From: Ctena decussata | Taxonomy: Eukaryota > Mollusca > Bivalvia > Lucinida > Lucinidae | Reading direction: 5' to 3' | Assembly: GCA_963989385.1 (NCBI GenBank) | Contig: OZ022502.1 | Location: forward strand, 5,610,501-5,674,500 | Length of the DNA stretch: 64,000 nt | Shown here: positions 1 through 64,000 of the stretch, piece after piece | How positions within the stretch are numbered: the stretch's first letter is position 1 | Layout of the letters: each line of letters starts with the position of its first letter | The notes under the pieces: generated by a model | Told to the model about the DNA's origin: nothing | Databases searched by the model: none | The model's input: the letters and a program-made list of their open reading frames with translations, nothing else | Program-made: the position numbers and the translations under genes

Positions 1-261
1 AAAATTATAGCATTTTGAATACAGCCATTATGACAATCAGGCTAGACGTAAAGTGCTGTGAAACAACGTTTGTTGATAATGGGCAATTCAGTGGTGTACA
101 GTGCCCTATGACACAGGCACTGCACGGGGGCGTCATTCGTGTCTTACAGACACAATTTTCTGTTGTATGTAGCTCACCTGAGCACGAAGTGCTCAAGGTG
201 AGCTATTGTGATCGATAATTGTCCGTCGTCCGTCCGTCCGTCCGTCCGTTGTCAACAATTT

Positions 262-592
262 CTTCAAACGACATCTCCTCCTAGACCAGTAAGCCAATTT
301 CAAAATAATTTCACACATATGTTTCTGTTAAAGCCCTGAACCAAAATTGCTAAAATGGTTCCGCTCCGCTGAACAAAATTGCCGCCAGAGGTAAAAATAA
401 AAATCTTAAAATAGAAAAACCTTTAAATGTGACATCTCTTCTGAAGCCAATGGCTCGATTTCAAAATAATTATACAGAAATGTTTGATTCATGGCCCTGA
501 ACCAAAATTGCTAAAACGGTTCCACTCCGATGAAAAATGGACGCCAGAGCTTAAAATAGAAATACATCTTAGAATGACACAAAGGGCACAGT
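262..592. repeat. Two-copy 162-bp tandem repeat
   Basis: Two units begin with GACATCTC at about 269 and 431 and share the phrases CAAAATAATT and CCCTGAACCAAAATTGCTAAAA. Spacing is about 162 bp with roughly 80 percent identity by eye. It forms the left part of the hairpin-ended element. Non-coding. Confidence 0.6.
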
Positions 593-1640
593 TTTGACCC
601 AATCCTCATGAAACTTTGTCAGAATGTTTATCTTAATAAAATGTAGACCAAGTTCGAAACTGGGTCATGTTGGGTCAAAAACTAGGTCACTAGGTCAAAT
701 CTTAGATAAACCTTTTGTACACTCTAGAGGGCACAGTTATAATCCAATTTTCATGAAACTTTGTCTGAATGTTTATCATTATATTGTCTAGGCCAAGATT
801 GAAACTGAGTTATATGGGGTCAAAAACTAGGTCAGTAGGTCAAATCTTAGAAAAACATTGTGTACTTTCTAGAGCGCACAGTTATGATCCAATCTTCATG
901 AAACTTTGTCAGAATGTTTATCTAGGCCAAGATTGAAACTGAGTCATGTAGGGACATAAACTAGGTCACTAGGTTATATTTTAGAAAAACCATGTATACA
1001 CTCTAGAGGGCACAGGTATGATTCAATCTTCATGAAAATTTGTCAGAATGCTTATCTTTATGAAATATAGATCAAATTTGAAACTGGACCATGTCAGGTC
1101 AAAAACAAGGTCACTAGGTCAGATCTTAGAAAGACCATGTGAATGCTCTAGAGGGCACAGTTTTCTTCCAATCTTCATGAAACTTTGTCAAAATGTTTAT
1201 CTCCAACAAATCTAGACCAAAGATGCAACTGGGTTATGTTGGATCTAAATCGAGGTCACTCGGTCAAACCTCAGAAAAACATTGTGTATACTCTAGAGGG
1301 CAAAGTTTTGGATCAGTATTCATGAAAATTTGTCAGAATGATTATCTTAATAAAATCTAGGCCAGGTTTGGAACTGGGTACTGTCGGGTAAAAAAACTAC
1401 CGGCAGATCAAATCCTAGAAAAACCTAATGTACACAATTGTGGCTTTATTTTGCGTTGAATCTTCATGAATCTTTGTTAGAATTTGTATCATCATGAAAT
1501 GTAGGCCAAGTTTGAAACTGAATAATGTTTGATCAAAAACTAGATTGCCAGGTCAGATCTTAGATAAAACACTGTGTTCACTCTTGAGGGCATAGTTTTG
1601 ATCCAATCTAAATAAAACTTTGTCAGAATATAGATTAGAA
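590..1640. repeat. About 145-bp degenerate satellite, 7 units
   Basis: The phrases CATGAAACTTTGTCAGAATG and AGGTCACTAGGTCAAATCTT recur with starts near 683, 829, 964, 1109, 1252, 1400 and 1545, a period of 135-148 bp. Copies have drifted and carry small indels, so this is an old array. It is the core of the 171-1740 element. The short ORF at 1620-1880 has no support as a gene. Confidence 0.75.
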
Positions 1641-1740
1641 AGTGCAAAACTGCTCCAATTGAACCATCTTCAAATAGATGATCTTCCATGTTATTTCATC
1701 ATAACTCAGGTGAGCGATTTAGGTCCATCATGGACCTCTT

Positions 1741-3519
1741 GTTTTATTTGCTTTTTGTCGCAGATATTTTGTTGTTTTGATACATATGTAGTTAAAAAGC
1801 TTGAAAGCACAAACCTATTAAAAAGTCCAGCCTCTGAGACTGCTGACAACCTCACTAGCCATCGCCTTATAATTTATTGAATTATGTCCCTTATTGGACT
1901 TACAAATTTTGTGTAGTTTATTATTTATAAACTTCTTAGCAAGATATCAAACGCACCTTGTGGTAGGCAAATGATATTGGCATATACTATTTGGACAATA
2001 AGTGAGGATGACCTGATAAACTTTTCGGCAAATTCTGTAAATTTTTGACTGAATTATTTCCCCTTTTGGACTTGGCCATTTTTGACAGAATCAACCTTGT
2101 GAACAAAATATCAGAACCACTTGAGTTAGGGTTTTGATATTTGGCATGTATATGTTAAAGAGGGGCCCTGGTCGAGTGGTTAGAGATGCTCGATTATGGT
2201 GCGGTGATCTTACCTGGTCACTTGAATTCAACTGCAATTTCACTTAAGTCTAATTTATCAGTGAAAACTGCTGAAAATACAGTGACATGTCACTGGAATT
2301 TCATTGACTTTTTAAGTAGGGTAAGTTGCTTCAAGATACGTTGCTATGTCAGTTTTATGTCCCCATTTACTTTCAGAACTTAGGAATATTGGCTGCTACA
2401 GCCTGCTGATCATTATGACAAGTCTTTGAAAAGTTTCACAGAAATGTATTTTGGTAGTCTTTTATCAGCCGGATACTCAGGGGAGCATTACACAATATCA
2501 TGGTCCTATTGTTTTATAATTTGACAAATATTTCTCCCTCTTTAAGCTGTAAAAGTAGGTGTACATATTTATCAGTAATAACTTTGGCATTCTTTTCTCC
2601 TTCAGAAAAAGCAAGTCATTTTTGAAGTTTTGACAAATTCCATTGAAGACACTTCGGAACCTTATCCTGTTGGTGGGTAACTATTTGCTTTGCGACCATT
2701 CTTAGGACTATACTTTCTATAGAAACTCTAAAGATGGACCTAAAATAATCACCAAATTAATTGTCCTATAAATGGAACAGTTTTTTTATGCAATGAAATA
2801 TTGTCAAGAGGATACTGATAGAAGGCAGTCAGTGTAGAGCCTGATCAGACTGCTCCTTTAGGGGCAGTCTTAGTGGGGCAGTCTGATCTGGGTCTGCAAA
2901 GTAGACCTATCCATCCCAATTCACAGATTTGAAGTTTAAAGTAATTCATAATCCCTGAACATAAGTTTCAGACTGATAGCGGAAGAACAGGTACTTTCAT
3001 AATGATTTTACCCACGAGACTGAAGGGAACAAAATTTTACAGAGTCATTAGAGGGTAAAAATGGGTCTAAGGTAGAAAAAGTGCAACACTCCTGGAGAGC
3101 ATTTTAAAAAAAACAACTTTATGCTGGTTTCAAGTGGTTTGATTATTGAAGGCATCAGAAAGCTCTGGAGAGAACCTGACTTAAATCATGTAAATCATCA
3201 CTTAAATATCAACCTAATTTTGGATGAAAAACAAATTTACGAAGCGGAAAAGGAAAGCAGGTCAAGGGTAGAAATAAGACCAACATTCCTGTCGGAAGTG
3301 TGGGTCATTTGAAAAAATATTACACCTTGTGGTTTGACTATGCATTGTAGTTAAATATAAAGTGACTTAAACACCAAACATGCTAGGGTTGATGTAATTT
3401 TGGACATGAAATTTTACAAAGTCAGGAGCACCTAAAATGTAGGTCAAAGGTAAAGATAAGTGTCTACTGAGAAGACATTTTGTGTTAGGTTCAAATACTG
3501 CACCAAAGTTAAAGATCCG
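1741..3519. other. No gene recognised
   Basis: AT-rich sequence with no convincing exon. It includes a tRNA-like A-box stretch (2165-2235). A GATCAGACTGCTCC motif near 2848 recurs near 10840 and, in related form, near 18200 and 33210, so part of this stretch is probably interspersed repeat. The ORFs at 2186-2383 and 3121-3312 look like chance reading frames. Confidence 0.5.
2165..2235 (+). repeat. Possible tRNA-derived SINE head
   Basis: The sequence contains TGGTCGAGTGGTTAGAG, a good match to a class-II tRNA A box (Ser/Leu type). I could not find a clear B box at the expected distance. It may be a decayed SINE promoter or chance. Confidence 0.3.
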
Positions 3520-3850
3520 TCTGGTACACGAGGACCCAACCCTCAATGTCCGCAAAGTGTCCAGATAGTGGCATTCAAGTTGGCCCTGTATGCCAAAGGG
3601 AACAACTGACTCAGTCTAGCTTCTGATGCAAACTTCAGTACTGGGTAAAGATGGTGTGAAAATTCATACCAGGAACCACTCTTTGTCACCATGAGGCATA
3701 TTAAGTTAGAGACGGAGTTGGTATCTCTCTGTCTGGTACTGGGGACCCTACCCTCAATATCCCCAAAGTGTCCAGATATTGGCATACAAGTGGCCCTTTA
3801 TGCCAAAGGGAACATCTGACTGAGTCTAGCTTCTAATGCATTCTTCGTTT
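3520..3850. repeat. 205-bp tandem duplication, about 1.6 copies
   Basis: A block starting near 3521 (GTCTGGTAC, then CCCTCAAT, AAAGTGTCCAGATA, TATGCCAAAGGGAACA, TGACTCAGTCTAGCTTCT) repeats from about 3727 with only a few differences. Non-coding. It lies immediately outside the left end of the large foldback P1. Confidence 0.7.
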
Positions 3851-3902
3851 GTGAACTAGCTACCACATTCATCCCTGGTTAACTGTAAGTGAATCCAAAA
3901 TA

Positions 3903-3931
3903 AAAAGGACATCTCCACGAGATGTCCTTTT
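3903..3931. other. Perfect 13-bp-stem hairpin at the P1 left end
   Basis: AAAAGGACATCTC and GAGATGTCCTTTT are exact reverse complements separated by CAC. The right end of P1 carries only the AAAAGGACATCTC half. The left terminus therefore looks like two P1 tips fused head to head, or a hairpin intermediate resolved into the flank. Confidence 0.8.
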
Positions 3932-6210
3932 ATGCACTGAAAATGCAGGTTTTTGGACTGTAAAAAGTACTAAATAGCAAGTGCAAAATTGAGCATTGAA
4001 AATAGATATCTAGAAGCCTTGTTTTGGGGTGGCCGAAATCACACTTTACCAGCCCTGGTTTGCTATGGCTCAACTGATATAATCAAATTGTAGGAATATT
4101 CCTACAATTTCATCCATTCATGACCCATCAACATCTTTTGAAATGAACAGCTATTACTACATGTATATTGATCCATCATCATTGTTTTCTAACTGCACAA
4201 AAAATGCAAATAGGACATAATTGCTTTAACTCTATATTACAAATCGTAGGGATATTCCTACGATTTGGAAATTGCTCATTTGTTAAAAAATAAAATACAC
4301 AACTGAGCTCAATTCAAATTCTTCCCACATTTTCCGGATTGTAGGAATATTCCTACATTTTCGAGATTACGACTAAATTTTGTTCATTCATATTTCAACA
4401 TAGACCTTTAAGATTGTAGGAATATTCCTACATTTTTTGGAGATGGTATTTTTTCAATAAATGAAAGATATGACCAAATGCATATTTTCAATAAATGAAA
4501 GATCCAAACAAATTGTAGGAATATTCCTACATTTTTTGGAAATGGTATATTTTCAATAAATGAAAGATATGACCAAATGCATATTTTCAATAAATGAAAG
4601 ATCCAAACAAATCGTAGGAATATTCCTAAATTTTGAAGAATATCTTTTTTCAATGAATAAGGTTAAGTTTAATAATAATTCAACCCACATCTGTCAGATT
4701 GTAGGAATATTCCTACAATTTATTCTTTGTTCCATCATAGTTTGTTTTTTTCAAACTGCAGAAAATGCAATGAGGGAATAATGTTTCTACTTATATACTC
4801 AACAGCAAAAGAAACGCATATTTTGAGTGTCTTGTTTTGTCGCATTAAATGTAATGATATTTTACTTTTTACTTAGTACTGGGATATGCCTACACGTCGC
4901 TAGACGTTCTGCAGCATTATCTTGTCACAGTAAATTTCTTCGAAAAAATATGAAGATTTTTGTCAAAAAGGCCGACATCACAAAATTCTGTCTCACAGTC
5001 GAAAAAAACAACAACAAATTATCAATACGATTTTGCTGCACGTGAGCTCAGCATGATGTAACCAACTGGAAAACGGTATAAAATTTTTAAAATTGATTCT
5101 TATTCAGTTAAATCGCACATGCAAAAATCTGCATTTTTCAAAAGTTTTTGAAAATCGTCTGATTCATCAAAGTTTTAGAAAAATCTGGTGATTTGAGATT
5201 CCAAATGAGTAAGGCTATGGGTAAAGGACCCGTTTTTAAACAAATTTCGGTTTGAAATGATCACGTATTTTTCTCACTTCCGGTTTAAGTTATGAAATTT
5301 AAAAGCCGATAAAAATGTTTTCCTGGGAAAAAATCTTTCTTCCGTTTCACTTACCGTAGACTGTCCTTTCTGATAAAGATGCTATATGATTTTCATTCAA
5401 TTTTGCCCGGTGATTTCAAGGATACAGCGCCCAAAAGTTCAACCTGTTGTTGCATTATTGAAAGGACGTACAGAGTTACTTCCCTTTGTTACATACTCAA
5501 TTTGATTGTGACCACTTACTCTTTTATTTAACCCGAATTGGAATCCATTTCTTATTCGGTTTGCTGAAAAATCGACAAAATTTTCTTTTGCTATCGCAAA
5601 ACTTGCCTACTTTACGGGATTCGCATAAAGGGCCATAACTTTGTTTGTAACGAGTAACCAATGCTGAAAACTCTTGATGATGTTTCCGATACATTGTAGC
5701 GTCCTGGATAAAGAGGGCGTCAGTTTCGGAGCAAGGCACACCTCAGTTCAAGGCACTGAGTTAACTGATCAGTATTTGTGAATTTTGAGATTGACCCCTT
5801 GATTGTTTACGCTTTCGTTACGCATGGATAAACAAATAAAATTTCTATAAGTTTGCGACGAAGTGTACTCCATGCATTGATAATATCTTTCCTGTTTTGC
5901 CAATTTCAGCAGATTTTTATTTTGACATAAAAACACAAAAAGGAAAAAATATGCGTTATTTTTGCTTTTGAGTATATTTTACAAAACGTAAGAATATTCC
6001 TACAATTTGGTAATTGCTCATTTTCCAAGGATAAGAACATACGACCAAATTTGAGTTCAATCCAAATACATTCCACAATATTTAGATTGTAGGAATATTC
6101 CTACATTCTTGAGATTACGGCCAATTCCAACATTTGATCGAAGAGGACATATTTTGAATAAGTGAAAGATCAGGCCAAATCGTAGGAATATTCCTACAAT
6201 TTAATTCATG
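3916..6210. repeat. P1 left arm: GGAATATTCC palindrome array
   Basis: About ten copies of a 16-20-bp palindrome centred on GGAATATTCC occur near 4092, 4246, 4341, 4416, 4516, 4615, 4701, 5990, 6088 and 6180, often flanked by AAATTG/CAATTT or AAATCG/CGATTT. Two neighbouring 100-bp units (4441-4540 and 4541-4640) are near-identical, so part of the arm grew by tandem duplication. The arm is split by a 1.18-kb insertion at 4796-5974. Confidence 0.85.
4796..5974. mobile_element. 1.18-kb non-autonomous TIR transposon
   Basis: Inverted termini TACTCAACAGCAAAAGAAAC (left) and the inverse of TACTCAAAAGCAAAAATAAC (right) continue into CGCATATTTT on both sides. TA (or TATA) flanks both ends, which fits Tc1/mariner-type TA targeting; that class is an inference. 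Removing it restores a phrase (ACTTATATTTTAC) matching an uninterrupted arm unit near 4230 (ACTCTATATTAC), so the P1 arm supplies an empty site. There is no transposase; the ORFs at 4827-5045 and 5524-5739 are not recognisable. Confidence 0.75.
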
Positions 6211-6729
6211 TTCCATCATTGGTCGCAAGGGAGGACATGACAGTACAAAATTACACTACAGGCAACATTAAAGCTACCGCCACGTAAATGGAATGGTACC
6301 GCCCCGGTAATGCCCTTTGAATGACGCGGGAACGCCGTGGAACGCACCGATATTTCAGACCATTCCATTCCAATTATCACCGTTAAATGAAATGGTAACT
6401 TGTAAAAGCGGAGTAATAATTATTGGACGAATTTATTTATTTATTTTTCTGTCGTTAGCAAGTTAAGCAATTTCATATCCTATTCATCTATGTGTCATTA
6501 GTTTCAAGAGTTTGTCTTTTATCTATATTTTATTTTATCTTTTTTCAGCTTTATCGTTTTTCTTCTACTTTTCTTCTGCTTCTTCTTTGAAAACTTAAAT
6601 ATATTTGTTGTTTGATATCTTTTCCATATAATTATTCATCAGGATATTTTATCTATGTCGGTTCAATTTGCGGGATGTGGCTGTTAAATCAGTTTTAGGG
6701 TATTACAGAATCCAGTCGATAATCAGATT
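6211..6729. other. No gene recognised
   Basis: Inside P1. A stretch rich in GGAATGG/CCATTCC near 6280-6400 is partly self-complementary. The rest is T-rich. No exon or ORF support. Confidence 0.4.
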
Positions 6730-7248
6730 TAATCACCTGACCCCTCGCGACAACATGCACCGTGATGACTCTCTGATGAGTTAGGGGACCTCCATACGAA
6801 CCGAACTACCAACTAATTGTGTGCACCGCAGCGGAGGGTGAGAGTGAAGGTTTGGGCCCAGTAAAACCGGTTTAACCCCCCCAGTAGTAATTACTGACCG
6901 TCCCAAGGCGGTACTTTTGTTGCGGTTGCATTTGTTTTATGTTTGGTGCTGTTTAATTTATTGTGTTCTCAGTTTAATCCTTCTATCATAAAAATAGAAA
7001 ATAGGTAAAAATAATTGTTAAATGTTTTTCATATAATTTGCTAAGTCCGTTGTAACCCGTCTGTTGGTCTAAATTATTTGGTTCAATAAAGATAACTGAG
7101 TTGCCATCTATTTGGGAAAGAGCTGCTGACTCGGCTTATCACTTGTAATTTATTGTTTGTTGGGATGTCTTTGTCAATCTTTCCCTTTGATGTTGGGGAT
7201 AGGGTTCGGGATCTGATTCAGTCAGTTCCTGAAGTGTAGTTACTCTTT
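6730..7248 (+). mobile_element. Retroposon copy R1, longest of three
   Basis: From CTGACCGTCCCAAGGCGGTA (about 6893) to CTGAAGTGTAGTTACTCTTTA (7248) it matches copy R3 at 43871-44221. Its last 60 bases match copy R2 at 30914-30974. All three share the same 3' end and differ in 5' length, the pattern of 5'-truncated target-primed retroposition. The extra 5' part (about 6730-6892) may be the rest of the full element. No ORF; family not recognised. Confidence 0.65.
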
Positions 7249-7302
7249 AATTTTTTATTTTTCTATAAAGATCTTATTATGAAATTATTATCATATTATT
7301 AC

Positions 7303-7342
<40 letters not shown>

Positions 7343-7486
7343 ATTGTTATTGTTGTTGGTGGTGGTGTTGTCGCTGATACATCTTTTTCTTGTTTTTCAA
7401 TTCACCAAACGGGCAAAATTATCATCAAAAATAATTATTTTTCTATCTTTATCAAACAGAGACAATGCTCCATTATCATTATTATA

Positions 7487-7525
<39 letters not shown>

Positions 7526-7615
7526 TACATTAGCTTTTTCTTTTGTAAATTTACCAAAATGGGCATCATTATCATAGAAATTAATCAAGTTTTTTTCTGT
7601 CTTTATGACAAGATA
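7303..7615. repeat. ATT microsatellites in a 154-bp duplication
   Basis: ATT runs at 7303-7341 and 7484-7524 each neighbour a copy of a unit (CTTTTTCTTGTTTTTCAATT... and CTTTTTCTTTTGTAAATTT..., starts near 7384 and 7538) that includes CAAAATTATCAT-like and TCTTTAT phrases. This is a short tandem duplication around a trinucleotide repeat. The asparagine-rich ORF on the minus strand is a by-product. Confidence 0.65.
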
Positions 7616-7663
7616 CAATGATTCATGATCCAGAGATCCAGAATAGTCCAGTCAGGCATTGCC

Positions 7664-7664
<1 letters not shown>

Positions 7665-7700
<36 letters not shown>

Positions 7701-7719
7701 CTCTCTCTCTCTCTCTCTC
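7665..7719. repeat. CT microsatellite
   Basis: A nearly pure (CT)n run with one GTAT interruption. The overlapping serine-leucine ORFs are low-complexity artefacts. Confidence 0.9.
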
Positions 7720-7880
7720 ATTGCATCATAACTGTATCTGTCAGAAAGTTGTCGTCGCCCCTTTTCCCGGGAAATGGTTATTCGAAAAGAAAGACGACAA
7801 TGCAGTGGAATATTCCGATCTCAGAGAGCCACTACGTACCCCAACCCGCCCCATTGCTCCCAGTCATGATTTGCGATTTA

Positions 7881-7992
7881 CGACATTTCAGTCATGTAAA
7901 ACCGTAATTTTACGGTTGGAAAAAATTCCATCACCAGCGGGTCTCGAACCCAGGATCGCTAGATCAGCAGGCTAGCGTCCAACCTACTCCCC
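7881..7992 (-). mobile_element. tRNA-derived SINE, family S-b, fragment
   Basis: Read on the minus strand, the tRNA-like head has a B box (GGGTTCGAGACCC), followed by the family body TTCCAACCGTAAA and TGACTGAAAT. The family shows at least eight copies in this window. This copy lacks part of the 3' body. Confidence 0.6.
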
Positions 7993-8233
7993 GGAATTTA
8001 GGAATCTGAGTACTTAAGTGCAATATATAGCTTTAAAATACACAAACGCATATACGCACGCTCGCATTTTGGGAAGTATATAACAACGTTCTAACGCACA
8101 CGTGTGTATGAAATAAATGACATGTTTCTTTTACGCTTACGAGTAGCAAGAATTTCAAATGAAAATAATGTTTGGAACTTTTTTGGTCGTAATCTCTTTC
8201 TGCCATATCAACGCCAATACAGATGCTGGTAGT

Positions 8234-8431
8234 ATGGATGGATGGATGACTTGCAATTTTACGTCCTTTTCGACTGTATTTCAGTCATATCAGGACGATG
8301 GGAGGATGGTATTGAAAGACTGTGTGCGATGGAGCCCCGTTTACGAAGAGATTCTCACCTCAAGTAGATACCGAAACCGCGACTGCCAGGACAGCAGGCC
8401 AGCGCTTAACCTACTGAGCTACCGGAGCTCC
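8234..8431 (-). mobile_element. tRNA-derived SINE, family S-b
   Basis: A minus-strand copy: GGTAGCTCAGTAGGTTAAGCG (A box), a B-box region, GGGGCTCCATCGCACACAG, CCTCCCATCGTCCTGATATG, ending in CATCCATCCATCC. The family is about 200 bp with a CCAT-rich 3' tail. The ORF at 8159-8434 with an apparent signal peptide mostly reads SINE antisense and is not a gene. Confidence 0.8.
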
Positions 8432-8847
8432 TGAGACTAATTGTAGAATGCGGAGTCCACATATGCCTCATGCAGTTTTAACATTGTGCAGAACCTCTGA
8501 CCTGCCGTGAGAAGAACGCATCTTAGGCATCTGGAAACAACACACGCCCTGACCATCCTGTACAAATGTACAGATCGGCTTAAATGTGAGATCCAGATCA
8601 GACTGTGCCTGAATGACCAGCCTGGGTGATTGGGCGGGGTTTTTTTTTCTTAAAAAAAAAAAAATACACACGCACATAAAATATGTGATATAATTTTTAG
8701 AGAAAATGGCCCACTATTTAGAGGAAGTATTGGTCCCCGTTAACCGTCTATTGAGTTGCATTTTTGAAATTGAGGCTGCAATTGGGGAAACTGCATTTTG
8801 TTAGATACTGTGTACGCAATCCATTTGCCATAAAAGAGTGTGCGTTT

Positions 8848-8975
8848 GGGGGGGGGGGGGGGGGTGGAAGGAGGGGTCTTCAAACCAGCTACGCCCACGG
8901 GAGGGGGGGGGTGGGGGTGGAAGGAGGGGTCTTTAGGGGTGGGAGGCCTGGGCGTAGCTGGCTTGATAATCATAG
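8848..8975 (+). repeat. G-rich tract with duplicated block and inverted ends
   Basis: A 17-G run (8848-8864) is followed by GTGGAAGGAGGGGTCTT, which recurs at 8917-8933 after another G-rich stretch. The block is bracketed by CAAACCAGCTACGCCC (8881) and GGGCGTAGCTGGCTTG (about 8950), inverse of each other. It is a strong candidate for G-quadruplex formation on the plus strand. The glycine-rich ORFs across it are artefacts. Confidence 0.7.
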
Positions 8976-9659
8976 TTCATAAGGAAAAGGGGGAAGGGAG
9001 CTGGCGTTTATGGCATTTTCAGGGTCGTTGATGACCAGCATATTGGCAATTAGTTCTTTGTCCAACAATATCCAAAAATACAAAACTATGCTACGCATCC
9101 CGTCGCATTTGGTCTAGTTTTACACTGCAGAACCATTTAAGTGATCCAATTTTATATAAATGTTTCGAAGGAGGCTCAAGGGACAAATCCATACCTCATA
9201 ACATACACCCATGGCACACAGTCTTTCCATGTAGAGGTTTCCAGTAGCTTTTTATTCTTTATTCGATTTTTTTTTTTTGCAACAAAGCTGTATTAAGCTA
9301 ATGGGTACATTTTTACGGGAATATAACTACCATTTCTAACTCTAAGGAAAGAATTTGCTCCCTAAGGAAAAGGGAGCCTTCCTTCGGGAGTAAAAAAAGT
9401 GAAAACAGGAACACTCGGAAGTTGCTCCCTTGTATGAACATGGTGGGAAACATGAAGCTGTACCCATAAAGACCTTAATTAATGCGTTTGTACCTCACTT
9501 TCTTGCCACTTAAATGTCTACCACAAGGCATGACGTTGCGTTTTTATCAAAATTGTTAGTTTGTTATTCTTAGCATTGTTGACTGGGATTCAAATCTTTG
9601 CATTCCTTGAGACGGTCTCCTTGGATGCTACAAAACTACTTAAATGGCCAAGGCTAAGA
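8976..9659. other. No gene recognised
   Basis: Unassigned sequence inside P1. It has short AAGGAAAAGGGAGC-like runs near 9352-9390 and poly-T near 9268. Nothing supports an exon. Confidence 0.4.
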
Positions 9660-10215
9660 TCACTCCGCGCTTTTGAACAGGATGCCCGGGCAAGTTGCAA
9701 ATTGCACATGACCTGATCAGACAGTGCGCACTAAGCTTGGAATAAACAGTTTACCCTAACTGATAAACATTTTCTACAGTCGATTTCAGTCGTGGCCAGA
9801 ACGTATGCGCTGACCAGACTGCATGTTCCGATCGAATTTTACATGCGCTGAATGGACTGCGCATACGCTGGCTAGGCTGCAAGATATTTGTCGACAACCA
9901 CAGACTGCGCATGTGTTGACCGTAAAGCGCATGCGCGGATTGGAAGGGGCATGCACTGACTAAGTTCTCCTGAAGAGACTACACTTACGCTGGCCAGGAC
10001 GCGTCAATCTCCAAGAAAACTGTTATTAAACATTCTCTACTGCAAATTGTCATGGCCTGAACAGACTGCGCATGCGCTGATCAGACTGCATGTGTGCACC
10101 GAAATTCGCATGCGCTGAATGGACTGCGCATGCACCGGCCTGATTCATGTCGTTTATCGACTAAAGACAGCGCATGTGTTGACCGTCCTACGCATGCGCG
10201 GACAGCAAGGTGCAA
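9660..10215. repeat. 258-bp tandem duplication rich in GCGCATGCGC
   Basis: Two units (about 9790-9960 and 10048-10212) share the order TGGCC, GAAC, GCGCTGA, CAGACTGCATG, GCGCTGAATGGACTGCGCAT, then GCGCATGTGTTGACCG and GCATGCGCGGA. The palindrome GCGCATGCGC or near forms recurs. TGCGCATGCGCT at 10067-10078 matches the NRF-1 consensus YGCGCAYGCGCR. Whether any factor binds is unknown. The ORF at 10119-10301 is unlikely to be coding. Confidence 0.7.
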
Positions 10216-11329
10216 ATTCATTTGTTTTTTTCATTTTATTCATTCAGACTTACTATAGTATTTTTTATAGATCTGCAGCCCAGCAGGCACACAGCGTTTA
10301 AGCGTGTAAACGTTGTATCCACGTTAGTTTAACCACATGAAGGTAAATCAAAGTTGATACAACAACGTTGGATAAAAGTTGTTTCAACAATATATTTCAC
10401 ACATCACCTACCCACTCACGCACTCCCCAAGCCTCTCAAATTTGTTTTAACTGGATCTCCCACTACACCTCCCCACTCACGCACCCTTCCACCACCGCCC
10501 CCTCCTCCAAATTAGCCTATATCTCCATACTCCTTAGGTAGAGACCTTGAGATCTTTTGGTTGTACTAAGAAATCAACACGAGCAAATCTGTTCAGTAGG
10601 CAAGCCAATGGATACACTGCTAAAAAAATGTCAATAAAACTTAAATGTTCATAACTCCTCTTGTTGCCATGGCAGCAAAGAATTTCATGTATCTGTGTAT
10701 ATGGGAACTTTTTGACAAAGTATATTAACACTGATAGGGGTGACTAGATTAAAAATGTTGGGACACCAAATATCGATATACGTAAATATTTCGAAATTCG
10801 GACATTCGCCGATTTATCAAAACAGTGTAAACCCTTATCAGACTGCTCCTACAAAATTGGGTATACGCTTTTGATTTATCACTTCTATCAAGAAATTTAG
10901 GGTATTACGGTGCATTGATAACAAGCTGATCAGTTGGCGCAACTGTGCTGTGTGATCAGAATTTTCTCGTGAAACTCAAATGCAGTTCTGTCCCGAAGTA
11001 ATTCAGCCGTTGTTGCAAGGACCGTCAATGCATTAAATACCAAAACAAATTAGCTTCATTGTATGTAGCCCCTTTTTCCACCCCCTTCCCGACACCCCCC
11101 CCAAACAAACAAGCCCCCACAAGCGCCCACTTAACCCCGCCCCTCCCCCTTTAGCAATACTGTTATAAATAGCTCTATTGCAACGCTGTCGTAATGACTG
11201 TTGTCCGAGAGGGATAAAAGCTGTCCTCATGATTTACAGGTAACGGGTTCGATTCCCATGGACCTGGGTTTATCTTACATAATCTCCATCTTACTTATTC
11301 TCTCCCGTCGGCCCGAAAGTGAGCATGGC
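10216..11329. other. No gene recognised
   Basis: Unassigned sequence inside P1. It includes GTTGTATCCACGTTAG- and GATACAACAACGTTG-like repeats (10310-10375) and C-rich stretches near 10480 and 11080-11150. GGTTCGATTCCC near 11244 resembles an isolated B box, probably a SINE remnant. Confidence 0.4.
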
Positions 11330-11480
11330 CGAGCTATTCGTGCCTTCGAATTCGGATAACCAGGGGTCACACGTTCAAGTCCCGCTGGAGGCGAGATTCT
11401 GTTAGAATCTAAATGACGCTTCTTCATAAGCACTCTGCCATTGTTTGGAAATGACTGAAAAACTGATTAAAAGGACGTTA
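11330..11480 (+). mobile_element. Decayed tRNA-derived SINE
   Basis: A B-box-like GTTCAAGTCCCGC is followed by GGAGGCGAGATTCTG and, further on, TGGAAATGACTGAAAAACTG and GGACGTTAAAAC. The order matches the remnant at 12085-12245 and loosely the S-b family. The head is poorly preserved. Confidence 0.45.
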
Positions 11481-11653
11481 AAACCGCCTGCGCAACACTA
11501 GAAAATCGTTATGAAATGCAGGAAATTGTGAGTTGTACAAGCCCAAACCGACCTATGCATATGTGCTGTCAGGGTCAGAGCTTTAGGATACACAGGAGAA
11601 CTTCAAAATTGAGCAGCCCAGTTGTCAGTATTTTTTTCATCTTTTTTCCATTA

Positions 11654-11822
11654 TGAATGGATGGGTGGATGGCTTGCCATTTTACGTTCTTTCAACCGTA
11701 TTTTAGTCATACCAGGACGATATGAGAGTGATTATGAAAGGCTGTGTGCAGTGGAACCCGATTTACGGCTGGAAAAATTTCCGCCACCAGCGGGGCTCAA
11801 ACCCGGGACTGCTAGAGACTGC
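11654..11822 (-). mobile_element. tRNA-derived SINE, family S-b
   Basis: A minus-strand copy with B box GGGTTTGAGCCCC, TTTCCAGCCGTAAATCGGG, CACACAGCCTTTCATAATC, CGTCCTGGTATGACTAAAAT and a CCATCCACCCATCC tail. The A-box end is truncated near 11822. The ORF at 11622-11825 is read antisense through it. Confidence 0.7.
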
Positions 11823-12084
11823 TAGAATATAAAAGAATAAAATAAATATCATTAATCTTTGGTTATACATGTATTTGTATTGACATATTTGACAATACAA
11901 AAAAAAAACATGACTGGAACCTAGGCCATGTGTATGCACAAAACAGCCAAAAACAAGTTAGACTGGTCAAAAAGGAAGGGCCGGATCTGGGTCTACCATG
12001 CTTGTCAGTCACCTAGCATATGTTTCTGGAACATTTTTAATTTGCACGATTTTTTAGGCGAGGCACAGAATCGGACACGGTAAG

Positions 12085-12245
12085 CGTCGACCTGGTCATC
12101 TAGCGGTCCCGGGCTCGAATCTGGCTGGATGCGAGATTCTGACCGACCGTACATGGAATCCATTGCATACATTTTTTTATAATAAGCCTCACGTAGTTCC
12201 GATATGACTGGAATACTGTTACAAAAAAAAATAATAATAAACCAT
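12085..12245 (+). mobile_element. Decayed tRNA-derived SINE
   Basis: CTGGTCATCTAGCGGTCCCG and GGCTCGAATCT (B box) are followed by GGATGCGAGATTCTG, GGAATCCATTGCA and CCGATATGACTGGAATACTG, ending in an A-rich AATAATAATAA tail. It is diverged from S-b but follows the same order. Confidence 0.5.
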
Positions 12246-12330
12246 GTCAGATTTAGGTTTAATACAGTACGTTCTGACACTAGATAATCCCGTGAATTTG
12301 ACAGAAATGAGCCGCGCCACGCGAAAGCCA

Positions 12331-12532
12331 ACAAAGTGGCATGTGCGCCCAGCGAAGACTCCGTTTAGCCTGGGCATCCGTCCAGTCTGATCATAGCCTT
12401 CGCTGTCGGCATTGAGATTGAGGTAGGTTTGACCCATAGCTGCCCTTAAATAAGCAATCGCGAAGTCTCTGAGCAGACTGAGCGGACATCCAGGCTGATC
12501 TGGGTCCTCCTTGGGTGAACATGCCACTTTGT
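12331..12532. mobile_element. Small MITE with 14-bp terminal inverted repeats
   Basis: ACAAAGTGGCATGT (12331-12344) and its exact inverse ACATGCCACTTTGT (12519-12532) bound about 200 bp. No target duplication is obvious. Two minus-strand ORFs across it look incidental. Confidence 0.6.
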
Positions 12533-12574
12533 TTATTTCCTCGTGTCAAGCTCACCGGCCGCTTTGTATATCAT

Positions 12575-12645
12575 TGTCTTTTATTCAATGGGGCTCTATT
12601 TGGGGAACAGTCTGTTATTCAGTGGGGCTCTATTTGGGGAATTGT
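12575..12645. repeat. Short 35-bp tandem duplication
   Basis: Two consecutive copies contain TTATTCAATGGGGCTCTATT / TTATTCAGTGGGGCTCTATT followed by TGGGGAA. This is a recent local duplication. Confidence 0.75.
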
Positions 12646-13654
12646 GTGGTTATGCGCAGGATAAAGTGGGAGCCTTGATTGTATGGTTGGTTGGTTTGGG
12701 TTGGTTGATTGGTTTGGGTTTAATGACCCTTTGAGTCAAGATTTCGGTCTATATCGGACCGTCTCCCTGAGAGAGGGAGAAAGGAAAGAGAACTGATAGA
12801 CGAGAGAAAAAAATGTCTAAACAACCCCCTGCCCGCACCTACTGAAAGCATAGTGGCCCTTGCCCTACTTTTATCCAAATAAGTACATGCAGGACGCTAC
12901 GGCATTAGAAGTTATAACCAGCGCCATCGCCCCATCTACCACCCCCGGAAAAATGGATAGGAAGGACGTCGATAAAGTGGAGTGGCCGGACCTCATTGAG
13001 CCACTTTTCCCTCATAGTCCCACCCCAACCCCACTGCACAGCTATATAACCTAGCTAGAGTCTCGGAATTGTGTATATAGAAACTAGGGGAAGAAACTCT
13101 GTCACTCTTCCATCTTTAACACGGAGCAAACTGCAGAAGAAGTCCCCATAGGAGAGTTGGGAGAGAGTGGAGGCGGAGCGGGAGAAGTTTGAAAATGTTT
13201 TACCTCTTTTCTCTGACCCAGTCTATAAAAATTAAATCTGTTCCTCCTATTATAGAGTAGACTAGCTGTATGAATCTAATGAAAAATAAGCTGGATTTTT
13301 TGCCTTGGGTCTGGGCTAATGTGTAGAACACTGATACACGGGCTCAATTGACAGTCCTATCGGCAAATATTATTTGTATAAGCACGGCTCTATTCGAATA
13401 CCATGCGAATGTAGCCTGCTGCCTGAGCAAACAGCATAGATTTGGATCAACATGCATGTTTCCGCAGAGTCTCACAAAACTGTTAAAGATTAGTAATGAA
13501 TTATCGGTCCGTCCAGTCGGTCTGCGTTTTTTTTGTTTTTTTTTTGGAAGATTTCGATCAGGAAGGGCAAGTGCCAACGTTGTTTTTTATTTATTTATTT
13601 TATTTTTGTTCACATGCATAAAGCACTATTTACGTGAATAATAAAATCATGATT

Positions 13655-13800
13655 TCCTGATCACCTCGTGGACTCAGTGCTCGCTTTTCACGCGTTGTGG
13701 ATTCGACTCCTTATGGGCGGCACATGTCCGATCAGGTTCTTCATTCCAGCAGATCCCTCGCTGAACAAGCACGACTGAACAAACATTATCAGTTGAAAAA
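13655..13800 (+). mobile_element. Possible tRNA-derived SINE remnant
   Basis: GTGGATTCGACTCC resembles a B box, preceded by CACCTCGTGGACTCAGTGCTCG, with an unfamiliar body after it. Absent from the equivalent place in the right core copy, so it probably inserted here. Confidence 0.35.
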
Positions 13801-14169
13801 GATCAGCCAGTCAAGAGGAAATGTTCAATTTGCCTCCCTTCCTTTGCACAAAAGAGCAGCGAAGACTGATTAGCATTCGAATTTTAGCAGTCCTCTTTGC
13901 GTACGTCGGTAACAGTAGCTATCATAAAATATTATCTCGCAACGAAAACGGCATTACATTTTAAAAACCAGCCGCTTATGAATAGGAAAAGTTGTGTTTT
14001 GGATTTTTGTATAGATTAAAAATATGACTTCGTATGTCAGAAATGGTGTAAAACATTTCGATTATCACAGAAATGTTTACTAAATAACAAAATGAGGGTT
14101 TGACAATTTAATAAGCGCCAATAATTTTCGTACACATAAAGTTCTGAGATTTTTTTTTATTCAGTAAGA

Positions 14170-14240
14170 ATATAATAATAATAATAATAATAATAGATGT
14201 AAAATATAATAATAACTACAATAATAATTATAATAATAGA
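14170..14240. repeat. AAT microsatellite, interrupted
   Basis: Runs of AATAATAAT with ACT and ATT interruptions. Low complexity only. Confidence 0.85.
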
Positions 14241-14477
14241 AGAAAAGAAAACAACAAGAAGTAGTAGAAAAAAATGATCAAGATATAATACTACTACACT
14301 ACTAATAATTATAGTATCAATGGTTCGAAAATGTCAACAAATTTATGTTTGAATAATTGTATAAATATCGTAAAAATTATATTTATCCACTCAAAATTAT
14401 TCCGTACACACATAAATGATTACACTGTCATGTTTGCTAGATCCCGCAAATCCGTTGTTTATTAGATAAAACAGATT

Positions 14478-14752
14478 GCCGGGCCGGGTAGCGCAATCGG
14501 TAGGGCATCTGACTCGTAAGTGAGAGGTCCTGGGTTCGAATTCCGGTCTGGCCACATACTTTCGTTTCTCCTTCCGCTGATTCAAGAAGGGCAGTTGTCA
14601 GTTACTGACGAAAGTATGTGCACTTAGTACTGGTTAACCGCTTAGGAGGTCTAAGCCTGCCCAGGAATAGTGTGGTTAGGTTAACTGACCGTCCCGACAT
14701 GACCTTAGTTGTTTACCGTGGACGGTAAGCATCAAACCAACCAACCAACCAA
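14478..14752 (+). mobile_element. tRNA-derived SINE, family S-a (plus copy)
   Basis: The head has an A box (TAGCGCAATCGGTAGGGC) and a B box (GGTTCGAATTCC, 14533-14544) and can form a seven-pair acceptor-like stem, GGCCGGG with TCTGGCC. The body carries ACATACTTTCGTTTCTCC, GGTTAACCGCTTAGGAGG, CTGACCGTCCCGACATGACC and ends in an AACC simple repeat. The anticodon stem does not pair, so this is not a tRNA gene. A minus-strand copy lies at 37695-37955. Resembles molluscan Pol III SINEs. Confidence 0.85.
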
Positions 14753-15607
14753 CTGGTGCGATTGATCACGACGCGGAAGCAGTAGTCATAGCTACCAGAA
14801 TATTTATAATGGCGAAGTGATATTTGTCGATTGTTTTCAATGGATTTAAATGGGGTAAGGAAGAAATAATAATAATAATAAACAACAAATAAATGAATAA
14901 ATAAATTAAAATGAAAACGAAAAAGCGATAAGCCTAATATTAACGCAGATCATGTTAACTCCAGATTCAGATTTTCCATTCTATGAAAGAAATATTTTTT
15001 ATATGATGAGAATATAGGCTGAAAACAAAAGTATTCAGTTTTAAACAACTTTAGGACGAGCCTAAGGCGTTGATTCAGGCGAGAAAGTATGCGCGAAATG
15101 TTGAGGCGCCTGAAACAATTAATTTGATTCTTATAAACTCGAAAAAGACAAGCATTGTGTAATAAAACGCCGGGCAGAGCAGATTCAGAGTAGCAGGGCC
15201 AAAAATGTACGGAAGTTGGGACATCTTTTACCTATTAGTATGAGCTGTGTGCTTTAAAATTTTCTATCCGGGCTGCCAATAAAATAAAATTATAAATAAA
15301 ATGAAATACTGAAATGAAAACGATGGGATACTAAGCAAACTGTGCAGACCCCGCTGAAATAAAGTTTTATGGGTTCTTTGTGTAATAGTTTATGGCTGTT
15401 GTAGGTTCTATTTCTCTTTTCCTTAGTATTTCTGTTTTATTTATGTATTTATTTTATTTATTTATTTTTTATGACAAACTTAACTTTCAGGTCGGAAGTG
15501 TCACTCTAGCAAAATCCGATCATATTAAGAATTACAAATTTGGCGTAATCCTACGAACAATGCGAATAATAAAAAAAAAGTTTTTGTAAGCGTTTATTTT
15601 CACATGA

Positions 15608-17524
15608 AAGGACTACGTGCGTGAAGGCCAACTTTTGGCCCCCATCTGAGGCCAAAATATGAAGTCGAGATAAAAGTATTTCGTTGCATGATTTCATTAA
15701 ACCAATACTCCTAGTGTTCCATTTCAGTTTCAGTTTGAATCTTGCTGTGCGTTAAGTATGGAAAAATGGCTGCTGAAACAGGCATAAACCATGGAATTTG
15801 TCGTTTTTGCTCATTTTTAGTCATTCAGTTTAGAAATTGGAACAGAGCACAACCTTTAACCATAAAATCCATTTAACATATGATGTAATTTGCTATAAAG
15901 CACATCGTATTAAAAGATTTTGTTGGTTAATGATTGTGCTCATATTTAATTCTTAAAAAAAACTGAATTCTGCAGACAGCCGTTTACCTATAGTTTGCCT
16001 GTAATAAACATGGTGAAATGTATACCTGGCTGTAATTGTTAATTCAAAGGCATAAGAACTAAGATTTAAATGTGATTTTAAGTAAACCTTCACAAACTGG
16101 ATTACCCTAAAATGTTACCACCTTTCAACAAATTATAGTAAATATCCTAAAAATGTTGCACTGATTGAATTATCCTAAAATTGGACCTTTCACAGTTTAG
16201 CAGCTATCCAAAAGCAGCAGTTTTGTAAAAATAAAAAAAGTCTAGCCTCTGAGCAAACTGTTCCAAATAAAAAGAAGTCTTATCAGGGGTTGTACTTGCT
16301 GCTTAATAGGAATTTTTATCTCAATATTAATTAAAATTACGGTACCTTGCTTAAGTTAGACTTACTTTATCATGGCGCCACTATTCCAGAGATGGTTGTT
16401 CGAAGTTTTAACATTTTGTTGGATATACCTACATGTTTATAAAGTAGGAAGCTATCTATAGATTTTATTCATTAACCTGAATAAACCTAAGATTCTGCAT
16501 ATAAAATCAATAAAATGATTTGTTTTGGTACATACTGACAGATGTCAAGCAGAAATTGACTGATTTTGATGTCAGCTAACAAATACCTTAAAATGTTGAC
16601 ATTTTGGCTCTCAAAACTGCGTGACACATTTCAGCACAGATATCGGCTGAAATGGACGGCAAAACATTTTTATCATCATGTGACACTATTTTTATGATAG
16701 TAATCTAATCTCTAATAAAAATCATAAATAAGTTCCTTCAAGAGCAAGGGCTGAAGGTGGATCAGAGAACAAGTGAGCAGGGGATTTTGTATACCCCGCC
16801 ACTACCTCTGCCTAATCAAAACAATTATTATCAGAAAACTTTAATGCAAATCCAATACAAGTTTTAATGTCTGTGACATTGACCTTAGAGCAGCAAAAAT
16901 GATGTCAACTAATCAATTTCAATTTTGCTCTACATGTTGATCAAGAGACCCTATTCTTGTATACTGACGCTATTAATAGCAATCATTTACAACGACTGCC
17001 TAAGTCCTAATTATTGATTACTGGCCCCACCCAGGGGCCCAACCCCGGGGCTTTTATATCCATTGTCAAAAGAACCCCTACAGAAATATCATGAACCAAA
17101 TGTGAAAAGAAGCTGACATGCAGTATACGAGATAAGAGCAAACAAAAAACGTTTAACGCAAAACTGTGAAGGAAAATGACAGACGAACAGACGGATGAAC
17201 AAATATACTAACAAATGGCCAAACGGACGAAAAGACAAAATTTATATATTCCGCAAATAGTTTGTATGCCAGATGATTAATTTAACTCATTCCAACAGAA
17301 AAGTATAATTACATGCTACAAACATATACATGAAAATGTAATTTTCCTTGTACAGAGAATGGCATAAGGGTCATAACCTTTGACCCCACTTTGTCCCCAT
17401 ATATGATGTCAGTCACCAATGTCCTTACCAGTTTCATTTAGGGGAATAACACAACTATTATTCATACCAATATGAGTCATTTTGGTTGGGGGCCATTTTT
17501 TGGCCTTAATGCACGTAGTCCTTT
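15608..17524. mobile_element. 1.9-kb non-autonomous TIR element
   Basis: The left end AAAGGACTACGTGCGTGAAG and the inverse of the right end (AAAGGACTACGTGCATTAAG) agree and continue into GGCCA...TTGGCCCCCA. The homologous core copy at about 34305-34320 lacks the element and runs directly from CACATGAAA into the distal flank, giving a paralogous empty site. No transposase ORF. GGGGCCCAACCCCGGGGC lies near 17034. The exact target duplication is blurred by A/T bases next to the ends. Confidence 0.75.
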
Positions 17525-17799
17525 ACGACCCATAAATGAAGGTGGTATGATTTTGAAACTGGGCCCAGAAAAGTGTGTCGTATGTCTGTTTATTTGCGCG
17601 GTGTGATCGATATATTTTAAGCTCGCTTGTGTTTATATCACCCGATTGTTTGCATCGTCAAAATATTGTGCATGCAAAATGCGCATGCTATACCAATCTG
17701 CGCAAGCTGTTATAAAATGTGCCTTTTTCATAATGCCCCAAAGACATTCATCTGCTTGTCTTATTTTTCGAGTTTTCATACTTCCAATGACCGTAAATG

Positions 17800-18012
17800 A
17801 TTCAGAGCCAGTCAGGAATGGCTTGAAGACTTACGATTCGACGTCCTATTCACTTAGGATTTTATTTCCTTTTGAACACTATTTTAGTCATTTAAGGGCA
17901 GTGTAAAGCTGTGTGCAATGGAATTCCGTTTACGGTTGGAAATATTTCCGCTGTATGGAATCGAATCAAGAACCGCTAGATCAGCAGGCCAGCGCTTAAC
18001 CTTCTAAGCTAA
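17800..18012 (-). mobile_element. tRNA-derived SINE, family S-b, within the shared core
   Basis: A minus-strand copy with TTAAGCGCTGGCCTGCTGAT, GTAAACGGAATTCCATTGCA and CATTCCTGACTGGCTCTGAA. The orthologous insertion in the inverted core is 33831-34055. Its presence in both copies shows that the SINE predates the duplication of the core. Confidence 0.75.
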
Positions 18013-18525
18013 TATGCGACGTTAAATAAAGCTTCTTTATCTTTTATCTTAATCTTTCGCAAACTTTATATTGTAAATGTCCTAAATATTGGGTCACCTA
18101 CAATTATAGCTGTAACTTTCCTAAATCTTAACAGTTTAATTTTTCCAATGCAGTTATGCGGCTAAAATTGTAGATGAAATGACAACATAGTATGCCACGA
18201 TCAAACTGCTCATTCAGGCTGAAGGAGCAGTCTTATCTTGGCCTACACTTTTTGCTCAGACATAGCTGTCCCAATATTTAGGATTTTATGGTACTTAACA
18301 TATAGTGTACTTTTTATTCATAAATGCGTCGGTGTGGGTTGTATCATGCCTGGTGATGACTGGAGTTTTACGGCACCCTTTGTGAAATGTTACAATAAAT
18401 ATTAATTTGTTTTAAAGAAAAATCTTTTAAACACTACATGCCCGTCCGATTTACAGATCGACATGTAAACAGTGCGAAAATCAATATATCATGTCTTTAA
18501 CAGTAATGGTACGATCAGTATTACT

Positions 18526-19200
18526 GTTCAGGGCCGTCGGAAGGATTTTGATATTGGGGGGCGGATTTTTCCCCTCCCCCACCCGCCAATTCAAAAAGAA
18601 AATAAAGTTTATGAAAAAAAAACTGAATTCCTTCAAGAGCAATAAATACACTATAAAGAAGGTACATCGGCAATACTTCGAAGTTTCGGCTACTCAAGCC
18701 TCATCAGTGACCCTGACATGATCCGGCGACAAAAGCCAGAGGAGAGCATACTGTACTTTCTAACTTTTGACAAGGCAGTCAATTCAAAGACTGATTTAGG
18801 CCTACTTAAAAGTTATAAACGTGCGCAGCTTGTCAGAGTTCCGCCAGAGTCCATGTTACCACTGTCTCGCGAATTACCACCCAGGCCAAATTATCACGTG
18901 CAACACTGGGCCAGTCCAGTATCAGTCCGGTCAGATGTTAGAGAAAATTAATCCAGCATGACTGGGGTTTGAACCGGCGATCCCAAGATATACAGGGATA
19001 CTGGATACGCTGAGCAGCTAAGTGGACATGCTTAAAATAAATAAAGAATCTGAACATATTTTAAACAGACTCTTTTAGCTCCATGCACTACGTTTCAGTA
19101 ACTCGTTTGGAGGCGTCATGTGAAAAGTCGATCCATAATGCTGGGATTTTTTGGAGATTTTTGACCATGTGAACGCTTAGCACAAATACTTTTTATTTGC
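18526..19200. other. Unassigned; tRNA-like remnant
   Basis: Homology to the P2 core ends near 18525. CGCCGGTTCAAACCCC on the minus strand near 18970 resembles a SINE B box. The plus-strand ORF 18718-18951 has no recognisable family. Confidence 0.4.
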
Positions 19201-19202
19201 AC

Positions 19203-20980
19203 ATTCTATTCTATTCTATCCCATAACCTTGCTAGGTCGTTGGGGCACCACAGATGACCTCAAAACAATTCATTTCCACCTTGTCCTGTCTTCAGCTGCC
19301 CTAGTTGAGCTGACAAACTCCATTCCTGTCCACTCCTTGATATGTTCTTCCCACCTCTTCATCTGTCTGCCTCTTCTTCTTTTTCCTTTCACTATGCCCT
19401 GAAGAATTGTCTTTGCTAAACCAGAAGACCTTGAGATGTGGCCAAAGCACCTTAGTTTCCGTTCCTTGACCAGCGTCAGGAGTTCATCATATTCTCCAAT
19501 GGGTGCTTGGATCTTTCTGTGAACCTCCTCATTGGTTATATGGTCCTTGAATGAAATGGTAAGTAGCCTTCGGTAGCATCTCATCTCAAAGGCCTGCGTT
19601 CTTTTCTCTAACTCTGCTGTCAAAGTCCACGATTCACAGGCATACAGAAATATGGAAATGACAAGGGAGCGCATAAGTTCACCTTTCATCCAAGAGATAT
19701 GTTGTTATCTCTCCAAATTGGTTTCAGCTTGGTAAGAGCTGAACTGGCTTGTGCAATACTTGAGAGAACCTCCTGGATGTAGCCATCATCTGAGACAACT
19801 GCTCCAAGATATTTGAAGCTGCTTACGGTACCAAGCTTCTGCCCTTTTACCTTGACCTCCCTCTGGATGTCATCTGCGCTGTTCGTCATCAGTTTGGTCT
19901 TCTCAGCACTGATCTCCATCTTATACCTTGCGCAGGTTTGGTCGAGACTTTCAACGAGAGCTTCTTGTTCCTGCTCTTCCTCAGCTAGACCGTCTATGTC
20001 ATCCGCAAACCGCAGATTGGTAATGTTTCTGCCGCCTGTGCTACTCTTCCTTCATGTTCTTCCAGAGAATCAGACATGATCCGTTCGAGAAAAATATTGA
20101 AGAGGATGGGTGATAGAAGACATCCTTGTCTTACTCCAACTGTTGTTCTGAACCATTCTCCTGTGCTGCCATTTATCAGGACTGCACTTGCAGCCTTGTC
20201 GTATAGCTGCTCAATGGTGCGAACTCGATTTGCACTGATATTGTTGTCCCGCATGGTGGCCCATAAGGCTGCATGCCATGCCCTGTCAAAGGCTTTTTTG
20301 AAATCAGTGAAGACATGGTACAGATTCTGCTGATGTTGGAGATACTTTTCACACAGGATTATAAGGTTGATGATTTGCTCAGTGGTGCTCCTTCCTACTC
20401 GGAACCCAGCCTGTTCCTCAGCGATTATCTCCTCGGCTTGTGGTTTAAGCCTGTTCAAGATGACCGCAGCATGACTTTGCTTGAATGACTGATGAGGCTG
20501 ATGGTTCTGTAGTTCTGGCAGAGCTGTAGGTTGCCTTTTTTGAGGGAGCGTAATAATCTGCGACTGAGTCCATGGGGTAGGCCATTCTCCTGTTCTCCAG
20601 ATCCTGTTACAAATTTCTGTTAGAACATCAATCATGGTCTCGACGCCAGCTTGAACAAGTCCTGCTGGTATATTATCAACTCCGGCAGATTTTCCCTTCT
20701 TTAGTGCTGCTACTGCAATCTCAACTTCCTCACGAAGGATCGGTTGTTGATTTTCTTCTGGGGGCCGGCTGCAGTCCAGAACCGCATTGTCACCGTAAGT
20801 CTCATGTTGTATAGTTCTGGGCAATATTCTGTCCATCTGCTGAGAAACTATTGTTCCTCTGTAAGGCATTTCCCTGACTTGTCCTGGATAGTTGTGGATG
20901 TCCTGGATAGTTGTGGATTTGCATATGGTAAGCAAAATTTGCATATAAGCAAACTTACTCAGAGACGCAAATTTGTCCAT
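19203..20980 (-). mobile_element. Decayed 5'-truncated non-LTR retrotransposon (LINE)
   Basis: The element runs on the minus strand. Its 3' end is a pentamer tail (ATTCT/AGAAT repeats at 19203-19219) directly after the ancestral stop, typical of a LINE. The coding part is a reverse transcriptase lacking the upstream endonuclease, so it is 5'-truncated near 20930-20980. It is an insertion within P1, absent from the equivalent part of P2. A second, older fragment of the same family is at 29465-29745. Confidence 0.85.
19217..20950 (-). pseudogene. LINE reverse transcriptase, frameshifted
   Basis: Reverse transcriptase that would copy the LINE RNA at a nicked target. Segment 20980-19994 shows KKGKSAGVDNIPA, EEQAGFRVGRSTTEQI, FTDFKKAFDRAWH and GVRQGCLLSPILFNIF in order, the fingers and palm motifs of non-LTR RT. 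A frameshift near 20040 then moves the catalytic FADD (about 20000) into another frame, which continues as DIDGLAEEEQEQEALVESL and MEISAEKTKLM. A second frameshift near 19687 leads to the C-terminal part (MRSLVISIFLYACESWTL ... HISRSSGLAKTILQG). A premature TGA lies at 19270-19272, before the ancestral stop at 19217-19219. Upstream near 20860 the correct frame (GKCLTEEQ, RWTEYCPELYN) carries another stop. Not functional. Family is RTE/CR1-like by general appearance; the clade is uncertain. Confidence 0.9.
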
Positions 20981-21199
20981 GTGTACGGGGCTTATGTGAA
21001 TTTGAAACTTATCTTTCCTTTTATAAATTTTATTTCCCTAGTTTCCCATTAGGCCTCCAATCCAGCGATACTGAACCTGGGTATACTGTTTTCTCGTGTC
21101 CGTCAGTTCGCTTTCTCAATTAAAACACAACAAGATGTGGCTTGAATTTGTATTTGATCCAACTGGGTTGTTACTTTCATTCCTCGCAAATTAGGAATT
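20981..21199. other. Unassigned spacer
   Basis: Between the LINE and the P1 right arm. AGGCCTCCAAT near 21052 echoes GGCCTCCAATAC at the end of the P2 core, a possible resumption of homology after the 18526-21050 insertion. Confidence 0.3.
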
Positions 21200-22798
21200 T
21201 TTCCTTATGTAAGAATATTCCCGCAATTTGTTTTATATGGATGGAAACAACTAATAAATTAAAATGCTGATATAATGAAATGATAAATTGTAGGAATATT
21301 CCTACAATCTGAGAAATGCGGCTTGAGGTGTAATTAAGCTAAATCTGGCTGTTACTTTCTTGTAAATAAGCAATTTCCAAAATGTAGGAATATTCCTACA
21401 ATCCAGAAGATGTGGTTTGAGTTTTGATTTAATCAACCAAAATCTTACTTTCAATCCTCACAAATGAGGAATTTCCAAGATGGTTTGAACTGCGATTTAA
21501 CTTACCTTCATTCCTTAAAAATGGGTCATCTTTACATAGGAATATTCCCACGATTCGTAAAATAAAGATAAAGCAATCATATTCCCTTTGCATTTTTCTG
21601 CAGTTTTTAAAAATGATAATGAAACAAAAAGTAAATTGTAGGAATATTCCTACAATCTGAGAGATGTGGTTTGGACTATGATTAAACTAACCTTCCTGCC
21701 TTGAAAATGGATATTCTTCAGAATGTAGGAATGTATCTACAAATTGTAAAATATAGATTATAATTCTCTCCCATTTAAGCGATTATGGAATGTAAATAAA
21801 AAATGTAGGAATATTCCTCCAATTTCAGATTTTTTTTAATTTATCAATAATTTGCCATCATCCAAATTGTAGGAATATTCCTACAATCTGATGGCAAATA
21901 GGGTTGAACAAATTGGTTGTAATATCTAGAATATAGCAATATCCCTGCAATCTGTTTTGTTTTATATATCACAAAGAAGCCATTTCCAAATTGTAGGAAT
22001 ATTCCTACGATTTGTAAAATATAGATAAAGTAATCATTTCCTCTCTGCATTTTTCTGCAGTTACAAAAATAATGAAGGAACAAAGGGGAAATTGTAGGAA
22101 TATTCCTACATTCTGAGACGTGTGGTTTGAATTATGATGGAACTTACCTTCATCTCTGCAAATGGCTTTTCTAGAATATAGATAATTTTATTCTGTCGTT
22201 TCCTACCTTGAAATTGATGAAGGAACTAGAATTAAAATGTAGGAATATTCCTACGATTTGGTCGGATCTTTCATTTATTAAAAATATGCAATCTCTGAAG
22301 ATTTAGGAATATATCTAGAATCTGAAAGAACTGCGTAAAATTTGGATTGAAGTAAATTCTTCGAAATTTAGGAATAGCCTTTCGTTTTAAAAGATGTTGA
22401 TGGTTCATGACTGAATCAAATCGTAGGAAATTCCTACGATTTGGTAGGATCTTTCATTTATTGAAAATATACCATCTCAGAAAATGTAGGAATATTCCTA
22501 CAATCTGAAGATCTGTGTTGAAATTGGATTGAATTAAGTTCTTCAACATATAAGAATAGCTGTTCATTTTAAAAATAGTTGATGGTTCATGAATGAATCA
22601 AATCGTAGAAATATTCCTACAATTTGATGATATCAGTTGAGCCATAGCAAAACCATGGCTGGTGAAGTGTGATTTTGACTACCCCAAAACAAGGCTTCTA
22701 GGTAACCATTTTCAATGATACTCAATTTTGCACTTGCTATTTCACACTTTTTACAGTCTAAAAACCTGCATTTTCAGTGCAAAAAAGGACATCTCGTG
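21200..22798. repeat. P1 right arm: GGAATATTCC palindrome array
   Basis: About fourteen palindromes lie near 21212, 21292, 21382, 21538, 21638, 21808, 21868, 21945, 21993, 22093, 22238, 22426, 22487 and 22606, spaced mostly 85-150 bp, many within TTGTAGGAATATTCCTACAA. Spacer phrases such as GATCTTTCATTTATTGAAAA and TTTTCTGCAGTT are the inverse of left-arm spacers, so the arms are homologous and inverted. It ends in 165 bp of unique terminal repeat. Confidence 0.85.
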
Positions 22799-22853
22799 TC
22801 ACTTCTGTGTATACAGGGGCAGTTACCAAACGCAAAGGAGTCCGCTAGCTCCC

Positions 22854-22909
22854 AACTACCTGGTCATCATGGCTAAACAAATTTGTTTAGCCAAGATGAC
22901 CAGGTAGTT
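22854..22909. other. 56-bp near-perfect palindrome
   Basis: Two 28-bp arms meeting at AAACAAA/TTTGTTT are complementary with one mismatch and no loop (ACTACCTGGTCATC ... GATGACCAGGTAGT). It lies 56 bp outside the P1 right end and begins another repeat, like the hairpin at 171-204 that starts the first element. Likely cruciform-forming. Confidence 0.85.
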
Positions 22910-23310
22910 TTTGAACTGTGACACATTTCTATATGCCCGTTTTGAAAAAAATGGAGGTATTATGGCATGGCCCTGTCCGTCCGTCCGTAAACATTCTTGT
23001 ATGTGCCATAATTCAGTAAACGTTTGTAATATCTTCATGAAAATTTTGTTGGAATATATATTAGGTTTAGGCAAAGTGTCGCGTACAATAATGGTTGCTC
23101 CCCCTTTCTTAGTTTCCAAGTTATGCTCGTTTGATTATTTTTTCCTGCAGGTCATGTGCACGCCATAACTAGATAACCCTTTGGGATATTTCGATGAAAC
23201 TTCATAGCAATGTGTATGAATGTCCGACGATGTATCATGGCTAGTCATAATAAGTCTAGATTATTGACCACTGGTCCCACCAAGAAGCCTGACCCTAATG
23301 ATTTTCAACC
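22910..23310. repeat. Hairpin-led interspersed repeat
   Basis: Follows the 56-bp palindrome. CCTGTCCGTCCGTCCGT (22974) and CTTCATGAAAATTTTGTTGG, GAAACTTCATAGCAATGTG resemble units of the 145-bp satellite region at 590-1640 and CCGT-rich repeat ends elsewhere in the window. Non-coding. Confidence 0.5.
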
Positions 23311-24073
23311 ATATCAAAGGCAATGACATAGGGAGAACGTCTCTGCTGTTGGTTGCAAAGATATATGAACAGTCTAAAAGATTTAATGCAAAACTTTGCT
23401 ATAATCAAAGTCTAATATTTAATATATCCAATATCACACCTGTCCTATGGGTTCACCCAAGGCAAGGACAAAAACTGGCTGCTTTAGACAGGTGATCCAA
23501 TAATACAGGTTCATTTGCACTGTATTTTGGTTTAAGGGACCCAGAAAAGGTGGTTGCTGAAGACAGGTGATCCCTTCATGGAGGTGACCACTAAGCAGCT
23601 AGGTTTGGCTGCTTAATGGAAAGTCTTTATCATAAGGCTACAGAGACCTGACCAGCCCAGAAAGGTTAGCACAAATCTTAGGCGTAACAGTTACCTTCAG
23701 TTTTTACAATTTTATACTTACCATGATATGAAGTTGGAAGCTTTTCCCTTCCAAAACAATTTAAAAAAAAATCTAGATCCATCTTATCTACATATACATA
23801 CAGATACATCTAGATACCCATTTGGAATTGCTTTGGAAAGAAAAAACCCATCTGCCATCTTATAACAGAACTTTATAAGACTGATTAAGATAATGAGGGT
23901 CATTCGAAATGGAGGAAAACCCTGTTTTTATAACAGAATAAATAAGGTATATTCAGCAAGACTTGCATACCATGATCTCTGATAATGTGGAAGTGCAGTA
24001 GAGGTGTGACATAGCATTCACAAAATTCGTTCATAAAAAATAGATAGTTTTCAGATGGTACTGCTTTGCAATG
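23311..24073. other. No gene recognised
   Basis: Unassigned AT-rich sequence. CAGGTGATCC phrases recur near 23490 and 23566. ORF 23298-23495 has no family. Confidence 0.4.
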
Positions 24074-24074
24074 T

Positions 24075-24271
24075 AATGGATAGATGACTTGCAGTTTTAC
24101 ATCTTTTCAACAGTAATCCAGTCATACCAGGATAATGGGAGGGTGATAATTAAAACCTGTGTGCAATGGAGCCCTGTTTAAAGTGAAAGGTTTCCACCTT
24201 TAGTGAGAATCGAACCTGGAACCGCTAGATCAGCAAGCTAGTGTTTAACCCACTAAGCTACCAGAGCGTCC
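24075..24271 (-). mobile_element. tRNA-derived SINE, family S-b
   Basis: A nearly full minus-strand copy: GGTAGCTTAGTGGGTTAAAC, B box GGTTCGATTCTC, GGGCTCCATTGCACACAGG, CCTCCCATTATCCTGGTATG, then ATCTATCCAT. Length and order match the copy at 8234-8431. Confidence 0.8.
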
Positions 24272-24479
24272 TACTATTTTGCATGTCAGTCGCTTATATG
24301 TGATAAAAGTGACACCACCATAGCTATTTGTCTAGCCCTTGACTAGCAAAAACAAGACATAAATAGGAATTACTTTCCTGGCATCTTCTGCAGTGGCATA
24401 AACTTTTAAGTTTTATGGTTAATCAGTGTTCTGTGACATTGCACTGACAGGTGAGACACCACCTTTTGTGGAATAAATA

Positions 24480-27400
24480 TGTGTTTATACTTAGCATTTT
24501 TTTTATTTGCAGCCCATCGTGTCTTTTTTGTTCAATGTGGATGAAAATATTCTCTGGGAAAGAAGTCCTTTGGAGACATAATCACCGGAACAACATTTAT
24601 AGAACAGTATTTGCTCCCCTTTGAGTAAAAGTTTGTCTTTAATGGTGGACCCCATTTTGACAGGGCTTCCTAGTAAAGGAAAGAAAACAGGGAGTAACAG
24701 CAATTTTCCGCTTTGTAAATTGGCTAGAAATTATGGAAGTGCATCCATTCACCATGAAAATGGCATTTTGTCAGGACTTCATAGTCCAGGAAAGTAATAA
24801 AGGAGCCACAAAAGGTACCCCCTTTGTGAAAAGGCTGAAGAAAAAAACAAGAGGTCCTTGCACTCACATGAAAATGGTATATTGTGCGGGCTTCATAGTT
24901 AAGTTTAAGCAATAATTAAAGGAGTCCCAAAAGACACCTCCTTTGTAAAAGGCTGAAAAACAATAAGGTGCATCCGTTCCCCAAGGAAATGGCTTCCTTC
25001 ATAGTCAAGAAAAGCAATAAAGGTTGGTTAGTTGGTTGTTTTGGGGTTAACGGTTCTTAGTTCAGGAAAGCAATGAAGGAGTCGCAAAAGGTACCATCTT
25101 TGTGAAAAGGCTGAAAAGCATCGCGATGCATCTATTCACCATCAAAATGGCATTTTGCGTGAACGCATGTAAGTGCATCCATTCACTATGGAACGTAACA
25201 AGTTTGTCAAAACATTTTATTTGAGGTGACAAGATTTGAGTGGGTATCCAAACCTTAACTACTGGACATCCAAAAGTCAGCTCGACTGTTGGACTGAAGA
25301 GTCAAGGTGAAAAGATACAATTTCAGGGAGGCAACTTTTCCTTTTTCAATTTAAGCTCCATCCTCAATGGGGATCAACTGTTAAAAAATAGAATTTGTTC
25401 CCTTTGGTGCAAAGTTTTTCTTCAAGAGTAGACCTCAGTTTTGAAGGGCTTTATAGTACAGGGAAGCAATCAGAAAGGCACAAAAGTGGCACTTAGGAAA
25501 TAGCTGAAAAACAAGCCGGTGATCCATCCACCATGAATTTTTAAGTTCATCAACACACACCCTGTTTCAGGTGTGGATTTTGGATCGTGTACGAACTACC
25601 AGTTTTACAGTTAGGTCAAATATGGGAAAATGCAGGATTATAAGATTTGATGGAAAGTTTTGAAAATGTTGGCCAGAAAATTTGTATATGAGTACATGGA
25701 AATGTGTGAGTGCAAGAAGGCAAGGTCGTTCTTTGACCCTTTTTGCCCAGGATTATCATATTTTGACTATTTCAGACATCTCTTAAGGCACTGGGCCTAT
25801 TGTATTCAAAGTTCATACAGAGCATCCAGGGGCTGATGGAACAAAAAATTATAAACGGGTCCAGGTTAAATGATCAACATGGCCGCCATGCCCATTTATG
25901 GTAAAAACTTATAAAAGTCTTCTTGTCCAGAACCAACAGACTGATGGTCTTGAAACTTGATATGTAGCATCGGGTACTCAAGTACTATTCAGATCGTTCA
26001 AATGATAACCTTGGCCTTTTTTACCGCAAGGCCAAATATGGGAAAACTCTAGAACATAAGATTTCATAGAAAGTTTTTAAGCGTTTGGTCCAGGATTGTT
26101 CAAATGATAACCTTGGGTTGACTTTTTGACATTTTTTACAGCAAGGTTAAATTTGTTTTCTGGTGGTGTTGTGTGTAAAAATGCTTGAATATATGAGTTT
26201 ATAAAACTTGTAGAAGATTTTAGAGGAAAATTTAGTAAAGACAGTATATGAGTACATGAACATTTTCAGCAGTAGAGGTCATGGTCATTCTTCAACCTTT
26301 AACTAATGTCTCTCATATTTTGACAGTTTCAAACGATTTGGCTGGTCCAAATGATGCTTCTAGTTTAACCTTTGACCTTTTTACTCAGGTGAAAGATTCA
26401 GGGCCTCATGGCCCTCCTGTTTCGTTATTTTTACATAACAGCTTGCAATGCTTATTCTGAACATTGTTAACAAACCCTTAAAAATCAACTGTTTTGGGTT
26501 TTTGTAAAACAATTGAATAAACGTTGTTTTGCAATAGGGTTTTAACTTGAACATCTCAGCTAGAATGTAGATAACAAGAGTCATGTTTGTTAGTTTGGAG
26601 AGCTCATATATCAGCAGAGACCTTGGTTATATCAAGGAACAAGAGGCGATTGCTGTACTCCATTTAACAACCCGTATGGAATCAGTCAGACACCACATGA
26701 TTGTTTATGATACCACATACATAAAACTCTGTAAATGGAAAGTCAGGTTATCTATTACATAATTCATATCAAGGTTGGGCTTGGGCACAACCTCAGTTAT
26801 TACATGAAAATTTCTTATTTGGATATCAATTTTCATACATTTCATTCTCAGCTACACTTTTGGACAGAAGACTTAAGGTGAAGAGAAACACTTAGAGGGG
26901 AAGCAATTCTGCCAATTTCAATTTTTCCTTCATTTTCAATGGAATCAACTCTGTATGAAAGGAATTTGCTACCCGTGGAGCAAACTCTCTCCTTCAAAAG
27001 TAGATTCGAATTTGGAAGGTTTACAAAAAGGAAATAGGAACTCACAAAAATTGTTCCCTTCTATAAACAATGGCTGATAAATATGGAGATGCAGTGGATC
27101 ACTTTGAAACTGTGATGTAACATCAAAACTTCTTTGAGGGGGCCGATTCCCAGTAGATGTCCATAGGTCGAGTCTCTTGTAGTCAAAATACAGATGGACT
27201 TTTGGACTGAGGACTGGGAATGAAGAGAAACATTTTCAGGGGAACCAACTCTGCCATTTTCATTTTTCCCTTATTTTCATAGTGGATCTACCCGTATGAA
27301 GGAATTTACTTCCCTTTGAGCAAATTCTTTACTTCAAGAGCCCTCATTTTGGAAGGGCTTTGTAATCCAGGGAAGAAACATGAGGTCATAATAATTGTTC

Positions 27401-28300
27401 TCTTGGGTAAAAATGGCTGATAAATATGGAAGGGCATCCATTTATCGTGAAACTTTGTAGCTGAGGTGGCAAATTTCCACTGGGTGGCCATAGGTCAACT
27501 CCTGAACATGTAAAATACAGTAAGACATTGGACTAAAGTACTCTTCACGAACAGACTTTTCTTCTCTAGGAGCAAAGTTTTCTCTTCAAGAGTAGACCCC
27601 AGTTTGGAAGGTCTTAATAGTTCAGGGAAGTAAACAAGAAATCGCATAAATTTATCCCCTTTGTAAAATTGGCTGTTAAAGATGGAGATGAATCTTTTCA
27701 CCATGAAACATTTTAATTAGAGGTGGCAGATTTCCAGTGGTTGTCCATATGTCAACTCCCCGACATCAGGGAATTCAGCTAGACTTTTGTACTGTAGACT
27801 CAAGGTAAAGAAAAACACTTTCAGGGGAAGTAACTTTCCTGGACATCCAAAGTTCAGCTGACTTTTTGACTGAGACTCAAGAGGAGGAGATACACTTTCA
27901 GGGGAAGCAACTCTGCCATGATTTTCATTTTGTCTTCCAATTTCAATGATATTTACTCTTTAAAAAAAGAATTTGCTCCCCTTTCAGCAAAATCTTAGCT
28001 TCTACAACAGACTCCATTATGGACAGTTTACATAGTTCAGGGAAGCAAACAAAAGCTTACAAGAGTTGTTCCCCTTGAAGCAATATCTTTCCTTATAGAG
28101 TAGAGCACATTTTGGAAGGTCTTTGTAGTTCAGGGAAGCATATACGAAGCAAATAAATTGTTTCCCTTCGTAAAAATGGCTGATCAACATGGAGTTGCAT
28201 CCATTCGCCATGTAACTGAGGTTGCAAATTTCCAGTCAGTGTCCATAGTTTGACTCCTGAACATCCAAACGTTGGATACTCTTTTAGATATGTGCAACAC
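24480..28300. repeat. Degenerate complex satellite, units of several hundred bp
   Basis: A set of phrases recurs in fixed order: AAGAGTAGACCCCATTTTGG, AAGGGCTTTGTAGTCCAGGGAAG, TCACAAAAGTTGTTCCC, TTTGTAAAAATGGCTGA, ATGCATCCATTCACCATGAA, GAGGTGGCAAATTTCCAGTG, TGGACTGAAGACTCAAGG, ACTTTCAGGGGAAGCAACTC and GGAATTTGCTCCC. The gene-like GTAGACC anchor appears near 24640, 25425, 26998, 27338, 27588, 28005 and 28095, so units are variable and often partial. A separate pair near 25614 and 26030 (GGTCAAATATGGGAAAA) is about 417 bp apart. Many short minus-strand ORFs here are chance. Non-coding. Confidence 0.65.
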
Positions 28301-28349
28301 GGCCAAATTTGAGTCACATTTTCCTCTTAAATTTAAACAAACAGAAGAC

Positions 28350-29464
28350 ACACACATATGCCTTTTGAACAGGAGAAAAAATATTTATTGAAATTTTCAA
28401 ACTTTGAACTTTTTAGGGTTACCGATAACACGATATGGCAACTTTGTATAATCAGCTCCTTCTCCAGTTTTGTAGCAATTAGTTTGAAACTTTGTAAGAT
28501 GTTAGAGACACAGGTAAAAGGCCCTATTGCATTATCAATAATATAAATTCATTGAAGATTTTATTGCAAGATATGGCTGCAAGATCCTTCCTACAGTTTC
28601 ATCATTGAAAATGGCCGTCATTAGCCAGCTTCAAGTTTCACATAAAAATGTTGTGAAAACAGATTTAGGTCATTTAAGCTGGCAATTAAAATTAGCAACT
28701 TTATTTATTCCATGGCAATTAAAATGACCAACTTTGGATATTATAAACTTGAGAAATAACAAGCAGGTGTCAATTCCTTATTCAGATTTGATGTTTATTT
28801 TCGAAATAGATTTCCCGCGGGAAATTCAATTTTTCCCATGGGCAAGCACTTTTCAGATTTGCTTTATGCGAGTTTATCTTATGATTAGGAAAAAAAAGCA
28901 ACTTTCTTGAAAGGCACAGAACAACTACTACAGAAGTATATATAATTTTAATTCTTAGCCCTCTTAGAAAGATGTCATGAGTTTGACATACCGGTGCGAC
29001 AGTAAAATTCCGGCGCATGTTTATACTAAATTTCATAATCCTAGGTCAAGTACTTCTTGAGATATCGCGGTAACAAGATTTCATTTTAATTATGTTTAAG
29101 TGTAGGTTACTCCAAAAGTACAATTTCGAAGAAGGAAAAAATACGGGTCCGCCCGTTTTTCATGACCTATCCATATATGAAATTTCAAAACTCTAGACCT
29201 AAAGGTTTTCAGGGAATATAGCTGTATCAGATGGCACTGACGAACTGACGGACGGACGAATGGACAAGGCGAAAATCATGCCCCTCCAACTTCTTCAAGG
29301 TTGGGGGCATAAAAACACAGCAAGAAAGCATATCAGCTGGCGGTGGATCTAACTTCAGAGATGCAGAGTAGATCCACAACTATCCAAGACAAGTCTGAAA
29401 CATATCTAACCGAAAAAAAAGAGATTCCCAGCAGATAGAATATTGCTCGGAACTATATAAGCAT
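28350..29464. other. Unassigned, with a repeat end near 29310
   Basis: No exon recognised. The part from 28980 to 29310 ends in GACGGACGGACGAATGGACAAG and GGTTGGGGGCATAAAAA, a form of repeat end seen elsewhere in the window (46970, 34510). Confidence 0.4.
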
Positions 29465-29745
29465 GAAAATTATGGTGGCCATGCAGTTTTGGATTGCATC
29501 CAGCTACCAGAAGAAGATCTACAACCGATCCTTCAAGGAAGTTGAGATTGCTGTAGCTGCAATGAAAAAGGGGAAGACTGCTGTAGTTGATAATATACCA
29601 GCAGAACTTGTTCTATAGGTGGGGGGCCATGATGGACGTTTTGACAAAGATCTGTAATAAGATTTGGAGAACAGGAGAATAGCCTACCCAATGGACTCAG
29701 TCGCGATTATTACACTCCCTAAAAAAGGGCAACCTACAGGGATTT
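29465..29745 (+). pseudogene. LINE reverse transcriptase fragment
   Basis: Plus-strand remnant of the same LINE family as 19203-20980. Readable pieces are HAVLDC, PEEDLQPIL, VEIAVAAMKKGKTAVVDNIP and IITLPKKGQP, separated by frameshifts and stops. They correspond to the segment just N-terminal to, and at the start of, the RT domain. No catalytic motif remains. Confidence 0.8.
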
Positions 29746-29759
29746 GATGCGCATGTACG

Positions 29760-29779
29760 GTCGTTTTCATGAAAACGAC
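29760..29779. other. Perfect 20-bp palindrome
   Basis: GTCGTTTTCATGAAAACGAC reads the same on both strands. It is immediately downstream of the LINE fragment and is a single copy here. Confidence 0.85.
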
Positions 29780-30882
29780 TGACAAATTATAAGGTAAAAA
29801 TGTAAAAATAGTGAAAACAAATGGACACTCTCAACTTTAACCTACACTATCGAAAATACATTAATCTGAATGATTATCTTTATATATTAAAATAACAATG
29901 CATGATAAAGCTGTACTCATATGATGTATCAGCCTTTATTTCTTTTGGAGATGTTGTTCTTTGTATCACAATAGATAGTTCATTGTGTACAAACGCGCAC
30001 TCTAGTTTATTTTCTTATCCTTATTCGCAGGCCATTTAATTTGGACCATGTTAAACAATTTGTCATCGCAAGAATCATGCAATCTAGGAAATAGTATGAT
30101 AATGCAGGATTCGGATTTGAAAAAAAAAATGAGATTTAAACAGGAGCACAGATGCTGGAAGAGTGGAGAAGAAAAGAAATCCAAAAGTTGAACCTCGATC
30201 AGCCTATCCGAAGGCAGGAAATATCAGGCACCGTTCAACTGTATATACTACTACCAAACTAGATATGATTACTTCAATTTGGAGTCGTCATTGAGTCCAA
30301 GGTCCGACCAACGGTGTGCAGTCATAGAGGGTTAGAAAAATTTCAACGGTTGTTCGGTAAACATCCGAGCATGATCTTTATCTTGGAATACGCTGACAAA
30401 CGTAACGACAAAGCGACAAAGGGAAATCCCATATTCCCCTCCAATGAAACACGACACTGGTGACGTACTTAGTAGCTAAAACATGTTCCAGTGATTTTTT
30501 TTCTATATAAGTGTTGCCCATAAAAGGCACCAGTCCCAATTCAAAATATACTGAGGGAAATAAATTTAGCAAGTTTTTACAAATCACCGTATTATTTAAA
30601 CTTGTTTAAAAAGTGGAAAATTGTATTGTTTCCGCTGTGTAAAGCATCAGTTTGGGTACAAGATACCCCCAAAATTAAGGTCGATAGTTTATTTATAGAG
30701 CAGAATCGTGTCGCATTTGAACCCAAGGGCTAAACCCCAAAAAATGCCATTAGTCTTTCATGGAACTCATCTTTGTCAGGCGCTGTTTCATCTTCAAATC
30801 TTACACCAGAGTCAATTGGCGGCGCTGTAGACATTTGTGAACAAGGACACAATACTGTGTGCTATAAGATTGTTACCATGAT
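29780..30882. other. No gene recognised
   Basis: Unassigned AT-rich sequence leading to the left boundary of P2. ORF 30378-30587 on the minus strand has no recognisable family. Confidence 0.4.
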
Positions 30883-30886
30883 AAAC

Positions 30887-32480
30887 AACTAATGATAATT
30901 TAAAAAGGGATTTGATGTTGGGGATGGGGTTTGGGATCTGATTCAGTTAGTTCCTGAAGTGTAGTTACTTTTTAGATTTTACAATTAAGTACTCTTTTCG
31001 GGTCATTTATGGCTATTTTCAGGGGGTAAAAACGCTATAAAAACGGTGTTCTTTTTTAACTAATAAAAACTCCCAGGCAAATTTCCCTGAAACATGACTT
31101 TTCCAAGAGTGTTACATGTACCACTTTTGCCGATTTTTTACCTGCTGTGTGCTCAAATTCTCCATTCATGAGCATAGTGGTACATGTACCACACCTCAAT
31201 CATCTTCATTATCATCAAATAATGTTTGCTACAACGCTGCCGAGTCAGTCATTAGGGATGGAGCGAGGGGTGGTACATGTACCACTTTTTCATAATACTA
31301 AATACTTTCTCATAAATTGCGTCTGTCATCAGAGTGGTACATGTACCACTCCTACAAACAGGTCTGTTTTAATTTTCTACAATTTTGGTCAAAGTGGTAC
31401 ATGTACCACCCCTATAATCAATGGTGCTTGCTACAGCGCATCTAAACAGATAATTGGAAACGAGCAAGAGTGGTACATGTACCACCCCTAAAAACAGCTG
31501 TGTATGTCACAACGATCAGAGCAGGGACACCTAGAGCGGAATAAGAGTCGTTGTGGTCGTTTATTCTGCATAGGCTAAAATCCAAAAATCGCATCTATGA
31601 GCAGAGTGGTACATGTACCACACCTCAAATCAAAGGGATAGTCGAATGGTTTTGGCTACACCTCCTCAATGAACAAGAACATTCGAAATGGAGCAAGAGT
31701 GGTACATGTACCACCCCTACAAACAGAGGTGTTTGTCACAACGATCAGGGCAGGGACACTTAAAACAGAACAAGAGTGGTATATGTACAACCCTTGAAAA
31801 TTTGTTCTTCATGACCATCAAACTCGCAATTATATCTATGAGCAAATCGAAGGATTAGTCGAACTTTGTTGGATCATCATAAATGAAGCTTGGGTGGTAC
31901 ATGTACCACCCTTCATATTTATAAGGTTAATCAAAACTACTTTCCTCTTGCTTGCTAAAACGATCGAAAAAGACTGCATCTAAGCAAGAAACTTGGTTTG
32001 GGACAAGAGTGGTACATGTACATGTACCACTCCTAATCACTTTTCGATTATCATTTTTATTACAACTTTGGTCGAAATGGTACATGTACCACCCCTAAAA
32101 TCAAATGGTTTGCTACAATGCATCTGAACAGACAAAGTCGGAAAATTTGCAAGAGTGGTACATGTACCACCCTCAGATCAAAGGTATCTGCTACAACGCA
32201 TCTGAAAGACACACTCGGAAAATGAGCAATAGTGGTACATGTACCACCCCGTAAACCAAAAGTGTCTGCTACAATGCATCTGAAAGATAAACTCAGAAAT
32301 GTGCAAGAGTGGTACATGTACCACCTCTCAAATCAAAGATTTTGCTACAATGCAACTGAAAGACAAACTGAGAAACAAGCAAGAATGGTTCATGTATCAG
32401 CCCTCAAATCAAAAGTGTCTGCTTCAACGCATCTGAAAGACAAACTCGGAAATAAGCAAATGTGGTACATGTACCACCCC
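30887..32480. repeat. P2 left arm: GTGGTACATGTACCAC array
   Basis: Palindromes recur near 31117, 31179, 31271, 31333, 31394, 31471, 31604, 31700, 31775, 31894, 32009, 32077, 32156, 32232, 32308 and 32461. Spacers contain ATCAAAGGTATCTGCTACAA, GCATCTGAAAGACAAACTCG and GAGCGGAATAAGAGTCGTTG, all inverted relative to the right arm. A 22-bp expanded palindrome sits at 32009-32030. Confidence 0.85.
30914..30974 (+). mobile_element. Retroposon copy R2, severely 5'-truncated
   Basis: Sixty-one bases matching the 3' end of R1 and R3 (GATGTTGGGGATGGGG ... GTAGTTACT) interrupt the P2 terminal repeat. GATTT flanks both sides (30909-30913 and 30975-30979). The uninterrupted sequence is present in the right arm (about 43333-43350), proving insertion. 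Confidence 0.8.
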
Positions 32481-32867
32481 TCAAATCAATCATCACCACC
32501 ATAGATGATGCTTTCTGTGTTATATATTATTGTCCTCTTGAAAACCCACAATATTCGTTCAAAGAATATAGCAAATTTAATTCCATCCCATCTCACATGC
32601 TGGACAGCATAACATCCGAATAACAATCTACTGGACAGCCAGGCAGATTAGTTTATGTAACCCAAGGGGATTCTGACTCCTTTGTACAGGTAAGGGGCCA
32701 GATAAAGGGTAATCATCTGTCATAATGGATATTAAATGGATAAATAAATATTATTCTAGTATGTATTTTTGTGATTAAATCACGTTTATAACGTCGCGAC
32801 GCGCAAATTCGCATCGTATTTAAAAGTTTTTTTTTCACTAAAACAGTAGTATTGGAGGCCGTAATAT
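32481..32867. other. No gene recognised
   Basis: Spacer between the P2 left arm and the shared core. Nothing recognised. Confidence 0.4.
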
Positions 32868-33830
32868 TGATCGTACCACTACTGTTAAGGACATGATATA
32901 TTCATTTTCGCACTGTTAATGGGCAGTCGTTTACATGTCGGTCTCTACATCGGACGGGCATGTAGTGTTTAAAAGATTTTGCATTAAAACAAATTAATAT
33001 TTATCGTAACATAACACAAGGGTGCCGTAAACTGATTAATTCAAACGAAAATGTGAACAAATCCAACCATCACCGGGCATGATACAACCAACACCGACCC
33101 ATTTATCAATAAAAAGTACACGGTATGCTAAGTACCGTAAAATCCTAAATATTGGTAGATATGTCTGAGCAAAAAGTATAGGCCAAGATAAGACGGCTCC
33201 TGAAGGAGCAGTCTGATCATGTCAAACAATGTTTTCATTTAATCTGCAGTTTTAGCCGCATAACTGCATTGGAAAAATTATACTGTTAATATTTAGGGAA
33301 GTTACAGCTATTATTGTTGGTATCTGAATATTTAGGACATTCACAATAAAGTTTGCGAAAGATAAATATACAGATTAAATATATAGAAGCTTTATTTAAC
33401 GTCGCATATTAGAAACAGAAATCATAAGCTCTGTGAAGCTTTTTATTGCGATATACGTCTCCAGTAACAAATTATGCCTACCTGATGACTTAACTTCATC
33501 CATGTAATGGCGAACGAGTGTAGACACAGACCAACCTGAACTGGGTCTGCATTGTTTGCTAAGACCTATTCATCACAACATTTAGAAATTTTACGGTAAT
33601 TTTAGAACCAATGATCATGCATGTATTCAAAAAGTGTGTAATTATAAGGGTGCTATCAAACAATGTAGACCTGGATAGACTGCTCTTGATAAAGGTCTGT
33701 CTACACCGTTTGCCCAGGCATGTCTATCATTCTATGACAAGGCTCCAAGGCACCACTATACATGCTATATGTTTTATGCCAAGGCGGTGAATACAACTAT
33801 TATATGTCAGACTGTCCCTGAACGACAGAA

Positions 33831-34055
33831 GCCCCAGTAGCTTAGTGGGTTAAGCGCTGGTCTGCTAATCTAGCGGTTCTGGGTTCGATACCAGTCGGCG
33901 GAAATATTTCCAACCGTAAACGGAGTTCCATTGCACACAGCCTTTCATCGTCCGAATATAACTGAAATATTGGTGGAAAGGACGTAAAATCTTAGGTGAA
34001 AAAGACGTCGAATCGTAAGTCATCAAGCCATTCCTGGCCGGCTCTGAATCATTTA
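33831..34055 (+). mobile_element. tRNA-derived SINE, family S-b, within the shared core
   Basis: Head GTAGCTTAGTGGGTTAAGCG and B box GGTTCGATACC (from 33882), then TTTCCAACCGTAAACGG, GTTCCATTGCACACAGCC and GGCCGGCTCTGAATCATTTA. It is the partner of the insertion at 17800-18012. Confidence 0.8.
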
Positions 34056-34499
34056 CGGTCATCGAAAGTATGAAAACTTGAAAGAAGACAAGCAGATGAA
34101 ATGTCTTAAGGCATTATGAAAACTGCACATTATATAATAGCATGCGCAGGTTTTGACGATGATGCAGACAATCGAGTGATATCAACATAAACGAACTGGA
34201 AATACATCGAACACACCGCGCGAATAAACGGACATACAATACACTTTTTTGGGCCTAGTTTCAAAATCATACCACCTACATTCAAGCATCGAGTATTTCA
34301 TGTGAAAATAAACGCTTACAAAAACAAACTTTGATTTTTCTTTCGCATTGTCCGTAGGATCACGCAAAATTTGTGATTCTTAATATAATCGGATTTTGCT
34401 AAAGTGACACTTTCGACTTTAAAGGTACGCGGTTTTCCTGAAAATAAAGAAAGGAAGAAATACCAAGGAAAAGAGAAAGAGAACCTACAACAAAGTGAG

Positions 34500-35235
34500 C
34501 TTATAGTATAGGGTTGGTCCGTCGTCCGTCATCCGTCCTTCGTCGTCCGTCGTCCGTTGTCCGTCGTCCGTCCACACATTTAAGCATTAATATCTGCTAA
34601 AGTAGCTAACCAATCTTAATCAAATTTTATGTGTAGCATGGTTTGGGTGGGGGATTGATTGCATATAGTTTTGGAACAGATTGGTTTAAAACTGTGGTTA
34701 CCATGGCAATAAAAATGTCCATAGACTTTTAATGGGAAAAATGTTGTCCGGGCCCTAGCGTCTTCATTTTTGATCGGAACTTCTTCAAACTTGCAGGTAT
34801 CCAGGATAGTTATAACATCTCCGATCAGTTCGAATTTGGGTCAGGTTGGATAATTCTTTTTAGAGTTACTTGCCCTTGAGCGGAAAAATATTTTTCCATA
34901 TACTTATAATGGGGAAAATGTTGTCCGGGCCCTAGCTTCTTCATTTTTGATCGCAACCTTTTTGTAACTTGCAGGTATCCAGGACAGCTAAAACATCTCG
35001 GACCAGTTCGAATTTGGGCCAGGTTGAATCATTCTTTTCAGAGTTACTTGTCCTTGAGCGATAAAATATTTTCCCATAGACTTATAATGGGAAAATGTTG
35101 TCCGGGCCCTAGCTTCTTCATTTTTGATCACAACTTCTTGTAACTTGCAGGTATCCAGGACAGCTAAAAGATCTCGGACCAGTTCGAATTTAGGTTGGAT
35201 CATTTTTTTCAGAGTTACTTGCCTTTGAGCGATAA
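34500..35235. repeat. Satellite-bearing insertion, three 177-bp units
   Basis: The block begins with CCGTCGTCC repeats (34515-34572). GTTGTCCGGGCCCTAGC recurs at about 34744, 34921 and 35098, each followed by CTTCATTTTTGATC, GCAGGTATCCAGGA and GAGTTACTTG. The period is 177 bp. Absent from the P1 core copy, so it inserted after the copies separated. Minus-strand ORF 34988-35281 is satellite. Confidence 0.75.
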
Positions 35236-35745
35236 AATAAGATAAAATTCGCGTAAATAGTGCTTTATGGCGTGTGAACACATAATGAAATAAATAAATG
35301 AACGACTACTTTTGCACATGCCCTTCCTGATCGGAATCTTCCAAAAAAAAAAAAAAAAAGATTAATAACCTTTAATAGTCTTGTGAGACTCTGTGTACAT
35401 GCACGCTGATCTAAATCTATGCTATTTGCTTAGGCAGTAGGATACATTCGCATGCTATTCGAATAGAGCCTCGCTTAAAAAATAGTTTTTGCCGATAGGA
35501 CCGTGTATCTGTGTTCTACACATTAACCCAGCCCCAAGGCAAAAAATCCAACTTATCTATCATTAGATTCATACAGCAAGTCTACTCTATAATAGAAGGT
35601 TTTATAGACTGGGTCAGAGAAAAGAGGTAAAACATTTTCAAACTTATCCCTCTCCCCCTCCCCACTCCCCTCCCATGGGGACCATATTCTTTCTTCAGGA
35701 GTTTGCTCCATTTTAAAGATAGGAGTGTGAGAGAGTTTCTTCCCC

Positions 35746-37694
35746 TGATGGCGTATAGTACATTCACCTTAAATGATATCTATCACCCAAGCGTACCATT
35801 GTACGATGGCTTATGGTTTTGTAGCCTAGCAATCATGGTGCCATTGTTTTGCAAGTAAAAGAGAAGTGGTATGTCACTACGTATCATTTCTTATTACTAC
35901 GTTAAGGGTGTGTGGGTGCACCTTCAAGTTTCTCGGCTTTTTTCCCTTTTAACAAGGGATCTACTTTGGTGACCCTGTGGCGAAGCCGCCGGTTTTGTTC
36001 CTAGCAGATTTTTCTTCTTGAGGGTTGCTCTGCGTGGTAAGGGGAGGCAAAATTAGAATGACAGAATTGTTTCCCCTGAAAGTGTACCCATTCACCTAAG
36101 GTAAAGAAATATGTAAATGACCCTCTCATTTTTCTTTAAATTTTGCATTCACAAGTGCACCCATATATACGAGCAATATAAAGTTAGTCCCTGGCTTAAT
36201 CGTTTAGTTGACAGACTTTCTTAAAAATAGAGATTTTCAGGTCAGTTTGTATTGAGCACAATTGGGAACACGGTGAAAATAAGCCAAGTTTCAATCTAAT
36301 GTTTACTAATTCATTTTTGTTTTCCAAAAAACTGATGTTAAGGGTCACATTTATTGTTAATCATAACCAGCTAAAATTTTCTGATACCAGGTTAGTACTT
36401 GCTAAACAAGTGTAGAATATGTATATTCTACACCACTTTTGGCATCATTTATATGCGACGTTGCAGTGTGTGTATTTCAATCCTCGTAATGACGTCACCA
36501 CCCATCCCCCTCCCCCCGCACCTCACCTCAGCGGAATGTATCCATAGCCACAGTAGCGGGACACCGTTCGTCTGTGGACTTAAAAAAAAGTTTCTATTCT
36601 TATTATGTAAATTTTACATAATGTCGCACTAACGTCTACATGGACCCCGCGTCCTGTGTGGTGGTGTCCCATCGTCATTCCATAATTCGCTTTCGGTGTT
36701 CCGGCATATCCTTTCAAAACAAAGTTGTCTCCCTTTCCAGTCACCATAGTTCTGTCTATAGACAGGCCGCTGTGACCGTTATGGGTTTTACAGACGAGCA
36801 AATGGCATCCCGACTAGCAAATCATGCGCATTTGCATTTTCCATTTTTCCGTCTGACGGGGTACTCCTGAACCACATCCCGCCTCCTTCCCTAAGTGAGC
36901 CCAGCCTAATTCAAAGCAGGCCTGTCTACTCCTATGATATCCGTTTAAGGGTACCACCGCTCACCTAACTCCCCCTTGACCTTAATACTTTCCTATTCCG
37001 AATTAAAAGTCGGAATTTCCATTCCGGCACACCAATTCCAGCCGAAATTGAGCACAAGCGCCTCAGTTTTTCCCCAATGATAATGGACTCTTCTACATTT
37101 GAAAGCGGCTGGGTCTGCTTCCTGTGCCACGGGACGAGAGGTTCATCGAAAAAAAAAAGATCTTAATATTTATAAAATTTATCCAAAAGCAGGGCCCTGT
37201 GTCTTGAAATTCGTTTGATTTGGTATGACTAGGGTTTATAGCTTTTAAGTAAATTACTGTATTTCCCTAATAAAAAAACGACATATATCTTAAAGGTCCT
37301 TAATGAGCAACTATCTTGGTTGTACTTTCTAATAAATAGTGTAATTATATTCCCAGCGCCTGTGATTTATTCATTTCGGAAGTGCAATTTCGCTATGTGA
37401 ATTTACCGTTATGAAAGAAAAGTCTACCAGATGGAACCCTACACTGCGCCGTGTACGTCCCAATGTTTACGTTCGAAACGGTACAACGATGAATAGATAT
37501 CGATTTTCCTGTTTAGTGTAAACAATATTTTATTCAATATACTGTACACATGAATATAATTATAACAATCTTTACATTACATAGCAATATACAGTAAAAT
37601 GAAAGGGATACAGAAGTAAGTCATCGACTTATATAAGATCTGGCTCCCAGTTTGACCTAATCAGTCACGTTTTTGTTATGTTTATGACTGGATT
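35746..37694. other. No gene recognised
   Basis: P2 interior beyond the shared core. The ORFs at 36399-36632 and 36640-36870 have no recognisable motif, although the sequence at 36520-36900 is less AT-rich than its surroundings. Poly-A at 37147-37158. Confidence 0.4.
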
Positions 37695-37955
37695 TGATTG
37701 ATTGATTTAATGCTTAACGCCCTCGGTAAACAGCTATGGTCATGTCGGGACGGTCAGTTACCCTAACCACACTATTCCTGGGCAGGCTTAGACATCCTAA
37801 GCGGTTAACCAGTACTAAGTGCACATACTTTCGCCAGTAGCTGACAACTGTCCTTCTTGAATCAGCGGAAGGAGAAACGAAAGTATGTGGCCAGACAGGG
37901 TTTCGAACCAGACTTATGAGTCAGGTGCCCTACCGATTGCGCTACGCGGCCCGGC
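37695..37955 (-). mobile_element. tRNA-derived SINE, family S-a (minus copy)
   Basis: Reverse orientation of the 14478-14752 element: GGGCCGCGTAGCGCAATCGG head, TCTGGTTCGAAACCC B box, CACATACTTTCGTTTCTCC, GGTTAACCGCTTAGGATG, CTGACCGTCCCGACATGACC, and an AATC simple repeat (inverse of GATT at 37695-37708) as tail. Confidence 0.85.
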
Positions 37956-38643
37956 GTTTATGACTGGAGCTTCAGGTTTAAAATTTGCAGTCATTTACAG
38001 GCGACTATAAACATGTTAAAGACATGCTCAGAATCGCTCTGACAGGCGACAGAGTTTTAGCATGGAATGCCTCTACAGAATAATTAAGGGTTCGGACTTT
38101 AGTATCAGGAAATTATTAAACCGAAACTTATAGTAATAGAAAACTTTGGTACCCAAATACGCGCCATGCTATGGGAAAAGGTATCTATGGGTCTTCTGGC
38201 GATGTGCGGTTAGCGAAAGCCCAGATCAGCAGACGCACCGTACAGTCTGAGCGCCACTTTTGTCGGCCACTGATATAATTCTGTAAGCGGACAGCGAATG
38301 CTGAGCTAGGCCTACGCTGTTTGCACATACCCTGGCGAACCATTTTCTTACGTCGCAGCTTATGATAGGATGTGTGCAACGTATATGACCTAAACAATAC
38401 TCGTCTAATTTTACCCTAATCTGCGTAATGAATACGCCAATGTTAACAGGCGCCAGTAAAAATAACGGGAAATGGACTGGCAACCGGTTGCCAGGTATTC
38501 TACCGTAAAATGTACGGATTTTTACAGTGTGGACGCAGTCGTGTTACCAGCTGTTATACCAGTATGTATGTGGAAAGGGAGGGAACTTGAGGGGCTCAAT
38601 TTCTATTGAGTTGGATATCAGATGTCCTCTCTCCCACAAAGAG
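37956..38643. other. No gene recognised
   Basis: Unassigned sequence within P2. The minus-strand ORFs at 38185-38483 show no recognisable domain. Confidence 0.35.

Positions 38644-38686
<43 letters not shown>
38644..38686. repeat. CT microsatellite
   Basis: Pure (CT)n of about 20 units. Confidence 0.95.
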
Positions 38687-38688
<2 letters not shown>

Positions 38689-39599
38689 TGTGCAAGTATC
38701 TTTATGATATATTTCATGTTGATGAAAGATGATGTAGCATAGACTTGCATTTTTACAGGAATTAAGTAGCAGAGAACTTCAATTTTACAGCAACAGAAGA
38801 GGCCGTGACAAAATCAACAGAGGACTTGAAAGAAAGATGATTCAAATTCCATTTTCACGACACTACGTCACGTCATACTTTCTAGTCAACATTATTTTCA
38901 GTATGGCAGCTTACATCAAACTTTTACAAAAAAATATCAACCATGCGTCCGCGATTCACCTTATTCATTGCGCCAGTTATACCTTCTTTTTTTCTTATTT
39001 GTTTTCGTCATTTTTACAAAGGGAAACTGCACTTGTGACTTCTTGCCTGCTTACTGATTGTCGCGGCCCTTTCCAAAAGCACCTGCTCTCGGTAGGGGTG
39101 GGGGAGAGGACTTTGACCCTAGGTGAACACATTCTTCTTACGGAAACATACTGGATGAAAAATGTCTAAATTACCTGGTAGTGAACCTACTCATCTTTAA
39201 TTTTATTTCTACTGACTCGTGTTTATGTGGCATTAGTTTTGATATCTGTCATTTGGATTTCTTGGCTTAATTATTTTTATATACTCTGTTGCCAAACCTT
39301 TCATATGATAAAATTCTTGTATCTTGTAAAACCCGTTCTGAGTCCTCCTTAACATACGCACTGAAGCATTCCACGAGAGTCTATTTTTTAAGAGACAAGT
39401 GTAGTTAGGAAGCGCAGTCAGCTTCATTTTATGGGCAAAGTTTCTTTGAATAAAAAAATGGGGTTAATGAAAATAAATGCTAGCTTTATTTTGCCAATTT
39501 TAAATGGTAAGTTTATTTGACAAACAAAATTTGTCAACGAGAACAGAATGTTTGTCGTACCACTTTGCTCAAAGATGCGACTTTGACCTTAAGAAAAAT
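38687..39599. other. No gene recognised
   Basis: Unassigned. The 110-codon plus-strand ORF at 38837-39169 is the longest unexplained frame in P2 but has no recognisable motif and no splice-site support. Confidence 0.35.
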
Positions 39600-42500
39600 A
39601 ATCAAGGGTAGTACATGTACCACTCTTGCACCGTTTGGAACTTTCGAGTTCAGCAATATTATAACCAAAAAAATTCGACTATATATTGGATTCGAGGTGT
39701 GGTACATGTACCAATGTCGCCTCAGTCTAAATGCTGCACAGATCTGTTATAGCAAACACCTTTAGTGTTAATGGTGTTACATATACCACTATGCTCATCG
39801 ACGCGAAATTTAGCTTTAAGATACTATTGAAAAGCACTCAAGATTGGTGCATGTACTACTCTTGCTCCATTGTGGATTTTATAGTCTAGAAACATAATAA
39901 GCAAGATATTTCGACTATTCCTTTGGTCTCAGGTGTGGTACATGTACCACTGTTGCTTTACTGACTTTAGGGATGGTACGTGTACCACAGTGACTATGCC
40001 CAGATGCGAGCCCGAGAATTAATATTCTGAAGAAAAACATTCAAGGGTGGGACATGTACCACTCTTGCTCATTTTGCATTTCGACCATCCCTGTGTTGTG
40101 AGGTGTAGTACATGTACCGCTCTCGCTTGAGTCTTAATCCTTCTGCTCTGATGCGTTATAGCATACACCTTTGATTCTGGGGTGGTACATGTATCACTGT
40201 GCTCATATATGCTATATTTGAGCATTTAGATTCCGAAGAAGCAACAATCAAAAATCAGCAAAAGTGGTACATGAACCACTTTTGCTCTGTTTCAAATTAC
40301 CGAATTCACAAACAAGGTAGCCAATATAGTTCGAATATTCCTTTGATCTGAGGCGTGGGACATGTACCACTCTTGATCTTTCTTAATTTTCCCTGCTCAG
40401 ACACAGTATAAAAAACACCTGAAGTTTGTAAAAGATGGTACATGTGCTAGTGTACCACTCTTACTCCGTTCTAAATATCCCTGCTCAGGTCGTTGTGACA
40501 AACATTTCTGTTTGTAGGGGTGGTACATGTAGCATTTCGACCAAAGTTGTAACAAAAATGAGAATTTAGATACTGAAATGTGATCAGGAGAGGTACATGT
40601 ACCGCTCTTGCTCATTTTCAAATATATGTATTCAGTTGCGCTATAGCAAGTGCTCTTGATTATAGGAACGGTAGATGTACCACTTTGATAAATTTTAAAA
40701 ACGTTATTGGCAGAAAATGTGATTTGAAGGGTGGTACATGTATCACTCCTGCTCATTTCCGAGTTTGTCTCTTCTGATGCATTGTAGCAGACACTTTTGA
40801 CCTGAAGGGTGGCGCGAGTACCACTCTTGTTCATTTCCGGGTTTTTCTTTCAGGTGCTTTTTAGCAGACACCTTTGATTTGAGGGGTGGTACATGTACCA
40901 CTCTTGCACATTTCCAAGTTTGCCTTTCAGATGCCTTGTAGCAGACGGCTTTGATTTTAGGTGTGGTACATGTGCTTATTTCCGAGTTTGTCTTTCAGAT
41001 GCGTTGTAGGGGATACCTTTGATTTGAGGGGTGGTACATGTACCACTCTTGCTCATTTCCGAGTTTGTCTTTCAGAAGTCTTGTAGCAGACGCCTTTGAT
41101 TTGACGGACGGTGCATGTAACACTTTTGCACATTTCCGAGTTTGTCTTTCAGATGCGTTGTAGCAGATACCTTTGATTTGAGGGTAGGTACATGTACCAC
41201 TCTTGCACATTTCCGAGTTTGCCTTTCAGATGCGTTAAAGTAGAAACCTTTGATTAGAAGGCTGGTACATGTACCACTCTTGCCCATTTCCAAATTTGTC
41301 ATTCAGATGCCTTGTAGCAGAGACTTTTGATTTGAGGGTGGTATTTATGCCACTCTTGCTTATTTCCGAGTTCGTCTTTCAGTTGCGTTGTAGCAAACGA
41401 TTTGGTTTGAGAGGGTACATGTACCACTCATGCACATTCCTAGTTTGTCTTTCAGATACATTGTAGCAGACACCTTTAATTTGAGGGGTGGTACATGTAC
41501 ATCTTTTGCACATTTCCGAGTTTGTCTTTCAGATGCGGTGTAGCAGACACCTTTAATTTGAGTGGTGGAACATGTATCACTTTTGCACATTTCCGAGTTT
41601 GTCTTTCAGATGCGGTGTAGCAGACATCTTTAATTTGAGGAGTGGTACATGTACCACTCTTGCACATTTCCGAGTTTATCGTTCAGATGCGTTGTAGCAG
41701 ACACCTTTACTTCGAGGGGTGGTTATGTACCACTCTTTCACATTTCCGAGTTTGTCTTTCAGATGCGGTGTAGCAGACACCTTTTATTTGAGGAGTGGTA
41801 CATGTACCACTCTTGCAGATTTCTGTGTTTGTCTTTCAGTTGCGTTGTAGTTGACACGTATGATTTGATGAGTGGTACATGTACCACTCTAGTTCATTTC
41901 CGAGTTTATCTTTCAGATGCATTGTAGCAGACACTTTTGGGTTGCGGGGTGGTACATGTACCACTCTTCATCATTTCCCAATTAGTCTATTCAGATGTGT
42001 TGGAACAAACACCTTTCATTTGAGGGGTTGTACATGTACCACTCTAGCTTATTTCCGAAGTTTTCAGTTCAGATGCATTATAGCGAACCCTTTGATTTTA
42101 GAGGTGGTACATGTACCATTTCGACCAAAGTTGTAATAAAATGAGAATCGAAGAGTGATTAGGAGTGGTACCACTCTTGCCCCAAACCAAGTTTATTGCT
42201 TAGATGCACTTTTTTCGATCTCTTTAGCAAGTAGGTGTAAAGTAGTTTTCATTTATCTTATAAATATGAGGGGTGGTACATGTACCACTCTGGCTTCATT
42301 TATGATGATCTCTCACAGTTCGACTAATTATTCGATTTGCTCATAGATATGATTGCGAGTTTGAAGATCATGAAGAACAAATTTCCAGGGGTGGTACATA
42401 TACCACTCTTGTTTTGTTCTATTTGTCCCAGCTCAGATCGTTTTGACAAACACCTCTGTTTTTAGGGGTGGTACATGTACCACTCTTGCACCATTTCGAA

Positions 42501-43370
42501 TTTTCTTGTTCACTGAGGAGGATGTATCCAAAACCATTCGACTATCCCTTTGATTTGAGGTATGGTACATGTACCACTCTGCTCATAAATACGATTTTGG
42601 GATTTTTAGCCAATGAAGAATAAACAACCACAACGACTCTTATTCCGCTCTGGGTGTCCCAGCTCAGATTGTTGTGACACACACAGCTGTTTTTAGGGGT
42701 GGTACATGTACCACTCTTGCTCATTTCAAATTATCTGTTTAGATGCATTGCAGCAAGCGCCTCTGATTATAGGTGCGGTACATGTACCACTTTGACAAAA
42801 ATTGTAGAAAATTAAAACAGGCCTGTTTGTAGGGATGGTACATGTACCACTCTTGCTCATTTCCAATTATCTGTTTAGATGCGTTGTAGCAAGCACCATG
42901 ATTGATAATAGGGGTGGTACATGTACCACCTTGACTAAAATTGTACAAAATGAGAACATCTCTGTTTGTAGGGTGGTACATGTACCACTCTGATCGTAGA
43001 AGCAATATGTGAGAAAGTTAATATTCTGAAAAAAGTGCGACATGTACCACCCCTCGCCCCATCCCTCATGACTGACTCGGAAGCGTTCTTGCAAACATTA
43101 TTTTGATGATAATGAAAATGATTGAGGTGTGGTACATGTACCACTTTGCTCATGAATGGAGTATTTGAGCACACAGCAGGTTAGAAAATCGGCAAAAGTG
43201 GTACATGTACCACTCTTGTGAAAGTCATTTTTCAGGGCAATTTGCCTAGGGATTTTTATTGGTTAAACAGGAACACCGTTTTTATAGCGTTTTTACCCCC
43301 TTTAAAATTGCAAAAAATGACCCGAAAAGAGTACTTAATTGTAAAATCCCTTTTTAAATTATCATTAGTT
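39600..43370. repeat. P2 right arm: GTGGTACATGTACCAC array
   Basis: Several dozen palindromes, from 39608 to 43214. The inner part (39600-40860) is diverged; many palindromes carry one mismatch (GTAGTACATGTACCAC, GTGGTACGTGTACCAC). The middle (40860-42130) is a regular tandem block. The outer part (42130-43370) mirrors the left arm. At 3.8 kb it is more than twice the left arm, mainly because of the tandem block. Confidence 0.85.
40860..42130. repeat. 75-bp tandem block, about 17 units
   Basis: Each unit has CTCTTGCACATTTCCGAG, TTTGTCTTTCAGATGCG, TTGTAGCAGACACCTTTGAT and GGGGTGGTACATGTACCAC, with spacing of 69-79 bp. Because 75 is a multiple of three, minus-strand reading frames stay open across several units (repeated GTCTTPQIKGVCYNASERQT-like peptides); these are not treated as genes. 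Confidence 0.85.
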
Positions 43371-45030
43371 AAACGTAACTGTGTTTATTACGCCGTCGAT
43401 AAAATGGCATCCACAAAACAATTGAGACTGAGCAAAAGTCACCGTTAACGAACTGTTCCACAAAATATTGATCATAACTGCAATGGCGTCACCTCTAAAT
43501 GACCAGAACACCTTAAAGCAATTTGTTGCTGTAAATTGGCGCTATTCCTGCAGATTTAATTAAACAAGGTTCGACAGTTAGTCATTCTGACGTCAGGTTT
43601 TAAAATCATCAAAGATCCTCTTGATAGCAGCAATATTGAACTTAAAGTTTCTCCATTATTAGCAAATGAAGAATAAACAACCACAACGACTCTTATTCCG
43701 CTCTGGGTGTCCCAGCTAAGATTGTTGTGACACACACAGCTGTTTTTAGGGGTGGCACATGTACCAATCTTGCTCATTTCAAATTATCTGTTTAGATGCA
43801 TTGCAGCAAGCGCCTCTGATTAAAGGTGTGGTACATGTACCAATTTGACAAAAATTGTAGAAAATTAAAACTGGCCGTCCCAAGGCGGTACTTTCGTTGC
43901 GGTTGCATTTGTTTTATGTTCGGTGCTGTTTAATTTATTGTGTTCTCAATTTAACCCTTCTATAATGAAATAGAAAATAGGTAAAAATAACTGTTAAATG
44001 TTTTTTATATAATTTGCTTAGTCTGTTGTAACCCTTCTGTTAGTCTAAATTATTTAGTTCAATAAAGATGGCTGAGTTGCCACCTATTTGGGAAAGAGCT
44101 GCTGACTCGGCTTATCAATTGTAATTTATTCTTTGTTGGGATGTCTTTGTCAATCTTTCCCTTTGATGTTGGGGACAGGGTTTGGGATCTGATTCAGTCA
44201 GTTCCTGAAGTGTAGTTACTCTTAAAATCTGTTTGTAGGGGTGGTACATGTACCATTCTTGCTCATTTCCAATTATCTGTTTAGATGCGTTGTAGCAAGC
44301 ACCATGATTGATAATAGGGGTGGTACATGTACCACTTTGACTAAAATTGAACAAAATGAGAACATCTCTGTTTGTAGGGTGGTACATGTACCACTCTGAT
44401 TGTAGACGCAATATGTGAGAAAGTAATAATATTCTGAAAAAGTGGTACATGTACCACCCCTCGCTCCATCCCTCATGACTCACTCGGAAGCGTTGTTGCA
44501 AACATTAGTTGGATGATAATGAAAATGATTGAGGTGAAGTACATGTACCACAATGCTCATAAATGGAGATTTGAGCACACAGCAGGTTAAAAAATCGTCA
44601 AAAGTGGTACATGTACCACTCTTGTGAAAGTCATTTTCAGGACAATTTGCCTAGGGATTTTTATTAGTTAAAAAGGAACACCGTTTTATAGCGTTTTTAC
44701 CCCTAACATAGCCGAAAATGACCCGAAAAGAGTACTGAATTGTAAAATCCCTATTTAAATTATCATTAGTTAAACGTAACTGTGTTTATGACGCCGTCAA
44801 AATTGGCATCCACAAAACAATTGAGCAAAAGTCACCGTTAACGAACTGTTCCACAAAATCTTGAACATAACTGCAATGGCGTCACCTCTAAATGACCAGA
44901 ACACCTTAAAGCAATTTGTTGCTGTAAATTGGCGCTATTCCTGCAGATTTAATTACACCAGGTTCGACAGTTACGTCATTCTGACGTCAGGTGTTAAAAT
45001 CATCAAAGATAATCTTGATAGCAGCAATCT
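42608..45030. repeat. 1.05-kb tandem duplication across the P2 right boundary
   Basis: Unit 1 (42608-43660) and unit 2 (43661-45030) are highly similar and both contain the outer P2 arm, its terminal repeat, the AAAC target duplication and about 260 bp of host flank (CGTAACTGTGTTTA ... CTGACGTCAGG ... TCTTGATAGCAGCAAT). Unit 2 is longer because of retroposon R3. P2 therefore has a second copy of its right end at 44771. Confidence 0.85.
43871..44221 (+). mobile_element. Retroposon copy R3
   Basis: 351 bp starting CTGGCCGTCCCAAGGCGGTA and ending CTGAAGTGTAGTTACTC, matching R1 at 6893-7246. TTAAAA flanks both sides (43865-43870 and 44222-44227). The other duplication unit has the uninterrupted site near 42823-42832. 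It inserted after the tandem duplication. Confidence 0.85.
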
Positions 45031-45833
45031 TTATGCATTATAGTGTTCCCTGAGTTGACAGTAATAAAGCGCAAAAAAATTCGAGTCCAAACGCCAATTG
45101 ATAATATTTGAAATGGCGTTTGAATTTTTCGGCAAGTTAACGTCAAACTAATGTGCCCCATTGCCGGCTTCTTATGCGTTTGTTTGCAAACACATTTACG
45201 TTTATCTTGTTCAAAGATCCACTTAATACCTTTCAAAAAATGTTGACAATTTTGTTTGTTTAATTGTTTGTCAGCCGGCGCAAAAAGTGAATTCATTCAA
45301 AGTGACGTCAAACGTGCGTTAGATCACCTTTTTCGTCTAAGATTGATGTAATCGCAGTCTTCTAACTTAAACTTACTATATGCGGTCAACAACCTAGAAT
45401 TACTATCCCTAAAGAAAATTTCAAAACTTGCTAAATTTATTTCTTTCAGTATAGTATGATCTTTTTTTCTCAACTGCAAATTGAAGAATTCCCAGTTGCA
45501 GGAAGAATTTTTTGGGGACCAGTTCACAAGCATAAATTAACTTGCTTCCTTAGAGAACTGGCAGATATATAGCTATAATTAAATGTTAATATTATATGTT
45601 CATTATAATGTCCCCTATCCCACCACTTGAGGGTAAATAAAGGTATTTCTGAAATTCCAAATTTTAGGAGAATACGACCGCTATAACGCGAATTTTCCCC
45701 CAATACGTGGGCACCGGCACCATTACCAAAATAGTGAAAAAAATCACTGTGTTCTATTGTTACAGTATCAATACCGTACGTTTAAACAAGGTGTGCTACT
45801 ATTATCAGTCCTAATTCTTACGACAATACTCAC
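45031..45833. other. No gene recognised
   Basis: AT-rich sequence between the duplicated P2 end and the most 3' exon of the macroglobulin-like gene; probably intron. Minus-strand ORFs at 45003-45296 and 45324-45533 have no recognisable features. Confidence 0.4.
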
Positions 45834-45911
45834 TTTTATTCCAGATTGCTTCGGATAGTTCTTTATGTTGTCTTCAATATCATAAGCAGTAGCACCCACC
45901 TTATCCTCGAC
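45834..45911 (-). CDS. Macroglobulin-like gene, exon e (most 3' seen)
   Basis: 26 codons (VEDKVGATAYDIEDNIKNYP...). The acceptor is TTTTCCTAACTAG on the minus strand and the donor is AAA|GTGAGT. It joins in frame after GTSNDIFLYQ, where family members continue from the NDI motif into a helix. Short and less distinctive than the others, but splice sites and frame agree. Confidence 0.65.
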
Positions 45912-48900
45912 CTAGTTAGGAAAAGATTAGCTTTACAAATGTTTTCAGGCAATAAAATTTATTTCAAGCATCTCAGAATAAAGCTTATTCCTGAAAGAAA
46001 TAAACTTTTTGTTCCGAGTACCTAAAACAGTTTTCTTTATTTATCGGATAAAAACCGAACTAGAAAACTGTGTCTGTGAGACACGAATTATTCTCCCGAT
46101 CAGCGCCTGTCAAATGGCAGTACACATCACTTAACCGTCTATAAATTATCAATGTACACCACTTGATACTGATCTTCTGTCGGTAAATCTCTCCAAATGC
46201 TTCATGTAGAACAGAATTTATGTAATCTGTAGAAACATTAAATGCACTTTGCCCATACATTTGTAAAACGGCTTAGATTAAGTAAGACAAAACTGTATAA
46301 AAGCATTGCAAACGGCTGCGTGATACCCCGCTAGTGCAAACCTTTTTCACCTCCCAATTTTTTTCCTGATTTATTTATCTCTGTATTACAGCAGGGCAGG
46401 GGTACCCATATCCCATTTGACATGGAACAAAATTATGTTATCACTGGATTCACTATTCCCATGGGATCGATTTCAAGCAACACTGATGGTTTTACAACTC
46501 TACTCACTTGCTGTAAGCTTGTGCATAACTACTTGAACTTCGGTTTAATACTCTTGTTTTCATGATTTTACACCTGTGTTGGGGCAATAGCAGATAACTC
46601 ATTGGATTAATTTTGTGTATTACAGAAGGATTTTGTCACTCTGATCATCTTCTGTTAATTTCAGAAAAACTGCTTTGAACTATATATGATTTTCGACACG
46701 TATATAGCCCAAGGGTAGGGGCAGATAACCACATAGGACAGACTTTCTGTGCTTATGCCAAGTATTTGTTACGTTTTGTGAAGTTTCATATGGCAGTTCA
46801 AATAATAAGGGAACTATAGGCTATAGACCCACTTCTCTAAATTGAAAAGGGCCATAATTCTGTCAGAAATTATTGAAATTGGCCAACTGACAATCTTAGT
46901 ACAAATGCATATGCAAAATCTGAATTAAATCAGAGGATAAGTACTTAAGTTGTCGAACGGAAACGAAGGGTGGACGGACGGACGGATGTACTACGGACGG
47001 ACAGACGGCTGAAGGATACACAGACGGCCATCGTAAAAACAAAATAACCCGCCACTAAAGTGTGGCGGGATATATAAGCCGAATTATCTTAGAAATCAGC
47101 TGCTACGGAGGACTAACTTTCTAAAGCCACAATTTAATAAAACTTATCCTAGTCAAAACATTCCATGGATCTTATATTATTAGAGCCTCGGAATTATAGA
47201 AAATGCTGATACGACAAAGCTCTGTTGTGACTACAGAGCTTTTTATAATCAGTATTTTCTATAATGTATGAGGCTCTGTAACTAGTATGAAATAGTTATC
47301 CAAAATAACTCAGTGGATAAGGCTGTAATTTCATCAAAATGAAATATATCAAATGCTAAACTACTATGCTTATGCGAATCCTTAGAATAATATATTGATC
47401 TATTAATCGATGCAGATGCATATGCTAAGATAAATATATTGTAATCTGTGAAAAGAGTTGATTACACGTACTCTGTAATTTAAACTGCCAAAAGATGCCC
47501 AAATTGTCTCGGTTGGCCACAATTCTTTCATAATGTATTTCATTCCCATCGTAGACCCATAAGCATATCGTCATTTTTTCACAACTAATAAAACAACAAA
47601 TGTAAAAGAAAGAACTTCCATTTGAAATTTTGGTAGAAGTTGATTAAACAACTTTTATACCCTGAAGTGTAAAAAGCTGCCCAAAATGTATTTTTAACTT
47701 AAAAGGCTGTTATTCTGCCAAGATCAATCATACATCCATCAAAAAATCATATGCACATCTTCATTAGGTTTAGAATATGTGTACAAATTTTAAAAACAAT
47801 TCATTGAAAGTTTTGGTGGAAGTTAATCACTCAAACTCTATATTTTAAAAACAAAAGAGTGACCCAAAATTACTAAGTTTGAATGGCTAAAATTCTGGCA
47901 AAATAATTCTGTTTTCATCAAAATTCCACACGCAGGTTTTCATTTTTTACAGTATGTGCATAAATTTGGAAACAAAATAATATTGAAAACAGTTAGAGAA
48001 GTTGATTGCGCCAACCAAAAGTGTGACTAAAGGACAGAGACAAAGGCAAATCTGAATCCCTCTGACAATCGCACGTGGGCATTAAATTAAAAAATCGAAT
48101 AAACTGACCCCACGTCGGAAAAACTCTCTCTGTGGACTCAGAAGTAAATGTGTACCAAATTCGAAGAAGGAAAGATTGAAAACGCACAGGATGTGGTGCC
48201 TCGTTTCATATGTAATGCTCGAGGTAAGATTGGCCTCTCACAACCTACTGCACCTACGCCCACAGATGGAGTGGACATGTTTACCATAAATTGTAAGAAG
48301 TATCGAATCAAAATGCTACTTACCAATAACAACCAACAATTGCCTATATCTAAAATTTTCAGAGTACATTGTGTGATGAAGCCAGTGGGCAGAGCTTAAG
48401 TTCCATGAAGCGCGAAGCGCTTCTTGTTGGTAGAATTTTAGCGACGACCACTGGCTTCTGCACACGATGAAAGCTGAAAGCTCTTACATTTACACTTTAT
48501 TTTTAGACATTTGTAGTGCTGTTTTCGTGGTAATTTAATTAAGAATATGCAAAATATGCGTCGCAGAAAAGATAGAAACGCCGTCTTCTGCCATTACCTT
48601 AAACAGCCGTCATCATAACGTGCCGACGATCGAACGTTACGTAGACCAATCAATACCTTAGACGTCGCTTAATGACAATGTTACATGATCAATAGTCGTT
48701 CATAGGTGTATGAAGCCAGTTGCTCTAAACGGTTTACGTATGGGAAGTCAGTGGAAAAATTATTGGAAGGAGTTCTCAACAATTATTTCCCTATTAGTAA
48801 AAATGCAGTTTTTTATTATGACACAATTTTTGGTCTCGATTATCATTAAATATAGCAAGGTTTAATGTGTACCATGTCCTCGTTGTTGCCTGCAATGTGA

Positions 48901-51900
48901 TCATGACTTTTCTCCAACAAATTGGAAACGTCCAATACATAGTCGGGCTTTTTGTTACATTCTTTCAACTAATCATTGGTTATTCCTTCAGATACAGATA
49001 GGGTGATGTTATATAACCTGATGTCTACAGCTGCACTGTCTCACGGACTATTTCAATAAATGTTGCTCGGATAGGGATGTTCAAAACCTTCCTTTCGGTT
49101 TATATCAAGATTTGAGATTAAGCTGTACAGAAATGCGCATGTGTGGCACTACATGTTGTTTATGTGGCGCATCTAGTAACTACGCCCGACGTACTATTTT
49201 ATTCTAACTGACACACACTTAAGGTCTGCTAAATCTGGTTACTAAGCTTGTACTTATTCAAATTGGTTGAAAATTAAAAATGATAACTAGATAAGCTCAT
49301 ACCAAAAAGAATAGTTGCAAAGCAAAATTAAGTACGTTGAAGAAGCTGGAATGTAACTATGGGGAATCTGAAACCACTTTTACAAAGGGTGAAAGAGAAA
49401 CATATTATAGGCACTCCAAGTATTTATCCGCGGGGCTGGAGATAGGGCTAATTTCCCTTATATGCTATTTTAAAGGTAATAGGATTCCAAAATATGAAGA
49501 ACATTATTTGTGACAGTGCCTGCGATTTTGAGCCTTGCGGAGGTGCGACGTTGACGTCACGAAACGTGATATGAAAGTGACGTCATAACATGTGCACATA
49601 AATTTAATTGTATTTCCGCGCACTGACTAACAAATTTCAAAGCGTCACCTGAAAAAAGTGAATCACCATTTCCATAGGCGTACTTAATTTAATGTTCGCA
49701 TTATAGATCTTTGAAAAGATATGTCATGAATCAGAGTTATAAAGGTTTATCCAGCTAATATGTACATTTGTATCCAATCAGTGAAACGAAAACAAAAAAA
49801 AAATCGGTTGGGTGTGAATTTCGTTTGTTTTTGCAGTAAACCTTAGCGCTATTTTCTTTGCTTCTCAAAATCTACTCTGAAAGCACTAATAAATATGAAA
49901 ACGTTAGAAACAAAATTTCCGATTTTCGCTCCATAAGGCTCAAAATGCCAGACACTGTCAGAAATTTTTATGACAAAACATTTCCATTTTCTGTATATTT
50001 GTATGTAACACTTGAGAGATATTCAACTTCTAAAACGCAAATACACGTTATCAGTTGACATTTAACCAAATTATAAACCATAAAAATGGCATGGTTACCT
50101 GATACAAGAAAATATCATTGCTAGTTCCCAGTAGTCTGTTTCTTTCATCTTCCGTTAGAATATAAACTGTGGAGCCAGGATTGGCTTGAATGATCAGATT
50201 CACAGCCTCTCCAACTTCTACTGTTTCTTTGTCGAACTGCACTGACACCTAAACAGTAATTGATAATTTGTAGATTAGCTATCCCTGTTTTTTAATGTAT
50301 TATCTCGTTTAGACTTAAGAAATACATCAGCTCTAGCAGTGAATTATTGAGTAATAATTCACTGTTTGGAGGTCAGTTTTAAAGTATATTATATCACAAG
50401 CGCGGAGCACGAGTAATATATTTACTTACAACTGACCGAGAAACAGTGAATGTTTACTCAACTATCCAATGCTAGTGCTGAACTATTTCTATTGTAACGC
50501 CCGAAAACGCTGCAAAACTATTCTTTTCATTCAAATGCTAACTCACCCAACCTTCACGTCAGCGTTTTTAAGCTCCCGCCAATATTCTTAAACTGTATCT
50601 AAGGTAAATATACGTTTTTATGGCGATTATAGAAAGAAAAACAGACGTTACACCGTCTCGTGTCTGAAAACGTCGCCAAATAACGTCAGTAATGCAAGTG
50701 ACGTCAGCAATTGGACTCACGCGCTCCAAGACAGTGGATTGTTGCAGAATAAAACTCGGAAACTTTCCATTGCTTCTATTGGCGCACTATGTTAGAATTT
50801 CTGACATAGGAAAACACTTTGTAGGCAGTATTCGGACTGTTTTTCTTTTTGCATCAGCATTATTTTGGCATACACTTTTGGGCAATCGCAAATGTGCTTT
50901 TGTGACACCAACAAGGTAGTGGAAAATCTGGCTAGATGCCTCCTTCGTCCTTCTTTGTTTACAAAATCAAGCCATATCCCCGAAAAAGAGAAAATAATAA
51001 ACAAACCTTAACAAACAAACAAGGAAAGTAGTCTTTTTATTGAAACAGATTATTACACCTGTTTTTGAAAAATATTCTTGGGTACCTAGATATCGCCGAT
51101 ATGCATATCAAAATTACTTTTATGGATATAAAATACAAATGAAGACAAAAAACTTTAAGTTCCGCTGCTTCCTGGTGAACATGTGCCATATAAGCAGTGT
51201 TTGGAAATCTGTATTCCTGTCAATGCTGAACTTCAGTTTTTGTTAAAGATACATTCTTGATTGCACGTTTAGTGAATCATGTCGCTCAGAGGCAAGGCAT
51301 CCAGGAATAATCCTATGCATTTCAACAGACTTGAAGCATGATAACTTCCCATCCATCTAAGTAGAAGCTGCTTACTTGTAGCTGTTAACTGGGGAAATGC
51401 TTCAATCTAGGACGACATGTGACTAACAAGAGAATCTATGGAACCGATAGACGCTTCCCGAAGGTGTTGATTAGTGAATTAGGTATCCTGGTGAAGGAAT
51501 TATTTTAGGTGTAAACTCAATGCAATTAAAAATGAAAAAAAAATATAAAACGGAGGTAACGGAATGAGAAGATGCAAAAATATTCATTAACATAGTTTAC
51601 TCATTTTTTGGCAAATTCGGGTAAATAAACACAGAAAAATTATGATTAGCCATCACAGTGTTTGTGAAATGCTAACCCATGCAATCTACATAAAGTCTGA
51701 TAATTATAAACACAAAAGCTTCTTGTGTTAGGGTGACGGTTATTGAACCCTGCATTATCTGTCTTTGCCAGCTATTAGCTTTTTTAATTTTCACCGGGAC
51801 CACCTTAAATAGTTTAAGAGATATATTTTAAACAAGCACAACAAGAAGATGATAAATAACTCGAAACATTCTAGGATACCATTATGGCTTTTGCACTCTG

Positions 51901-54900
51901 GCTGAATTTAAAATAGCAAACTCGTTTTACCTGCTGTATTCAGGAGAGATACTAAAAATCAAACATCTTCAATGCATTTTGTGACTTCTAAAACAGGATG
52001 CTATTATATAGGTAAATGTCGGCGATGCCCAGAATATGTGTTTAAAAATGCATGTATACTGTATCATCGTACAAGGTGGCGTAACCTACCATAAATGCAT
52101 ACAACGACAACTGTTTTGGTCTTGAAAAATCGGAAAAGGTACGGAAATATGTTTCAATTACATTTAGAAGTTAGAAATCTTCAATAATGTTGTACGTACA
52201 GTGTTTCGAATATGCAATCCCTCAACTTCAATGGGCAAATTGTCTGATGAAATTGTTCCGTCATCCCCCATAAAGTATGCAAGTATATATGTTTTTGGAA
52301 CCATAGAGCTGTTAATGCTTAACTGAAAGTCAATCGAGGTTTGGTCATTCATCCGTTCTTCTTTGGATACCAAACGTCTGCCTCTGCAATACACCTATGA
52401 AGCAGGAGAAGAAAAGATTGAATTCAAACTTATATCTTAAAATGGAGACCGATTCGGACTAATATTACACCGGTCTAACAGTCATGACAGGCAACAAAGA
52501 CAATGTACAAGAAATAAAGAGAAATTTGACTTTTTTCTCATTCAAGGTGAGTTTGTTTCACATGTATAGTCTCAATGACCATCAGGCTCTTGCAATACGT
52601 ATTAACTGTTCTACTGTATAATTATGCATGTTGTTCATGAAATGTTTATACACAACTTTCGGGCTACGAGGATCATGGCAACGGATGGGCAAAAAATGCA
52701 CCGTTTTCATGACAGACCGACTTCATTCAAAGACTTGGTCTGAAATAGAGATCTAACAGACTGTCAGCTCTGTTAGAGTAATAGTTAGAAATTAAGTAGC
52801 TTGCGAAAATGATCAAGTTGAGACATAGTTAAATAGTCAGAAAATTTTGCTAACATACACGTTGGTTTCGGTGCATGGTGACATTTGATCAAAGATCAGT
52901 TCTGTCAGCTCCGTTAGAGTAATAGATATAAATTAAGTGGCATGCGAAAAAGATCAGGTTGAGACATAATTAAATAGTCAGAAAATTTCCCTAACATATA
53001 CGTTCGTTTCGGTGCATGGTGATATTTGATCAAAGATTAGTTTTGTTTTATGTTAATGCACATAACATTACACAATTACAAATAAACCTAACACGCCGAC
53101 AGTCAGGGCAGGAAAATGTGGAATATGTTAAGTCTATTGACAAAAGCCATCTATTTTATATTCAACATTTTTGCAACAAATTTTGATCCAACTGAATTAA
53201 GAATCGGACGTCTGGTGTCCCGTACTGCGGCAATTGATATACGGGAGAAACATAATTATGAGACTGATTGGAAACAAACGCAAACACATTAAACCCCATG
53301 CACAGCATCGTTGTTTGAACATCATCGAATAATTATTTGTAACGGCAAGCGATTGGTAATTTTGACCACCTAGATTGACAAGTTTTTATGTCTATTAATT
53401 TGTTTCTCTTTATCTTCTTTTAATTTTTCCATGGTGTTTATATTAAACGGCAATGTGTGTGTGTGTGTGCGTGTGTGCGTGTGTGTGTATGTGTGCGGGG
53501 GGAGGGCAGACGCGCTCAAAAGGTCATTGTCCTGGGAGTTCTCCCGCTCAATGCTATTCTCCGAAGGAAAGAGAGAACAGGGAAGCATTAATTACTTACA
53601 GCATTTTTATAACTGGCGAGGCTTCAGTATACCGAATTTACTGCCAAAGGCAAACAAAACCCATGTTCACTTAGAAAAACACATCAGACTTTCACAGGTT
53701 GGACCCCGAAATAGCACAATTCAAACGTGTAGAAGAATGTTGCAGTGTAGCACATCCCTAAAAAGTTTGCAGGTGCCTTTCCGCGCTTTGCGTGGGTCCT
53801 TTTCTAGTTTTATTTATTAGGTTTTAACTGCTTTACTGTCGTTCCCCATACCGGATGTTGGTACCTAATACGTGCTGCTATTTCCAGCTTTCTAAGGCCA
53901 CAGTCTCACTGTCACGTATTTAGGGCTAGATTTTACTACGTTTTTAAACGTGTCAAAACGGCAGTATACGTTGTAATAGGTAATGAAAACGTACATAGCT
54001 AAATACGTGGCCTTATTATGCTTGATTTAGAATTTTTAACTCAAACATAGCATTTTGATATCCGTAACGTATACGTAGTAAAACGTACCAGCACGTAGTA
54101 AAACGTGGCCAAAACGTAGTTGAAACGCATTATATACGTACAAAAACGTAACAAGAATAACCTAGAGGTCCTCTAAGTCTCAGTCTCACTATCACGTTTT
54201 GACGACTAGTTTTTTCTACGTATTTAAAACGTTCCAAAACGGGAATATGCGTATTAAAACGTAGTGAATATACGTATTATACACGGCTATTAACAGCTAC
54301 ATACGTGGCCTAGCTACGTTTGATGTGAAAAATCAGCTTATACGTAGCATTTCGAAATACTTACTGTATGCGTAGTAGAAGCGTATTGAAGCGTAGTCTA
54401 AACGTACTAGAACGTAGGTGAAACGTTTTAAGTACGTAGCATTATATACGCTTTACCACGTCTTAGTGCGTTTTGTGACGTTCAATTCTGTGTTTTATTA
54501 CGATTTTGTATGTTTGCGATACCTACTGAAACGTCACTTACACTAGGTAGTTATCCCGGTCACTACCTAGAACGTACGGAATCGTAGTAGGTAAGTAAAC
54601 TGTTCTTATCCCTTCTGAAAGCATGGTACTAAGCCGTTTGGTGACCGGGTAATACGAAGTAAATCGTAGTTAAACATATTGGAAACATATTGGAAACGTA
54701 CCATAAATGAAGTGAAACCTACATAGCTACAAAACGGGGTACAACCTAGCTTTCAAAACGTGACAGTGAGACTGGTCCCTTAGGGCCCAATCTCACTATC
54801 ACGTTTTGAGGGCTAGGTAGACTACGTTTACCGCCCTACGTTTGGCAAAAACTTTACCCCGTTTCGTAAGTATTAAGGTGTTACTACGTTTCTAGTACGT

Positions 54901-57034
54901 TTTAAATACGTTTAACTACGATTTACTTCGTATTATCCGGTTATCTTTCGGCTTAGTGCCACGCTTTCAGAACGGACGAGAACACTTTACTTACTAAGAT
55001 TCAGTACGTTTTACTAGGGACTACTGGGTAGTGTCCGGTATAATTACCTAGTTGAAGTGACGTTTGAGTAGGTATCGCAAAACATACCAAAACGTAATAA
55101 AACGCAGGATAAAACCACACAAAACGTACTAAGCGTATATAATGCATAGTACTAAGTAGAGGACCTTCACGTATGCCTTTGTATTAAAACATTTCATCTA
55201 CGTTCTACTACGTTTATACTACATTTTAATATGTTTTTACTCAAATACAATAAGTATTATGAAATGCTACGTTTAAGTTGAATTTTCAGTTCAAGCGTAG
55301 ACAGGCCACGTATGTAGCAGTATATACCCGTATATAATACGTATTCATTATGTTTCAATACGCTTATTCCAGTTTTGGTACGTTTTGAATACGTAGAAAA
55401 TCCTAGTCCTCAATACGTGACAGCGAGTTTGAGGCTTAGACCACCTCTAGGTTATTCTTGTTATGTTGCGTTTTGGGTACGTTTTTGTACGATTCGACCA
55501 CGTTTTACTAGGAATATACTACGTATATCAAAATGCCATGTTTGAGTTAAAAATTCTGAATCAATCGTAACAAAGCCGAGTATTTAGTTATACCTGTATG
55601 CGTTTTCACAACGTTTTACAACGTTTAATGCCGTTTTGCCACGTTCGAAAACGTAGTAAAACCTAGCCCTCAACATGTGACAGTGAGACTGTGGCATAAG
55701 CTATGCTCCCGCATAAACTGCTTAACCTATATAACATAAACACTCTGACTACCATCAAATCTAACAGTATAATGACAGCACCAAACCCAAAACGAGTGGA
55801 AATAGCGCGTAACAGAACTAAATGAATGGCAACACATGCAAAAGGCAAATTGCATATTTTTTGTTATAATTATTCGGATAGGTTAACACCGAGCTCCACT
55901 AAGCATATCCAAATAATTGTCATAAACTAGCCGAAAAAAGAACAGATCCAAGTGATGGTCAGTTGTGAATCTGATCGAGCATATGGGTGTTGGGTGACGG
56001 GAGCAACGAGAGAGATTGAAACTAATTTTGACGCGCCAACCGTTGCTCTTGGCTCTTGTGTTCTATTGGGGGAAGCTTGGGGACCAAAATGCTTTTGAAA
56101 ATCTGAATACTTTCCGTAAGAGTCGTTGTGCACTTATATCTGTCACGTGAGGTTTCCAGTTTCCTATTTGGCTTTCAATAGTGTTTCAGGTTTGCGGTTA
56201 TAACGAAAACGAAAATTGAAGAGGTTCCTAGATAACGATCTCCGAATTATAGAAACCTGATCCCAAGAACAACTCGATCGTATAAAAATGATACATCAGT
56301 CAATAGAGACAAATATATGCAACGCAGATAAATATTACCTCAAACATAACGGATCCTTTTAAGAGCTCAGTCGCTTTAAGCTGGATAGTAACCGTTTCAC
56401 CGATCTGAAAATAGTGTTACTATTTTTTCATGATTATATACCACAAAATAGTCTATTAAGTATTTCACGGATTACTAGATACACACACTCATTACTATGA
56501 AATCGTCAACACCATTCCTTACCCAGGTAAACGGCGTAGGCTATTAGACTAAGGCAGAAAAGTTAATCAGTGAGCCAGATATTATGTGGCTATTAGTGTT
56601 TGCGTTATGGTTTCCATAAAAAGATCAGGATAAGTAGGTAGGAATGTATTTTTCTGTCAAGCGTAATATGCTTACTCGACCACAAGAGATTTATTAAATT
56701 CATTAAGCATTTAAATTCTTGCATCTGATGGGTTTCCCGAGGAATCCGGCTACCGCCCAAGTAAGCGGTCGGCCAAATTTTAATTAAACATTGTAGACAG
56801 AGCTGTGGAACCCATATACATAAAAATGTATAAAAATTCAAACTGTTATATCAACAAGTGCAACAATGACAAAGATAAACTAAATATAACCTGTAGATCG
56901 TTTATCCTGTGAAGTTATTTACTTACCTCCGGAGGGGATTGCATCGACAGTCTAATTACGTTGTTCATATCTGACGGAAGGATTCGTTTTAGGTCGTAAT
57001 CTAGACTAGAACCTGAAGGACCAGATATCTGAAC
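45834..57034 (-). CDS. Partial alpha-2-macroglobulin/TEP-family gene, five exons
   Basis: A minus-strand gene read from five GT-AG exons: 57034-56927, 56404-56339, 52394-52200, 50248-50099 and 45911-45834. All have lengths divisible by three and all junctions are phase 0. The joined 199 residues run without a break. They follow the pattern of consecutive macroglobulin domains: NNVIRLSMQSPPEIGETVTI, then VMFE-VYCRGR, then SMVPKTYILAYFMGDDG and LPIEVEG (MG5-like), then VEVGEAVNLIIQANPGSTV and ILTEDERNRLLGTSNDI (start of an MG6-like domain). Family members (alpha-2-macroglobulin, TEP, CD109, C3) are extracellular, trap proteases or tag targets through a thioester, and act in innate immunity. The thioester motif, bait region, signal peptide and C-terminal domains are not in the window. 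Downstream sequence is P2, so the gene either has a very large intron or is broken. Exact paralogue unknown. Confidence 0.8.
47182..47277. mobile_element. 96-bp hairpin MITE
   Basis: AGAGCCTC and GAGGCTCT at the ends, ATTATAGAAAATGCTGAT and ATCAGTATTTTCTATAAT inside, and a terminal stem-loop AAAGCTCTGT/ACAGAGCTTT (47216-47242). Almost the entire length folds back. Confidence 0.75.
47458..48030. repeat. About 180-bp tandem repeat, 3 units
   Basis: Starts near 47458, 47640, 47824 and 48002 share TTGATTA..., a short gap, then AAAAG-TGCCCAAAAT and TCTGCCAA-like phrases. Period 178-184 bp. Intronic, diverged. Confidence 0.6.
48371..48465. mobile_element. 95-bp MITE with inverted ends
   Basis: GTGTGATGAAGCCAGTGG and the inverse of CCACTGGCTTCTGCACAC bound the element. 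GAAGCGCTTC lies within it. A partial copy of the end (GTGTATGAAGCCAGTTG) is near 48706. Confidence 0.65.
50099..50248 (-). CDS. Macroglobulin-like gene, exon d
   Basis: 50 codons, opening with VSVQFDKETVEVGEAVNLII and containing ANPGSTVYILTEDERNRLLG and SNDIF. The proline-glycine-serine and ED/D elements match the start of the sixth macroglobulin domain. Acceptor ACTGTTTAG; donor CAG|GTAACC. One of the two most diagnostic exons. Confidence 0.85.
50328..50481. mobile_element. 154-bp hairpin MITE
   Basis: Ends AGCTCTAGCAGTGAATTATT and the inverse of the right end (AGCACTAGCATTGGATAGTT) pair imperfectly. The left arm contains its own perfect hairpin CAGTGAATTATT/AATAATTCACTG (50337-50364). It lies 80 bp from the exon d acceptor. 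Confidence 0.65.
50482..52199. other. Intron between exons c and d
   Basis: 1.9-kb intron including the MITE above. AAACGTCGCC and GTGACGTCAGC occur near 50660-50710. No further exon recognised. Confidence 0.55.
52200..52394 (-). CDS. Macroglobulin-like gene, exon c
   Basis: 65 codons: VYCRGRRLVSKEERMNDQTS, then IDFQLSINSSMVPKTYILAY, FMGDDGTISSDNLPIEVEGL, ending HIRNT. The order RG, F-x-L, S-M-V/A-P, Y-x-L-A-Y-x-x and D-x-L-x-I-x-V matches the fifth macroglobulin domain. Acceptor CTGCTTCATAG; donor ACT|GTACGT. The most diagnostic exon. Confidence 0.9.
52761..53045. repeat. 142-bp intronic tandem duplication
   Basis: CTGTCAGCTCTGTTAGAGTA (52761) and CTGTCAGCTCCGTTAGAGTA (52903) start two near-identical units ending in GGTGCATGGTGACATTTGAT / GGTGCATGGTGATATTTGAT. 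Recent local duplication. Confidence 0.85.
53454..53496. repeat. GT microsatellite
   Basis: (GT)n with GC interruptions. The cysteine-valine ORFs across it are artefacts. Confidence 0.9.
53897..55695. mobile_element. P4: nested ACGT-rich foldback element
   Basis: GCCACAGTCTCACTGTCAC (53897-53915) and its exact inverse (55677-55695) bound 1.8 kb that is self-complementary around about 54783. Two further foldbacks lie back to back inside, 54177-54780 and 54786-55440, each starting TCTCACTATCACGTTTTGA and ending AC(G)GTGACAG(T/C)GAG. The hairpin turn of the outer element is visible as AAGAATAACCTAGAGGT / ACCTCTAGGTTATTCTT. Throughout, ACGT and AAACGTAGTAAAACGT motifs recur. Target duplication uncertain (AGCTTTCT against AGCTATGCT). 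Located in the intron between exons b and c. Confidence 0.8.
55700..56338. other. Intron, no exon recognised
   Basis: Sequence between P4 and exon b. The minus-strand ORF at 55927-56133 (APVTQHPYARSDSQLTITW) resembles antisense of an interspersed repeat and is not recognised as an exon. Confidence 0.4.
56339..56404 (-). CDS. Macroglobulin-like gene, exon b
   Basis: 22 codons: IGETVTIQLKATELLKGSVM followed by FE. The vGetvtI pattern starts the fifth macroglobulin domain. Acceptor CACTATTTTCAG; donor GAG|GTAATA. Continues directly into exon c. Confidence 0.85.
56927..57034 (-). CDS. Macroglobulin-like gene, exon a
   Basis: 36 codons: VQISGPSGSSLDYDLKRILP, SDMNNVIRLSMQSPPE. The I-x-L-S-x-x-S-P ending is the usual lead into the next macroglobulin domain. 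Strong acceptor TTTCTTTTTTTGCAG; donor GAG|GTAAGT. Confidence 0.85.
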
Positions 57035-57525
57035 CTGCAAAAAAAGAAAGTGAATATGTTTAAAATAAGATTCCATCTCCGCAGGTGGTATATTCAGTCT
57101 AATACCTATGCAGCATCGGGAAAGACCAGAACAAAAATATAAATGAAGTTATCCGGCAAAGACCATACTCAGAGAACACAGTTTTCCAAAGACACCGAAA
57201 GAAGAAGAAGGTAGAAATGCAAACGATAAACCAAATTATACTTTCGATAATTGACACACAAAATAGAAATCAGGCTAAATGTACATACATACCACACAAA
57301 AGCCCTCTGACAGTTTTAATGTAAAGTTGCCTATAATATGGTCGAAAATGAACTTCGATATAGTTCAAAATTTTCACTGAAATTTATTGTTCTTAACTCC
57401 TTATAACTGGCACAAAAACATTTTATTTTCGATTATATAGCACACAGACTTAGATTTTTGGTGCAAAAAGCAGGATTTTATAATTAAATGTATGGAAAAC
57501 AGGAAAAGTTTTATTAATACGCCCC

Positions 57526-57604
57526 CGTGCCTCAGCAAGCAACTTTGCATCCATATGTGTACTGTCAATATACACATTCTGTATGCGTGGCAAGCTGAGG
57601 CACG
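57526..57604. other. 79-nt imperfect hairpin
   Basis: CGTGCCTCAGC (57526-57536) pairs perfectly with GCTGAGGCACG (57594-57604). The interior pairs partly, with ATGTGTA/TATACAC near the loop. Size and shape are like a miRNA precursor or a tiny MITE. No expression evidence. Confidence 0.5.
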
Positions 57605-58605
57605 ATCCACGGGGAAAAGATAGTCTACAGCTGAAGAACTGAAAAATGGGTGGGATAATTAGACCCAATTTATATAAAAATTAGGCGAACATACTTTTTA
57701 TCTACAGATAATTGCATACTATGTGCAACTGTAGTGTTTTTCAATTTTTTAAGCATATTTAACAAAATAAATTCAGTAAATATGTATAGCCAAAAATAGA
57801 TGTATTTTGGATGACCGAAAGTTCCACTTACACCTTTTGCGAAAGTCAGTGAGAGTTAGAGTGCAGATGTAATAAGTGCTCAAAATCAATATCAAAACCT
57901 CTTTATAATGCATATAACTACCTGTTTATGCTAAGGTCTTAACCATTAGCTTCCCAAGACAGCTGTAGTAATTTGTCGAAAAATAGGCAAATTTGCATGG
58001 AAATTGTCAGAGGTCCTTAGAAGTTATACAAAATTTAAAAATACAAATGAAGAAAGCGAGGAAAGATCACACTCATAAATCATAACCCACCCAATACATT
58101 AAAAAACAAGGAGATGAACGCAAATACAAATTAATTATTTTATACTTAGCAGTAAATTCAATGCACATCTAGATTAAATAAAAGTGATATTGTCTAAAGT
58201 GAAAAGATATATTATCAATTCAGTAGTTATTGATACGATTTAGATATTTTTCTTTGTCAAAAAGGCAAACTGCGGCTGGTTTAGAAAAAATGAACTTAAT
58301 TTCTTTCCGGATAGGTCTCAGCTGTAGCGTTCTTGTCTGATATTATGCTACGGATGTTAACACGGCTAATCAAGCAACATCTTGACCTCACTGTTTGAAC
58401 TGGGGTATTGCTTATAAGCACGTGGCGTCAATCCCACTGCAGCTGCAAGGGGCTTTCGTAAATCGCAGATTTCTTTTTAATAATTCATTAAAATAACACC
58501 ATAAACCATTTAAACTCAAAACCATACTTACTTAATGCACTGAGACAAGCAAAAATAAACGAGAAATGACTAGGAAAAAGTCTTTTTTTTGAAGCGGTCT
58601 GTTTT
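57605..58605. other. No gene recognised
   Basis: AT-rich, presumably intron or upstream sequence of the macroglobulin-like gene. Nothing recognised. Confidence 0.4.
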
Positions 58606-58659
58606 CTACGAAAGCCTATAAGGACATTTTCAAAACAAGAAAAAAATAATGTTCTCGAA

Positions 58660-59412
58660 ATAACGAGAAACCAACTCGCAATAACGAGAAGCCAACGCCT
58701 TATAACGAGAAGCCAACTTGCTATTACGAAAAGTCAACTCGTAATAACGAGAAACCAACTCGTTATAACGAGAAGCCAACTCGTAATAACGAGCAACCAA
58801 TTCGTTATAACGAGAAGCTAGCTCGTTATAACCAGGAACCAACTCGTAATTACGAAAAGCCAAGTCGTTATATCGAGAAACCAACTCGTTATTACGAAAA
58901 ACTAACTCATTATAACGAGAAACAAACTCGTAATAACGAGAAATCCACTCGTTATAACGAAAAGCCAACTTGTAATAACGAGAAATCAACCCAAAACAAC
59001 GAGAAATTAATCGTAGTAACGATTAAACATCTCGTTATAACGAGAAACCAACTCGTAAAAATGAGCAACCAACGCATAATAACGAGAAACCAACTCGTTA
59101 TAACGAGAAGGCAACCCGTAATAACAAGAAGCCAACTCATAATATCGAGAAACCAACTCGTAATAACGAGAAGCCAACTCGTAATAGCGAGAAGCCAACT
59201 CGTAATCATGAGAAACTAATTCGTTATAACGAGAAACTTACGCGTAATAACGAGAAACCAACTCGTTATAACGTGAAACCAACTCGTTATAACGTGAAAC
59301 CAACTCGTTATAGCGAGTAACCAACACGTAATAATGAGAAACCAAATCGTAATAACTAGAAACCAACTCGTTGTAACATGAAGCCAACTCGTAATAACGA
59401 GAAACCAACAAT
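58660..59412. repeat. P3 left arm: 21-bp palindrome units
   Basis: About 36 units of CTCGTTATAACGAGAAACCAA, alternating perfect (TTATAA) and near-perfect (TAATAA) dyads. Unit length is 21 bp with few indels, so minus-strand frames stay open as seven-residue repeats (SRYNELV). Not a gene. Confidence 0.9.
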
Positions 59413-59653
59413 TCAGTATAAAGGGGAATAATCTAAACCAGTTGTCAAAAGTAATGTCTGTATATCTTCAGTAATGTTTATATTAGCACGACGACAGGCT
59501 GCACGATATCTGAGGTCTAACATGGCTGGGTTCTAAGAGTTTGCAAATATTTATGAGATTATGTGCAAGACTATGTCCGATTTCTTATCCGCAAATCTGT
59601 CTGATAATATGAAATGGTTATATCTGATGTTAAAGGTGTCTGAAAGTTATTTG

Positions 59654-59828
59654 ACCAGGGTAGCTCAGTAGGATAAGCGCTGTCCTACTGATCTAGCGGT
59701 CCTGGTTTCCTGGAGGCGGAAAGCGGGGTTCCATTGCTCACAGCCTTTCAGTACCACCCTCCCATCGTCCTGATATGACTGATTTATGTTAAAAAGGACG
59801 TGAAATCTCAAGCCATCCACCCATCCAA
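59654..59828 (+). mobile_element. tRNA-derived SINE, family S-b
   Basis: GGGTAGCTCAGTAGGATAAGCG head, disturbed B-box region, GGGGTTCCATTGCTCACAGC, CCTCCCATCGTCCTGATATG, GGACGTGAAATC and a CCATCCACCCATCC tail. Inserted in the P3 interior. Confidence 0.75.
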
Positions 59829-60184
59829 TTGAAAGCTGATGAAAGTAGTGCACAATTACAGTATGAGGTTTAAGGCATATATTTTGTGTCGAGATCTGAA
59901 TAGAAGGTGAGCAGACTGGCTAGAACCTGTCACCCTCGGTCCGTCACAGCAAAAGCATTGGTTTAGAAATGGTTTCCATGGTTACAGCATCCTGACAGAA
60001 AAAGCTGCAGTTCTTCATGTACAGGCTCTCGTGTTAGACGTGAACCAGCGTCAGCGATCCTAGTCATGGTTTACATAGCCAAAATCCCCCACCCCCATCC
60101 CCCTCGCCACACACACACGCGCATTCCGCACATTCTCTCAGAAGGCTCGGAATAACGTATATGATAGATAAAAAAAGGCGCAAA

Positions 60185-60345
60185 TGTCTTTTCAACAGTA
60201 TTTCAGTCATACATATGTATGATGAAGATGAGAAGGTTATCATGAAAGGTTTGTGCAATGAATCCCGTTTATAGTTGGAAAGATTTCCGCCTCCAGCAGG
60301 GCTCGAACTTTCGACCTCTAGATCAGTAGACCAGCTCTTAACTGA
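60185..60345 (-). mobile_element. tRNA-derived SINE, family S-b
   Basis: Minus-strand copy: TTAAGAGCTGGTCTACTGAT, B box AGTTCGAGCCC, TTTCCAACTATAAACGGG, and CAATACTGTTGAAAAGACA-like end. Lacks the CCAT tail. Confidence 0.65.
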
Positions 60346-60377
60346 ATTGTATGTGACTTGGATATGTTCATGTAATT

Positions 60378-60455
60378 GGCTTCTCGTTAACGAGTTGGTT
60401 TCTCGTTAATACGACTTGGTTTCTCGTTTATCCGAGTTGGCTTCTCGTAATAACG
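60378..60455. repeat. Third P3 palindrome island
   Basis: Four units in right-arm orientation (GGCTTCTCGTTAACGAG, GGTTTCTCGTTAATACGA...) lie in the middle of P3, far from both arms. Confidence 0.8.
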
Positions 60456-61638
60456 AGAACCGAAAATTTAACATTATTAGATCCAGATATCAGCTAAAAT
60501 TAGATTGAAAGGGGTTAATGCAAATACGTAACCCTAGTGCATTCAAAAGAAGGCAACTCAGACTCAGCACTGCCATCTTGTCTTAGTATGATTAGCCCGT
60601 ATACATTTCATACTTTCTTGTATACATATTACCTGTCTTTTTTTATTTATTATTTTTTTGAAGTCTACAACAGTACATTGATAGTGGAAGAAAAGAATGC
60701 AAATTACAAGTGGATAACCTCTTACAATTTTTATAATATATATATCTTAATACCGTTAAATTGGAAATATTCGGCAAAAGTATGTTAGTTAGTTATTTAT
60801 CAAATTAAGATAAGCTTAATATTTCAATATAGTGATCTTCTTTCCTTCCATTGGTCTGTCATTAATATTATTAAGACAAACATCATACTACTGTAAAATA
60901 GTATAATAGTATAGTTGTATAATTAATATATAACACTGATTCAGACTGAGGATATTTCTCATAAAGTAGTGGTTGGGCGCGCAAACAGCTCTACCTCCCT
61001 TTTAAAAATACAAGTATGAGCTTTTGAATAAATACAGGTTTCAACATACATTATTGTTGATGTTGTCTTTTCCAAACTTTGAAATCAAGCATAAACACCT
61101 CACACTTTATAGCTTACTGTTTACACATAAAATGTAATGAAAACATGGCTTGTTTCATTGCCACTATTCAGTAAACTCTCGATATCTCGAAGTCGAAGTT
61201 CATGTCAAACTATCATGCCGAAGTAAATTTTCTGGTCACAGAAAATTTACTTTGAGATATCGGCAGCTTGAAATTTAGGAGTTGAAATGTAAAGAAAAAT
61301 AGGAAATGTATCGAAACTATATTCTGTGACCAGAGGATGCTTTAAGACATCAGTGTCTGAGAAAATGAAAGCCATCTTCTGAGTCTGATTTTCAAAACAT
61401 GATGCCAGGGCATGATTTCTTTCTACACCCTGAGCAATAACAATCCTTATCAGTCATGATTCAGTCATCTCTGGTTTGTGCTGTGAACAATCTTTATATT
61501 GTAGTCCGTTCATGGGACTGCCATGGGCCATATATAAGATTATATGTTTTTAGAATGTATTCACCCATTTTAAAACTGCATTTACCTTTGTAGAACATAC
61601 CACTGGTTTCAAAAATTCCACTTCTGTCCGTCTGTCTG

Positions 61639-61640
<2 letters not shown>
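60456..61640. other. No gene recognised
   Basis: P3 interior. GAAAATTTAC/GTAAATTTTC with TCTGGTCACA between forms a hairpin near 61215-61250. ORF 60537-60788 has no recognisable domain. Confidence 0.35.

Positions 61641-61643
<3 letters not shown>

Positions 61644-61682
<39 letters not shown>
61644..61682. repeat. CT microsatellite
   Basis: Pure (CT)n preceded by CTGTCTGTCTGTC. Confidence 0.95.
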
Positions 61683-61684
<2 letters not shown>

Positions 61685-61886
61685 ACGTTCACCACTTTTA
61701 CAAGCAGGCTAGTGAAGGAAGTTTTTCGTCAACCCTATATCTGTGGTCAAGATTTTTTATCTAAAACTGGAGAAGAGGAAGAAGGAAAAGAAGAAGAAAA
61801 CGATAATGATAATGAAGAAATGAATAACAGTTCTAAGCTTCTAAACCAATTTGGGTCACGTGACAACAGGTGTCGATAATTCTTAC

Positions 61887-61934
61887 CTGCATTTCAGCAA
61901 GGATAACGCATTGTATTTTCAAGATCCCATGTAG
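61887..61934 (-). CDS. Possible further 5' exon of the macroglobulin-like gene
   Basis: 16 codons (LHGILKIQCVILAEMQ) with a good donor CAG|GTAAGA and a weak acceptor (TTTTAAAAG). Length is divisible by three and phase 0, like the other exons. The K-I-x-x-x-V-I-A-E pattern would suit a macroglobulin strand just before exon a. Against it: it lies inside P3, between its arms, and the polypyrimidine tract is poor. May be chance. Confidence 0.25.
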
Positions 61935-62084
61935 CTTTTAAAATCATAATAATACCGTCCCTCAAACATACCCACACAACACCTAACACCCCAGTTGGGT
62001 ATAGAAACACAAACTTTTGGTTCAGCCGGAAGGTATTTTATGCTGTTATGAGTTCGTGCCCTTGATATTGTATCGTTGGCTACT

Positions 62085-62410
62085 CGATGGTTTCTCGTAA
62101 TAATGAGTAGGTTTCTCGTTATAACGAGATAGCTTCTCGTTAAAACGTGTTGGCTTCGCGTTACTACGCGTTGGTTTCTCGTTATTTTGAATTGGTTTCT
62201 CGTCATTACCAGTTGGCTTCTCGTTATAACGAGTTGGGCTTCTCGTAGGAACGAGTTGAGTTCTCGTTATAACGAGTTGGTTTCTCGTTATTACAAGATG
62301 GGTATTCTTTATAACGAGTTTGTTTCTCGTTATAACGAGTTGGTTTCTCGTTATTACGATTTGGCTTCTCGTTATTACGAATTGGTTTCTCGTGATTTCG
62401 AGAAATTTAT
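62085..62410. repeat. P3 right arm: 21-bp palindrome units
   Basis: About 15 units of TTGGTTTCTCGTTATAACGAG, inverse of the left arm and less than half its length. Confidence 0.9.
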
Positions 62411-62455
62411 ATTTTTTCTTGTTTTGAAAATGTCCTTAGAGGCTTTCGTAGTTTT

Positions 62456-63491
62456 CCTTTATTCTGCTTAACAAAAAAGAAAAGAAATTTCGTCGGGCAT
62501 CGCTATGCACTCGTGAAATTACTGAAATTTGCAACACATTCGATGAAATATATTTTCTATTCGCCTCACAAAGTCAAATTATCCTCTATATATGTTTATT
62601 ATATAGACACAGAATTTCGGACTGTCTAAGAAGCAGTCTGCATGTTTGATAAAGCTGAGTTTTCAGAGTCTTTATCCTGCCCACTGGTCCGATATATGAT
62701 TTCCCGGTCTGATAAAGGTTTTATCCGCCCGGCACACTGTACCTAACGTCAGCGACGTCGCGTGCGTTTCTTCGACGTTAAAATGGCGAGCGCAATGTGG
62801 CAAAAAAGAAAATTTCCCTTTTCCATTCTTCCGGAGTTTATATATATGCTATTATCCATCATAGACATAAAGTGTGACCATTCATTTTCTGAATTAGATC
62901 AAAAGGAACCCGTTGGTATCAAAATGAATATGAAATGACTGACTTTTTTGTTCCGCTACAAAACGACAAGCGTTACAAGACTGGGTGGCTGAGAAACATT
63001 TTAGCTGGCGCTGTGATGCTGTATGCTTATACTAACATACTTATCCTAAGATGTCTGCCTGTTACGCAGTAGGCTTTACACACAGGTGTCACGGGTGTAG
63101 AGCCTTATGCGTCGCCAGGACGGCGGAGGGTGACTTCCGGTTAAACGTGTTATCGACCAGTGTACTACATTAACATGAAAACTCTAAGAACGTTAGAATT
63201 TTTTAAGTTTAATTATATGATAATGTAAGTTCTATATACAAACAATACAGTTTACAACTGCCACAACTACGATAATATGTATACAACACATATCAGTTCA
63301 TGTCGCTGGCCCAAGTAAGGTGTTCGAATCGATCTGCGTACGGTACGCAAATAGATTACCGTCTGACGTCAACACCGTACTCGGCTCAGCGCCATGAACT
63401 AAAAGGAAAACACAAAGAACAAAGACGTTAACTGAGCTCACAACAAAAACATAAGGCCTTTATACCGTTGCCGGCTAAATCAAACTGGACG
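62456..63491. other. No gene recognised
   Basis: Unassigned. A 51-codon frame with a fair start context (AAAATGG) runs at 62783-62938 but has no recognisable motif. The sequence before it is CpG-rich (GACGTCGCGTGCG). Nothing else supports an exon. Confidence 0.35.
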
Positions 63492-63613
63492 CTCCCTGGA
63501 TCATACCAGGGACCAGTCTATATATATTATGGGAGACACCCACTTATTACATATCGCGCACGCACTTATATACTGGTTACTCCCTGGATCATACCAGGGA
63601 CCAGTCTATATAT
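63492..63613. repeat. 88-bp tandem duplication with hairpins
   Basis: CTCCCTGGATCATACCAGGG followed by ACCAGTCTATATAT occurs at 63492 and again at 63580. Each copy contains the stem CCCTGG/CCAGGG. Confidence 0.85.
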
Positions 63614-63788
63614 TATGAGAAACACCTTAGTGGACGAACACTAGTGGTTAACACCGTCCCACTTTCACTACAGCAACCAATCACATCGACGACACCGGCC
63701 GACTTCGCCTAGATTTCGTGCTTCCCGCCTTGGCTAGGAATCTTGCACAAGTGGCTTTGTAATTGTGCCTCTACCTGGGTTGGTATTA

Positions 63789-63817
63789 ACCTGGAGATGT
63801 ATATAGTATCTCCAGGT
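63789..63817. other. Perfect 10-bp-stem hairpin
   Basis: ACCTGGAGAT and ATCTCCAGGT flank a 9-base loop. Its role is unknown. The ORF 63734-63985 across it is not recognisable. Confidence 0.7.
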
Positions 63818-64000
63818 GAGACGTGGCTCTAAGCCCAAACAGTTGACTGCCGGACTTGAAGTGCCTAAAAATAACGAACTTACACTTAATACATTATGAC
63901 AACATAATAACAATACGTAAGACCTTGGCCTGACTTGGAAATACCAAACAACGCCCTCGGCGAATGCCGAGCATAACGCGCACACGCCAGCCGTGTCACT

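Follow-up and report, generated by a model that had tools for sequence, protein, structure and literature searches.

Foldback-type elements with palindrome arrays in their inverted arms in a 64,000-nucleotide window of the Ctena decussata genome

The window, a 64,000-nucleotide stretch of the genome of the lucinid bivalve Ctena decussata, contains three large inverted structures, P1, P2 and P3, and a smaller one, P4 (Table 1). As the preliminary description had proposed, P1 to P3 are large foldback elements on one plan, with paired inverted arms and termini and with arrays in the arms. Perfect palindromes of at least 12 bp number 95 in the window, whereas 20 simulations with a first-order Markov model gave a mean of 21.4 and at most 31. 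The six arms of P1 to P3 hold 73 of the observed palindromes, and the 22 elsewhere are at about the background level. The arrays had been described as repeats of a perfect palindrome, which holds for most sites in the arms of P1 (23 GTAGGAATATTCCTAC sites in total) and P2 (65 GTGGTACATGTACCAC sites), but the 21-bp CTCGTWATAACGAG unit of P3, with 46 of its 49 sites inside the arms, is mostly an imperfect palindrome (perfect 14-mers in 3/34 units on the left and 4/15 on the right).

Table 1. Features of the four elements, in window positions (TIR, terminal inverted repeat)
Element	Feature	Positions	Strand	Details
P1	left flanking duplication CTGT	3883..3886	.	right copy 22805-22808; exact 4-bp match after 6-bp hidden TIR extension
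P1	left TIR	3887..4164	+	AAGTGA, 23-bp insertion 3893-3915, then CACGAGATGTCC...
P1	left arm	4085..6215	+	10 GTAGGAATATTCCTAC sites (<=3 mismatches); interrupted by nested insertion ~4797-5980
P1	right arm	21200..22630	-	13 GTAGGAATATTCCTAC sites (<=3 mismatches)
P1	right TIR	22546..22804	-	CTGT directly after
P1	terminal repeat sequence			AAGTGACACGAGATGTCC
P2	left TIR	30551..30577	+	CTGAGGGAAATAAATTTAGCAAGTTTT; TATA at 30547-30550
P2	left arm	30887..32490	+	17 GTGGTACATGTACCAC sites, two overlapping
P2	right arm	39590..44670	-	48 GTGGTACATGTACCAC sites
P2	right TIR	45423..45449	-	TATA at 45450-45453
P2	terminal repeat sequence			CTGARRGAAATAAATTTAGC
P3	left flanking duplication GTTTTC	58601..58606	.	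right copy 62451-62456; alternative TTTT at 58602-58605
P3	left TIR	58607..58653	+	TACGAAAGCCTATAAGGACATTTTCAAAACAAG...
P3	left arm	58654..59409	+	36 copies of 21-bp unit CTCGTWATAACGAGAARCCAA
P3	right arm	62088..62399	-	inverted 21-bp array, ~14.5 copies
P3	right TIR	62400..62450	-	
P3	terminal repeat sequence			TACGAAAGCCTMTAAGGACATTTTC
P4	whole element	53897..55695	.	near-complete 1.8-kb inverted repeat (75%)
P4	terminal repeat sequence			GCCACAGTCTCACTGTCACG

The short terminal inverted repeats noted earlier are found in P1 to P3, but the boundaries of P1 shift outward and the terminal repeat of P2 stands apart from its arms. In P1, where the core repeat (3916-4164 and 22798-22546) is 88% identical over 253 columns, the start lies 29 bp before 3916 and the end 6 bp past the core match. 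The 23-bp insertion at the left end contains an inverted copy, 13 bp long, of the terminus next to it, and behind the insertion the flanking duplication, 4 bp long as proposed but previously read as imperfect, is an exact CTGT. A match as good occurred in 12 of 100,000 random boundary pairs, a figure that, for a boundary picked after inspection, is too favourable, perhaps tenfold, because the reading was found by eye and tested afterwards. The P2 terminal repeat (30541-30577 and 45459-45423) is 89% identical over 37 columns and is separated from the arms by 309 bp on the left and 651 bp on the right that have no match. The P2 arms (31331-32485 and 42853-41711) are 87% alike; the right arm includes a 77-bp tandem expansion (40720-42118), its outer part is present twice (42602-43637 and 43655-45031), and a repeat of 357 bp has inserted at 43870-44226. 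The P3 terminal repeat (58606-58656 and 62451-62400) is 92% identical over 52 columns.

The 4-bp duplications reported for P2 and P3 can be read as TATA and TTTT, but the first is ambiguous and the second fits better as 6 bp. TATA is itself palindromic and so can equally be read as part of the P2 terminal repeat, and 5.8% of random pairs have a 4-bp match no further than 4 bp from a boundary. In P3, GTTTTC is probably the better reading on the strength of two bases at the flanks and a single translated copy; 344 of 100,000 random pairs had an exact match of 6 bp no further than 4 bp from the boundary. At the level of sequence, the inverted arms, arrays and terminal repeats are features of the elements, and the flanking repeats of P1 and P3 are beyond chance. 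P4, proposed as a smaller variant, has inverted arms (53897-54818 and 55695-54744, 75% identical over 986 columns) and 58 ACGT sites (192 in the window as a whole), often spaced 10-11 bp apart, but no clear duplication at its flanks, which have no 4-bp match and nothing longer than TAA; it joins the set by shape alone.

With a limit of E 0.5, six-frame Pfam scans detected no transposase domain in the interiors of P1, P2 and P3 (for P1, 6216-21200 minus 15 bases at 16201-16215), in agreement with the earlier account of transposase-free interiors, and none in 22800-30540 or 45460-53890. Positions 1-6215, 53891-59419 (P4 included) and 62081-64000 and the right arms of P1 and P2 (taken as 21200-22800 and 40594-45460) lie outside these whole-frame scans. 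In the P1 to P3 interiors the scans detected neither a MULE transposase, which non-autonomous members of Mutator/MULE lack anyway, nor the Pfam domain of a THAP-type P transposase; in either case a partner may be encoded elsewhere. Sub-threshold matches comprised DUF3915 in the interiors of P3 (E 2e-4, 21.7 bits against a cut-off of 26.9) and P1 (E 0.33), DUF5702 (E 0.22) and A2M. A block common to the interiors of P1 (13086-18524) and P2 (35746-32861, inverted), 76-81% identical in four pieces, was considered as a sign of kinship and rejected; by eye it halts at a small P1 hairpin and has the look of an independent repeat that both elements received by insertion. The idea that the P1 and P2 palindromes have a half-site in common was likewise weighed by eye and abandoned.

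Outside the window, the P3-type 21-bp array was matched in 12 other public proteins (562 candidates). In four of these the translated P3 terminal repeat lies upstream of the array: P0122 and P0133, scoring 49 and 46 against maxima of 38 and 33 among 2,400 shuffled-protein scores in the same frame, and, less surely, P0125 and P0129, both scoring 38 against 33 with matches that lean on a lysine run. In P0123, P0124 and P0127 a different flank, common to the three, adjoins the array. The P2 array was found in one protein among 12 candidates. One array pattern each for P1, P2 and P3 had no match in viral contigs, and those of P2 and P3 had none in bacterial and archaeal genomes. Six palindrome strings are absent from the searched papers, a set that does not extend to Repbase or most subscription journals. 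In the data examined we saw no second full-length copy, empty site, transposase or binding protein.

In P1 and P2 the symmetry of the arm palindromes is better kept than the sequence around them. Among half-sites with at most one mismatch, taken on both strands so that each palindrome is counted twice, identity of the mirror half was 0.763 in P1 (65 half-sites) and 0.877 in P2 (134), against 0.40-0.60 for flanks (three downstream and one upstream 8-bp windows, each compared with its own consensus). The mirror half was missing (<=4/8) for 20/65 half-sites in P1 and 12/134 in P2, and outside the elements 0/31 and 0/19 half-sites had a mirror half of at least 7/8. Between the main P2 arms, palindrome columns are 0.954 identical and spacers 0.867 (p = 1.4e-4), and in one P1 stretch the values are 0.896 and 0.806 (p = 0.038); these are the two of six comparisons below 0.05, uncorrected. 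The palindrome was not significantly better kept in the other four, namely the P2 outermost part (p = 0.075), the P2 duplication (0.938 vs 0.952, p = 0.61), the termini (p = 1) and middle arms (p = 0.061) of P1, nor was it in the young arrays of P2 (77 bp; 0.925 vs 0.894, p = 0.12) and P3 (21 bp; 0.878 vs 0.882, p = 0.90).

Our preferred reading, to which we give a probability of roughly 0.6, is that each of P1 to P4 is an old, non-autonomous DNA transposon of the cut-and-paste kind, separate from the others and of foldback type, with long, internally repetitive terminal inverted repeats whose arms would be arrays of symmetric transposase-binding sites. Because no transposase domain was detected in the interiors of P1 to P3, we infer that these elements would have been mobilised in trans, through an enzyme whose gene lies elsewhere. 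The arm palindromes would most likely be sites of two-fold symmetry to which the transposase, or a partner, binds through a dimeric DNA-binding domain; they suggest protein sites rather than hairpins because the mirror half is kept, the flanks decay and the changes are not compensatory. Tandem duplication may have multiplied the sites, so that many protein molecules could assemble at each end and pair the two, with LINE, SINE and other insertions accumulating in the interiors later. If this is correct, elements that lie in one window, carry different two-fold-symmetric words and have kept the mirror halves as the spacers decayed would allow the binding-site explanation to be tested in several foldback families, and the elements touch on the question of what purpose very long repetitive foldback ends serve.

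It is unlikely that P1 to P3 belong to one undescribed superfamily, in which related enzymes making 4-bp duplications would move all three and divergence of the DNA-binding domain would give each family its own palindrome. Superfamilies with 4-bp duplications include Sola, Chapaev and Ginger1; in P1 to P3 we saw no coding capacity. The plan is common to P1 to P3 and a 4-bp reading is available for each, but in P3 the match extends to the G and C on either side, and in P0122 the isoleucine before TKAYKDIFK implies a T at the position that, under the 4-bp reading, should be the first C of the element (in one copy, where a mutation is possible). With P2 ambiguous, P4 lacking a 4-bp match, the terminal bases of the four elements differing (AAGTGACACGAG, CTGAGGGAAATA, TACGAAAGCC, GCCACAGTCTC) and no transposase for comparison, the one mobilising enzyme class deduced from a common 4-bp duplication is not established. 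We consider slightly less probable still that there is a group of cut-and-paste transposons, not described before, that makes short (4-bp) duplications and in which each family has its own palindromic operator array, whose word has changed with the DNA-binding domain of the transposase. A common plan with unrelated repeats does not need one new class, since the foldback structure may have evolved independently (PMC4079207, PMC3169594). Similarly doubtful is that the arrays are satellite-like palindromic tandem repeats spread by recombination or rolling-circle elements, with inverted pairs arising from rearrangement and not transposition: growth of the arms by tandem duplication, the other flank in three array proteins and the tandem repeats carried by oyster Helentrons, according to passages of PMC7492417, would fit, but the terminal repeats at the outer edges, the flanking repeats and the P3 end adjoining arrays at other loci argue against it. 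Retention of the palindromes for hairpin or cruciform folding is improbable: perfect palindromes of up to 26 bp and the potential for pairing between the arms would favour it, but the mirrored pairs of the three palindromes contain no compensatory change at p < 0.05 (few changes, and a test of little power).

Separate foldback transposons remain our preferred reading, and although no described superfamily had been recognised for this signature, the building plan is already described and the sequences look new. Foldback elements, in the available passages of PMC4079207 and PMC3169594, have long, internally repetitive terminal inverted repeats, a structure that may have arisen more than once, and most seem to be Mutator relatives. 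Such repeats are present in P1, P2 and P3, and P4 has the inverted arms; candidate flanking duplications accompany P1 and P3, with P2 ambiguous and P4 lacking a clear one, and the P3 end with its array (in 4/12 array proteins) and the P2 array (in one protein) may represent dispersed copies. Mutator/MULE-type duplications of 8-10 bp were sought and rejected for P1, P2 and P4, with no match at <=2 mismatches at the core boundaries; P1 at its corrected boundary has 5-8 mismatches, and for P3 a single match of 8 bp with 2 mismatches turned up, as it would in ~7% of random pairs. The 7-8 bp duplication of the P superfamily was likewise rejected, with no exact 7- or 8-bp match in any of the four. 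Helentrons and HINEs, defined in passages of PMC7492417 by two modules with subterminal inverted repeats, one 3' palindrome and tandem repeats between the modules, contrast with these elements, in which the inverted repeats are terminal and each arm holds an array.

Several known systems, compared here from parts of the papers, share portions of the plan. Tetris of Drosophila virilis is a non-autonomous foldback element with ~220-bp tandem repeats in long terminal inverted repeats, a variable middle and an autonomous partner that was not found, but it makes 8-10 bp duplications and its repeats are not termed palindromes in the passages available (PMC4079207). In Aedes aegypti, 10/12 long-TIR families of Muta1 and related MULEs have subterminal tandem repeats of 9-15 bp (12-bp units in Muta1, 15-bp in Muta5), but with 8-9 bp duplications, a transposase and short arrays (PMC5225508). 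Tm1 of Meloidogyne has composite terminal inverted repeats with a repeated motif of ~14 bp but 9-bp duplications, and the same source cites terminal inverted repeats of direct repeats and palindromes in the mariner Mcmar1 (PMC3169594). Galileo, a Drosophila member of the P superfamily, resembles P1 to P3 in its long inverted arms with internal repeats, which are lengthened by tandem repeats and nested transposable elements (PMC3688188, PMC4168063) and are known to drive inversions (PMC2775673); in contrast, its duplications in D. willistoni are 7 or 8 bp long, its transposase is known, and the passages available contain no perfect-palindrome array. Its THAP domain binds sites within the long-TIR repeats, with more THAP transposase sites in two repeats, and the paper that reports this binding calls the same question untested for Foldback and Phantom elements (PMC3688188).

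P1, P2, P3 and P4 are a genuine cluster of foldback-type elements in TE-rich animal DNA, and inverted ends can be aligned in all four. The palindrome arrays that the preliminary description assigned to the arms of P1-P3 are real. With up to three mismatches, all 23 sites of GTAGGAATATTCCTAC lie in the P1 arms (10 left, 13 right) and all 65 sites of GTGGTACATGTACCAC in the P2 arms (17 left, 48 right), while the 49 sites of CTCGTTATAACGAG comprise 46 in the P3 arms, two in the P3 interior, and one outside P3 (at 57397). The first-order expectation for exact copies of these palindromes is <0.08. The window holds 95 perfect palindromes of at least 12 bp, compared with 21.4 expected, and 73 of them are inside the six arms of P1-P3. 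The P3 array has a period of 21 bp, or about two helical turns; by eye, P1 and P2 site spacings show no helical-type phase. Unlike in P1-P3, the word in P4 is merely ACGT, with 58 of the window's 192 sites in this 2.8% of its length (binomial p = 2.6e-42). The 57 successive ACGT spacings in P4 include 10-11 bp (n=16), 20-21 bp (n=6), and 30-32 bp (n=6), which on informal inspection suggests helical phase, although a spacing of 24 bp also occurs four times.

Sites were picked by one half-site only, and therefore not for symmetry. Given one half-site, identity of the mirror half is 0.763 in P1 and 0.877 in P2, compared with 0.40-0.60 for neighboring 8-bp windows. Among 50 half-sites located outside the elements, not one is paired with a mirror half matching at ≥7/8 positions. 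When arms are compared, the main P2 arms and one P1 stretch have kept palindromes better than spacers; four other arm-to-arm comparisons show no significant advantage. Whole units are alike in the arrays of recent origin (77-bp and 21-bp), where the palindrome is not significantly better kept. Mirrored positions inside the palindromes show no compensatory changes (33, 72, and 60 sites), in a test whose power is low because changes are few. The retained mirror halves, the better-kept palindromes in some arms, and the non-compensatory changes favor a fixed two-fold-symmetric sequence in P1 and P2 recognized by a putative dimer, which would most simply be the transposase. By analogy, the same argument could extend to P3 and P4.

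The 4-bp flanking duplications described for P1-P3 (as imperfect in P1) fared unevenly. Random boundary pairs give an exact match of ≥4 bp in 0.5% of 20,000 cases at a fixed boundary and 5.8% within 4 bp; among 100,000 pairs, 0.34% match exactly over 6 bp within the same 4-bp tolerance. At the boundaries of the P1 core, the alignable terminal repeat, no stretch of ≥3 bp matches exactly. TCACTT adjoins the right core end, the complement AAGTGA lies 23 bp outside the left, and CTGT stands beyond both, a combination equaled by 12 of 100,000 random boundary pairs, a figure uncorrected for our choice of search position. Within the intervening 23-bp insertion, 13 bp repeat the adjacent terminus in inverted orientation (14 bp when compared with the right terminus), as if from fold-back copying at a broken end; breaks reportedly acquire similar short, inverted templated insertions (PMC11724301). 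P2 is flanked by TATA, which is ambiguous because it is palindromic. For P3 the flanking repeat reads TTTT if the element ends at its outermost matching base and GTTTTC if it ends one base further in. In P0122, a public protein matching the translated P3 array, isoleucine precedes TKAYKDIFK, so the base read as C in P3 is T there, which is consistent with an element that begins with TACG and is flanked by a duplication of 6 bp. P4 boundaries have no flanking match longer than TAA, and none of P1-P4 shows a duplication of Mutator length (8-10 bp).

Dispersal was assessed with ORFs spanning the arrays as protein queries (E 0.01). The P2 array matched one of 12 candidate proteins and the P3 array 12 of 562, with the array edge assigned in seven of the 12. 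Four proteins, P0122, P0133, P0125, and P0129, carry the translated P3 terminal repeat upstream of the array, each scoring above all 2,400 same-frame shuffles, with lysines contributing to the scores of P0125 and P0129; these two share one flank and may be one locus. P0123, P0124, and P0127 instead share a different flank beside the array. The P3 end and array thus recur jointly at other loci, though that end is not seen beside every array.

The remaining features of the window are listed below. The P1 and P2 interiors share an inverted collinear block in four pieces (76-81% identity) with different nested insertions; judged by eye, it runs from AGGGGAAGAAACTCT to a small hairpin, as an independent repeat might.

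Repeats and gene-like features in the window
Feature	Position	Strand	Observation
Tandem array	583-1629		145-bp unit, 7.3 copies
Nested 1.2-kb element, P1 left arm	~4797-5980		Inverted ends (ACTCAACAGCAAAAGAAACGCAT...), by eye
357-bp repeat	6893-7250 and 43870-44226		Two copies, 94% alike; second has short ORF MAELPPIWERAADSAYQL, by eye
357-bp repeat, third fragment	near 30914-30970		P2 left end, by eye
P1 23-bp insertion	3893-3915		P1 left end
P1/P2 interior block	13086-18524 (P1); 32861-35746 (P2)		
1.9-kb insertion in P1 interior block	~15606-17530		Inverted ends GGACTACGTGC...GCACGTAGTCC, by eye
tRNA-like matches	14482-14554 and 33831-33903		Rfam RF00005; probably SINE heads
LINE reverse transcriptase	19686-21037		RVT_1 in ORFs inside this range; among the 120 relatives listed, two carry an organism name, both the tubeworm Ridgeia piscesae
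Possible alpha-2-macroglobulin exon	~52221-52430	minus	Weak bait-region domain match, E 0.00035, 21.4 bits (below cut-off of 22.7)

The P2 terminal repeat (27-37 bp) is tied less directly to its arms than those of P1 and P3, because the intervening 309 and 651 bp show no match. The right P2 arm is the longer one because of a tandem expansion of a 77-bp unit and a duplication of its outer part, the latter afterwards split by the second copy of the 357-bp repeat. Unusually, more than one element of the cluster uses symmetric words whose spacers have decayed. Foldback structures may have arisen independently, although most such elements seem related to Mutator (PMC4079207, PMC3169594). Among known systems, many mosquito MULE families carry subterminal repeats, whose unit length differs between families (PMC5225508). 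Growth of the P2 arms resembles that described for Galileo, whose arms are also enlarged by tandem repeats and nested TEs (PMC4168063), and transposase recognition has been shown for repeats in the Galileo arm (PMC3688188).
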